64,000 nt of DNA from Hysterangium stoloniferum (lineage: Eukaryota; Basidiomycota; Agaricomycetes; Hysterangiales; Hysterangiaceae): contig WHVD01000055.1 of NCBI GenBank assembly GCA_015178975.1, forward strand, positions 310,001 through 374,000. Direction: 5' to 3'. Shown here piece after piece: positions 1-64,000 of the stretch; within the stretch, counting starts at the first letter, position 1, and every line of letters starts with the position of its first letter. Below the pieces are notes generated by a model. The model had not been told where the DNA came from. It ran no database searches and saw nothing but the letters and a program-made list of their open reading frames with translations. The position numbers and the translations under genes are program-made.

Positions 1-244
1 CATGCCCTGTTGGGACGATGACACGTCTTTCCCGTCTACACATCAGTACCATCTCTAGACTTCACAGAAAACAGTCCTTCCCTACAGAAGCCCACTGGTT
101 GACATCCTTCCAAGCTTTCTGAGAATAGTCACTATGCCCAGTATGTATCTCATCACCTCAGGGAAGGCTGAAAATGCCTCTCAGATCACCCAAATCCTTC
201 AGAACACTACCACCCAGTCTCTCACATCCCAGACAACTCATAAC
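1..244 (+). pseudogene. Tc1/mariner transposase relic, N-terminal part
   Basis: The DNA from about 130 to 240 aligns by eye with the linker region of the better preserved Tc1 transposase at 11600-11710. Both share the HYAQ stretch and the series of Thr/Gln/Ser codons that follows. The reading frame is broken by stops and the copy starts outside the window. The 233-bp inverted-repeat element at 246-478 cuts off its right side. Confidence 0.55.
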
Positions 245-245
245 C

Positions 246-478
246 ACCTAAAGTTACAGTGAGGGACAAAATCCTTCCAATTATTTTTAGTTGTGCAAAT
301 ATTCTTGAATAACTCAAGAACCACTGTAGCTACAGACCTGAAATTTGGTGGATGGTTAGGTCTATATGTTATCTATATGCCCTTAAAATATTATGATATA
401 AGCATTGGTATTTCCCATGCTATAAATAATAATAATAATAATAATATCATATTGGAAGGGTTTTGTCCCAGTCACATG
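246..478. mobile_element. Tc1-type MITE with ~25-bp terminal inverted repeats
   Basis: The left end (246-270, beginning cagtgagggacaaaatcc) is the near-perfect reverse complement of the right end (454-478). The interior is AT-rich with an (AAT)n run and no coding capacity. The ends resemble those of another small element at 20318-20526. It lies inside the Tc1 relic, so it is probably a non-autonomous Tc1/mariner derivative. A TA target duplication is not clean. Confidence 0.6.
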
Positions 479-535
479 ATTAGCACAAAACCTTATTGAT
501 TATCTGCAAATAAGGGTTTGTTTAATCATGTGACC
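472..535. repeat. short foldback hairpin
   Basis: Arms starting tcacatgatta at 472 and ending taatcatgtga near 535 pair over about 25 bp around a loop of roughly 10 nt. It abuts the preceding MITE and precedes the next Tc1 relic, so it may be the packed ends of two small elements. Confidence 0.5.
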
Positions 536-746
536 TGTCAAAATTAGATATATATATAGCTGTTCACGTTTTAGTTCAACAACATCCCCATAACTTGACA
601 TTCTACACTATGAAAGCTCTTACTCCTCAGGTTAGCCACATTCTCACCTTGCTCAATAAGGGCAAGTCTGCTTCTCAGATCTCTGCAATCACTGGCAGAG
701 GCTTGTCAACTATATCCAGAATTCACTTTACCCATTCCACCATCAC

Positions 747-1161
747 CTTGCTGTATGGACATCGGCAAATCCAGCCCAGCAGGGAAACCTGCTGGCCCGG
801 TACATGCTCCCAACCGTATACTACCCACCACTGGGTCACCAAGATTCTCAGAGTTTGATGCACATGTAGGTTGGCACGAATCGACTATCTTATCACTCCC
901 TTTGGACCAGGCTCAGTAGTAGACTCCTATCAGTAATTCTGGATGGTCGAAATGGTCGGGGTAGTGGTATCCCCCTGATGAGAGCTCTCGTTGGCTCGAA
1001 ACCGTTACTATCCCGTTTCCCCTAGCCACCCTCTAACACTAGCTGACAAAGTTCAATCTTCAGAGACAACTGTTTGCGGCGAGTGATAAGGTGGTGGTCC
1101 ACCCAGCGGCACTCTGGTGGACACTGGTGACCTCATGTTGTCAAGGCCACCTGGCTATTGC
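747..1161 (+). repeat. ~415-bp non-coding repeat carrying a hammerhead ribozyme (copy 1)
   Basis: This block is about 80 percent alike by eye to 63390-63861 and has no coding frame. It is rich in foldable segments: a GAAA-loop hairpin with arms AGCAGG/CCTGCT near 778-793, a central hammerhead (951-1006), and a hairpin with arms GTCCACC/GGTGGAC on the right side. The flanks at 740-746 and 1162-1168 both read ccatcac, a possible 7-bp target duplication inside the Tc1 gene. That suggests a retroposed short element, SINE-like or retrozyme-like. The family is not one I can name. Confidence 0.6.
951..1006 (+). ncRNA. hammerhead ribozyme motif (copy 1), type III topology
   Basis: The core CTGATGA is at 975-981. 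Stem II is GAGC 982-985 with GCTC 994-997. GAAA follows at 998-1001. Stem III pairs 951-956 with 1001-1006 and includes one G-U wobble. The predicted cleavage site is the classical GTC ending at 957. Stem I is a closed hairpin, GGGGTA 958-963 with TATCCCC 968-974 and one bulged U. All invariant hammerhead core bases are present. Cleavage activity is inferred from structure only. Confidence 0.8.
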
Positions 1162-1557
1162 CCATCACTTGCCAAAGCACCTGGTGGCTTTTTCCCTCAA
1201 ATATTCATTATTCCATCCAACAAATCACTTCTCAGAAGGCAGAACATGCCACTGAGGTCACCAAAATCCTTCAAAATATGACTGGAGAGTCCATTTCAGT
1301 GAAGACTGTTCATAGAGCACTCAAGAAGGCTGCGTGGTGAAGAGAAAAAGGCCTTTACTTACTAAGAGGCATAGGAAGGCAAGGATGGACTTTGCTCTGG
1401 CACACAAGGACTGGACTGTGGATGATTAGAAGAGGGTTGTTTGTCAGATGAGACAAAAATCAATTGTTTGGGGTCAGATGGGAGGAAGTGGGTGTGGAAA
1501 AAGGCAGGAGAGGGACTCAGTGATAGGCTGGTTGAGGGTACAGTCAATATTGTGTAT

Positions 1558-1727
1558 AGTGTATCATTGTTTGTGGTCAACACTTTGCAACTTTGTGTGA
1601 CACTTTGCAACTTTGTGGAGACACTGCAATGTTTTGTGATGCTTTGTGACTTTTTGTGACACTATGCAACTTGTCACAAAAAGTACAAAAGTTGCAGTGT
1701 GCCACAAAAAGTCACAAAGTGTCAGGG
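1558..1727. repeat. GTCACAAAAAGT-type array with an internal inversion
   Basis: Units like tttgtgacactttgcaac run on the left half and their reverse complement (gtcacaaaaagt) on the right. The block can therefore fold back on itself about a centre near 1670. The same motif forms a one-direction array at 7395-7715. Confidence 0.7.
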
Positions 1728-1863
1728 CAATATATATAATATATAGTTACCATTTATTTTATTTAAGTTTATTATATTTTTCTATATCTTATAAAGTGCA
1801 TATATGCACCTACACACAGATATGGGTGTGAGCACGATTATGTAATTGCACTGCTGTTGCAAG

Positions 1864-1983
1864 ATTGCCATCACCATTGCAAGATTGCCATTGCCATTGC
1901 AAGATCACTGTTGCCATTGCAGGATTGCCATCACCATTGCAAGGCCACCATCACAGTTACAAGGCTGCCATTGCAGTTGTTTG
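1864..1983. repeat. 20-bp tandem repeat
   Basis: About six degenerate copies of attgccatcaccattgcaag. Open frames across it are by-products of the periodicity. Confidence 0.8.
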
Positions 1984-2070
1984 GCCGCCACCACTGCCCA
2001 CAGCCTGGTTGACACACAGTGCAAAGCACTGCATGTCTAAAGCTGTTCCTGTGCACCTAGTGCACAGGTG

Positions 2071-2336
2071 TGTTGGAATTAGGCTAATGCGTACCTATAA
2101 AGTTGAAAGGGGCATGGAACCCCATTTGGATTATTGTACGTCTCTATTGGGACTTTTGTCTTACTATTCTTTTTGTTCACGTTGTAGGCTAATTGTTCTA
2201 TTGTCTGGTATTATATGACCACATGACCCATGATCCTTGCTACCGTCTTCTTGTACTTAAATATGAACCTCACGAAACTATGTATTCCTTAGTGGATTCT
2301 TACTACTCCTCGAACTAAGTCATACTATTTGTAACA
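2071..2336 (+). repeat. Copia 5' LTR
   Basis: 266 bp, TG...CA ends, matched by the 3' LTR of identical length. The sequence just inside (ggttatgggctcca) is in the place of the primer-binding site. Confidence 0.92.
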
Positions 2337-2365
2337 GGTTATGGGCTCCATCCCAAGTTACTAGA

Positions 2366-2630
2366 AACTGAATCAAACCTGAACCAAACCAAACCTGAAC
2401 TGAATCAAACCTGAACTGAATCAAACCCAAACCGAATCAAACCCAAACCGAATCAAACCCAAACCGAATCAAACCTAAACCGAATCAAACCCAAACTGAA
2501 TCAAACCTAAACTGAATTAAATCCGAACCGAATCAAACCCACCGAATTAAACCTGAACCAAATTGAACTCAAACCAAACCAAACCTGAACTGAACTGAAC
2601 TGAAACCGAAACCCTGAAATATTTTGAATA
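2366..2630 (+). repeat. ~12-bp tandem repeat in the Copia leader
   Basis: About twenty degenerate copies of gaatcaaaccca/gaaccaaacctg lie between the 5' LTR and the gag start at 2637. They give a purine/C-rich, stop-poor leader. Confidence 0.85.
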
Positions 2631-5600
2631 ACAACTATGTCCACACAACCATCCCTTTTCCAACTTCCCACTGATGAATGTTTCGATGGGAGTAAATGGT
2701 ACACCTGGAAGGAGACCATCCTGTCTGCTGCAAATGCACGAGGCATATATGGATACATGAATGGCACAATAATGCAACCCCAGATGTCCTCCTCAGCTAC
2801 CCAACCACAGACAGCAACAAGCTACTGGGGCTCGATGACACCAACACTAGATGAATGGACACAGCGCGATGCATATGCCAAGAGTATAATTACATTAAAT
2901 GTTAAAAATCCTCTCGGTTTTGGTATCAGGTCAACACAAACAGCCTCAGAGGCATGGACCGCACTCACCACCATATACGATGCTGTTTCTGACATAGGCC
3001 GCCTAAATGCTGAAAATACCTTACGTTCCATACAACATACCGATGGTGCAGATCTGCATGCACACTTCACCGCCCTTCGAGAAGGTTGGGAAAAGGCAAC
3101 TGGACAAGGCAGCAACATCGACGACTCCAAATTTCACACTATTATCCTTGGCTCAATGCCTAGTGAATGGTCCATCTATATCAGCACATTATACGAGCAG
3201 AAAACATCCGCAGCTGTCATCACAAGACTCACCATGCACGATGCAACACTGGCACGTCACAGAAAAGCAACACCTCAAACAGCCCAGGCCCTCGCAACGA
3301 AAACGCGAAGCACATTGGTTTGCTCAAACCCAGTTTGCAAACGGGTTGGGCACACAATTGACAAGTGTTTTAAGCCAGGAGGGGGAATGGAGGGCCAGTA
3401 CCCTGATTGGTGGAAGAAGAAGGGGAATGCCAACCAACGAGGAACCACAAGCAATGTGGCAGTCGCACCGAATCAAACCAATGCTAACATAACAATCGTC
3501 CCCATAGAATCAGCCAATAATACACCGAGAGACAATTTTTACGCACTTATGACCAAGATTTCCCCACCTATTGAATCTCAAATAATCACATATGCTGATT
3601 CCACAGCAAGCGACCACTGTTTTGTGAACATCAATGATTTTTCCACATACAAACCCTTCATCGGAAAACGCGGCATGACAGCCACTGCAGGAGGAGAGTT
3701 CCACATAAGAGGAATTGGAACTGTAAGGAAGAAAATCAGGTTCAATGGAAACATGATCAATATAGATTTCGAAAAGGCCTTACACACCCCAGATATGACA
3801 CATAACCTAATCTTCATCGGCAGACTTGACAAAGCAGGATGCTACTCCGTTTTTGGGGGAGGAGAGGTAATTTTCATTGACAAGAATAACTGGCCTTTCA
3901 TGCAGGGACAAGGAGCAGGAACAATGTATGAGATCGACTTACTCTCATCAAGTTCTGAAACTGACGGCTGAACTGCTAAATTGCCAACTGTTAGGATAAG
4001 CGATGCACTAGGGAAAAAGAATGTAGTGGCAGTATACGCAACACGATCACATGTCAAACCAACCGACATCGACACTTGGCATAGACAGTTAGGCCACATC
4101 ACATATACAACTATTGAACAAATGGATAAATACAATGCTGTTGACAGACTAGACATTACCACCACTCACCAAAACCCAGGGAAATGCGAAGACTGCATCA
4201 TGGGCAAACACACCAGACGGCCCTTCCTAACCAACGACAATCGCGAGAGGGAGGTTGGAGAGCGCCTGTACATCGATCTGTGGGGGCCGTCACGAGTGAC
4301 ATCAGTCGGGGGTAAATCATATATGATGGCAGTAGTTGATGGTATGTCTGGGTACACTGAAGGACATTTTCTAGCGGATAAACAAGCAGAGATGACATTG
4401 GAAGCAATAAGGCATAATATTGCACATGCTGAAAGACAGACAGGGAAGAGAATCAGGCATATATGCACTGACGAAGGGAAGGAGTTCTGCAATGGAAAGT
4501 GGGACGGTTTCCTTGCAGAAAAAGGAATAACACACGAAACAACCACAGCATACTCATCAGAATCGAATGGGGTAGTTGAACGCAGCCACCGTACCATTAT
4601 TGAGAGAGTGCGCATCTTGCTGCACGAATCAGGGCTTCCACTATCCTTGTGGTGTGAGGCGGCCTCAACTGTTATATACGTCAAAAACCTACTCACAATA
4701 ACAAGAAACACACACGTTACACCATTCAAGTTGTGGTGGGGATATAAACCAAACATTTCCCATCTTCGACCATTTGGATGTGTAGTGTATGCCAAGATAC
4801 CTACTGAAACCGGAAACAGCCTCAACAAACTAGAGCCGCGATCAACCAAATGTGTTCTCATTGGATATTTTGGCAGGGATGCATACTGATTATACGACAG
4901 AGACACTCGAAGAATTTTCAGGTCAAGAGATGTATTGTTCGAGGAGGGGCTGGGACACAAGACTATTCCAAGTGATGAGGAGAATGGTCACGAGGTGGAG
5001 CAGCAAGTAACCGATAACAACACTGAGGAAACATCACATACAATCGACACTGAACAACAGCCAGCAGTTCCCCTGCAACCTGTATTACCACGGCGATCCA
5101 CATTAAATCATATACCAAGCCAAGCAATCCTCAAATCGCAAGAATCAGAACATATTGAACAAGAAGCAAGGGAAGCAGGCGCGGATTGGGCAACCAACAA
5201 AAGGCCACTAATCAACAAAATCAGGGTTCTCGCTACCACTGTAGAATCATCACCAATCAACATACCAGAACCAACCAACTATTGGCTACCAAATTCATAC
5301 GATGAGGCGATGACACGACCTGATATTTGGGGAGGCCCAATCGAGAAAGAACTAGCAGTTATGAGAGAATGAGAAGTATGGACACCTGTGGACCCACCAG
5401 ACAACGCTCGGCTAGTGAAGACATGTTGGACATTTGCTAACAAATACAATGCTGATGGAAACCTCGTCATCCGAAAGGCTCAATTAGTAGCCAAAGGTTT
5501 CATCCAGATACCCGGTGTTGACTTCTTCGAAACCTACGCATCAGTCATTCGGTACGAATCCTTACGAATGAATCTTGCTATAGCAGCTGTGTTAGACATG

Positions 5601-6857
5601 GAAGCATGGCAAGTAGACTATATTGCTGCTTACCTGAACTCACACCCTCAGGCAATCACTTATATCGAACTACCTGACGGCGCGAAGATCGAAGGGAGAA
5701 TTGGACAGCTGAATAGGACATTATATGGAACGATGGATGGGGCGTACAACTGGGCAGAGACTCTAAACGAAGAAATGGGGGAGTTAGGTTATTATAGATT
5801 GAAAGCAGACCCAGCTGTGCGATCATGACATGCAGACGGTAATATCACAATAACGAGTACCTATACAGATGACACAACAGGAATCTCGTCTTCGAAAGAA
5901 GAAGCCGATCAAGCGAAGGAAGAATTAGGATGGAAGTATAAGACAAAGGACTTAGGTGATGCAAACCTGGTCATGGGGATACACATCGACTGGGACAAAA
6001 CTACTGGAACAATCAGCATTTCCCAATGGGCATACCTCGAACGAGTACTCGATAGGTTTGGCATGGGGGACTGCAACACTAGAGGGACACCGCTACCCCC
6101 TGGCATTACTCTTACTCGAGACATAGGGCCAAAAACGCAAGAGGATTGTTCGTTCATGGCAGATAAACCATATCGCGAACTTTTGGGTTCCATCATGTAT
6201 GCTCAAATAGCAACAAGGCCAGATTTATCATATTCTGTGTCAACCCTCAGTAAATTCACCTCTAACCCGGGGTGTGCTCACTGGAACGCACTAACCCACA
6301 TCCTATGCTATATTAAGGGCACCTGGACTACAAAATAACATACGGAGGAGAATTTAGGGACCTTCGACCCATCGGATATGTGGATGTGGATTTTGGTGGA
6401 GATCTCGATAACCGTCATTTGTGTTCAGGGCATGTATTCATCCAAGCTGGGGGACCAACCGCGTGGGGTACTCAGTATCAACCAACCGTAGCACTCTCGA
6501 CCACCGAGGCCGAGTATATGGCACTCACTAGGGCAATAAAGCAGATACTCTGGATGTACTTTGCAATGGATGAAATCGGTTACCCTCAATCACGACCAGC
6601 ATTGCTTTGGAACGATAATTCCGGCGCGGTGTCATTAATGAAGAATACTAAGAATAATGGACGAGTTAAACATATTGACATCCGGTATCATTACATTCGT
6701 GAATGAGTCAGCGACAGGGACATCAAAGTGTGCCAAATTGCGTCATCAGATAATCTTGCTGACATTTTCACGAAACCACTCACACGCGCCGCACACGAGA
6801 GACAGTGCATCGCACTTCGTATCTGTGAAATCGAAGGGTCCACTTAGCCAGGGGGAG

Positions 6858-7123
6858 TGTTGGAATTAGGCTAATGCGTACCTATAAAGTTGAAAGGGGC
6901 ACGGAACCCCATTTGGATTATTGTATGTCTCTATCGGGACTTTTGTCTCACTATTCTTTTTGTTCACGTTGTAGGCTAATTGTTCTATTGTCCGGTATTA
7001 TATGACCACATGACCCATGATCCTTGCTACCGTCTTCTTGTACTTAAATACGAACCTCACGAAACTATGTATTCCTTAGTGGATTCTTACTACTCCTCGA
7101 ACTAAGTCATACTATTTGTAACA
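6858..7123 (+). repeat. Copia 3' LTR
   Basis: 266 bp, about 98 percent identical to the 5' LTR, followed by the aggtg duplication. Confidence 0.92.
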
Positions 7124-7394
7124 AGGTGTGTGCACAGATGTGTGTCCACTGCTGCAGACAAAGTCAGTGCCAATGCAAGCACTGGGATGCCAGTTTGCTC
7201 AATAGCAGTGCACATGTATGTATATGCACTTTCCTTTAATTTCTCATAAATAATAAAATAAAATAAATAGGGGGCATGTACATAGCTAGTCTTTAGTTTT
7301 AATCTCTTAAGAATCCCACTAAAACAAGTGTGATCCCCTCTTCACTTCATATTTCTATATTCTATCTTGTGTTTGGTAGCCTTGTTAGTGTTGC

Positions 7395-7715
7395 CCTAAC
7401 ACACAGTCACAAAGTGCCACACAAAGTCACAAAGTGTCACACAAAAGTTGCAAAGTGTCACAAAAAGTCACAAAAAGTCACAAAGTCACAAAAAGTCGCC
7501 AAGTGTCGCAAAAAGTCACAGTGTCACAAAAAGTCCCAAAGTGTCACAAAAGTTGCAAAATCACAAAAAGTGTCACACAAAGTTGCAAAGTGTCACAAAA
7601 GTCACAAAGTCACAAAAAGTCCCAGTATCACAAAGTTGCAGTGTTGCAGTGTCACAAAAAGTCGCAAAGTGTCACAAAAAGTCGCAGTGTGTCACAAAAA
7701 GTGTTACAAGAATTC
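7395..7715. repeat. GTCACAAAAAGTCGCAAAGT-type minisatellite
   Basis: Heterogeneous tandem units of roughly 10-20 bp built from tgtcacaaaaagt and cgcaaagt. They are related to 1558-1727 on the other side of the Copia insertion. All frames are open for some distance because the unit lacks stops, so no gene is implied. Confidence 0.8.
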
Positions 7716-7740
7716 ACATCATTAAATTTTAAATTTCATT

Positions 7741-8520
7741 ATGGTTTTCCCCTTGACAAAACTTTAAGAAAACTTTGTCTTCTCACATTTTTTTCAAATA
7801 GGAAATCACAATTTTCACTCAATTCCCTCAGGGGCAAAATTGAGTAAAAATATGTAGTTTGTAATTAATTTCTCTAGGCACATTATTACAATTTTCATAG
7901 GATTACGTTGGGTGGAAAAACCCTAACAAAATACAGGGTTTTTTAAGAGTTTTCTTATTCATAAAATCCATAAAAATTAGGCTATTTCTAACAATGTTTC
8001 CTCACAATTTCCTGATGCAAATTTTTAGGATTTTCAGATACAATTTTTGGCCACAGAAAAACCTGCTGATACTCAAAATTTTCAAACAGTTTTTGTGTTC
8101 AAAAAATGCTTAGAACATTTGGCCAAATAGCAAGATTTTCTGAAGGTTTTCCAACTCCAAAAATCTTGGGATGCCTCCAGTGTGTCACAAACATGTGTGA
8201 TGTGAGTGAGGTGGCACATGAGGGCCCATTACACCTGCCAGCAACCATGTACACTTTGCATTTGTGAATGTGTGCCTGGATTGGTGCAGTGCATTGTCGC
8301 CGCATCATGCCTGGCAATGTGCATGAGTTGGCACATCATGCCTGGCAACATGTGACAGCAATACATATGACAATGGTGTGTCATTGTGGGCATGGGAAAG
8401 CTAAGGCTTGCTTCACTCACAGATACAGACTGTGGGAAACAGGCTGCTTACTTCACTCACAGATGGTGACCAATTAGTGACTAAGCAGCACCCACTGACC
8501 CACACTGCAAATTAACTTAT
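7741..8520. other. AT-rich spacer, no gene seen
   Basis: The first half is AT-rich with runs like ttttcc and gaaaa. The second half has a CATGCCTGGCAACATG-like motif repeated near 8305-8360. I see no conserved coding frame or element end. Confidence 0.5.
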
Positions 8521-8919
8521 ATGACAAGCCTGGGAACCCTTGCTACACTGTGGGGCAGTCACTTTGCGACCAACCCGACTGCTCACTGTAGGCTCTGGCT
8601 TGTTGGGGGGCAAAGCCCCCTGAACCTCCCTATGTCCAGAACTCTTAAGCATTTCTCACCAATTCTAAGTATTTCTCATAATCACTGTTAGAAGTCAGAA
8701 ACAAAATACATTACAATTTCAATCTAATAATACATCTTTGTACACTATATTTGCTGTTCTCTTTGTCTCTTTTAATAATATTTTTATCCTATTCCAACTT
8801 CTTCCTCTTGAAAGTCCCAGATACAATTGCCCATGTCCAAACACTGCCATTCTCAAATCTATTCCTACCACTTTCAAAGACTGTCCCTGTGACTTGTTGA
8901 TAGTCATTGCAAATGCTAA

Positions 8920-9829
8920 TGTTATGATCAGAACTCCGACCAGACTCCAGACACCAACCAATATGCACCTGCACTCTAGATACATACATCGTTTTCAGTT
9001 AACTGGAATACCCACTGGGACCCAGATGTCAACCCGACCTTCATTATCTCATATATCAGTCACCGGAATACCCACCTGGACCCCATGCATGTCATCTCCA
9101 TCTATCCCCACCCCCATTCCATGCATCAGTCACTGGACTCTGTTTGGAAAACCTGACAGCCCTGTATCTGAGCCCCATTCCCATTATGGTTCAATGATCT
9201 GTCACATTTCGGACTCCGCTCCCGCCCCATTGCCATTTATGGTCTAATGACCTGTCATGATTCAGACTCCACCCCATTCCATCCCATTCCTAACACCTAA
9301 CTTGGTGTTTACTATCCTCGTTTTATGATTACCTGTTAAGCTTTCATTATTACTGGATTTGGTATTGCATACACTCAGCAGTCTATATAAACTAGTTAAT
9401 GTTGTACATACAATCCAGTCAGAAAATCAGCTTAGATTTCCCCCAGTAATCTTAGTTCCTTTTCTGCTCTAAACTTCTCTTTGAGAGTACCACTTCATCC
9501 TCGTCAGAGCCCACAAGCTCCAACTCTCCTATTGCTCAACCTCTGACTTTCCTATTGCTCAACCTCTGACTTTCCTATTGCTCAACCTCTGACTTATCAT
9601 CACTTGACCTCCTGACCAATCAATGACTCCATAGGTTTCCCACCATTGACCTCCCCAACTCCCAACCTATCACCTATCCCCAGACTCCCTGGGTTTCCCA
9701 TCCACCCATTTGAAATTGGATGTCACAATCTTGTGAGGGCACAGCCTATAAGCTGAAGCCAAGTTCTACTGGCTTTCCTGTGGGTTTCTCTGGAAACCCC
9801 CTGATAAGCTCTGTGTGCACCCCTTAACA
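8920..9829 (+). mobile_element. solo LTR, family I (TGTTATGACC type)
   Basis: The block starts TGTTATGATCAG and ends CCCCTTAACA. It is bounded by gctaa on both sides (8915-8919 and 9830-9834). Helitron copy B shows the same site uninterrupted near 17170, so the boundaries are exact. It has a TATA-like tatataaact near 9383 and the conserved stem motif at 9718-9766. Confidence 0.9.
9718..9766 (+). ncRNA. LTR stem motif, copy 1
   Basis: Closing stem GGAT 9718-9721 with GTTC 9763-9766 (two wobbles). Inner hairpin AGC/GCT around ctataa, followed by gaagccaa. It lies 63 nt before the LTR end. Confidence 0.6.
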
Positions 9830-11048
9830 GCTAACTGCATTGGAAACTGAATACAATGTAGTTTAAATGGCAGCTGATCATCATTTGTAATTATTTTCAC
9901 CTGTGAAATAAATGCCAGTTGCCCAGTACATAGTCCAGTTAGGATTCACACTTGAAGCAAATTATTTTCCATTTTCGTCGGTTGCAATTATGTCCCATTG
10001 AAAAGCCCCCTCTGTGGATCTATGTTCCATAACAGTGTCAAAGATACTCCTGGCTTCACCTCAAGTCAACTTGGGGAGATTTCACCAAAATTCAGGCTGT
10101 CCAAATACTCTATAGGATACATCTCTGTCTCACTGTCTCCCTCTGCAGTATCGGCACTGGTACACACAACTCTCCCCAGGGAATTTATTCAGAAGTTCTG
10201 AATTAATCTCATCAACCTCTGAATTCCTTGGACACAGAATTGCCCAGTCTAAGAAGTCTTCATCTTGCCAATCTCTTTGGTCTCTATCCACATGGATGTC
10301 TGGATATATCTCAGCAATTAGATCAGACATTTCTGGACCACAGATCATATGAGGAGGGATATCCATTGTATGATCCAAAGGTAAATCCTTTCCATGGCCT
10401 ATATCCAATAGCCACTGAGCAAACTGTTGACTTTGTGGATCATCCTGGTCTACCCACGTATTATTTTCCAAGAACAGTACCTTGGTATGCTTCCACAGTT
10501 CTGATTTCTGGATACATTGTCCAATGATCTGTTCTTTTGAACCCTTTGGTACAACAGGCAAAGTCTGCTGGAAGTCACCTCCCCAGGCAACAAGAATCCC
10601 TCCAAAGGGAAGATTGTCTAATAAATCCCTCAGGGTTCTGTCAACTGCCTCACATGTGAAACATGACTGCATTGGAACTTCATCCCAGATAATCAGTCAG
10701 ACTTTCTTCATAGGCTCTGCTTTTTCTGAACCTTTTTTGATATGACATAGAGCATCCTTCTCATAAGGAACAGGGATTGAAAATGTGCTGTGAGATGTCC
10801 ATCCACCCTTGAGAATCATTGATGTAATTCCAGAAGATGCTACACAACGCACAATGTAGCCCTTGGCACAACATGCATGTGCTAGAGTATTCCATACAAA
10901 GGACTTGCCAGTGCCACCTGGACCATTCATAAAAAACAATTTGCCCTCCTGCTGCTCACCCACTGCCTTCATGATAGTCTCAAAAGCAGCTATTTGTTCA
11001 GGATTGCACTTTTCAAGATTGGCTTGGGCACTGGCATGCTCAGTATTA

Positions 11049-12553
11049 CAGTGACTCAAAAAACCCTTTGCATGTTTTGTACTTCAGACTTATATCCCTG
11101 ATAACTCAAAGAATAAAAGTGCAGAAATATCAAGAATATTTGTGAATATGCTCTATCATATCTAGATTATGGAAGTATGGTGCCATTACATAAGCTCCAA
11201 ATATGGAAATGTTACAAATATTTATATACAAGAGACTCATGTGAATGGCAACTTTGATGACTATAAATGCTTATAGTCATGTGACCTTGTTGATTGTTTA
11301 CCTCCAATTAGGTCATATCAACAAAATCACATGATGTCACATGACCATGTTGTACTGGAGTATAAATATATCACCTTCAGCAACTAGTAATACCCCAATT
11401 CCCAAAATGCACACTTTGTCTCTTGCCAGCCAGAATCATATCCTCTCACTGCTTGATGCTGGTCATTCAGCTAGTCACATTACAGTTTCTACTGGTCATA
11501 GGATTGGCACAGTCTCAAAGCTTCACTCTAAGCATTGTTATCATCTCCCTAAGTCCATTGGTGGTTGACCCCAAAGCTTTCCCCTACCAACATTCACTAT
11601 GCACAGTGTCTCATCAGCTCTGGGAAGGCTGACACTGCTGTTGATGTGACCAAAGCCCTTAGGAATCTCACCAACCAGTCCATTTCTACCCAAACTGTGT
11701 GCAATCATCTCAAGATGGTTGGGATGAAGGCTGTGATGAAGAAGAAAAAAGCCCCTTCTTAGCAAGAAGCATAGGAAGGCAAGGATGGACTTTGCTATAG
11801 CACATCAGCATTGGACTGTGGAGGACTGGAAGAAGGTGGTGTGGTCTGATGAAACCAAAATCAACAGGTTGGGGTCAGATGGGAGGAAGTGGGTCTGGAA
11901 AAAGACTGGGGAGGGCTTGAGTAACAGGCTGGTTCAGGGGACTCAGAAGTTTGGAGGAGGATCTGTGATGTTATGGGGGTGCATGCTGTGGGAAGGACCT
12001 GGGTATGCTTGCAAGATAGATGGGAGGATGGATGGAGACCTGTATCTCAAGATTATGGAGGAGGACCTTCAAGCCAGCCTCAACTATTATGGAAAACCTG
12101 TGGATGATGTCATCTTCCAGCAAGATAATGACCCCAAGCATACTTGCAAGAAGGCCCAGACTTGGTTTCAAAATAATAATTTCAATGTCCTTGCATGGCC
12201 AGCACAGTCTCCAGACCTCAACCCCATTGAACACTTGTGGGATCATATCAAGAGGAGGCTGAGGGAGTATGAGATTGAACCAAAAGGGATACTGGAGTTG
12301 TGGGAAAGGGTGGAGGAGGAGTGGAACAAGATTGATGCAGAGGTGTGTCAGAATTTGATTGAGAGTATGTCTAGGAGGGTTGCAGCTGTGTTGAAGGCAA
12401 AGGGTGGCTATACCAAGTACTAAATATAAGTAGTTTTGTGGGTCAGAGTGGTCAGCAAAAAAACCCTTTGCATGTGTGTCTTGTATATAAATATTTGTAA
12501 TATTTTCATATTTGGAGCTTATGTAATGGCACCATACTTCCATTATCTAGATA
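11049..12553 (+). mobile_element. Tc1/mariner element with long inverted repeats
   Basis: The left end at TA (11047-11048) begins cagtgactcaaaaaaccc. Arms at 11159-11231 and 12481-12553 are inverted copies of about 73 bp with only a few mismatches. The string aaaaccctttgcatg occurs in the same orientation just outside the left arm (about 11060) and inside the right arm (about 12462), so the ends are rearranged rather than a simple TIR pair. The right edge abuts a Helitron 3' end at 12554. Confidence 0.7.
11408..12423 (+). pseudogene. Tc1/mariner transposase (two frame changes)
   Basis: The start MHTLSLASQNHILSLLDAG at 11408 opens a helix-turn-helix domain. The catalytic DDE domain follows: VWSDETKIN near 11840 (first Asp), QQDNDPKHT near 12120 (second Asp) and SPDLNPIEHLWDHIK near 12210 (Glu). 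It ends GGYTKY with TAA at 12421-12423, the usual C-terminus for fungal Tc1 enzymes. The frame changes near 11565 with a TGA, and again near 11757. The catalytic half from 11785 is one open frame of 212 codons. The enzyme would cut and paste at TA sites. Confidence 0.85.
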
Positions 12554-12690
12554 CAAGCTTAGGAACCCTTGCTACGCTGCAGGGCAGTTGCTTCACAACT
12601 GGTCCCACAACTTTGCTGTGGGCTCCAGCTTGTTGGGGGGTGAAGCCCCCCAAACCCCCCCATGTCAACAACTTTTAAGTATTTCTGAGA
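12554..12690 (-). mobile_element. Helitron 3' end, third copy
   Basis: It shares the 3'-terminal region of Helitrons A and B: the lower boundary acaagc, the agggcagttgc hairpin remnant, and the G6/C6 hairpin ttggggggtgaagcccccca near 12635. Minisatellites follow instead of helicase, so this may be the 3' end of a non-autonomous Helitron whose body is the satellite block to the right. Confidence 0.6.
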
Positions 12691-12711
12691 CTCATTGTTT
12701 GAATGGAAAGT

Positions 12712-12925
12712 GTTCAGAGAATGGAAAGTGTTCAGAGAATGGAAAGTGTTCAGAGAATGGAAAGTGTTCTCAGAATGGAAAGTGTTCTATGAACAGAAAG
12801 TGTTCTAAGAATGGAAAGTGTTCTAAGAACAGAAAGTGTTCTAAGAATGGAAAGTGTTCTAAGAACGGAAAGTGTTCTAAGAATGGAAAGTGTTCTAAGA
12901 ACGGAAAGTGTTCTAAGAATGGAAA
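12712..12925. repeat. 18-bp tandem repeat (gaatggaaagtgttctaa)
   Basis: About twelve copies. The period is a multiple of three, so frames stay open with an NGKCSK repeat, but nothing else suggests a gene. Confidence 0.85.
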
Positions 12926-12957
12926 ACATTACAAAAGGAAACATCAGTCACAAATGG

Positions 12958-13316
12958 AAGCCACAGCCACAAGAGGAAAAAATGGTTACAAAAGGAGACA
13001 AAGGTTACAAAAGGAAACAACGGTTACAAAAGGAGACAATGGTTACAAAAGGAAACAACATTTACAAAAGAAAACAACAGTTACAAAGGAAACAACAGTT
13101 ACACAGGAAACAACAGTTACACAGGAAACAACAGTTACACAGGAAACAACAGTTACACAGGAAACAACAGTTACACAGGAAACAACAGTTACAAAAGGAG
13201 ACAACAGTTACACAGGAAACAATGGTTACAAAAAGAGACAATGGTTACAAAGGAAACAATGGTTACAAAGGAGACAATGGTTACAAAAGGAAACAATGGT
13301 TACAAATGGAAAGAGT
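12958..13316. repeat. 18-19-bp tandem repeat (ggttacaaaaggaaacaac)
   Basis: About nineteen copies with sub-families: a run of perfect agttacacaggaaacaac units is flanked by ggttacaaaaggagacaat units. No gene is implied. Confidence 0.85.
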
Positions 13317-13359
13317 GGTTAAATTGACTCTCAACTGCAAGTAATTACTGTGGTCACTC

Positions 13360-13515
13360 AATTTATTTATTTTGATTTAATGTATTTTATTTTGATTTAA
13401 TGTATTTTATTTTGATTTATTGAATTTTATTTTATTTTATTGTTTTTCATTTCAATTTATTTTATTTTTAAACATTTTATATTCATTTATTATATTTTAT
13501 TTGAATTATTCTGAT
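13360..13515. repeat. low-complexity TTTATTTTGATTTA tract
   Basis: Near-perfect units of about 23 bp (attttattttgatttaatgt) at the start decay into T/A-rich sequence. Confidence 0.7.
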
Positions 13516-13519
13516 TTTA

Positions 13520-15632
13520 TTGAGGCTGATCAGAGGGGGATGGAGGAAGAAGGAAACAGTACACACAGCAGCTGGACAAAGAGAGAAGGAAATAGTACAC
13601 ACACTCACTGAAGAAAGGGTACACACACCACCTGGAGGAAAGAGAGGGCTGGTCAGAGGAGGATGGTGGAAGAAGGAAATGGTAGACACACTGCAGGAAA
13701 GAGAGAGCTGGTCAGAAGAGGATGGTGGAAGAAGGAAATGGTAGACACACACTGCAGGAAAGAGAGAGGAGGCCAATCAGAGGAACACGCACTGGCTGGA
13801 GGAAAGAGAATGGAGGCCAATCAGGGCAGGACAAAGAGAGAAGGAAAGGGTACACAAACCACCTGGAGGGAAGAGAGAGGGCCGATCAGAGCAGGATGGA
13901 GAGAGAAGGAAATAGTACACACACTTGCTGGAGGAAAGAGAGAGGAGGCCAATCAGAGCAGGATGGAGGGAGGAGGAAAGGGGACATGCACCTCCTGGAG
14001 AAAACAGAGAGGAGGACAAAGGGAGAAGGAAACGGTACACGCACTGGAGGAAAGAGAGAGGAGGCCAATCAGAGGATGAAGAGAGAAGGAAATGGTACAC
14101 AGACCTCCTGGAGGAAAGAGAAGGGACAAAGGGAGAAGGAAACGGTACATGCACTGGCTGGAGGAAAGAGAGAGGAGGTCAATTAGAGGAGGACGAAGAG
14201 AGAAGGAAATGGTACATGCACCTCCTGGAGGAAGGAGAGAGGAGGATGATCAGAGGAGGACAAAGGGAGCAAGAAACGGTACACCCACCGGCTGGAGGAA
14301 AGAGAGGAGGCCAATCAGAGGAGGACAAAGGGAGAAAGAAACAGTACACACACCGGCTGGAGGCAAGAGAGGAGGCCAATTAGAGGGGGATGAAGAGAGA
14401 AGGAAACGGTACACACACCTCCTGGAGGAAAGAGAGGAGGCCGATCAGAGGAGGACAAAGGGAGGAGGAAACAGTACATGCACCGGCTGGAGGAAAGAGA
14501 GAGGAGGACAGAGGGAGAAGGAGCAGTACATGCACTGGCTGGAGGAAAGAGAGAGGAGGACAAAGGGAGAAGGAGCAGTACATGCACCGGCTGGAGGAAA
14601 GAGAGGGGCTGATCAGAAGAGGACAGAGAGAGAGGGAAATGGAACGTGCACCGGCTGGAGGAAAGAGAGAGGAGGCAAATCAGTGCAGGACAGAGGAAGA
14701 AGGAAATGGTAGATGCACTGGCTGGAGGAAAGAGAGGGGGACAATCAGGAGGACAAAGAAAGGGGAAAGGGAATGAGAGAGGAAAGAGAGGGGGACAATC
14801 AGAGGAGGACAAAGAGAGAGGGGAAAGGGAATGCGCACTGGCTGGAGGAAAGAGAGAGGAGGCAAATCAGCGGAGGACAGAAGGAAATGGTAGACACACT
14901 GGCTGGAGGAAAGAGAGGGGGGCAATCAGAGGAGGACAAAGAGAGGGGAAAGGGAGTGCACACTGGCTGGAGGAAAGAGAAGGGGACAATCAGAGGAGGA
15001 CAGAGAGAGGGGAAAGAGAATGCACACCAGCTGGAGGAAAGAGAGATGAGGTAAATCAGTGCAGGACAGAGGAAGAAGGAAATGGTAGATGCACCGGCTG
15101 GAGGAAAGAGAGAGGGTCCCAATGAGAGGAGGATGGAGAGAGAAGGAAATGGTACACACACCTGGAGGAAAGAGAGGAGGATGATCAGAGGACAAAGAAA
15201 GAGGAAATGGTACACACACCAGCTGGATGAAAGAGAGAAGAGGTCAATCAGAGGAGGACAGAGAGGAGGACAGAGGGGAAAGGGAATGTGCACCAGCTGG
15301 AGGAAAGAGAGTGGAGGCAAATCAGTGCAGGACAGAGGAAGAAGGAAATGGTAGATGCACCGGCTGGAGGAAAGAGAGAGGGTCCCAATGAGAGGAGGAT
15401 GGAGAGAGAAGGAAATGGTACACACACTTGGAGGAAAAAGAGGAGGATGATCAGAGGACAAAGAAAGAGGAAATGGTACACGCACCAGCTGGATGAAAGA
15501 GAGAAGAGGTCAATCAGAGGAGGACAGAGAGAAGGAAATGGTACACACTTGCTGGAGGAAAGAGAGAGGAGGTGGATTAGCACAGGATGGAGGGAGAAGG
15601 AAAGAGTACATGCATCACTTGGAGGAAAGAGA
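13520..15632. repeat. 2.1-kb purine-rich minisatellite, unit about 50-70 bp
   Basis: Imperfect units follow the order ggaggaaagagagaggagg, ccaatcagaggaggac, aaagggagaaggaaatgg, tacacacaccggctgg. Subunits are deleted or duplicated, so period length varies. Two longer segments (about 15050-15280 and 15325-15540) are near-identical, which shows recent higher-order duplication. The plus strand is strongly purine-biased. Long open frames on both strands are by-products. Confidence 0.9.
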
Positions 15633-15649
15633 GAGGATCCGCTGTGAAT

Positions 15650-16056
15650 GGAAGTGGGTGTGCAGTGGTGGATGGGTGCGGGTGGATGGGTGTGCAGTGG
15701 ATGGGTGCAGGTGTGTGGTGGATGGGTGCAGGTGCGCAATGGATTGGTGCGTGGTGGATGGGTGCAGGTGCACGGTGGATGGGTGCAGGTGCACGGTGGA
15801 TGGGTGCAGGTGTGTGATGGATGGGTGTGCGGTGGATGGGTGCAGGTGTGCGGTGGATGGGTGCAGGTGTGCGGTGGATGGGTGCACAGTGGATGGGTGC
15901 ACAGTGGATGGGTGCATGGTGGATGGGTACACGGTGGATGGGAGCAGGTGCACGGTGGATGGGAGCAGGTGCACGGTGGATGGGAGCAGGTGCACGGTGG
16001 ATGGGAGCAGGTGCACGGTGGATGGGAGCAGGTGCACGGTGGATGGGTGGATGGGT
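15650..16056. repeat. ~21-bp minisatellite (ggtggatgggtgcaggtgcac)
   Basis: About twenty units. The right part (15950-16040) has five almost perfect copies with gggagcaggtgcac, so this end was homogenised most recently. Confidence 0.88.
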
Positions 16057-16059
16057 GCA

Positions 16060-16640
16060 CGGTTGAAAATACCGTGCGTGTATAAAATAATTCTACGCAT
16101 CTATAGAATGCTTCTGCGCATGCATAACATAATTCTGTGTGGGCAAAAATGCTCCCACGGTGTGGCAATAATACACCTGTGGCATGCCAAATACTCCCGT
16201 GATCACATAATTGCTTCTGCATTGGCTGAAATGCCTCCGTGATGACATAATCTGGGCGCCTGCCTTACTAAAAAAAAGCAACATGGACCCACAATAATAG
16301 ACCTCCCGATATGTACTGTAATCCTTCTCCAGGCACTGGCTTTGAAATGCCTCCGTGAAGGGCATGGGAAGTGCATACACAAGGGGCATGGGAAATATCT
16401 GCACGAAGGGCATGGAAAATGAGTCGTGGGAAATCTGTTGGTGAGAGGCGCGGGAAATTCTTCTGTACCACTGGAAATGCTCCCACACAGAATACTCCCA
16501 TGGCATGACAGAATACTTCTGCCCCCATCACAAAATAGTCCCGCAGTGCCCGAAATGCTTCTGCGAATGCAGAAATACTCCTGCGCTGACTAATTGTGAC
16601 ATTCTGGCACTAACACGCCGTCATTTCTGGGCAGCTTAAT
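16060..16640. repeat. degenerate ~20-25-bp repeat (AAATRCTCCCRYGG type)
   Basis: Short phrases such as aaatgctcccac, aaatactcccgtg and gaaatgcctccgtg recur every 20-30 bp with varied linkers. The same phrases reappear at 23535-23660. No coding frame. Confidence 0.6.
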
Positions 16641-16737
16641 GGGGGAAGCCTTTGGGCACTCCGCACCCTTGTGAAAGGGCACCTAGCGGTGCCAAAAAGT
16701 GCCCACGGACCCACCAAGCAACTTTACTATATATTGA

Positions 16738-16870
16738 CAAGCCTGGGAACCCTTGCTATGCTGTGGGGCAGTCACTTTGTGACCTGCCCCACTGCTCGCT
16801 GCGGGCTCCGGCTTGTTGGGGGGCAAAGCCCCCCAACCCCCCCCCACGTCCATGACTCTTAAGTATTTCT
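16738..16870 (-). promoter_or_regulatory. Helitron 3' terminus with two hairpins
   Basis: Hairpin 1: GTGGGGCAG 16763-16771 pairs with 16779-16792 around ttt. Hairpin 2: TTGGGGGGC 16816-16824 pairs perfectly with GCCCCCCAA 16828-16836 around aaa. Read on the minus strand, the three copies all end CTTG followed by T. Helitrons classically end CTRR with a T after the insertion point, so the site fits in position but CTTG is a variant. Confidence 0.6.
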
Positions 16871-16969
16871 GAGCACTTCTAAGTATTCTGAACATTTCTA
16901 AGTATTTACATATCACAACCACTGTTCAAAAAAATCAATTAAAACAAATTCAATAAATACATTAAAACT

Positions 16970-19750
16970 TCAATCTAATAATACATCTTTGTACACTATA
17001 TTTGCTGTTCTCTTTGTCTCCTTTATTAATATTTTTATCCTATTCCAACTTCTTCCCCTTGAAAGTCCCACATACAATTGCCCATGTCCAAACACTGCCA
17101 TTCTCAAATCTATTCCTACCACTTTCAAAGACTGTCCCTGTGACTTGTTAATTGTCATTGCAAATGCTAACCACACTGGAAACTGAATACGATGCAGTTT
17201 AAATGGCAGTTGATCATCATTTGTAATTATTTTGATCCGTGAAAGAAATGCCATTTTTCCAGTATATGGTCCAGTTAGGATCCGCACTTGAAGCAAATGA
17301 TTTTCCATTTTCACCAATTGCAATCGTGTCCCATTGAAAAGCCCCCTCTGTGGATCTACAGTATGTTCCGTAATAGCATCAATGGCACTCCTGGCTTCAC
17401 CTCAAGTCAACTCGGTGAGATTTCACCAAAATTCAGGCTGTTCAAATACTCTACAGGATACATCTCTGTCTCACTGTCTCCCTCTGCAGTATCAGCACTG
17501 TGGTATACACGACTCTCCCCAGGGAATTTATTCAGAAGTTCTGAATTAATCTCATCAACCTCTGAATTCCTTGGACACAGAATTGCCCAGTCTAAGAAGT
17601 CTTCATCTTGCCAATCTCTTTGGTCTCTATCCACATGGATGTCTGGATATATCTCAGCAATTAGATCAGACACTTCTGGACCACAGATCATATGAGGAGG
17701 GATATCCATTGTATGATCCAAAGGTAAATTTTTTCCATGGCCTATATCCAATAGCCACTGAGCAAACTGTTGACTGTCTGGATCATCCTGGTCCACCCAC
17801 ATATTTTTTTCAAGAACAGTACCTTGATATGCTTCCACAGTTCTGATTTCTGGATACATTGTCCAATGATCTGTTCTTTTGAACCCTTTGGTACAACAGG
17901 CAAAGTCTGCTGGAAGTCACCTCCCCAGGCCACAGGAATCCCTCCAAAGGGAAGATCCTCCTTGTCTAATAAATCTCTCAGGGTTCTGTCAACTGCCTCA
18001 CATGTGAAATGTGACTGCATTGGAACTTCATCCGTACGCCCCCACGCCCCACACGCACCAAATGTCTGTTTATAGGATTTCCCGCCCAGACTCTGTACAT
18101 CAAGACTCGTTACATTCAACCTCATTACGATACATATCAATTACCGGACTTCCCCCGGACTCTGTCTCTGTCTATGTCCGTCTTCGCCCCACGCATCAGT
18201 CACTGGATCCCGCTCAGAATCCTGTCACCACTCTAATTGAGCCCCATTCCCGTTTTAGTCAAATGACCTGTCACGATTTAGGACTCCGCTCCCACTCCAT
18301 TCCCGTTATGGGTTATGCTTTGTCACGATTCGGACTCCGCTCCGTTCCGTCCCGTTCCTAACACCAAACTTGGTGTTTATTATTCCCGTTCTATGTTTTG
18401 TTAGTTTCGTTTCATCATTACTGGATTTGGTATGTTATTCACTCCACGGTCTATATAAACTGGCAGATGTTGTACATACAATCCTCCCAGATAATCAGTC
18501 AGACCTTCTTCATAAGCTCTGCTTTTTCTGAACCCTTTTTGATATGACATAGAGCATCCTTCTCACAGGGAACAGGGATTGAAAATGTGCTGTGAGAAGT
18601 GTGACCACCCTTGAGAATCATTGATGCAATTCCAGAAGATGCCACACAAAGCACAATGTAGCCCTTGGCACGACATACATGTGTCAGAGTATTCCATACA
18701 AAGGACTTGCCAGTGCCACCTGGACCATTCACAAAAAACAATTTGCCCTGCTGCTCCTCATCTACCCTCATCTACTGCCTTCATGATAGTCTCATAAGGC
18801 AACTCATTGTTCAGGATTGCACTTTTCAAGATTAGCTTGGGCACTGTCATGCTCAATATCAACATCATAATCTGACTGCTCCTTAATGAGACAGTTGCCA
18901 AGAATACCATCCCAAACATCAGTGCAGTTTGGCATGGTTGGATAGTGTGAGATGGACTTTCCAGAATAGCAGAGGATCTTATCAATATCATAGAGACCAA
19001 AGTCATAAATGCTATTTGGTGATGGATTGGGAATGCCATGTTGTTGCTGAAGTATGAACTTCAAATCATCACAAAGAAATACTTTAAAGTCATTCCTGAG
19101 TTCATGGGGTTGTGCAGGGGAGGACATGGTCAAAATGATAGCAAACAATCTGCGAAGTTGAAACCCAGACTCTATGCGACTGGCTTCTGTGAGGCACATG
19201 TGCCACTGGCAGTCATCTTCAAGCAAACCATGTGCAACACAGGCTTGCTGAAATGTGGGACAACTCTCACCCTGAAAAGTCCTGAGCTGTTCAAATGAGG
19301 TGGCACCTTTGACAACAGTGAGCAAAGTACAGAGGTGGAATCTTTCCCCACTGGCAATATTGACAAAATGAATGCGCCCTATGGAAAAACCACTTTGACG
19401 TGGCTTCCATGATTTCTTCTTGGGTATATATGTGAAATACTCAGGAAAGTCCATATAAAATGTGTCCTGGGCACACTGTCCATTATACCCAAGAGACCCT
19501 TGGCATTAGCTTCAAAATAAGCCATGAGAGTTGTTGCTGAAAGCTCTGCCCTTTGTAAAGTCTCAACAGGACCTTGATCACCATCAAAAAGTACAGTGTT
19601 TTCCCCAGGGAGATGGACACCAAGTGCCATTACTGCAGGAACCTGGGTGTGGAGTTCATTGTGCATTAATCGCCAGACAGATTCATGTGCACTGACATAA
19701 CGTGCATCAAGGTACTGCTGAATCTCATCTGGTGTCTTTCCAAATTCCAT
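16970..19750 (-). pseudogene. Helitron linker and PIF1-like helicase (broken)
   Basis: The N-terminal part (19750-18800) carries the region usual in Helitron proteins between Rep and helicase, including LLTVVKGATSFEQLRTF and CVAHGLLEDDCQW. Walker A is NGPGGTGKSFVWNTL at about 18680-18740. The DEVPMQ and GGDFQQTLPVVPKG motifs are at about 17880-18030. The C-terminal [13 protein letters not shown] is at about 17125-17165, ending KDVLLD at 16970. Stops, frame changes and the LTR fragment break it. Confidence 0.85.
18033..18484 (+). repeat. internal fragment of a family-I LTR
   Basis: It aligns with the middle of the family-I LTR (compare 40610-40990 and 9040-9420) but lacks the TGTTATGACC start and the AACA end. 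It splits the helicase exactly where copy A is continuous (10693). A truncated LTR as an insertion suggests a DNA-repair filler rather than normal integration. Confidence 0.65.
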
Positions 19751-20274
19751 AGTTGTACGATCATGGCCTTGTAACAGTATTTATGCATGTACTTCATTGA
19801 CCTATTGGTAAAGGTCAATTCAACATTGATGTGGCATTCAAAGGTGAGAATCAAAATAGGAGAGTAAGGGACAACATGTCTGTTGTCATATGTAAACTTG
19901 GGAGTTTCATAAACCCTTCCATTATTGGGATGACGGCATGTTGGATAGCCTTCCTCATTGACAATGGTAGCTTCACACCAATCCTTTGGATAGTATTTAC
20001 TGCACTTCATACAGGCAGCATTTGGATGTTCAGCCCCACAGGGGCCATGGGTCATGAGTTGCCCTACTAAATTAAATAGTCTGGGATGTGTTTCAGGATC
20101 TGGAAAACAGGCAGAAACCATTGAGTCAACATCTTCTGGTGTCCTTGGCTTATTCTGGTCATCAAACCATATGAGGCAGTGCATGTGTGGAAGACCCTGC
20201 TTTTGGAATTCAATGACATGGATATGGGCTACTGTTCTACCCAAGATGTGGTCCTCTGTGATCATCTTGAGCAA
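19666..20274 (-). pseudogene. Helitron Rep (HUH endonuclease) domain
   Basis: The metal-binding HUH motif is visible in GLPHMHCLIWF near 20190-20215. Upstream is DHILGRTVAHIHVIEFQ. The catalytic-tyrosine region appears as KYMHKYCYKAMI near 19760-19800, where canonical Helitrons have two tyrosines about four residues apart. The N-terminal zinc finger is missing. The domain would nick one strand and start rolling-circle transposition. Confidence 0.8.
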
Positions 20275-20317
20275 CTTAGCCCAGTTTATATAGTATATAT
20301 TGTATCATAATCATCAG

Positions 20318-20526
20318 CCACAAAACCTTTCCAATGAGCAGGCCTGACTAAACTATTTGTAGCATACCCAAAAATGCATATTATGTAATAATACTCTAGA
20401 CCATGATTCTATACATGTTTAGCTATCCAGTGTGAATTTTTGAAATTTGTTGCTATTTTCTCTCCCCTGGTAGCAGTCTGCCAATATGAAAACTCCAAAC
20501 ATTGGAAAGGTTTTGTGAGTCACTGT
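20318..20526. mobile_element. ~210-bp MITE with inverted ends
   Basis: The left end ccacaaaacctttccaatg (from 20318) is the reverse complement of cattggaaaggttttgtg (to about 20518). The right end adds agtcactgta, the same terminus type as the MITE at 246-478 and the Tc1 at 11049. Non-coding. Confidence 0.6.
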
Positions 20527-20634
20527 AGCTTTGTCGGTTATCTTCGGGTTACGACACAGTCATAGCAGGGCCCAAATCCCTTGAGAAATATTCCAGAGAG
20601 CAGCCCCTCACAATTTAAGGAGCACAAAGCTGGG

Positions 20635-21950
20635 TGTGATGTATCAGCATTATCTCATAATATCCTCTTAATTTTCTGTGGATTATTTAATATTCTTTCG
20701 AATTTTTATTATATTTCTATTGTGAAAAATAGGCCTTATTCCTTTTAACTTCGCATAATAATAGCATATATGAACTCATATTATGCTATTATATCTTAGT
20801 TAATTTATTATAATTTTTAACTAATTATTTATATTTTATTTACTTAGTTATTACCTTTCGGCACTTGCTGCAGCCCAGTTTGCGCAATTTTGAAGTCATG
20901 TGACTTATTAGATAAGCCCCCAGTGTTGGGATGTCACAAAGGTCACGAGTGTGACTACCCGAGTCACACAAGTCACGAATGTGACTACCCGAGTCACACA
21001 AGTCACGAACGTGACTACCCGAGTCATTATTAGGTTCCGCCGACTCATCGTTTGCTTCCGTCCCCGGGACCGCGGCCTTGAACCTTCATGTTCAAGCCAA
21101 AGCTTAGAACCCTTGTCTCAGAGAGGGGAATCACATGTTAAACAAAGGGTAAATAATGAGTAGAATATGAGGTCATTATGATCTCACTAATGACCTCATA
21201 AACTAAATAGTTAGCTAATCATTGAGTTATCAAAATGTATATAAGGAGGGCTAAGTTTCCAATAAAATCATCTTATCACACACACATATTTGCAGCACAG
21301 CACTAGCTTATCTCATCATCCTAAGGACAATAATAGCCTTAGTCTGATACACTCACTGCAAGCACCTACACTTGCAGCATCTTGAATCTTTGTCAGCAAC
21401 TCTTGGACTTAGCTAATCATCTAAGTTCCCCAGCCTCACAGCTACCCTTTAGGCTTATTAATTAGATAATAAACCTAATAAGTATCTAAGTATCCTTACT
21501 GAAATCCCTGCCAATACTAGATTACTCAAGGCCCAGCCCTAAGTTTATTGAATTAATCAAGTACAAGCACTCAGATAATCCAATACAATTTACTTTCTCT
21601 ATTAATAAATTATTTAACACCTTGTTAAATAACTATTAATAGTTACAAATAAGCATACAAGAATCCGAAGCTCTTATATCAAGTCTCTGCCAAGTTACTG
21701 CGCATATATTCAGCTTCCAGCCCCTATTCTCAAGGAATAGTTCTTGTATTTGCTAAAAGAGTCATACACAGTTCTATTGAACCTTTCAATAATCAAAATA
21801 AGCATTGATTTGAGTTGTTTAAGCTTCATAGCGCAGCTCATTAATCTATCAGTATTTAAATTACTGGACCTTTGCTTGTTTTATTGTTGAAGCTCTGTGA
21901 CACTATAGCATATATTGAGCTATCTAAGAGAATCCCCTGAATACATTACA
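20635..21950 (+). mobile_element. solo LTR, family III (TGTGATGTATCAGC), 1316 bp
   Basis: TG...CA ends with the target duplication ctggg on both sides (20630-20634 and 21951-21955). A TATA-like tgtatataaggagg lies near 21235, followed by aataaaatc, which fits the R region. It is aligned over its length with 29923-31245. It contains three 30-bp direct repeats at about 20939-21026 where the other copy has one. Confidence 0.9.
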
Positions 21951-22623
21951 CTGGGGGAGGGAGAGTGGAAGGGAGAAAGTGTGGCAGCCTCATATTACAA
22001 CCGTGTCGCAACCTGACAGTCCCCAAGGTTATCGCCACCTATAAATGATTCAAGTTATCGTTCAAGTCATCACATTGGAAACCATCGGCCTCCCAATGCT
22101 TACGTATGCTTGCGTGGTGATCAAACTCCATTTACACCCCTGTCAAAATATACTCATACTATCTGGTTAAACTCTGATGTCCCTTTTTATTATGATGATC
22201 CGTTCTACTCTATGTTTCACATATGTCTATATATACTTGTAACCCTTGGACTATTTTCTTTTTTCATAATTCCACTCTTGGGTATTTCATGGCCTCCAAA
22301 CTAATCGTAACCTTCCCGTTCCTAGTCAAGCTTATTTGTCAATACCGTTTTCCTCTCTTCTCCTAGTTAGTATTTCCTAGGCGCCAAATACTTGTATATG
22401 AACCCACTGTAGTTGTAGTTATTAGGCAATCAGAATATCGACTCAGAACACCCTCTTACACCTCTAGAAGCCTCGTACTAAGTATCCCGTTATCCGCCTT
22501 CACGTGCGCTCACCCACTCTCGGTTCCCGACCCCTTGGCCCGACACTCGACTTATCCTTCAGTTCCAATCAGTAGTTCACTGAGAGGTACTCATTAGGAC
22601 TAGTCTTCACCCATCCGAAATTT

Positions 22624-22680
22624 AAGGACACCCAACGGATATTTGCAAGGGCACAGCACATAAGCTGAAGCCAAGTCCTT
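22624..22680 (+). ncRNA. LTR stem motif, copy 2
   Basis: AAGGAC 22624-22629 pairs perfectly with GTCCTT 22675-22680. The inner hairpin AGC/GCT around acataa is intact. Confidence 0.65.
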
Positions 22681-22697
22681 CCGATCGGTCCCCATTG

Positions 22698-23464
22698 TGT
22701 CATATATTTTATCACTTTGTTTCTTTGTTTAACCTTTAAGGGACATTAGTCAAATAGTAGAGGACTGGATCCTTTAACTTTGGCTCAAGAGTTTAAGATG
22801 CCATTGTTCTGATAACATAAGATTTATTGCTAGCTCTAAACCCTAGAATTAGCATATCTTAACCCTAAGTAGCTAGGTGGCACTGCCATGGAAACCAGCA
22901 GAGTCATGGATTACATACTAATAAGGTATCTCTAGCCCTTATACTACATATTGAGGGAGATGACTCATTGGTGAGTCATATCAATATGACTATGCAATGA
23001 GTTATGATCAGAGCTATGACTCAGATACATAGCCATAGCTGGTTGGATGACTCTGAAATACACTTATGATTCAAGTATGGGAAATACTGACTCATTCTCC
23101 TAGTCACATTACTTAGTAAGCAGGATCCTGGACTAGTATAAATACAGGCTCAAATCATGTATTTAGAATATCATTCAATATCACATCACTTGCTCATTTA
23201 GCTACACTTGCCTACTAGGTCCACACATTGTGCTTAAGTTGAGTACTCTCCTTGCCAATCTGTTGACCATCTTGTTTCCTTGAGTTGAGCTTTCTCCTCG
23301 GAAAAGGGACACGGGCACGTAGTTGAATAAAAGTGGATACTGATTTAATTGACAAAACTCCTACATACAGATTAATTTGAATTTGAATCTCCTTTCTCAA
23401 GCTACGCTACTTAACTCAAGTAAAAAGAGTTTACAAGTACACTAAATAGTAATAATACATTACA
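22698..23464 (+). mobile_element. solo LTR, family IV (TGTCATATAT), 767 bp
   Basis: Begins TGTCATATATTTTATC and ends AATACATTACA, with cattg at 22693-22697 and 23465-23469. A TATA-like agtataaatac lies near 23136. Nested inside the family-II LTR. Confidence 0.85.
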
Positions 23465-23534
23465 CATTGGCCTACCAACACTAGTCAGTTTTCAGTTCTT
23501 AACACCTCAAGGCTTTACAGTGGGCTTCTGGGTT

Positions 23535-23665
23535 TCCCACAGCTATGCTCCTGCATGTCACAAAACATCCCAGAATGCTCCTGTGGCACCAAAAATACTC
23601 CCATACTTACAGAAATACTCTCATGAATGCAAAAAAAGTTCCACAAATACTTCCACACTAACTAA
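23535..23665. repeat. degenerate repeat shared with 16060-16640
   Basis: Phrases gaatgctcctgtgg, aaatactcccatac and aaatactctcatg recur. No coding frame. Confidence 0.5.
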
Positions 23666-26600
23666 CAACAAAAGCTTAGTCACTAACAGTACCTTTTACC
23701 TGCCTTGCTGGGATTTTCAGCATCTAACTGTGCCCATAACCCACCAAGTGAAATTCATTTATATGGATATATTTAAAAAAGGATAAAAGGTAGAAATTTT
23801 GTAGTTTACTCAGTTTTTTAGAAAAATACAAATCGATTTGCATAATTTTGAGATAATTCAAAGGAATATTGTACAATTTTACCATAGGAGGATAGTCACA
23901 ATTCATTGAATACACAAAATTTTATGACAAACTCCTCATATTTTTAAGTGAGACTATTTCTCCTGGCTATGACTACATGTTTTAGGGATTTATATTTCAT
24001 TAACCCAAAATTTCATCTTTAAGACTTGTACACTCCCTTAAAATATACACAAATGTCATGGTTATACAAGATTAGCTGGGTTGTTACCTAATCTTTGGGA
24101 TAAAATACATTCCCTAGTATCTCCATGATTTTAAAATGTCGACAAACATTATAGTTAACCAAAATTACTCAGGTTATGACTTAATCTTTTGGATAAGATG
24201 CATTCTCTTGTATCTTATGCAAACTTTCAAATATAGTTCATATAATTTAAATTTATTTGGTTTAGAAAGTTAACCAGAACTATCTGGCCAACCAATCCAT
24301 GTTGTGGAATTTATCCCCAAAAGGATAATCTATATATGTTTGTTTGACTAACTTTTGTCAGATACAAGATAAATATTAATATTTCCTTATTCTCCAGAAT
24401 ATTATCTGATAGGCTGAATTTGATTAAACATTAAGTTTACAACAAACAATATAAATATATTCTGAATTTTTAGCAGGTACTATAGATAGATTTATGATGC
24501 ACCTACTTGAAGAATGAAAGAAAAAGGAACAAGAACCTCCACGGTCAAAAGTCAATGCTCTGGAACCCTTCACGGGTTCCAACCCAAACAAACTCTCTAC
24601 TTTCCTCATGTAATGTCACTTCAATTTCCATGATCGATCCACCGCATTCTCCATGGACTCCCGAAAAGTCAACTACACACTTTCATACTTGTTGGGATCC
24701 ACATTGAAATGGTTTGAACCAGCTTTTAGCGGACTTTCCAAGGAAGAGCCGCTTTGGCTCAAAGATTGGGATGCTTTTGTTATGGAGCTTGAAACCAACT
24801 TTGGCCCATATGACCCAACAGGAGAAGCCGAGAATAGTCTCACAAATCTTTGTATGAAGGACATGCAGCGCATCACGGACTATATTGTCCAATTCAATAC
24901 CCTTGCAGCTTGTTGTCAGTGGGGTGATCCTGCTCTCCACCACCAATTCTACGCCAGTCTGCCATCCCACCTTCAAGACAAAGTCTCAAAAGGAGAAGAT
25001 GGCAAGCCAAAAACCCTGTCCCATATGCACCTCAAAGCTCAAAACACAGATGCACATTATTGGGAATGTCACGCAGAAGCTGCCCGCGAGACCTCTGTGG
25101 ACAAAGTGAACAAGTCCATGGCCAATAAAACCAACAACAACAACTCATCAACCAGCAACCCAAACTCCACGCAACCCGACAAGAAGAATGATAAAAAGTC
25201 TTCTAACAACAACAACAACAACAACAACAAGGGTCAACAGTCCAGCAAGCAAACCGGAAAACCTGACATCACAGGCAAACTCGGACCCGATGGCAAATTG
25301 ACCCCACAGGAAAGACAATGTTGTATGGACAATAACCTCTGTCTCTTGTGCGGGGAAACCCAGTCATCGAGTTCTGGAATGTCTGCTGGCAAAAGCAAAC
25401 TCTTCAAAGGGAGGAACAGCCAAGGCCTCCATGGAAACCCCATTGAAGGACAAACAGGCTTCCAACTCAAAAAAAGAGTGAGCAACCCTGTGGACTCCAC
25501 GTGTGTTGGGGGTTGCATTGCCTCTCCGTGCATTCAAGAGTTTACTTGTCTCGACGCATCCACTCTTTCGCATTCTGATTCATTTTTCATTAAACTTATG
25601 TCTAATATGATCCCAAAATTCGTTTTTTCAGCTCTTATAGATTCTGGCTCGACTCATTGTTTTTTAGATACAAAATTCATGCAAAATGATTTATTGTCAA
25701 CTTATCTGATAAATCCTGTCAGCCTCCACCTCTTTGATGGCACAAGTAATTCAGTTGTCACCCAAGCTTGTGATTTATCCATCTGTTTCCTGTGTGGAAC
25801 ATCTCCGTTGGTCACTTTCTATGTGACCCAGTTAGACTCAAGTTGCTCAGTAGTCCTAGGACACAACTGGCTTACCCACTACAATCCATTGATTGACCAG
25901 ATAGCTAACAGTATGACATTCCAGACCCCTGTGGCAGCCAAGGAAACTGTGCCCGACATGGCCTCCATGGCACCCATGGCCTTCCTGGCACCTGCAGTCT
26001 CAAGGACTCCTGTGATCCCTATGGCACCCATGGCTTCCTTGGAACCCACGGCACATCCGTCTATTTCTCTGATTAATGCTGCAGCTTTTATTAGGGCTAC
26101 AAAAATGGACGGGTCCCAGGCATTAACTATCAATTTAAAAATTGATGAAGCAACTGGATGTTTTTCAACCCCGGTATCTACATCTGAGCAAGCCACTGAC
26201 CTAGAAGGCATCCCGGAGAAATATCATGACTTCACGGATGCTTTTAGCAAGCAGAAAGCTGACCGGCTTCCACCCCACAGAGAATATGACTTAAAAATTG
26301 ATCTTGAAGATGGCATCCAGCCACCCCTAGGACATATTTACCCACTCTCATCTACGGAACTTTCCGCAATCCGTGATTTCCTGGATGAACATTTGTCCAT
26401 AGGTTTTATCAGACTCTCAAAGTCTCCTTTTGGAGCACCTGTTCTGTTTGTCAGAAAAAAGGATGGAACCCTTAGACTATGTGTTGATTTCAGAGGACTC
26501 AATGCTGTCACAAAAAAGGATAAGTATCCACTTCCACTCATATCTGATCTGCTCGATGCTCTGCAGAATGCATGGATTTACACCAAAATAGATCTCAAAC

Positions 26601-29304
26601 ACGCCTATCATTTGGTCTGGATCGCCATGGGTGACAAATGGAAAACCACTTTTAGAACCCGCTATGGGCCCTTCAAGTGCTTGGTGATGCCCTTTGGACT
26701 CACAAATGCTCTGTCTGTTTTTCAATGTTTTATCAATGACATTTTTTCCAACATGCTCGATGTATGCATCATTGTTTACTTGGATGACATTCCTATCTAC
26801 TCCGAGGACCCTGCAGAACACAACAAACAAGTCTGTGAAGTTCTCCAGAGACTCAGACAACATGGTTTATTCACGAATGGTAAAAAATGTATTTTTGACA
26901 CCAACTCCATGGAATACCTGGGTTTCATAATGGGACCCGACGGACACCGCATGGATGAAACTAAAGTGCAAGTCATCAAAGATTGGCCTGAACCCCGAAA
27001 AGTTAAAGATATACAATCCTTCCTCAGCTTTGCCAATTTTTACAGACAGTTTATCCAGGGATATTCCGACATCACAGTTCCCCTTACCCATCTTACACAC
27101 AAGGATACTCCGTGGAATTTTAACGATAAGTGTCAAAAAGCTTTCAATCTTTTAAAAAATTCTTTTTCTTCAGCTCCTATTGTGTCGCATTGGAAACCGA
27201 ACTTCCCACTCATTGTTGAAACAGATACCTCGGACTATGCACTTGGAGCCATTCTGTCTATCCAGGACTCCAACAGAGAAGTCCACCCCATGGCTTTTCT
27301 GTCCCAGACCTTTACCGGAGCAGAGCTCAACTACGATGTTCATGATAAGGAACTCCTGGCAATTTTTTCAGCTTTTAAAGTGTGGTGACACTATTTGGAA
27401 GGCTCGGGAACTCCGATTGACATTGTAACAGATCACAAAAACCTGGAATACTTTTCTACTACAAAACCTTTGACCCGTCGGCAGGCCTGCTGGTCTGAAT
27501 ATCTATCTGCTTTCAACATGATTATCCATTTTTGACCTGGCCATCTCGGCGGCAAGCCCAACACTTTAACTAGACGATGGGACATCTATCCTAAAGAGAG
27601 GAGCAACGACTATGCCACGGTAAACCCACACAACCTGAATCCTATTTTCACGAATCAGCAACTTACCGCATCGGTCCACACAACTTTCCTCGTCCATCCC
27701 ATTGTCCATGGAATTATCATTATGGATATTGAGAAGTTACATCAAGATATTCTATTGGCAATTCCACTAGACCCAATTACTAAAGCTCATCTTGACAATC
27801 CCATGGACCCCAATCAACCCCGGTGGTCTCTTGATCAGCATGGTTTCATTAGACTTCACGATAGGATCTATGTACCAGACTCCGACGGCCTCTGCCTCAG
27901 GATCCTTCAATACAAACATGATCATCCACTTTCAGGACATTTCAGGTACAACAAAACTCTATCATTAATAAGAAGAGAATACACTTGGCCCGGACTCCGT
28001 GGATTTGTTAAGCACTATTGTAAATCTTGCACTACTTGTCCCCACTCGAAATCTCAGTGACACAAGCCATACGGCCTTTTGAAACAACTCCCAGTACCAG
28101 AACACCCATGGAATTCCATCTCTATGAATTTCATTAAACACCTACTGGATTCCGAAGGCTTTTCCACCATTCTAGTCATTGTTGACAGATTCTCAAAACA
28201 AGGTATATTCATCCCTACTCATGATACAATTACGTCCGTGCAGTTAGCAGAGCTTTTCATTATCCACATATTTTCCAAGCATGGAGTTCCATCCCATGTA
28301 ACTTCTGATCGAGGATCAGAGTTCGTGTCTCACTTCTTTAGATCCCTCGGGAAATCCTTGGACATGAAATTACATTTCACATCCAGACATCACCCGGAAG
28401 GTGATGGACAAACCGAACGTATCAATCAGATATTGGAACAATATCTCCGCATATATTGCAACTATCAACAGGACAATTGGAAATCCTTGTTACCACTTGC
28501 AGAATTTGCTTACAACAATGCACCCTCAGCCACTACTGGCATTTCCCTGTTCTTTGCAAATAAAGGATATAATCCAAATATTACAGTACATCCAGAACGA
28601 AATCTCACCTCTGCTCACGCTCAAGAGTTCACCACAGACCTCCACGAGCTGCATGAGGAACTCCGGACTGCAATTAGGTCCACCCAAGAGCAATACCAAC
28701 TTTCAGCAGACAGACACCAGATCCCACCATCCAACTTCAAGATTGGCGATCATGTTTTTGTCAAAGTGTTACGACCGTGTCGTAACCCATGTCGCAACCC
28801 GATGGTCTCCGAATACTACAGTCTATCAATGTTCGAAGTTATTGATCAAGTCATCATTTCGGCAACCTTCGGAACACCGACACTGACGTATACCTTCGCG
28901 GCGATCAAACCTCGTTTACGCCCCTGTCAAATATACTCTACCATCTGGTTATGCTTTGATACGTCCCCTTTCATTATGATGATCCGTTTTACTCTATGTT
29001 TCACATATGCCCATATATACCTGTAGTCCGTGGACTATTCCCTTTTCTCATAATTCCGCTCTCAGCTAAATCTCGGCTTCCGATCTTATCGTAACTTTCC
29101 GGTTCCTAGTCAAGCTCATTTGTCAATGCCGTTTTCCGCTCTTCCCTTAGTTAGCAGTTTCTAGACGCCGATAACCTATATATAAACCCGCTGTAATGTA
29201 ACTACTAGACAATCAGAATATCGACTTAGATACCCTCTAATTTCCGACTCCATTATCTATTCACGACCACCACATTCCGACTCCATCCGATTTACGATTC
29301 AACC

Positions 29305-29445
29305 TACCCCGACACTCTCAGTCTCCGACTCTCTCAGTCTCCGACACTCTCAGTCTCCAACTCTCTCAGTCTCCGACTCTTTCAGTCTCCGACTCTCTCA
29401 GTCTCCGACTCTCTCAGTCTCCGACTCTCTCAGTCTCCGACCCCT
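29305..29445. repeat. 16-bp tandem repeat (ctctcagtctccgact)
   Basis: About nine copies inside the family-II LTR. The sister LTRs at 21993 and 35134 lack the array, so it expanded in this copy or subfamily. Confidence 0.85.
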
Positions 29446-29536
29446 CAACCCAACCCTCAACTTATCCTTCGGTTTCCGATCGGTAGTTTACCGTGAGGTT
29501 TACTTGACAGGACTAGTTTTCGCCCCCCCGAAATTT

Positions 29537-29593
29537 AAGGACACCTGACGGTAACTTGCGAGGGCGCAGCACATAAGCTGAAGCCAAGTCCTT
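29537..29593 (+). ncRNA. LTR stem motif, copy 3
   Basis: AAGGAC 29537-29542 pairs with GTCCTT 29588-29593. Inner AGC/GCT hairpin, then gaagccaa. It lies 51 nt before the LTR end. Confidence 0.65.
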
Positions 29594-29922
29594 CCGTTCG
29601 GTCCCTGTCGGCCAGCCGACATCCGTCAGTTTCTGCTCTTAACACAAAGCTCAATTCTTTCAGACTACCCATCCATCAAAAAAGCTTGCTGAAAAATATT
29701 TAGGTCCGTTTGAAATAATCACACAAGTAGGTTCAGTTTCTTGGACCCTATGGCTTCCAGATAGCATGTGTGTGGTACACCCGGTATTTCATGTTTCTAT
29801 GTTAGAACCTTGTACTGCTAACACTATCCTGGATCACGTGCAATCTCTGCCCCCTCTGGTCATTATTGATGGAGAACCCAAGTTTGAAATCTCGCAAATT
29901 TTAGATTCGAAAATTGACAAGC

Positions 29923-31245
29923 TGTGAGGTATCAACATTATCTCATAATTTTCTCTTAATTTTCTTTGAATTACTTAATATTTTCTCGAATTTTTATTGT
30001 ATTTTTACTATGTTTATTGTGAAAAATAGGTCTTATTCCTTTTAACTTCACATAAATAATAGCATATATAGACTCATATTATGCTATTATTACTTAATTA
30101 AATTATTATAATTTTTAACTAATTATTTATATTTTATTTACTTAGTTATTACTGCCCGGCACATTGCCTTGCTTGTATGTGTGCATTTGGGTGTCACATG
30201 ACACATTACCTAATCCGGCTCATACAGTCACACAAGTGACTGTAACACTAGTCGCGTGACTTATTAGATAAGCCTCCAGTGTCGGGATGTCACACAAGTC
30301 ACGGATGTGACTACCTGAGTCATTAATTGATTCTGCCGACTCATCATTTGCTTCCGTCCCGGGACCGCGGCCTTGAACCTTCATGTTCAAGCCAAAGGAT
30401 AGAACCCTTGTCTCAGAGAGGGGAATCATGTGATAAATAAAGGGTAAATAATGAGTAGAATATGAGGTCATTATGATCTAACTAGTGACCTCATAAACTA
30501 AATAATTAGCTAATCATTTAGTTATCAAAATGTATATAAGGAGGGCCAAGTTTCCAATAAAATTATCTATCTCTCACACATTTTACTGCACAGCTCAGAA
30601 GCTTATCTAATCATCCTAAGGACAATAATAGCCTTAGTCTGATACACTCACTGCAAGCACCTACACTTGCAGCATCTTGAATCTTTGTCAGCAACTCTTG
30701 GACTTAGCTAATCATCTAAGTTCCCCCTGCCTCACAGTTACCTTTAGGCTTATTAATTACATAATAAACCTAATAAGTATCTAAGTATCCTTACTGAATT
30801 TCCCTGCCAATACTAGATTACTCAAGGCCTAGCCCTAAGTTTATTGAATTAATCAAGTACAAGCACTCAGATAATCCAATACAACTTATTTTCTCTATTA
30901 ATAAATTATTTAACACCTTGTTAAATAACTATTAATAGTTACAAATAAGCATACAAGAATCCGAAGCTTTATATTAAGTCTCTGCTAAGTTACTGCACAT
31001 ATATTCAGCTTCTAGCCCCTATTCTCAAGGAATAGTTCTTTTATTTGCTAAAAGAGTCATACACAGTTCTATTGAACCTTTCAATAATCAAAATAAGCAT
31101 TTATTTGAGTTGTTTAAGCTTCATAGTGCAGCTCATTAATCTATCAGTATTTAAATTACTGGACCTTTGCTTGTTTTATTGTTGAAGCTCTGTGACACTA
31201 TAGCATATATTGAGCTATCTAAGAGAATCCCCTGAATACATTATA
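29923..31245 (+). mobile_element. solo LTR, family III, 1323 bp
   Basis: TGTGAGGTATCAAC...AATACATTATA bounded by caagc (29918-29922 and 31246-31250), inserted in the chromodomain end of Gypsy-1. The final CA has decayed to TA. Confidence 0.9.
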
Positions 31246-31531
31246 CAAGCATTGATGCACTTGTAAACTGCTTTACTTGGTCAAGTGGGTGGGTTATGAG
31301 GGCACCAATGAAGAAACCTCATGGATTTTGGCCACGGAACTCGGTAATGCCATGGAAATCATTACTGACTTTCATATAGCTTACCCACTCAAACCCGGAC
31401 CACTATCGTCTCTCTGACCGCACTCCGCAGACCCTGTGTTATGTTTGGACTCATTTTCATTATTCCCTGTCACCCTATGTCTCTCTTTCCTTTTACAGGT
31501 TCTGACATGTCTTTCAAGTCCCTAAGGAGGG

Positions 31532-32205
31532 TGTTTATAATTACTATAATCTCAAATATTTACTAATAAAAGTCTTATTTTTACAAAACTCCATCTTTAA
31601 ATAGTGATATCTATTCTGAAACAATTATATCATCAAAAAACAACCATCAGAAATAGTTCTCCATATTACATCATATACAACCCATAGTTATTTAACAAAT
31701 TCCATTGTATATAATTTCCTTCCTTTTACAGATGCCTACTAATACTTTTATTAGTATTTTGTTTTTTAAAAGTTGTAATGAAGTTATTTCCATGTAAAAT
31801 ATGTAAAATATTATTGGAAATTTTTCATACCACAGTTGTCTTTATTAAGTAAAACCTCCTATATATTCTGGGTATGTTGAATCAAGTAGAAATCTGTTTA
31901 GATTGACAGATCTATTCCGAAGTAATACATATGTATTTAGAGGTGCCAATGATATACATATGCATGGAATGGACTATTTAAAAATATCTATTTTTTAAAA
32001 GTATTAGTGTTTCAAACTACTAATTTTTTTATTGTCTAGTCGTGTCCAGAAAGATTCATTAGTTTGTAATGTATGAGAGAGTTTAAAACTTTTTGAAAGT
32101 TTTAAAAACCAAATTATGTTTGAATCACATCCCAGATGTTTAAATGACCTTTAGAGTATATTAGAATTTGGTATACTTAATAGTTTTCAGATATCCTCCT
32201 AAGTG
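31532..32205 (+). repeat. Gypsy-1 3' LTR, truncated
   Basis: Starts TGTTTATAATTAC directly after the taaggaggg polypurine tract. The same sequence occurs inverted at 44477-45695. Identity stops near 32205, so the right part is missing. Confidence 0.7.
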
Positions 32206-32299
32206 GATTATCTATGGACTTTGACTTTGACTTTGATTCTTATGTTTTTTCACGCCTTACTTTTATTTTCAAAAAAAATTATTATCAAGTTTTATTATT

Positions 32300-32572
32300 T
32301 TATTCATCTACATTTATGGGACTGTGTTTTTTCCCCACCTCCTCAGGGAGCTCCACGACCTCTGTGGGAACCCCATCCTCATCCGACCCGGCATCTTCAG
32401 AACTCCCGACTTGTGGCTCCTCATACACATAGCCGCCATACCCTGCCAGGAACCTCCAAAACTCCTCGTGGAGTCTGCAAAGTTCCTTGGCCACCACAAT
32501 TTGGACTTTGTTGCTCTTCCGGAGCAACTTGGGTGTGAAGAGTGGTGGAAGTTCTAACCATTCTATATACAA
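32300..32572 (-). pseudogene. possible last exon of the Cys-rich gene (33127-40369)
   Basis: An open minus-strand stretch reads KELCRLHEEFWRFLAGYGGY followed by an acidic tail (SSEDAGSDEDG). It lies downstream of the Cys-rich gene relic on the same strand. I do not recognise the domain. It could be a separate small gene or nothing. Confidence 0.3.
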
Positions 32573-33126
32573 AGAATATCAACCGTTTAGGTACGACACA
32601 TAGTTGTATTGACTGTCTAAGTTCAATACATGCTGAACAAGTATTGACTATTTAGTTCAATATGTCTGGGTGAAGCAACTATCTAAGGTAGAGTAGATAG
32701 CTTAAAACAAATAAAAGGAATCGACCATTAGGTGTGATTCTGAGTGACTGCTCGAGTGTAGAAAAGAGTAACAAGAGTTGAATGATAGAGTAGCGCAGAT
32801 GTTGTCCACGTGGATTGAGATATAAATGGGGTTTCGACTGGTACAGTTCGAAACTAAGATTATGTAGATAGTTGAAGCCTGTCTGTGACAGTCGAGACAA
32901 TACCTCAATCATGACTTACAGGACACTATCTGTATGTCTGGGTAAGTCGTGGTTGCGAGGTAAAAAAGTGTCTGAGTTCTAATTATGGGTGCTAGAATAC
33001 ATGAGTCTGGCATATATGTGCCCACAAGAGTCAATGAACTGCATACATAGGTCATCGAACTAATATAAAAGTATAATAGAGATAAAGAAGAAATAATAAA
33101 GGGAATATAGTATGGGCTTATCCAGA
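32573..33126. other. no gene or element recognised
   Basis: Mixed-composition sequence without a long frame or matching repeat in this window. Confidence 0.4.
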
Positions 33127-33625
33127 CTATATTTCCGAGCATATTTCGCCATACCTCTCACACTGGGCCTCAATGCCCTCAGTGATCTGCCCCAACACGT
33201 CATCCAACCCAGACATCCCATCTGTCCTGCTAACATCCCGTGCCCCGGATCCTGTGGGTTGCTTGTGGACGAGCGAGCACCTTACCTTGAGGTGTGCACA
33301 CTGGTAGCATCCCAGTCCCCACCCAGACTTTCGATTGCACTCTGTGTTCCAGTCATTGCAACCGGAACACCGTGGATCGTTCTGTGTTGGAAGATGGACT
33401 GGTGCCGCCTTCCTTGCCTTCTGTTGATATGGTTAGTTCCACAGTACTCCCATGGATCCGAGACTTACCTTTTGGGGGCTCTCTGGCTCCCCCTCGGACT
33501 CCGACTCAACCTCTGTCACCTTGCACTGAAAATGACAAGTTAAAAGTTTTTGGGACTAACTTTTCCCATGACAACCGCAGCCCTCTCCACAGCAACCCGG
33601 GCTTTCTCCACGGCCACCCGCACAG

Positions 33626-33926
33626 TGTCAGGGGACAACCTTAAGTTCCTCAAATTCACTTTTGACTTGTCAGAGTCTAGTCTCATAAGTCCAGGGTAAA
33701 GGTACCTTGTTTTTATCACATTTTCAAACTCCGCTACACTTTAGTTAGTCACACGCTAGCTGAGGGTTCCTTAGACTTTTCTCTTCGGATTCCCTCTGCT
33801 AGGTAAGTAGTACTGCAATTTGTATGTATATAACTAGATAGATATAAACTAACTTCGGATTCCCTCTGCTAGTGCCCCAACTCTGTCTTAGTGCGAGTCA
33901 GTGCGGTCTAGAGAGTCACCCTTACA
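33626..33926 (+). repeat. Gypsy-2 5' LTR
   Basis: 301 bp. It contains the phrase cttcggattccctctgctag twice, about 77 bp apart, which is also seen in the other LTR copies. Confidence 0.93.
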
Positions 33927-35133
33927 GAAGAAAAGTCTCACCTTAAGTGACCGGAACTACCGCCGCTATTCTTCGAACTACACTTAACATCACGAGTTGA
34001 GATACCTCCTCAGATCAAAATGAAAAATCGAGTTTGCGTATTTCGAGTTTTGCGTATTTCGAGTTTTGCGTTTTCGAGTTTGCGTGCGGCCCCCTCACTT
34101 TGACTATCATGTCGGCTTCTATGACCGACCCGCATCAGGTGTTAGAACAACACAGTAATGATATTCGAGAGCTCCAAGCTTCCCAGAAACAAAATACGGA
34201 TTTGCTGCAGCAGATCCTTCAGCAACTCACCCTGCAATCACAACCACCATCGACTCCTCCACAAGTGCCAACGCTACTTACTTCGACTCCTCCCATCGTT
34301 TCGAAAAACTCAGGTCCAAAAATTCCACTTCCAAATGCGTATGATGGCGATCGATCCAGTGGTCGAACTTTCTACAATTCGTGCCTATTGTACATCAGTA
34401 TGAATGAAACGAAATTTCAGACGGATGAGACCAAGGTACAGTGGGTGGTTTCGTTTATGAAGACCGGGCGAGCCGCCCTTTTTGCAAATCGGCTCATGAA
34501 ATCGTGGAGTCGAGGAGATTCGGTGTATTCATGGGAAACGTTTGTGCGGACTTTCGAATGTGAGTTTTTCCCGGCTGACGAGGCAGCGACGGCACGTATC
34601 AAGTTGGAAGGGACGACTTACCATCAAGGCCACCAAACGGTCGACGAGTACACGGACGAGTTTCGAGAACTCATTGACCTCGCAGGTTACAAGGATCCGC
34701 TGGCTGTCGTCATGAAATATCGACATGGCCTGTTTCCAAGCATCCAAACTCAGGTTGCAATGATGGAAAATCGCCCTAAGGACGATGACGAACAGGGCTG
34801 GTACGATGCCGCCTCTCATTTCGACCGAAATCGAAATGCAAACGAGATTTTTTGTTCGGCAGGCGCTACGACACGACTGATCGCACTGAAGCCCCCAATG
34901 ATTTCACACGTCATTCCCCCACATCTCCCACATCTTCCACATTCTACACCGACACTACCTTCATCTAAACCGGTTGACGCGATGGATGTCGATGCAACCA
35001 AAGGCTATGGCCTCCCTTCGACCCTCTGTTTTGAATGTCGCCAGCCGGGTCATTTTAGCCGAGATTGCCCTCGGAAGCTACAAAGGATCCGCTCGTTACT
35101 TACCAGCCTCGATGACAAAGGACAGGACATGGC

Positions 35134-35696
35134 TGTTACGACCCGTTCCCGGATGTTTCAATATCCGACTTCTGATCTCCCACCTTCGATATCCGATATC
35201 CGACTACGGAACATCATAGTTACTGTATCATCCGCGTTCTTCGTTTGTTCCGCATTTGGTAATTTGTCCGTTGACAAGTATTCACTCGTTTGTTGTTGTA
35301 TTCCCGTCTCGGAATATTGTCTTCCTAATATGTCTTATTGTATTTCCGTTTTAAGAACACTTCCGTTTCCATCTTATTATGGTCTCAGTTTGTAGTACAA
35401 TAACGAGTAGACTTATATTAGTTTCCGCGAATTTGTACTTTACTTTAGATCTGATATCGACTTAGTTTCTTATTCCTCCTCCCGTCTTTCTGTACGCTCG
35501 ATATTCGGAACTCTTCGGAACTCTGAATATCCATATCTTCCGTCGTTAGTTCACTTCCGAAATTAAGGACATTGAGCGTTTGCGTAGAGGCACAGCACAT
35601 AAGCTGAAGCCAACGTCCTGACCCTATCCACGAGTTTCCGACTTCCCGGTGACTTCCCGATAGTTCCGGAATAAGTTCCCGACACGGCACTTAACA
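35134..35696 (+). mobile_element. solo LTR, family II, 563 bp
   Basis: TGTTACGACCC...GCACTTAACA bounded by atggc (35129-35133 and 35697-35701). It is shorter than its sisters because the middle is different. As Gypsy-2 is young, this is one of the youngest insertions here. Confidence 0.9.
35565..35619 (+). ncRNA. LTR stem motif, copy 4
   Basis: AGGAC 35566-35570 pairs with GTCCT 35615-35619, with one extra C before the right arm. Inner AGC/GCT hairpin intact. Confidence 0.6.
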
Positions 35697-38600
35697 ATGG
35701 CCATGGACATCCTCCTTGCTGAAGCTGATATTCGAACTGCTTGTAGCAGAGTGGCAGAATCTGATGATTCCCCTCGGGAGGCTGATCTGCAGTCAGTTCC
35801 AGGTTTTCCCAACCGCAGCGAGTGAAGGGTATGCCCTCACTGCCACTTTCAAATAGATTCAGTGTTCTTTCAGTTGATGATGTATGTACAGTTAATACAT
35901 CTGGAGTTAAATCTCTACTGAGTGAGGACACTGAGAATCAAGTCATACCTGACCCACCCAAATCCTCTTCAGTCCACTCACACCGTCGGAGACCTGTTTG
36001 GGAGCATCGTCTTCCCAAATCTTTCATTATTGCCTCAACTGCAACTGCCAAATCATTGCACCTAAAAGTTGAGCTCCAAACAACTGATACTGGCCTCCTC
36101 CGATCAACTCGTGCATTGGTTGATTGTGGTGCCACTGGTCTATTCATTGATCAAGACTATGTGCATGAAAATGGGATTGCTACACGATCACTCATTTACC
36201 CGATCCGTGTATACAATGTTGATGGAATACCCAATGAAGCAGGTTCGATCACTGAGGTTGTTGAATTGGTCCTCCACTACAAGGATCACTCAGAGAAGGC
36301 ATTGTTTGCAGTCACCAAGCTTGGAAAGGAATCCCTTCTGCTTGGATATACCTGGCTAAGGGATCACAACCCTGAGATCAATTGGCAGACACAAGAAGTC
36401 AAGATGACCCGTTGCACCCCACATTGCAGGGAATGTAAAATCTCAACCCTTCGGGCACGTGAAGAGATCAGATGTTTACAAGCTTGCAGAGATGCCCCAG
36501 CCCCAGTCTTCACATCTGAGGAAATGGAAGAGCCAATTCCTGACTTGCTACCTGATCCATCTGAGGAGGGTGAAGACCAAACTGATGACTCAATGGAAGA
36601 TGGAGATCGATTATTTGTCACAGTGTTGCACCCAGAACTGACTCCAAGTCAGATTCGAGCATCTGCTACAGTATCTCAGTGATTAGCAGAGGCTAGTGCA
36701 AGGTTCAACACACCAAGTCCAAAAGGTTTTCGAAATATTGTCCCTGAGTACCTCCACTCCTTTGAAGACATGTTCTCCAAGGAGTCATTTGATTCACTAC
36801 CTGATCGAAAACCTTGGGACCATGCAATTGAACTAATTCCTGATGCAAAGTCAACCAACTGCAAGGTCTACCCCATGTCCCTCAATGAGCAAACAGAGCT
36901 AGATATCTTTCTTGCTGAAAACCTTGCAACTGGTCAGATACGCCCTTCCAAGTCACCCATGGCATCTCCTGTTTTCTTTATCAAGAAGAAGGATGGCTCC
37001 CTTCGACTTGTACAAGACTATCGCACACTGAATGCCCAAACCATAAAAAATCGATATCCACTCCCACTCATTTCAGAGCTGGTAAATCGATTAAAAGGAG
37101 CACGGTATTTCACAAAGCTTGATGTTAGATGGGGCTACAACAATGTTCGCATTAAGGATGGAGATGAGTGGAAGGCTGCTTTCCGAACAAATAGAGGGCT
37201 GTTTGAACCCTTGGTCATGTTTTTCGGTCTCACTAATAGTCCAGCAACCTTTCAGACTATGATGAACGACATCTTCCGGGATTTGATTGCTGAGGGAGTT
37301 GTCTGTGTCTACCTGGATGACATCCTCATCTTTACCAAGACACTTGAGGAACATCGGCGTGTCCTGTTACTGGTTCTTGAGCGTCTTCGTGAGTATAAGC
37401 TCTACCTCAAACCAGAGAAATGTGAGTTTGAAAAGACAAAGGTCGAATACCTTGGCCTAGTCATCTCTGAAAACCAAGCAGAGATTGACCCAATTAAGGT
37501 GTCAGGTGTGCGTGATTGGCCCACTCCTACCAGTCGGAAGGAGGTACAAGCCTTCCTTGGATTTACCAACTTCTACAGGCGATTCATAGCAGATTTCTCC
37601 CACCATGCGGGACCACTGTTTGACCTCACAAAAAAGGAAACAACTTGGAGGTGGACTGTGGCTGGGGACAATGATTTCCTTCTCCTCAAGGATCTGGTTA
37701 CAAATGCACCAATCCTGACAATGCCTGATGATTCAAAACCTTTTTGAGTTGAAGCTGACTCATCAGACTATGCCACTGGAGCAGTCCTCTCACAACAGCT
37801 GGATGATGGAAAGTGGCATCCTGTTGCCTTCTACTCAAAAAGCCTGTCAGCTGTTGAACGTAATTATGAGATCCATGACAAAGAAATGCTTGCAGTGATT
37901 CGTGCCTTTGATGAATGGAGACATTTCCTAGAGGGTGCACGACACTCAGTTGAGGTATGAACTGACCACAAAAACCTTGAGTACTTCATGTCTTCAAAAA
38001 AGCTAAATCGAAGACAGGCTAGATGGTCCCTGTTCCTGGCACATTTCGATTTCCAACTGCACCACCGGCCAGGACGCTCTATGGGCAAAACTGATGCGCT
38101 CTCTCGTCGGCCTGACCATGGTTCTGGTGAAGGTGACAACTTGGATATCACCCTACTTAAACCAGAGTTTTTTGCAATTCGAGCTATGGAGGGTGTGTCA
38201 ATACATGGGCCAGAACGTGAATTCCTCACTGCTATTCGCCAAGGAAATGAGAAGGGTGAGCAGGAGGAAACAGTGATCAAGGCAGTGAAGGAACTCCGAA
38301 AATCTGGTGGCCGATCTATCAGATTAATAGAATGGTCAGAAGAGGATGGACTGGTGTTGTATCGGGGTAAGATATATGTACCAACAGACCCAGAACTGAG
38401 GCGTAGGATTGTGGAACAGCACCATGACTCTCGGGTTGCTGGCCATGCAGGACGATGGAAAACTTTAGAGCTAGTGAGTCGCAATTTCTGGTGGCCAGGC
38501 ATGTCACGATACATAGGGCAGTATGTCAAGACATGTGACACATGTACGTGCACCAAGTTCCAGCGTCGGATGCCAATTGGTGAATTACACCCAAACACCA

Positions 38601-39822
38601 CACCAGAAGATCGATGGGATACAACCAGTGTTGACTTCATAGTGGATCTACCTGAATCCCAAGGGTATGATTCGGTCATGGTAATTGTAGATCTCATGAC
38701 AAAGTGTGGTCACTTCCTCCCCACACATAAGACCGTTGACTCTATTGGTGCAGCTCGGATCTTTTTCAAGGATGTATGGAAGCATCATGGACTTCCACAG
38801 CGAGTTATCTCAGATCGTGGATCACAGTTTGCAAGCCATTTCACTCGGGAACTATACCGACTCCTTGGGATTCAACCAGCCTATTCCACAGCATACCACC
38901 CTCAGACTGATGGGCAGACTGAACGAGTCAACCAAGAGCTTGAGACATATCTGAGGATATTTGTAAATCAGCGCCAATCAGACTGGGTTGACCTTCTCCC
39001 ACTTGCAGAATTCCAGTACAACAACCATATCCATGCATCTACACAACAGACACCATTCATGCTAGACTGTGGACATCATCCACAAATGGGCTTTGAACCA
39101 GACCTTCGGTCCAACAAGGTGGAATCAGCAAATGATTTTCGAGATCGGATGGCTGACACTCTTGAAGAGGCAAAAGCAGCACTGGCTAAAGCAAAGGATG
39201 AGATGACAAAATACTACAATCGTTGGAGAACCCCAGCACCAAGCTTCAAGACAGGAGACCAAGTTTTCCTGGATGCCAGCGATATTCAAATGGCCCAACC
39301 ATCAAAGAAACTGTCACACCTTCGACTAGGGCCATTCAAGGTACTTGAACAGGTCTCACCAATTGCCTATATGTTGGAACTGCCCAAGTCAATGAATAGA
39401 CTCCACCCAGTCTTTAATGTGGTGAAACTGACACCAAAATTTGAGGATCCAATCATTGGCCACCATTCTAAGCCACCACCAGATCCAATAGTAGTGGAAG
39501 GAGAGGTGGAGTATGAGGTTAAGAAGGTGTTGGATAGTAGATGGAGGTATGGGCGGATTGAATACCTCATAAAATGGCAAGGTTTTGGTGTGGAACATAA
39601 TAGTTGGGAACCAGGACATAGGGTATTTGCCCCTGCCTTGACAGTGGATTTCCACACACAACATCCAGAGGCAGTAACAATTCAAGGCCCTATTCAAGGA
39701 TCAAGGCAACCTCAGAACACCATAGCACGAGTAAACCAGATTCCAGGGTTTCGAGAGGTTAAGCCTGGACTTTATTGGCAGCAACAGTATGTCGGGACGC
39801 CATACCTTAAAAGGGGGGGTGA

Positions 39823-40123
39823 TGTCAGGGGACAACCTTAAGTTCCTCAAATTCACTTTTGACTTGTCAGAGTCTAGTCTCATAAGTCCAGGGTGAAGGT
39901 ACCTTGTTTTTATCACATTTTCAAACTCCGCTACACTTTAGTTAGTCACACGCTAGCCGAGGGTTCCTTAGACTTTTCTCTTCGGATTCCCTCTGCTAGG
40001 TAAGTAGTACTGCAATTTGTATGTATATAACTAGATAGATATAAACTAACTTCGGATTCCCTCTGCTAGTGCCCCAACTCTGTCTTAGTGCGAGTCAGTG
40101 CAGTCTAGAGAGTCGCCCTTACA
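39823..40123 (+). repeat. Gypsy-2 3' LTR
   Basis: 301 bp, preceded by a G-rich polypurine tract (aaaagggggggtga). Confidence 0.93.
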
Positions 40124-41025
40124 CACAGCCTCCTCCTCATCTTTCTTCCTCTGCCTCTCTGCCTCTTCCTCCATGGCCAAGGCCACCTGGTATTCCCTGT
40201 CAAGGGCTTCCTCCACCTCCCTCACCTCCTTTTCCGCCTCTTCACATTGTCGGCACTGTTCTTCTCACTGTGCCAGTATTTGGGCCACGCTGAGCAGCAC
40301 CTGATATGGAGTGCCCATGGAGGGCCTGGCGGTCAGCATGGGACATCTTGGCATTGGCTTGGGTCCCATTTTTGGCAAAGATGGGGGTAATAAAGAAGAA
40401 GAAATTTTCATTTTTTCAAATTTTTATATAGGCTCGTTGCGTCTGAACCTTACCTTCCAGATCACCTGACTCTTTGACACATATGTGTAACTGACATGAC
40501 TTTTGACACATGCACGTAGCCAACAAGAACCTTATCGAGGTCTAGAGCCTCTTTGGAACTTCAGCATAAAGGGAGGGTACTGTTATGACCGGAATTCCCA
40601 CTGGACTCTGGGCACTAACTTATACACACCCGCACCCTATATGCACCAATTGTCAGTTTACTGGAATACCTGCCGGACTCTGTATGTCAGACTTGTCTAC
40701 ATTCGACTTCATTACATTGTGTTTCAGTCACCGGAATACCTACCGGACTCCATCCCTGTCTATGTCCGACCTCATCCCATGCATCAGTCACTGGACCGCA
40801 CTCGGAAAACCCATCATCCCTCTAACTGAGCCCCATTCCCATTTTAGTCAAATGACCTGTCACGATTTGGACTCCGCTCCCACTCCATTTCCCGTTATGG
40901 TTTATGATTTGTCACGATTCGGACTCCACTCCATTCCGTCCCGTTCCTAACACCAAATTTGGTGTTTACTATTCTCATTTTATGTTTTGCTAGTTCTGTT
41001 TCATTATTACTGGATTTGGTATGTC

Positions 41026-43037
41026 TGTTATGTATTTTTAGTTTTTTTCCAATTTTTAAACAATTTCCCCTAACAAATTGTGAAAACAAATATTCAAATG
41101 TATTTATATTGCGACGATAAAATTGTACAATATTTGTTTGATTTATCCTGAATTTATACAATTTATTTTGTATTTTTATCTAATAAATTGAGCAAGTTAT
41201 TAAATTTCTACTTTTTATTCTTTTTTGATTAATATGTCGGCGACTCAGCGCTTATTCACAACGCGCGAGTAATCATGTGATATTCACAAACTCCGACACC
41301 GACAAAACGCGATGCGAAATAATGGTGCATAATCAAGGTAATATATATATTTATATTATTATAATAAAATATTATATTTATAATTAACAATAAATATAAT
41401 AATTATAATAATATAAAGCCGGCCACCTGTGTTTATTATACGGCGCGCGGGAAACTCCTCACAATGAGTGACAGCCGTCACAACAAGTGACAGTTGTCAC
41501 AAGGGCGCGGGAGGTCACAGAGGTGCAGGATGGTCACAGAGGCGCGCGACGGTCACACAGGTGTGCGACGGTCACACAGGCGCACGACGGTCACACAGGC
41601 GCGCGATGGTCACACAGGCGCGCGACGGTCACACAGGCGCGCGACTGTCACAACATGTGACAGTCACAAGACGTGAAGGATGTCATGCACGCGCACAGGC
41701 GCGAGAGCATTATATAATCATATATGCTACTACAGCAAAAACCGGAAATTCCCTGGAATATTCCAGTGGCTTCCAAAGGAATAGTAGATAGTAGATACTA
41801 ATAATAGATAGAATATTGTAGAATATTCTATAAGATTCCAGTAAGTTCTATTATGCCAAGAATATTCTATAGTGTCTTAGAAGTATGTAGTTAGAACCTT
41901 CCACAATGCTCTAGAAAATTCTAGAAAATTTTAAATGACATCATTCCTTCCAGAATGACATCATTCAATCTTCTAGAATCTTCTAAATGTCTCAGACCAA
42001 AATGTATATAAGGAGCTCAGCTCCAGCCTTGAATAAAAATCAATCATATCATCACATCAACCCACCACATCTGTGTGTGTCACTGCAGCAAGCAGGCTAC
42101 TCCACCCCTATCTGGGCAGTTGGACATCTAATTCCACCTCTATCGAAACCCTTGCCACCTCTATCAGAGTTGTTGGCCCAATCAGATCCCTTGTCACCTC
42201 AATCTGAGCTGTTGACTGATCTGCTGTTCCCCTGTCACCTCAATCTGAGTTGTTGACTTTTGTTCCCCCTTGCCACTTCTTAATTGAATAGTTGGCTATC
42301 TTTTATATATTATTTCCACTTCAGTTAGAGTTGTTGGTTATCAACTAATAATATATAAATAATCTCATACTATAGTCATCTCTTAATTGAGTACTGATTA
42401 TTAGTTTTCCTTACATTGTTATTTGTAGTTTAAGACTTCAGTCACCTCTAGTTGAGTAATTTGACTGTTTATTGCATTACAAATAATCCTTGTTCTATTG
42501 TTCATTCATTGTGAATCAGTAAAGCATATTCACATAAACAAATACTGAGAATATCCTTGCAAGATCCTAAGACTACATTAAGATCCTGATAAGTTAATAT
42601 CACAGTAGTCCTTGTAGGTTAGTGTAAATAAAGCATATATTAGCCAAATAGTGTTTTATTCTATATCTAATCTTTTGACCTGTTTATAAATATTTCTACT
42701 GTTTGATAAATAGTATAAAGTATATATAAACTAGCTAGTATTGAAGTTAAATCTAGCTTCGGAATCAGTAAATTGTTATTCTTATTTTAGTAGTTGTTAT
42801 CACAGAAAAAGAACAAGCTTGCAAAAGCAGCTCTCAAAACCTTCTTTGCGAAGTTGGGTGCATATATTCAAGTAAACTCTTGACTTCAGGGGTTCTAAGT
42901 CTATTTAGGCTGCCACTAATTAATATCAAATACTTAAATTATTTTACCTTGCAGTGAATTGAGTATTTGCACATTTTGATAGAGCATTGGACTCCTTTTT
43001 CAGAAAATAGTATTAAAGTAAGGCTAATACATCACAA
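41026..43037 (+). mobile_element. long solo LTR-like insertion, family V, 2012 bp
   Basis: Begins TGTTATGTATTTTTAG, ends ATACATCACA, with atgtc on both sides (41021-41025 and 43038-43042). A TATA-like gtatataaggagc lies near 42004, followed by aataaaaat. It has no coding frame of note. The length and promoter/poly(A) layout favour a very long solo LTR. A TRIM or LARD cannot be excluded. Confidence 0.75.
41534..41650. repeat. 19-bp tandem repeat (gacggtcacacaggcgcgc)
   Basis: Six near-perfect GC-rich copies upstream of the LTR promoter region, flanked by other GTGAC/GTCAC phrases. They may bind a factor or simply be a satellite. Confidence 0.85.
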
Positions 43038-43317
43038 TGTCATTCATTCCACAGTCTATTTAGTCTGGCAGATGTTGTACATACAATCCAGTCAGAAAAT
43101 CGGCTTAGATTCCCCCAGTAATCTAATACATTTTCCACTCTAAACTCCTACTTGAATTACACTGCTCACACTAGTCAGAGCCCACGGGCTCTGGCACATC
43201 TATCTCTCTTACCTATCTCAACTCACAACCTTTCGACCCACGACCTCCGACCTACAATTGCTCAACCCACGAACCCTGCCTGGACTCCCTGGGATTCCCG
43301 TCCGCCTGTCTGAAATT

Positions 43318-43366
43318 GGACAACACAATCTCATGAGGGTGCAGCCTATAAGCTGAAGCCAAGTCC
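43318..43366 (+). ncRNA. LTR stem motif, copy 5
   Basis: GGAC 43318-43321 pairs with GTCC 43363-43366. Inner AGC/GCT around ctataa, the same variant as copy 1 (both family I). Confidence 0.62.
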
Positions 43367-43559
43367 TACTGGATATTCTGCGGGTTTCTCCGGAGACCCA
43401 CCATGTACATACCCTAATATATAGTACTTGAATACCCTACAGGATTCAACTCTTTCTCTTCATCCATGATGACCATGGGTTCTGGCTCTAGACCTTTCCC
43501 ACCAAGAGTGATTGTAGCCCCTGTGTCAGGTCCAAATGGACCACTGAGCATACAAGAGC

Positions 43560-44225
43560 AAGCTCAAGGAGAAGAAGAAGGCCTGTGAGGAGGAGGAAGG
43601 GAGAGAGATAGAAGTGATAGTGGAGGTGGAGGTGGAGGAGCAGAGGTTGGCAGATGAGATGGCTGCTCACAGCATTTGGGAGGCTGAGCTTGCAAGAGAA
43701 AAGCAGAGGGAGGTGACTAGGATGCAAGAAGAGGAGGCAAGGAAAAAGTGGGAGGGTAAGGTGAGTTGGGAGTGTCATTGCACTCATGACCTCTCTGATG
43801 TCCTTTACAGCACAAGGCAACAACACTGTCAGATACCAATGGTGAAGAGGATGAAGAGGAAGAAGTGGTGGGGCCTTTGAGCCCTAAGGTATGTCCATGT
43901 TCTTAATTACTATTTTAGTTTTACTAATTTCGGTAACAGAAACAAAAATTGGCCCCCAGGGCTGGGCCTAAAAACAATCCCAAGTGCAATTGATGCACTG
44001 CCCAAGGTTGAGTCTGCCATCAATGGGCAAATGTTTGGGGCTGCACATGCAAAGAATGTGTGAGTCAGAAACTCAGGTGCATATTCCTGGGTACCAATGG
44101 AAACAGGTCATTTCTAGAGCATCAAGTGGATGCCATAGAAGAGAACAATTGCCTCCTGCACACTTTTCTTTGGGAGATGTGACAATATTGTCAAGAAAAA
44201 TTGAAGACCCAAGTACTAATCAGTA
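43560..44225 (+). pseudogene. second Cys-rich coiled-coil gene relic
   Basis: A Glu/Arg-rich coiled coil (EVEVEEQRLADEMAAHSIWE near 43620-43680) is followed near 43975-44090 by the Cys pattern C..CTAQG..CHQW, then GCTCKECVSQKLRC. This has the same spacing as the minus-strand gene at 33300. Two TGA codons sit where Trp is expected, so it is dead. The paired relics support a multicopy family. Function unknown. Confidence 0.45.
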
Positions 44226-44476
44226 AACAGCTGCAAATACTAGGCTTGGGGTTGGACAACCAAGCAAGCACAACAGTATATGTCGGAGAGTGAGTTGAAC
44301 AATACTTGGAGGCTGTGGGTTCCAAAGGTGTTGAAAACATTAAAGAGGCATTGGAGAACATTGGTGAAAAGGAGGTGTTGGAATCCAAGGAAGAGGGGGA
44401 AGTCATAGGGGGGACTTTAGGAGGATAACCCAAAACTTTAAAAGTTATTTATCCACTAAAGTATATATATTTATAT

Positions 44477-45695
44477 TGTTTATTGTAAAATTAATATTTA
44501 ATCAAATTCAGTTGATTAGGGGTCAAAATTTAGTCAAACAATCATCTGTAGATTATTCTTTTGGAATAAATTGCACAATGGGGATTGGTACCCCAGATAG
44601 TTCTGGTTAACTCTCTAAACCAACTAAATTTAAATTATATGAAATATATTTGAAAGTTTGCTTGTATACAAGAGAATACATCATAACCCAAGGATTAAGT
44701 TATAACCCAAATAATCTAGGGAGGATATCTGAAAACTATTAAGTATACCAAATTCTAATATACTCTAAAGGTCATTTAAACATCTGGGATGTGATTCAAA
44801 CATAATTTTGTTTTTAAAACTTTAAAAAAGTTTTGAACTCTCTTGTACATTACAAACTAAAGAATCTTTCTGGACACAAGTAGACAATAAAAAAAATTAG
44901 TAGTTTGAAACACTAATACTTTTAAAAAATAGATACTTTTAGATAGTCCATTCCATGCATATGTATATCATTGGCACCTCTAAATATATATGTATTACTT
45001 CGAAATGGATCTGTCAATCTGAACAGATTTCTACTTGATTCAACATACCCAGAATATATAGGGGGGTTTTACTTATTAAAGACAGCTGTGGTATGAAAAA
45101 TTTCCAATAATATTTTACATATTTTACATGGAAATAACTACATTACAACTTTTAAAAAACAAAGTACTAATAAAAGTATTAGTAGGCATCTGTGTAAGGG
45201 CGACTCTCTAGACCGCACTAACTCGCACTATGACTGAGTTGGGGTCCTAGCAGAGGAAATCCGAAGTGAGTTTATACCTATCTAATTACATACATGTAGA
45301 ATACAATATTACTTACCTAGCAGAGGAAATCCGAAGAGAAAAGTCTAAGGAATCCTCGGCTAGCGGGTGACTAACTAAAGGTGCAGCTGAGTTTGAAAAT
45401 GTGATAACAACAAGGTGCCCCTCTCAGTCTTTACTTATGAACTATATTAAGGAGAGTCAGAGAAAATGGAAAACTTAAGATTGTCCCCTGACAATCTGTA
45501 AAAGAAAGGAAATTATATACAATGGAATTTGTTAAATAACTATGGGTTGTATAAGATGTAATATGGAGAACTATTTCTGATGGTTGTTTTTTGATGATAT
45601 GTTTGTTTCAGAATAGATATCACTATTTAAAGATGGAATTTTGGAAAAATAAAACTTTTATTAGTAAATATTTGAGATTATAGTAATTATAAACA
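44477..45695 (-). repeat. Gypsy-1-type LTR, minus strand, with a Gypsy-2 solo LTR inside
   Basis: It is the reverse complement of the Gypsy-1 LTR: its TGTTTATAATTAC start lies at 45695 and its end near 44477. The polypurine tract aaggaggg is retained just outside 45695, so this is the 3' LTR of a second, truncated Gypsy-1 copy rather than a solo LTR. Confidence 0.75.
45193..45493 (-). mobile_element. solo LTR of Gypsy-2 family
   Basis: 301 bp, minus strand, bounded by atctg (45188-45192 and 45494-45498). The length equals the Gypsy-2 LTRs. It sits in the Gypsy-1-type LTR, so Gypsy-2 moved after Gypsy-1. Confidence 0.93.
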
Positions 45696-46259
45696 CCCTC
45701 CTTAATGAAGGTCTTGATTTGCAAATTGAAAAAATGTAATACCATAGTAGATGAATACAAAAGGTCACAAAAGGGTATTACACTTATACCTGGTCCCAGA
45801 GGAGGACTCATCCTAGGATTGAGAGTTCATTTTCACCAAGTGACATAGGACTTGTGGAATACAAAGGAGTAAAGCTTGGTTGGGTTGATACTCGTGTAAC
45901 TAAAAAGTCACCTCCCCTTGTCCCAATTCATAAAGTTAGTAAGAATTTAGAAGAAGTGAGTGATTTGAGAATATCTAGGTACAAGGTAGGATACTCAATT
46001 CTTAAAGAAAATTCAAAATATCAAGTCATATCAAAAGGTCAACTTTCATATATGTAGGGGAAAGAATTGTACTGTTATAGAAGTCTTAGGCAAAAATTCT
46101 GAAGTACTGAAGGTAAGGTGTGGAGAATCCTTACAAAATGTTGAAAAGATATGAAAGACAAGACCTATATTGAAACTGGTAAGATAATAATGAGACATGG
46201 AGGACAGAAAGATATACATATAAAATGAAAAAAGTTCAATCTGCTGCTTCTGTAGCAGA

Positions 46260-46571
46260 ATGGATCTCTTTGAGACCAATATCACTAACCTCAATGAACA
46301 ACATATAAAGAATATATGTGAGATAGTAGTCTTATCATTGTCACTAGATCTCAAAATGAAAAAGGTTCTTATAGCAGTTGTAGAACTTAATATCAAACTT
46401 GTCAAGAAAGGTTCTTCAAAACTTGATGAGGAATCTTGTGGTAGTGATGTTATATTCTTCCTTCTTAGTATTGGAAAAGATCTAGAACATAAGTTATTTT
46501 CCAAGGTAAATATAGATGATGAGGTAGTGGAGAAATTAGTTGAATATGTAAGAATAACTGAAAATCCCTAA
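46260..46571 (+). CDS. small open frame, unknown
   Basis: 103 codons, Leu/Lys-rich, compatible with a helical protein (LSLSLDLKMKKVLIAVVEL). No motif I recognise, and neighbours on both sides are mobile DNA. It may be a piece of an old element. The surrounding 45700-46670 holds nothing else I can name. Confidence 0.2.
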   Translation: MDLFETNITNLNEQHIKNICEIVVLSLSLDLKMKKVLIAVVELNIKLVKKGSSKLDEESCGSDVIFFLLSIGKDLEHKLFSKVNIDDEVVEKLVEYVRITENP

Positions 46572-46670
46572 AATATTACTACAGTATTTAAAACTATTTC
46601 CCATAAATCCTCTTTTTATAAGAAATTTCAACTAAACCTATTTCCCACAACCCCTCTTTTTAAAAGTAAT

Positions 46671-46805
46671 CCAAAAATCCTTTAAAATCCAATGATAAAA
46701 TTAAAAATCTGATGTGGTGATGTAGTAGTGACATAGGCTTAGGGGTCTACCCTAGACCCTATTCCATGTGGACATTTTCCATTGGATTTCAAAGGATTTT
46801 GAGTA
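46671..46805. repeat. ~130-bp foldback element
   Basis: aaaaatcctttaaaatccaatg (from 46674) is mirrored by cattggatttcaaaggatttt near 46780-46800. Short spacer, no coding. Probably a MITE or hairpin relic at the left end of the next Tc1 fragment. Confidence 0.6.
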
Positions 46806-46826
46806 TATTTCTCATGAAAATATTCA

Positions 46827-47691
46827 ATGGTGGGAAAGCTCATAGAGGTGCATGGGAGGATGGATGCTGAACCATACTGTGAAATTTTGGAGCTGGGAGT
46901 GGTGGAAAGTTTTGAAAAGTTGGAAATGGAGGAGGCCAACCATTACTTTCAGCAGGACAATGACCCTAAACATACATCTTGGCAGGCAACAAAATGGTTT
47001 GAGGACAAGGAAATTCAAGTACTATCCTGGCCTCCCCAATCCTCTGATCTTAACCCCATAGAACATCTTTGGGAACACCTCAAATGCCAACTCCAAAAAT
47101 ATATCACATCACCCAAGGGAGTACATGGATTGTGGGAGAGAGTGGTGGAGGAGTGGAATGCAATCCAATCAGAAGTCTGCCAAGATCTAATAGAAAGTAT
47201 TGTCACAACCATCACATGTCACATATTGTCACAAACATTCAAAGGTAACTTTTGACAATTCTTTGACCTATCAAATTCAACTCGACAAAACCGAACATTA
47301 TTTGACACCATTGAATCTCTTTCAACATGTCTCAATTCAACGTCATAAATGATTTCATTACTAGTTCATAGCATAGTCATAATGATACAGTGAAAAGCAT
47401 AAAAGGGCTATGAAAAGAGCGAGGGAAGTCAGTCAAAATATCTGTATATTAGTGATATTGGTAATCTATCTTGTCGTAACTTCCTTCGACAAATACTTCC
47501 GTGAGTTCTCGCGACTGGTAATAGCCTCTTACTTCATTGACAGGGCGAATATATACTTCGTCGAACGAGGCTTTCGAGTTCGACTAGTAGAATATTATTC
47601 GACTTTATCGAAGAATAATTGATTTGTGACAAGTATCCCTAGAAGGATCAGGGCAGTTATAAAGGAAAAAGGGGGGCATACAAAGTACTAG
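46827..47691 (+). pseudogene. Tc1/mariner transposase, C-terminal half, split by a solo LTR
   Basis: The frame carries FQQDNDPKHTSW (second catalytic Asp) near 46950, then SSDLNPIEHLWEHLK near 47040, and runs to LIESI at 47200. A 431-bp LTR (47201-47631) follows, after which the same protein continues PRRIRAVIKEKGGHTKY and ends at TAG 47689-47691. The N-terminal half and first catalytic Asp are missing. The copy before the LTR insertion had a clean C-terminus. Confidence 0.85.
47201..47631 (+). mobile_element. solo LTR, family VII (TGTCACAACC), 431 bp
   Basis: TGTCACAACC...GATTTGTGACA with the duplication agtat (47196-47200 and 47632-47636). Removing one duplication restores a continuous Tc1 reading frame, which fixes the boundaries to the base. 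Confidence 0.93.
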
Positions 47692-47711
47692 ATAGTAAAA
47701 TAATCATAGGT

Positions 47712-47914
47712 CAAAAAACTGTCCCAATGAGTAGCTGTTTTGTTTTATTTATTATTCAATGGGTTTTGATTCAAATCACATGAACCTTGGCAAGGCTTAC
47801 CTTCAAGCCATGATCCTATAGTACCTTTGATAATTTACTTAGATTTTCTGCTTTTGTCAGTAATCCATGCCAACCCAACCTTTCGAAGATGAGAAAACAT
47901 TGGGACAGTTTTTT
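47712..47914. repeat. ~200-bp MITE-like hairpin
   Basis: tcaaaaaactgtcccaatg (about 47711-47729) is mirrored by cattgggacagttttttat (about 47896-47914). It follows the Tc1 stop codon closely, so one arm may be the Tc1 terminus. Confidence 0.6.
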
Positions 47915-48590
47915 ATTACACAATCTAACAGTTAAACAGCTATACTTCAGCTCAAATATTGACATTGAATCTGGTTTAATTCTCAGTCTACCTTAGCCCT
48001 TTGTCCCCATTCTTTCATCTGAAAATATGCTAAAATTATGACACTATTCAGCAAATATAGTTGCCACCATTCTTGAGCTGTTTTACAGAAATACAAAGTT
48101 ATCATCATAATTTTCAACTGATTGGATTTGTATGACTTTGGTCAAGACTCAAAAACCATTTTACATTGAGTGATACAATGCTTCAACATTGATAGCACTT
48201 CTCCAGTAAACTCTTCTGGTTTGTTCACGACAATTTCATTTTCTTTTGAAGTAGATATTTGTTCTTTGAGGACTTTCCCAAAGGTGTCTCCAAATTGTCA
48301 AAACATTTCAAGATTTCCTAAAGGTATTGATTCTGGAGGGGGGGTATTCAGGTCCTTGAATTGGTAGAGTTGGTGATTTTGTATACTCTTTGATTGTTAG
48401 GACTGCAAAACCTGCCAGGTCCTGGTCCCCATCCTTTAAGTAGTTCACTCTCTTTTACAGTATTACTCACCAATTGGGCTCCACCCAGATATTCCAGAGT
48501 TTTAGATGCTTTAAGAGCTTTATAGGGTCCTGACCCTTTTGGGCCCCCATAACTCATTTTCAACCTGGCAACTCTTCCAGCACCCAGACA
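47915..48590. other. no gene recognised
   Basis: Unique-looking sequence. A minus-strand frame near 48350-48560 has no motif I know. Confidence 0.4.
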
Positions 48591-48982
48591 TCAGCACCCT
48601 GGACTATGGGGCCACTACCTTGGCATCCCAAAACTTGGTTTACTGTAGATTACCCCTCTAGTCATTCCATTCCATCTCCATCTTGATGCTCTCCCTTCAT
48701 CTGTTCTATGTGTAAACATTATTTGTGATCTCATACCCTTTAGAATACTTTTGTTACATCCCATTTAGTTTTAGTTTGATCCTTGCCCCCTTCCATGCTT
48801 CCCTTGACTATCACTACCTCTCACTTCCTTGATCAGACCTCCAGCCTGTCAGGGCACTGTTTAAACAATTTACATTTAGTTTTATTTTAATTATATTATG
48901 TAATTTATTTCAGGCATATATGTGTGATGCCATGCAAACAACTGTTTGTAATGACATCATGTGAACCACAATGTCACAATGT

Positions 48983-50104
48983 GTGCAATGCAAGGACACG
49001 TGCAATGCAAGGACACGTGCAATGCAAGGACACGTGCAATGCAAGGACACGTGCAATGCAAGGACACGTGCAATGCAAGGACACGTGCAATGCAAGGACA
49101 CGTGCAATGCAAGGACACGTGCAATGCAAGGACACGTGCAATGCAAGGACACGTGCAATGCAAGGACACGTGCAATGCAAGGACACGTGCAATGCAAGGA
49201 CACGTGCAATGCAAGGACACGTGCAATGCAAGGACACGTGCAATGCAAGGACACGTGCAATGCAAGGACACGTGCAATGCAAGGACACGTGCAATGCAAG
49301 GACACGTGCAATGCAAGGACACGTGCAATGCAAGGACACGTGCAATGCAAGGACACGTGCAATGCAAGGACACGTGCAATGCAAGGACACGTGCAATGCA
49401 AGGACACGTGCAATGCAAGGACACGTGCAATGCAAGGACACGTGCAATGCAAGGACACGTGCAATGCAAGGACACGTGCAATGCAAGGACACGTGCAATG
49501 CAAGGACACGTGCAATGCAAGGACACGTGCAATGCAAGGACACGTGCAATGCAAGGACACGTGCAATGCAAGGACACGTGCAATGCAAGGACACGTGCAA
49601 TGCAAGGACACGTGCAATGCAAGGACACGTGCAATGCAAGGACACGTGCAATGCAAGGACACGTGCAATGCAAGGACACGTGCAATGCAAGGACACGTGC
49701 AATGCAAGGACACGTGCAATGCAAGGACACGTGCAATGCAAGGACACGTGCAATGCAAGGACACGTGCAATGCAAGGACACGTGCAATGCAAGGACACGT
49801 GCAATGCAAGGACACGTGCAATGCAAGGACACGTGCAATGCAAGGACACGTGCAATGCAAGGACACGTGCAATGCAAGGACACGTGCAATGCAAGGACAC
49901 GTGCAATGCAAGGACACGTGCAATGCAAGGACACGTGCAATGCAAGGACACGTGCAATGCAAGGACACGTGCAATGCAAGGACACGTGCAATGCAAGGAC
50001 ACGTGCAATGCAAGGACACGTGCAATGCAAGGACACGTGCAATGCAAGGACACGTGCAATGCAAGGACACGTGCAATGCAAGGACACGTGCAATGCAAGG
50101 ACAC
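48983..50104. repeat. perfect 17-bp satellite, exactly 66 copies
   Basis: The unit gtgcaatgcaaggacac is repeated 66 times (1122 bp) with no variant unit seen. Each unit junction makes the palindrome CACGTG. As 17 is not a multiple of three and the unit has no stop in any frame, all six frames stay open. Those open frames are not evidence of a gene. Confidence 0.97.
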
Positions 50105-51430
50105 ATGGAACCACATGTGCAATGGATCCTAACACTATAATGATTAAGTGTGCATATTTCTGGGAAAGCCATAGGTTCTGGGCAGGACATTGGCATAGAG
50201 AAGTGATGAGGGTTGCCAGGGATGATCAAGTGAAGGTTGGGTCATGGATCAAAGATGTATATAGAACAAACACAGGGAGTCCAGCCAGAATCCAGGTCAG
50301 GAAATGACCAAGGACACTTGGAGATGCTATCTGGGAAAGGGTGGAGTCTGGCAGGTTCCAAGACATAAGATAAAGTGTCTAGTTGTGAGTGGAATATCTG
50401 ACTGGGGACTGAGGTAAAGGGTACTTGAGGGATGAGGGTCAGGTTCTGGTGGATTCCAGACCTTGATACTAGTCCAAAAAATGGTTTGGAACCTGATATT
50501 GTATCTGGGAAATAGTCTGTAAAGCTCCTGGGAATGGATCTTCACATCATCCTCCTCATCCTCCTCATCATCATCAACAGGTTTTCTCTTGCCCTGCTGA
50601 TACTATCAGTAACAATGGAAAATAATATTAAAAGAATATAATACTGGACACCTTTCATGGCCCCACTGCTACCTTACCCTTTCCTTTTGGCTTCCCCTTT
50701 GCCTCACTCGTGCCCTCCCCTTTGCTGCCAATGCCACTCTCCAATCATCCTCCTCCTTCCTCCTCCACTCAGCAGCCTCCCATTTGACCTCATGATGTTG
50801 TGCCTCTTTGGCCTCCCATAGCTCTCAACATAGTCTTGTAATAGTGTCTTTGTCACTGGGACTAGGAAGGAAGAGAGGAGTGGAAGGCATGGGAGCAAGG
50901 ACAATGAGTATATTTTCAACAACTTATATTCCCTTAGCACCCATTTTGACTAAAAACCTGTAGCCACAGATATTCACCAAAGCAAGCTCCACAAGGTGCC
51001 ACTGACACCATTTTATAGAAAGGTCTCAAAGGGTCTTGACCCGATGGGGGATACTGTTAGGATCCCAGTCAGTTGGCCCCTTGCAACCTTGTTTTACCAC
51101 CCCCACCCTCCAGCATCCTGCTATTGGTACCCCTGGCCATAGTGTCACCCACAGTGGCCTGACACTTAGTTCACTATGGCTTTCTTTTTTCATCATCCCA
51201 TCCCATCTCCATCCCAATGCTCTCCTGTCACCAATTCTATGTGCAAATGTTATTTGCCACTACATATGCTTTAAAATACTTTTGTTACATCATATTTAAT
51301 TCCAGTCTGATCCCTACTCCTTCCCATGCTTCCTGTTAAGATCTAAGCAAGGGGGCAAAAAGGGATGATTTCAGAGGTCCAAAATAGGGAATCATACTAA
51401 TTGGGAGGTCCATTTCTATAAGGCAAAGTG

Positions 51431-51483
51431 GAACTTGGATTCAACATATGTGTTGCACCCTCACATGAACTGTTAGGATGCTC
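51431..51483 (-). ncRNA. LTR stem motif, copy 9
   Basis: Read on the minus strand, GAGC pairs with GTTC (plus 51480-51483 and 51431-51434). The inner hairpin is AAC/GTT instead of AGC/GCT. Confidence 0.55.
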
Positions 51484-51800
51484 TGGCATTTCAAACAGAG
51501 CAGATAGTACGATAAAAGCTAAAGACAACACTTAGCTCAATTGACTGGAGGCCAAAAATACCAAGAGTTGTAGAGTGAAGAGTATTAAGAGGAATGTAAG
51601 AGGTCTTAAACAACAGGGGGGGTTGTGAAGACCCATTCCCAGGAACCCCATGGAGTATCCTCCCGATATTATATTAGGTTCCGAACCACCTTCCAGACCA
51701 GTATCAAAATCTGGAATCCACTGGAACCCGACCCTCATCCCTTAAGTACCCTTTGACTCACATCCCATTCTGTCAGTCTGCCCCCCGACTAGACACTTTC

Positions 51801-52647
51801 TGTTATGACCTGGAATCTGTCAGACTCCACTGGACCCACATGTCAACCTGTTTATACCCAACTCTCTGTGCCCATCTCTGGACTCTGACTGGACTCCCAG
51901 AACCCCTCTAACAGAGCATAGAACCCTGCTCCCACAGTCATTGGACTCCACCAGACCCACATGTCAACCTGTCTATATCTGACACTGTGTCTCATGCACC
52001 AGTCCTCAGACTTTACCAGACCCACACAACAACCTGTTTATGCCTGTCACTGGACTCCAACCAGACTCCCAGAACCCCTCTAACAGAGCATAGAACCCCA
52101 CTCCCATTATGGTCAAATGATCTGTCATGTTTTGGACCCCACTCCCATTCCATTCCATCCCTAATACCTAGTTTGGTATTTCCTCATCTCATTTTATGTT
52201 TACTTGTTTTGCACCTCATTATTACCATATTTGGTATTATTACATTCCACAGTCTATATAAGTCTCCCATACTCATGTACTTACAATCCAGTTTCAATAT
52301 TGAACTAGTTACACCCTGAATATGTCCTGATCCAGTCTCTACTCCTATTGTCTATCTGCATGCTCAATTCCCAGAACTCCCACAGGAACTCCAGAATCTA
52401 CATCTTCCTTGTAGGTATTCCATCAGCTCAAAATATGGACACCTGAATGAGTGTACGAGGGTGCAGCACATAAGCTGAAGCCAAGTCCATCTCAGTACTC
52501 TGGTAATTATTCTGATACACTCCTTGTACTAATCCCCGGAAACACCCTGGACTATTACCCAGGGACTCCACAGGACCTTCCCAGAATGTGTTCAGAATAA
52601 TTACTGAAAAATATGTAGGACTTCCAGATCTTTGTTCAGAACTTAAC
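51801..52647 (+). mobile_element. LTR, family I-like
   Basis: Starts TGTTATGACCTGGAATC and shares the family-I middle (gtttggtatttcctcatctc, then an agtctatataag TATA region near 52251). It ends near gaacttaaca. No matching target duplication, so it may be a fragment. Confidence 0.55.
52435..52490 (+). ncRNA. LTR stem motif, copy 6
   Basis: ATGGAC 52435-52440 pairs perfectly with GTCCAT 52485-52490. Against copies 2 and 3 this swaps an A-U pair for a U-A pair. Inner AGC/GCT hairpin intact. Confidence 0.68.
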
Positions 52648-52709
52648 AGGGGTAATCTAGGTGTTAAGTTGTGTGTCACAAGGTCAGAAGTCTGACAGAG
52701 TCCAAATGG

Positions 52710-52767
52710 AAGGTTGTGGCTTCAGCTTGTGTGCTGCACCCTCACAAAGTTACTGCCAGTTGTCCTT
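52710..52767 (-). ncRNA. LTR stem motif, copy 8
   Basis: On the minus strand AAGG (plus 52764-52767) pairs with CCTT (plus 52710-52713). Inner AGC/GCT around acacaa. Confidence 0.5.
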
Positions 52768-54052
52768 AGATTTCAAAGGTGTGAGAACTTATCTATCAGG
52801 AATCCAACCAGTGGATGAACTGTCAGACTCCCAGGTCAGTTGAGGGCAGAGAGAGAGAGAGGAGATTGGAGGTCCAAGAGAGGAATGAAGAACTAGTAGA
52901 GTAACTTAGTTAATATTCTGATTGTCCTATACAGTAACTACTTTACAGTTCAGTATATATATGGATTTCTGGCATCTCACAGTACTAATGAGGAGACAAG
53001 GAAAGTACCTTACATAAGTAGAACAAGAGCATAACTAATCGGGAATCCAATATGTACAGGTTTCTGATACTCAGAGAAATACAAACTAGGATGACAGGCA
53101 TAGCATATTCAGACATATGGACACACTAATCAGGACATAAGGAGACAGCCCAAAAAGGAAATCCAGGTTCAGATGGGTATCTGAGAATGAGGGGCAATGT
53201 CAGATGGTTCGAAGGCCATACAGGATTCCAAGCATGAGTCATAGCACTAGGTCAAGTTTCAAACTACAAAACCGTAGCATACATGGTAGAAACTATTATA
53301 CAAAGGTATAATGGAGAGTTGGAGGTCCGATTAAGGAAGTGGAAGTAGTGATGGGTCAAAAAGAAGTAGGGGGAAGAATGGGATCCAAATGAGACTAAAT
53401 ACAACATAGGAAAGTATTCTGAAAAGGTGTGAGGTGGCAAATAATGTTTACAGGTAGAACAGATGAAGGGAGAGCATCAGAATGGAGATGGAACAGAATG
53501 CCTAAAGGGGTATTCTACAATAGAACAGGTTTTGGGATGCTGAGGTGGTGGTACCATATTCCAGGCTCCAATGTTGGGGTGCTGGAGGGTTACAAGGGTA
53601 TGAACAAGTTGCAGGGGCTATAAGATGGAGACAATGACATAAACCAAGTGTTGGGGTCCTGAGGTGGTGGCTCCAGATCCCAAGGCACTGATGTCAGGGT
53701 CCCAGAAAGGTTATCAAGGTAAGACCAAGTTGTGGGGGCCTGAAAGGGTGAGGATCCTAACACTTCCTTTCACCCATCATTACTTCTCACTTCCTGATTG
53801 GCCTTCTGATCATCCATTATACTTTTGTATAAAGTTCCTACCATGTATGGTACTATTCTCCAGTTCTAGTATTGACTTAGATTACCCCCATTTAGTCTTC
53901 AGTCACCTTACTCCCTCTCTAATACCCTTGAAGATGTCATTGGCAAGCCACAACTCTTTACCCCACAACTTTTAGCATCTCAGCCCTCCAGTCAATGGAG
54001 CTAAGTGTTGTCTTTAGTCTATATCATACTATCCACTCTGCTCAAGATACCA

Positions 54053-54106
54053 GAGCACCTTAACAGTTTGTATGAGGATGCAACACATAAGTTGAAGCCA
54101 AGCTCA
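54053..54106 (+). ncRNA. LTR stem motif, copy 7
   Basis: GAGC 54053-54056 pairs with GCTC 54103-54106. Inner AAC 54083-54085 pairs with GTT 54092-54094. Both helices differ in sequence from copies 2-6 yet still pair. Confidence 0.65.
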
Positions 54107-54209
54107 ACCCATTTTATAGAGTCATACCTCCCAACTAGTATGATCTCTATTGCCAGCCCCCCAACATAGAGCCCTCTTTGCCCCTTGCTTAGATCTTAAC
54201 ATGACATTG

Positions 54210-54895
54210 ATAATAGTAATCTGCAAGCCTGGGGATCACAGTATGAGAACTTTCTATGATGGTACTGAGAGTAAGCTTAGGTAGAGCAGTGTAGAGATAA
54301 ACTGGTGATACATATAACTAGGCTTCCAGATGAGGTATCTACTCCTCATCTGGACTAACTATATACTAGATTACATACAGTAGTCTGTGCACTGGTCTGT
54401 GCATATCTACAATAAGGACAGGCCATTATCTGAGGACATGGGACTAGAGCACATGAGCTATCTAATAATACTATCACAGAGGCTGTGAGCCAGTCAGATC
54501 CTAACAGTCACAAGATGAGATATGAAATCATAACTAATCATATGTTATTATATTCTAACAGACATGAGACTGGAAATAGTGGAGTCCATATTCTTTCACC
54601 CCTTACTCTTGGAATTAAATTGATATTCCCGAACCAGAGGAGACTGAATATCACTATCAATTTCAACATCTGATATAGATTAATGCTCATGTAATATGGG
54701 TTTAGTGAAGGCAGTGAACCAAACACTCAAGAATCTCACATTTTGTCTCTAAATAAACCAAAAATCTGAAATAAAAAGGTTTTCTGTATATATGTAATAT
54801 TCACTTTTAGCATATAACACAATATAGAGTATTTCACACATAGTATTTGACATTTTTTAGAGCCACTGTCATCCACAAGTAAAGTTGTTTCAGTG
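54210..54895. other. no gene recognised
   Basis: Mostly AT-rich sequence without a supported frame or a repeat shared within the window. Confidence 0.4.
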
Positions 54896-54899
54896 TCGC

Positions 54900-55000
54900 G
54901 GCAGTTACCTTCCTAATAAGGAAGTGCTGCACATATCACGGCACTTCCTAATTAGAAAGGCAATACTGCACGGCACTTCCTAATTAGGAAGGTAACTGCC
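54900..55000. repeat. 101-bp foldback element
   Basis: Arms of 28 nt (54900-54927 and 54973-55000), beginning ggcagttaccttcc and ending ggaaggtaactgcc, pair with one mismatch. A third copy of cggcacttcctaatta lies in the loop. A related gcgcggca phrase recurs near 55320-55345. Confidence 0.75.
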
Positions 55001-55477
55001 AAGTTTTTGGTGTAAACCTAGAACCCATGTCATTAAGAAGTTAAATTTCGTTATTGTAGACTTTAATAAGTTTATTTGAGAATTAATCTCTATTGAGAGT
55101 ATTTGCAACTAATACTACTCAAGGAAGCTAAAACTAAGGATGTCCCAATTAAAGTGGTGCACATGGTATATTTCACCAGGAAAATGCACACTAGATGTAA
55201 CAGTTCTCATGTTTTGATGATCTAATGTCAAATATTATTTTACTTTGGTAATTCTCAATACAAAATTGATGAACTATCTACTTATTTTGAAAAAAGAAAC
55301 ATGTCGTGGCACTTGCGCGGCAGCGCGACACCCTGCGCGGCACTTTCCTATAGCCCACAGTCAGGTCACACGAGAAGTTCATAGAGTCACTGCTGACTGA
55401 GTTTATAGCGCACCCTTAGACTAGACCGATACCACTACATCTCCCTAGTCTCACGGAAGATCAGTCGTTAACAAGAC

Positions 55478-56545
55478 ATGCGCTTTCACCAGTTTGAAAT
55501 AACTTTTGTGCTTATTGTGTCATCCTGGGTACTATATGCAACTGCACATGCTAGTAACCCTTCCGAGTTCCCAAGCAATGTATGGAATCAGTGTGAGTTA
55601 AACTCATAAATATGGACCTTTAGTTTCAAATTTGATTACTGTGTGAATTGAACGCCAGCAGTGGATGTGAATTCAGGGGTTCATTATGTTGTAGATCGTC
55701 TTGAAGAATTGGCAAATACAATCACCTCTACAGCAGGAAGCATCCACCAATTCCGAAATTCTATGACATCCCTTTTGTCTACCGTACAGAATTTTCAAGA
55801 AGATATACAATCCAAAATGGAAGCTGAAGGACACGCTTTGGAAGTTCTGCTTGAGAAACTAGAAATACAGTTCACCGACATATTGGAAGAGCTACAATCC
55901 GAATTCTCTGTGCCTCTACCGGAAGACCAGGATTTACGCCAAAAAGAGAGGGCAAAGTTTGTTCATCAAGCACTATTAAAGGTGGAAAACGTGGTTGTGA
56001 ATGTAGTGGAGGAGCTGGGAATGTCAGGGGTGGACACAAGAAACAGCTTCCGAAACCTATCACCCCATATTGAACAATTCCTCATGGTTTCAGGTGATTT
56101 GACATCATTGACACCTCATGAAAATCACCGTCTTCTGACCCTAGGATGGTCTGCATAGGCTCTCTCATTGACAAGCATCCTGAGCTCGTTGAACTCCTCA
56201 TTTTTTCCGGAATCACACTTCTCCTGCCGGAGGGTTGGTTTTTGCGGCCATTGCTTAGAGTGTTTGGCTTTAGTAAGCTGGGGCCTGTGAAAGGTGATGT
56301 CTATTGTGTCGTCTATTGAGTCGGGGGGATCATATTAACATGCATCATCTCTCACCCAAGGCTCCTTGGCGGCCTGGGCACAAAGGTTCTTTTTCGGTGC
56401 TGGTGTGAATGAGGGAAGCTGGTTTTCAATCCTTCAAGCTGCGGGGATGAAAAACTCCGAATATGGGGTTGGACGGACTATTTGGGGGACAATTAGTCTC
56501 GGCATTGGGTCAGTTTGGAATTACATAAAACACTTGGGTGACTAG
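55478..56545 (+). CDS. secreted coiled-coil protein with IFI6/IFI27-like C-terminal domain (paralog 1)
   Basis: Four exons, 55478-55592, 55662-56093, 56159-56293 and 56361-56545, give 288 residues ending at TAG 56543-56545. All introns are phase 1 with GT/AG ends. The N-terminus looks like a signal peptide (MRFHQFEITFVLIVSSWVLY, then ATAHA). Residues about 45-140 are helical and charged, as a coiled coil. The C-terminal part has a hydrophobic segment (ELLIFSGITLLLPEGWFLRP) and then GSLAAWAQRFFFGAGV and GSWFSILQAAGM. The small-residue, Gly-rich pattern matches the Ifi-6-16 (ISG12) family, small membrane-associated proteins expanded in some fungi. The role in fungi is not known to me. Its twin lies at 61516-62686, and the laccase gene is between them. 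Confidence 0.72.
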
Positions 56546-57659
56546 TCACATAGACCATTGATATGGCTCAAGTGGGTCATTAGAATCCCAGAGGTTAGAA
56601 TATTGTGATTGTTAGCATAACTGTACACTGGTATAAATTGATGACATGAAACGGTACGGCCGTGTGGTAACATTCCGTCGCATCAGGTTCTGCGTGTACG
56701 AATCTGTCACTAATTTTACTCGAAGTCCATCATTTTCATTTATTGGTCTGGCTGTCAGCAACGTGATATTACTTAGTAGTAGGCGGATCCGAATCTAGAA
56801 AACTTTAAAATCCCCACCGATTATGTTGACAAACGCCGAAGCGCTGGAGCTCTTGTATGCCACGATATTCTGAACAAGACGTACAGGGTGAAACAATAGT
56901 ATCTCCAGTATCTCTTACGAAATCGGATGACCGAAGCCCATGACGGTTTGGCACAAGAGTAGAAAAATCCTGGTGATCAGGTGCTTGATCAAACCTGGTC
57001 AGTCACCATGATTTTGCTATTTTTGTGACATTATGACTTGTTATATATGGCGCCTCATGTGTGAAGGGGGGGTGTTGGTTGTCACAAATACCTATGAACC
57101 TAAACAGAAATAGAAAGGCGCTGAAAAGCCTAAAAGCCTGGTCCGTTGCCTGATCCAGCAGTGGATCAGGCCTGACCAGGCAACTTCAGCGCCTTGGTCG
57201 ACGACTGAGGTTCACTGGTATCTTCTATTTTTCACGAGTCTCACGGGAAGGCAAAGATCATCATTGAAGACGCTCCTTTCTGCACAGATATTTGAATTGT
57301 TTGACAGTTCGTACTATGCGAGACATATTTACCAGCGTGCCAATTTCCATACCAGCTGACACCCTTTGTCACGACTGGCATTAATCAGTCCGTAAATTAC
57401 GTGACCGGGGCCGTTCTTGGGGAGATGTACCGTCTTCATTCCACTCTTTTTTGCTTTATTTTGGTAACAAAATTAGAAATTACACACAACAAGTGGGATG
57501 GTCGCAGAGCTCGGAGCCCATGTACCCCCAACTCACACCGAAAGTGACGCCTACCAGACATGAATAGGGACTGAAATAACACAGAACACAGCATCAACAG
57601 CATCGGCGCCAGCGCGTATTGATCATCCAACTAAGATGGTTGATTGATCTTGTCAGACC
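56546..57659. other. intergenic region upstream of the laccase
   Basis: No coding frame supported. It contains a nested hairpin at 57115-57195. Confidence 0.5.
57115..57195. repeat. 81-bp nested hairpin
   Basis: AAGGCGCTGAA 57115-57125 pairs with TTCAGCGCCTT 57185-57195. Inside, GTTGCCTG 57145-57152 pairs with CAGGCAAC 57177-57184. CCTGATCCA 57149-57157 pairs with TGGATCAGG 57162-57170. The last two are mutually exclusive in part. It may be a tiny foldback transposon or a cruciform. Confidence 0.7.
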
Positions 57660-57666
57660 CTATAAA
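57660..57666 (+). promoter_or_regulatory. TATA box of the laccase gene
   Basis: The string ctataaaaaca begins here, about 75 bp upstream of the ATG at 57738, a usual spacing for fungal TATA genes. A pyrimidine-rich stretch (attctccctttcatt) follows before the ATG. Confidence 0.6.
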
Positions 57667-57737
57667 AACATCTGTACTAGTTCACCAGCTCAACAATAGT
57701 GTAACCCACCCACCTATATTCTCCCTTTCATTACTAC

Positions 57738-60432
57738 ATGGGAAAACTCGTAGTGACCTTTGCCTGCCTTTCTTTATCGCTCTTGGTTCAAGGAGGATTT
57801 GTATTCCGAGACCTCACGCTCTCTGCAAGACGCATTGCTCCTGATGGCTTCCAACGCTCCGCCCTGGTGACAAATGGTCAATTCCCTGGACCATTAATAA
57901 CTGCAACGAAAGGCGATACCGTCAAAATCGCCGTTAATAATGAGCTCTTCGACCCGACGATGCGGCGCAGCACCAGTATTGTAAGTTCTCTGGCCGATGG
58001 CAGTTTTATTATTCGTACTCACATAAATATTATCTAGCACTGGCACGGAATTGTGAGTTCGCCTGACATTTTATTTTGATGATTTTTTTATATCATAGCG
58101 AAGGACCAACATCGAAATGCATTGTACGTACTTGGATGTACTCGTTGTAGCATTACGACTTTCGCTAATACGCGTTAGTGATGACGGCCCCTCGTTTGTT
58201 ACGCAATGTCCAATAGCTCCAGGGTGAGGCTGATGATAGCTTATTTTATTCCCACTACTAAATTCACACAGTCATTCGTATACATATGGTCTGGCATTAG
58301 GGGAGCAAACCGGAACGTACTGGTTTGTTACATTTTACTTGTATATTTAATCCGGTTTTTACACGTCGAAACAGGTACCATAGCCATCTAAGTACTCAAT
58401 ATGTTGACGGTATTCGTGGACCCCTGGTTATATGTACGTTTCACTTCACTGAGCGAGTTTACTGTATCCGAAGCTAAGCCGTTAATTTGTTTAGATGATC
58501 CAAATGACCCACAAAGACAGTTATACGATGTGGATGACGAGTCTACGTTCGTATAATAGCTCTTCATAACACGTCTCACATTCATTTAGCCCAATAGCAT
58601 AATCACCGTCGCAGATTGGTATCACTCCACCGCTCTGAATCTGACTAGTAAGTTATGCTTGGTGCTCAAAAGGTCATTTTATGGTGTTTGATTTTATCTC
58701 CGTAGACGCCTTTGAGGGTTCACTTGCGGCATCCGAGCCTGTTCCAGATTCCGGTCTGATTAATGGCATCGGCAGGTTTACGGGAGGCCCCCAGGTTCCT
58801 TGGGCCAGAATCAATGTCAAACAAGGAAAGCGCTATAGATTCCGTGTCATTAGCCTATCAGCTGAAGGTAAAAAGTTTTTTATGGGATTAGTGCCCATTT
58901 TTACACATTGTTCTCATAGGCCAATTCGAATTCTCCATTGCCAACCACAGCATGGTCGTGATTGAAGCGGATGGTACGTTCCCAAATTTGCGTGCGGCCA
59001 TTTGATATATTATTTGTTTCTATCCATTAGGTACAGCACATGAACCGTATGCCGTAGATTCCTTTCCTATTCTTCCCGGTCAACGCTACAGCGTTGTCGT
59101 ACGTACCAGACGTTTTCTATCGCGTTGGATACATTCTGATGTATAGCACTAAGGTCACAGCCGACAAACCTGTCGATAACTATTGTTAGTGATTTCCCTG
59201 TGTTTCTAGTCTACATAATGAACATTTTCATAGGGATCCGCGCAACACAGACTATCAGAGGTCAAACAACTTCGCCGACCAACCCCAATTGTCAGTTGTT
59301 ATGTTTGTCACCGCTGTAATGAAATATTGACTCCTGGCACACCAGTCAACGGTAGCAATACATTCGCCGTTTTGCACTATTTGGGTGCAGCCAACGCTGA
59401 TCCTAAGGCGGCCCAGCAGCTTAGTCTCCTTCCCGGACAGATTGAGTTCGAGGAGCACAACCTGGTGGTGTGTTTGCATCTTACGAGTATGGACCTCTTT
59501 CAAGTTGACCATTTTAACTTCAATATCTAGCCCCTTGTCGATCCTGCAGCGCCAGGTGGAGATCGTCCAGCTGATAAATTCATCAATCTTACATTTGCGC
59601 CTGGAACTATTAATGCTAATGTTTGGGTGAGGGGAACGTTGATCAGAAGTCACTCTTTTTTGTGATTATTGACCAATCAAACAGCTCATCAACGGTATCC
59701 AATATAAAAGTCCTTCAGTCCCCACACTTCTAAACGTCCTTGCGAATGGGTTCACTAATGCGTATGTTGAAAGAAGTCTTTGTATTATTTTCTGCCGACC
59801 CGTTGCCCAGATCTCAATTCTCACCCAACGAGCACGTTTTTGTGCTTGACCCAAACATTATCGTCGAAGTCGAATTCGTAGGAACCCCTGGTCATCCTTT
59901 CCACTTGCAGTATGTCATATTATAAATGTTCTGAGTTTAGTACACTGATTTTTTTATCCTTAGCGGCCACTCCTTCTCCGTCGTCCAGTCCGCTAGTGGG
60001 GGAGGTCTCAATTATATTAATCCTCCTCGTCGGGATGTGGTAGCTAGTGGAGTAAGTCCCGATAACGGCCAATCCACCAGAATCAGATTCGAGACCGATA
60101 ACGCTGGTAAGTTAGGTGTTATTTTATAACTTAGCATATCAGTCTGATTGGTCCCAACTGCAGGGCCATGGTTTTTGCATTGCCATATTGATTGGCACTT
60201 GAGTAAGCATTTCCCGTCTAATATACTGTAGGCTCTGACAAATTCCATTAGATGCTGGTCTCGCTGTCACTCTCGTCGAAAATCCTAATGGTGAGTAGAA
60301 TACAGCGCATGGAGTGTGTCTGCATTGATATTGGGTATAGGTATCATCAAGGGGCCCGAGTCAGTCGTCCCTAACGCTCAATGGCAGCGACTTTGCCAAA
60401 TTTATGATAAACTGCCTGCCGCTCTTCAATGA
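57738..60432 (+). CDS. laccase (multicopper oxidase), 21 exons, 540 residues
   Basis: It oxidises phenols and related substrates with reduction of oxygen to water, and is secreted. Exons: 57738-57980, 58038-58052, 58099-58127, 58179-58223, 58272-58322, 58375-58433, 58495-58546, 58598-58647, 58706-58867, 58920-58973, 59031-59098, 59154-59184, 59234-59290, 59346-59467, 59531-59626, 59685-59761, 59811-59909, 59964-60106, 60164-60202, 60252-60290, 60341-60432. They join in one frame (1623 nt). Signal peptide MGKLVVTFACLSLSLLVQGG. Copper motifs: HWHGI (82-86), WYHSHLSTQY (128-137), HPFHLHGHSF (432-441) and HCHIDWHL (490-497), with T1 Cys491. The axial position ten residues on is Leu501, not Met or Phe. 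The stretch after HWHGI is a little unusual (RRTNIEMHCTDDGPSF), so the third exon is the least certain. The cores look intact. Confidence 0.92.
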
Positions 60433-61515
60433 GTTGCGTGAAATTAGGCCTCGGACAAAATTCGCTCTTTATTTCATATTTACATATTCCGTTTTTACCC
60501 ACCGTGCCGCCCTTGTCAGAGACACTTTCGAAGTATTATGGCATCCACATGGACATATTCCGGCATCTGAAGTACAACTTACCTTGTCGTATCCATGAAC
60601 TCAGATTGATTGGGGTCAGAGTACATTGTTGTAATCATATAAGCTGGAAATTTATCATTTCGTCTTTCGGCTGTTGCGGCTGTCATCAATTGACCCAAAC
60701 GTGCAACTGTTGGTAACAAGATCGAGCTTACGGGTCTGATATCCAGGCCATGATTCTCTTTCTTTATGGGTGCCTGGCAAGCTTTACGTCAACCCCCCCC
60801 CCCTTATTGCACAAGCGTTCTAATCAATCGTTCCTCCTCTCGCCACGTATCGAGAGGGCGAAATCGGAGACCATGCACCTCCGGGGAGGTGAGGCGCCAC
60901 CTGAGTTACTTACATAGACGTACATAATATTATTTTCCATCTACCGTTTATTTTTAGGGTCCCCACATGACATTTCTCATCTAGTTCGCCCATCGATAAT
61001 GCAGTGTCCGACGTCTCCCAATGTTACAAGCACTTGGTAAGGAAACGATTCTGCGGGCCAGAGATGGACCCACCGAATAGCGTGTCGATCTTTGGCTAAA
61101 TCTTACCAGATATGGATCCCTCTTTCAATTCAAATTCGACCATGCTTATGATTTTGCTCCAACTCATGAGGTTACTTGAATGTGGATATCACACATGGAT
61201 TCTATTATATAACAGGCTAACAGCTATTTACTATCTAACTATCCACACTGTTCACAATGGCTAAGCTTTGTACCAACACTGTGAATGAGGTGCCAATTTC
61301 GGCGAGCGGACGGCGCGTAGCTTCGAACACGCCGCTTCGTGGACCAAGATTTGGTCCCGTGTCACTATGAGCACACGCGAAGTCGAACAGACTGCTTAAA
61401 GCTTGGCGCCGAACCCCTTCGCTATCACCAAGTGATAACACGTATACTCAAGTACTTAGTTCTCAACCCTGAGTCTTTCATTGTTTTTGCCCTACGGCCT
61501 TGAATCCTCAGTCAA
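60433..61515. other. intergenic region, no gene seen
   Basis: Contains a poly-C run near 60788 and GC-rich segments around 60840-60900 and 61290-61420. No supported coding frame. Confidence 0.45.
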
Positions 61516-62686
61516 ATGCGTCTTCACATGACAGCCCCTTTGGGATTCTTGGGCATGACTCTGGTCATACATCCGGTGACTGCAATGGCGTCTTTTACCA
61601 ATCCTTGGTCTGCCCGTAGGCTAAACATAAGAATAAACACAAGCATAAAATACTAATAGATAAAACATCCAGTTACGATACAGTCTGGAGGTATGTAGTT
61701 ACGTGTCTGCAGTGTATACGTGTCGCCTTGACACCTTATTCATTGTCTTGCCTATAAAGGACCATTTACAGATTTGTATGATGCATTCGATGTGGCCTCT
61801 GGATTCGATTTCTGGAGAGAGGCCAAAAAACTTGGTGAAAAGGCAGTCAACTGTTCGGAAAAGTTACTCGAGGACGCATCCAATACATTCTCGACAGCCT
61901 CTGAAAAAATCCATGAATTTAAATCCACCATAGCGGACATCGTTTCCAAAACGGAGACCCTTCGAAATGAAGTGCAAAATGAAATCGCGAAACATAATCT
62001 CACTATCGAAGACATTTCCCATAAGCTATCCGCCGAGCTTGCAACGGTTTTCGAGGAGTTGAAGACAGAGTTCTCTGAACCTCTACCCGAAAACAAAACT
62101 GAAAGATACAAACAACGAGAAACCATGATCTCGTCAGCAATGTCCAAAATCGAGAATGCATTTGTCAATTGTGCTGCCACCTGGGACATGTCTGAGGACA
62201 ATGCGCGGGTGCGCTTCCAAACGATTAGCCCTCAAGTACAAAAAATCGTTCTCGTAGCTGGTAGGAAGAAAACGTTTAACACGTCGCACTGTCATGTTGA
62301 TTGGTCTTCACAAACAGGCAACATCATTGACAATCACCCCGAACTCATTGAAGCCTTGCTCTTCGCCGGAGCCATTTTTCTCATTCCTGAAGCCTGGCTT
62401 CTTCGTCCGATATTAGGCATGCTCGGCTTTGGACCAGCCGGACCCATAAAAGGTCACGTAATCTTCTTCCATAGCATTCAACCGTGTGTTACCTTCAAAC
62501 TGAATTCAATTTCTAGGTTCGGCTGCAGCTTGGGCCCAAAGCCGATTCTTCGGTGCTGTGGTTGAGAAAGGCAGCTGGTTTTCTCTCCTTCAGCAGGCAG
62601 GGATGAAGAGAACGCTTGGTATAATCGGCAAGGCGATTGTTCCTGCAGTAGGAATTATTGGATCATTCCTCGGTTGCTGGTCATGA
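61516..62686 (+). CDS. secreted coiled-coil protein with IFI6/IFI27-like C-terminal domain (paralog 2)
   Basis: Exons 61516-61615, 61772-62260, 62318-62452 and 62517-62686 give 297 residues ending at TGA 62684-62686. As in paralog 1, all introns are phase 1, and exon 3 is exactly 135 nt in both. The signal peptide starts MRLHMTAPFGFLGMTLVIHP. A long charged helical region follows (about residues 45-160) with the shared motif EEL.(T/S)EFS.PLPE. The C-terminal half has ALLFAGAIFLIPEAWLLRP, then GSAAAWAQSRFFGAVVEKGS and FSLLQQAGMK, as in the Ifi-6-16 family. The first intron (156 bp) is longer than the others, so a small extra exon there is possible. Function in fungi unknown. Both paralogs look intact. 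Confidence 0.72.
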
Positions 62687-63389
62687 TGGTCCGAAACGCA
62701 CGCGACTGAGTTTCCAGATCCCCCAGGGCGGTGATGTACCAGTGCTTTCCTAAAGACTTCTTTCCCTGAAATTTCAAGCTGTCCCCTTTGTGGTCTCTAC
62801 TATGTATACTATGTGCTACGATTTCTGTATGATGGTTCAATTGTCAAGTTCAAGCTATCTCGTTTTACTTACGTCCTGTCAATCTGAACAGAACAAGAAA
62901 AAACCACACTATTCAATGTTTCTATAATTGACGTTTTGATATTAATCTATGGCCGAAGCTAGGAATAGAAGAATATGGAGCGCCACTCTGGTTATGTGGA
63001 TATACTGTTGCAACTTGTGGTTGGGGCGCTGCACACGATCGCACATTCGGCTCCATATGATTCATTTTTAGTACTCGTTATAATCTTTTGGTGATCCCAG
63101 CTCAGTGAGTCTGATCAATAATTCCCTGCATGTCGGGCAGTTCCATCGGCTCAAAGCGCCAACGTTGAAGCTAAATCTCTCAAAGAGCGTCTGTTATAAT
63201 ATATTATAATGGCAGTCGCATCCGGGTCTCAGAGTGGATATAACCATCTAGAATTTTTATAACCGCCAGAAGATCCAAGCCGATCTCTCGCAAACAGTCG
63301 CTACTTCCTACACTCGCGCTAAGCCAAGTAAAATCAATTGGTAAGTTCGAGCAGTGGCGTGCAAAGGGAGAACTACAATCCACCATCAT
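62687..63389. other. downstream intergenic region
   Basis: No supported coding frame or repeat shared within the window. Confidence 0.45.
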
Positions 63390-63861
63390 CTTGCTGCATG
63401 GACATCGATAGACGAGCCAGCAGGGAAACCTGCTACCTCGCAGCACGACCTAGATCAGCTTAGGTGATCGTTGATCTCGGGTTAAAGCCTCTACCTCCTG
63501 ACAGGTGTACCGCCCAACCGTATACTACCCACCATTGGGTCTCAAGATTCTTGGAATTTCGTTGCGCGCAAAGTCGGCACGAATTCATTATCTTATCACT
63601 CCCTTTGGACCAGGCTCAGTAGTAGACTCCTAAACAGTAACTCTGGAAGGACGAAACGGTAGGGGTAGCGGTATCCCCCTGATGAGAGCTTTCGTCGGCT
63701 CGAAACCGTTACAGTCCGTTTCTCCTAGCCACCCTCTACTCTAGCTGACAAAGTTCAATCTTCGGAGACAACTGATTGCGACGATTGATAAGGTGGTGGT
63801 CTGCCCAGCGGCGCTCTGGTGGACGCTGGTGACCATGCGTTGCTATGGTCACCTTGCTAAT
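63390..63861 (+). repeat. hammerhead-bearing repeat, copy 2
   Basis: Homologous to 747-1161 in the same orientation but with about 58 extra bases near 63425-63510. It keeps the GAAA-loop hairpin AGCAGG/CCTGCT, the hammerhead core, and a right-end hairpin GGTGACCAT/ATGGTCACC (perfect 9 bp, about 63830-63855). No clear target duplication. Confidence 0.62.
63655..63710 (+). ncRNA. hammerhead ribozyme motif (copy 2), type III topology
   Basis: CTGATGA 63679-63685. Stem II GAGC 63686-63689 with GCTC 63698-63701. GAAA 63702-63705. Stem III AACGGT 63655-63660 pairs with 63705-63710, fully Watson-Crick where copy 1 has a wobble. Stem I GGGGTA 63662-63667 with TATCCCC 63672-63678. The cleavage triplet is GTA (ending 63661), one of the accepted NUH sites. 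Confidence 0.82.
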
Positions 63862-64000
63862 ACCAAGACACTCATCCCAAATGGCCACACATTGCCTTTC
63901 TTCCTAACATTTTTGCGGTGAAAGAATTCTAGCGCCATCCAGCGTAGTGAGCCCATGGGGCCCGTGTCATATGTCGATATCCCCGATGAATTGCTGCTCA

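What the first reader, a model, noticed from the sequence alone, without database searches (positions are those of the whole stretch)
9718..54106. A covarying structured RNA motif shared by unrelated LTR families
Nine places carry a 50-60 nt segment: 9718-9766, 22624-22680, 29537-29593, 35565-35619, 43318-43366, 52435-52490, 54053-54106 on plus; 51431-51483 and 52710-52767 on minus. Each has a closing stem, a variable 20-25 nt stretch, then a near-invariant block around CACATAAGCTGAAGCCAA. The closing stem changes sequence but keeps pairing: AAGGAC/GTCCTT, ATGGAC/GTCCAT, GAGC/GCTC. The inner hairpin AGC/GCT becomes AAC/GTT in two copies. It lies 50-80 nt before the LTR end where that end is known, in LTRs whose other parts do not align. 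Paired changes in two helices point to selection on RNA shape. A role in packaging, dimerisation, reverse transcription start, translation or self-cleavage is open.
Basis: partly seen in the sequence, partly recalled or inferred. Interest (0 to 1): 0.9.

Follow-up and report, generated by a model that had tools for sequence, protein, structure and literature searches.

The report
Conserved leader hairpin in fungal LTRs
Several old copies of a related group of fungal jumping genes keep the same small folded RNA signal near the end of their terminal repeats, probably a tag the element needs to copy itself, although what it does has not been tested.

Summary
All nine copies exist, and a covariance model finds just these nine in the window: 57.6-82.9 bits, next match 15.0. 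The LTRs are not unrelated. They share a TGTTAYGACC-like start, a TATA box 32-37 nt before a conserved block, the motif and a CTTAACA end. Six of nine are solo LTRs with perfect 5-bp target duplications. The motif lies downstream of the inferred transcription start, so in the R-U5 leader RNA; ATG is depleted there (20 seen, 31.5 expected).

Structure: a closing stem and an inner hairpin, modestly supported (tree-based null: covariation score 17/5000, fold energy 4/1000). Double changes fall on two branches only. Some wobble pairs fit CpG decay. Minimum-energy folding of the leader does not predict the closing stem. No Rfam family or tRNA matches.

Best reading: a cis-acting leader element for retrotransposition (packaging or start of reverse transcription), a new member of a known kind. 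Function is untested, and no second genome could be searched.

The parts
9718..9766 (+). motif copy A: GGAT/GTTC closing stem, CAGC/GCTG hairpin with loop CTATAA
   Evidence: 63.2 bits
22624..22680 (+). motif copy G: AAGGAC/GTCCTT
   Evidence: 81.1 bits
29537..29593 (+). motif copy B, closest to the inferred ancestral form (little CpG decay): closing stem 29537-29542/29588-29593, hairpin 29563-29565 + 29567-29570 / 29577-29580 + 29583-29585, hexaloop ACATAA 29571-29576
   Evidence: (82.9 bits)
35565..35619 (+). motif copy C: AGGAC/GTCCT with one extra C before the 3' arm
   Evidence: (57.6 bits)
43318..43366 (+). motif copy H: GGAC/GTCC; 3' end of its LTR is lost
   Evidence: 67.1 bits
52435..52490 (+). 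motif copy D: ATGGAC/GTCCAT (paired A-U to U-A change)
   Evidence: 77.2 bits
54053..54106 (+). motif copy I: GAGC/GCTC closing stem, CAAC/GTTG hairpin
   Evidence: 69.2 bits
51431..51483 (-). motif copy F: GAGC/GTTC, CAAC/GTTG
   Evidence: 69.4 bits
52710..52767 (-). motif copy E: AAGG/CCTT outer pairs kept, two inner closing pairs broken
   Evidence: 68.2 bits
8920..9829 (+). solo LTR A, TGTTATG...CTTAACA, TSD GCTAA; empty site present in a sister copy of the host repeat near 17166
28767..29644 (+). solo LTR B, TGTTACG...CTTAACA, TSD CAAAG, inserted in the integrase gene of another Gypsy element
35134..35696 (+). solo LTR C, TSD ATGGC, inserted between gag and protease ORFs of Gypsy element 33626-40123
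51624..52648 (+). solo LTR D, TGTGAAG...CTTAACA, TSD GGGGT (next to a G run), nested in LTR F
52662..53246 (-). solo LTR E, TGCTATG...CTTAACA, TSD CCTAG (found by the relaxed search), nested in LTR F
51334..53762 (-). solo LTR F, TGTTAGG...CTTAACA, TSD GGAAG (found by the relaxed search); 809 bp net of the two nested LTRs
21993..22733 (+). LTR G, decayed ends (TATTACAACC...TTTAAC), no clear TSD
51055..54201 (+). LTR I, split by LTR F (51055-51333 and 53768-54201); 5' end inferred from similarity only, no TSD
29210..29229 (+). conserved block CAATCAGAATATCGACTTAG of LTR B, about 33 nt after the TATA box: inferred transcription start region

Best explanation
The motif is a cis-acting RNA element in the R-U5 leader of one divergent lineage of fungal LTR retrotransposons (Ty3/Gypsy-like ends). 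Shown by sequence: nine copies, in LTRs with conserved ends, promoter region and motif, downstream of the inferred transcription start. Supported by comparison: a stem-loop CAGC-(A/C)(C/T)ATAA-GCTG, extended by GGC/GCC across an A/AA internal loop and closed by a 4-6 bp stem after an AA spacer. Inferred: the conserved apical part is recognised by the element's own Gag or reverse transcriptase, marking the transcript for packaging or for the start of reverse transcription, while the closing stem only has to pair. This would explain why LTRs of 563 to 1025 bp with diverged U3 regions keep chiefly the integrase ends, the promoter region and this element.
For: Nine copies, 0.06 expected; nine strong model hits and a gap of over 40 bits to the next. 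Six LTRs with perfect 5-bp TSDs define ends, with the motif 48-158 nt before them. The motif is the most conserved part of the eight-LTR alignment (20-column mean 0.94; start block 0.79; 5' end 0.56). A TATA-like box lies 32-37 nt before the block in nine of nine (for eight, for F; nearest box taken where two were listed), and the motif 111-319 nt after the block. Leader ATG count over all nine is 20 against 31.5 expected (10 of 2000 shuffles as low); in six copies (grouped after seeing the counts) 4 against 16.4 (0 of 2000); U3 shows no depletion. Alignment fold: 3 of 2000 column shuffles and 4 of 1000 tree simulations as stable. Four pairs with double changes; slid controls 0 or 1.
Against: Double changes lie on two branches only (three pairs on the F/I branch, one in D), and 95 of 5000 simulations have as many such pairs. 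The closing stem has pair probability 0.22 or less in both contexts tested for all nine; the inner hairpin fails in copy I and is 0.31-0.52 in copy A. With 90/40 nt flanks the default alignment fold keeps only the hairpin; RIBOSUM scoring keeps both. Single-sequence folds are unremarkable (z -0.18 to -2.20). The antisense alignment folds nearly as well (-8.45 against -9.50), and G-U against A-C cells are 7 to 5, so folding does not fix the strand. The core has no CpG and would outlast its surroundings. In six pairwise comparisons the core exceeds the flanks only moderately, and in D/A the U3 is as high (0.79 against 0.78). D, F and I show no ATG depletion (16 against 15.3). No internal region, PBS or autonomous partner could be examined; nothing separates packaging from reverse transcription, export or translation.
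Confidence: 0.5

Rival explanations
1. A post-transcriptional or translational leader element (export, stability, ribosome loading) acting on the mRNA rather than on packaging or reverse transcription.
For: The leader is depleted of ATG (20 against 31.5 over nine copies), so it is probably scanned by ribosomes; the motif lies in that leader.
Against: ATG depletion says that ribosomes pass, not that the motif helps them. No distance to a start codon could be measured.
Confidence: 0.2
2. A DNA-level signal (transcription factor or chromatin site) downstream of the promoter; the apparent stems are incidental.
For: The core is conserved letter by letter, and most hairpin pairs never vary (4 of 7). 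The closing stem is not predicted in context, and the antisense strand folds nearly as well.
Against: Arms about 40 nt apart change together (GGAC/GTCC to GAGC/GCTC; AT to TA), and sliding the partner by 1-3 columns loses the pairing (90% of cells to 13-39%).
Confidence: 0.17
3. An undescribed small self-cleaving ribozyme in the LTR, giving a retrozyme-like life cycle.
For: Compact fold with conserved unpaired letters (ATAA loop, AA bulge, AA spacer) in an LTR. The six copies placed by TSDs are solo LTRs, which the retrozyme model would allow (PMC4918200, passages).
Against: No credible Rfam match at E up to 10 in four stretches holding five of the nine copies or at gathering scores in the whole window. 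TSDs are 5 bp, those of retrozymes 4 bp. LTR recombination makes solo LTRs without any ribozyme.
Confidence: 0.06
4. Simple shared ancestry with slow decay: a CpG-free stretch looks conserved among old LTR copies, without function.
For: LTRs are homologous; CpG is nearly gone in five of nine (A, D, E, F, I: 0-9 each) and the core has no CpG.
Against: The core stands out over diverged LTRs with large gaps elsewhere, and the paired changes do not involve CpG (my reading of the alignment).
Confidence: 0.07

Closest known systems
Ty1 and Ty3 leader (5' UTR) RNA structures of yeast
   Same: RNA of the 5' leader of a fungal LTR retrotransposon; leaders there carry packaging, dimer or reverse-transcription signals (PMC4974528 and PMC11381356, passages).
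   Different: No sequence link was tested. Ty1 uses a pseudoknot with R, Ty3 a bipartite PBS. Here one short stem-loop is kept over diverged LTRs and the PBS is unknown.
Conserved R-region stem-loops of retroviral LTRs
   Same: Residual conservation in long R regions is linked to stem-loops (PMC3601003, passages).
   Different: In the passages seen, that survey's chromovirus model (Sushi, mostly zebrafish LTRs) is described with an AT-rich promoter stretch, AATAAA and att ends, no such motif.
Plant retrozymes (hammerhead ribozymes in LTRs)
   Same: A compact RNA motif and the end boxes are what diverged LTRs share (PMC4918200, passages).
   Different: No hammerhead or other Rfam match; 5-bp TSDs; no retrozyme unit seen.
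Helenus, Ajax and Cassandra (LTRs with tRNA or 5S sequences)
   Same: Fungal Helenus has 5-bp TSDs and an RNA-like stretch in the LTR (PMC10886601, abstract).
   Different: No tRNA or 5S match here; a TATA box suggests Pol II (inference).

Membership tests
LTR retrotransposon (LTR of) | TG..CA ends with a 5-bp target duplication | tested here: met
   6 of 9 with perfect 5-bp TSDs; 22624 and 54053 without a clear one, 43318 has lost its 3' end
Ty3/Gypsy chromovirus (Sushi-type) LTR | att ends TGTYANR and CNTNACA (PMC3601003 Table 3) | tested here: inconclusive
   met by A, B, C and by the ends of F as read; 5' ends of D (TGTGAAG) and E (TGCTATG) do not fit
Ty3/Gypsy chromovirus (Sushi-type) LTR | associated gag-pol with chromodomain integrase | not testable with these tools
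   the six placed copies are solo LTRs; the two Gypsy elements seen in the window have other LTRs, without the motif
Self-primed (Tf1-like) element | PBS after the LTR complementary to the RNA 5' end | tested here: inconclusive
   no LTR-like end followed by an 11-mer with 10 or more matches, but no internal region was found next to the six placed LTRs
Retrozyme | hammerhead ribozyme in the LTR | tested here: not met
   no Rfam match: whole window at gathering scores; five of nine copies at E up to 10
Retrozyme | 4-bp TSD | tested here: not met
   5-bp TSDs
Helenus/Cassandra-type (Pol III RNA in the LTR) | tRNA- or 5S-derived sequence | tested here: not met
Retrotransposon leader RNA element | lies in the transcribed leader | tested here: met
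   by inference from TATA box, start block and ATG depletion; no transcript data
Retrotransposon leader RNA element | structure kept by compensatory change | tested here: met
   modest: 17 of 5000 tree simulations reach the score; two branches
Retrotransposon leader RNA element | needed for packaging or reverse transcription | not testable with these tools
   needs experiment

The most novel reading that the evidence does not exclude
The element is a new small ribozyme, or a packaging element with its own RNA fold, shared across a whole fungal LTR lineage. A five-base strand just upstream complements its hexaloop (37 of 45 cells, but with no covariation), which could give dimer contacts or a pseudoknot. 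It could drive retrozyme-like spread of non-coding LTR units, which would account for finding only solo LTRs among the six placed copies.
Probability: 0.07. Interest if true: 0.88.

Novelty: new member of a known kind. Interest (0 to 1): 0.45.

Why it matters
Sequences needed to package Ty1 and Ty3 RNA are described as not precisely defined even in yeast (PMC4974528, PMC11381356; passages). A short stem-loop kept over a diverged LTR lineage would give a portable marker for finding solo LTRs and non-coding relatives, and a defined target for packaging and reverse-transcription tests in filamentous fungi.

Tried and rejected
Known RNA families: Rfam at gathering scores on the whole window gave none. 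At E up to 10, four stretches holding five of nine copies gave six matches far below their gathering scores or none. tRNA: none.

Relatives elsewhere: the exact core in viral contigs gave 0; a degenerate core 0; a looser core 4 stretches with no model hit in any of them (two of the four also read). Genome contigs gave 1 match without a closing stem in the DNA around it (read; partial model hit of 12.4 bits, E 0.57). One RT query in viral contigs gave no relatives. No whole genome is held. So there is no second species.

Pseudoknot between the hexaloop and the UUGYG strand: 37 of 45 cells pair against 7-26 at the fourteen other offsets tried, but shuffling partners gives 35.6 on average (5289 of 20000 reach 37), and the offset was picked by eye. 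It stays a lead only. A second hairpin in the variable stretch is not in the alignment folds.

G-U pairs as proof of RNA: rejected, because the C-to-T change at the third GGC/GCC pair sits in a likely former CpG (GGGCGC to GGGTGC), and G-U against A-C cells are only 7 to 5.

The 8112-8164 model hit (15.0 bits, E 0.13) has no CTTAACA end in the sequence printed after it, to 8300. Fungal branch-point reading: GCTGAA does not fit the CTRAY consensus, which I recall and took from no call.
Full report
What is there. The core CACATAAGCTGAAGCCAA occurs nine times with at most three mismatches, at the stated places and strands; 0.06 are expected in shuffles. A covariance model built from the nine and run over the whole window without filters returns these nine at 57.6-82.9 bits and then drops to 15.0 bits. 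The nine built the model, so their own scores are expected; the absence of a tenth is the news.

What carries it. Scans for TG..CA ends with target duplications (strict; relaxed) place six of the nine copies in LTRs with perfect 5-bp duplications: 8920-9829 (GCTAA), 28767-29644 (CAAAG), 35134-35696 (ATGGC), 51624-52648 (GGGGT), 52662-53246 minus (CCTAG) and 51334-53762 minus (GGAAG). The last contains the two before it. LTR 35134-35696 lies between the gag and protease ORFs of a chromodomain Gypsy element whose own LTRs are 33626-33926 and 39823-40123. LTR 28767-29644 breaks an integrase gene, and an open integrase-like frame resumes after it. For 8920-9829 the empty site exists in a sister copy of the host repeat. 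The 22624 copy has decayed ends, the 54053 copy has no target duplication, and the 43318 copy has lost its 3' end. The six with duplications are solo LTRs; for the other three this was not settled.

Related, not unrelated. Aligning eight LTRs (43318 left out; F and I with the nested inserts taken out; the ends of G and I inferred) shows four shared blocks: the 5' end (TGTTAYGACC-like, 20-column mean 0.56), a block CAATCAGAATATCGACTTAG (0.79), the motif (0.94) and the CTTAACA end. A TATA-like box lies 32-37 nt before the block in nine of nine (for eight, for F; the nearest box was taken where two were listed). The block match itself is weak in C, D, F and I (12-14 of 20). I infer that the block marks the transcription start. 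The motif then lies 111-319 nt into the transcript. Over all nine leaders there are 20 ATGs against 31.5 expected (10 of 2000 shuffles as low). The deficit is in six copies (4 against 16.4, 0 of 2000; grouped after seeing the counts), while D, F and I have 16 against 15.3. U3 shows no depletion (73 against 67.4). D, F and I are heavily CpG-decayed (0-6 CpG each), which may explain their ATGs, but E and A are decayed as well.

The structure. The consensus is GGC-A-CAGC-loop-GCTG-AA-GCC, closed after AA by a 4-6 bp stem. RNAalifold finds it on the nine and, with 4 or 5 closing pairs, in all six leave-out sets. Its energy is reached by 3 of 2000 column shuffles (z -4.6) and 4 of 1000 tree simulations folded anew. 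Four pairs show double changes. Against a null that evolves the columns on the tree, the covariation score is reached by 17 of 5000, pairs with double changes by 95, cells by 72 and percent paired by 40. So support is real but modest. Three of the four double changes sit on the branch to copies F and I, one on copy D.

Results against it. The closing stem has probability 0.22 or less in both contexts tested for all nine, and the inner hairpin is lost in copy I and only 0.31-0.52 in copy A. With longer flanks the default alignment fold keeps only the hairpin; RIBOSUM scoring keeps both stems. Single folds are unremarkable (z -0.18 to -2.20). The antisense alignment folds at -8.45 against -9.50, and G-U against A-C cells are 7 to 5, so the strand rests on the promoter, not on the fold. 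The C-to-T changes at the third pair of GGC/GCC fit CpG decay of GGGCGC, so these G-U pairs are no evidence of RNA. The core contains no CpG and could outlast its surroundings without selection. In six pairwise comparisons its advantage is moderate: core 0.91 against 0.74-0.88 elsewhere in B/G, 0.88 against 0.69-0.82 in A/H, 0.81 against 0.71-0.81 in F/I, 0.86 against 0.68-0.79 in B/E, 0.90 against 0.76-0.87 in C/B, and none in D/A (0.78 against 0.66-0.79).

What it is not. No Rfam family at gathering scores in the window; at E up to 10 nothing credible in four stretches with five of the copies; no tRNA. A catalogued ribozyme or a 5S/tRNA origin is therefore not supported. A new ribozyme cannot be excluded by sequence.

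Most likely mechanism. The parts kept over diverged LTRs are integrase ends, promoter region and motif: what an element needs to be mobilised, also by proteins made elsewhere. A conserved apical loop with a stem that only has to pair suggests a protein-bound RNA. I commit to a leader signal read by Gag or reverse transcriptase (0.5), with export or translation next (0.2) and a DNA site third (0.17). The binding partner, packaging and reverse transcription are inferred, not shown.

Literature. In ten searches no listed title or abstract start names this motif; one search searched full text for a 12-letter piece of it and found none. I saw: PMC3601003 (passages), PMC4974528 (passages), PMC10886601 (abstract and outline), PMC11381356 (passages), PMC4918200 (passages), PMC5640933 (passages; the word retrotransposon does not occur in its main text). 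The library is open-access only, and Repbase or Dfam entries could not be checked, so the LTR families themselves may be catalogued.

Limits. No other fungal genome could be searched.

Noticed in passing
window 48891-50132: Long, nearly perfect array of a 17-bp tandem unit (68 registers), near a piece (48576-48843) similar to the F-type LTR.
   Followed up: no
window 51055-54201: Three-level nest of LTRs: LTR I split by LTR F, which holds LTRs D and E.
   Followed up: yes
window 20635-31246: Gypsy element with 1.3-kb LTRs (20635-21951, 29923-31246) carrying two separate insertions of motif LTRs (G and B).
   Followed up: partly
window 8491-11046 and 16702-18859: Two copies of a repeat with a PIF1-like helicase ORF (Helitron-like); the second holds a fragment, 18034-18481, of the same LTR lineage that ends just after the TATA box region.
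   Followed up: partly
window LTRs A-I: CpG nearly gone in A, D, E, F and I (0-9 each), 10 in H (partial), 26-57 in B, C and G: a gradient in age or in methylation-driven decay.
   Followed up: yes
window 28767-28788: LTR B starts with an inverted repeat (GTTACGAC...GTCGTAAC) right at its 5' end.
   Followed up: no
window 12665-16100: Dense arrays of diverged tandem repeats with units of about 18, 65-67 and 21 bp.
   Followed up: no
window 2067-7123: Copia-type element with 97% identical terminal repeats (2067-2336, 6854-7123) and a 16-bp tandem array after the first.
   Followed up: no
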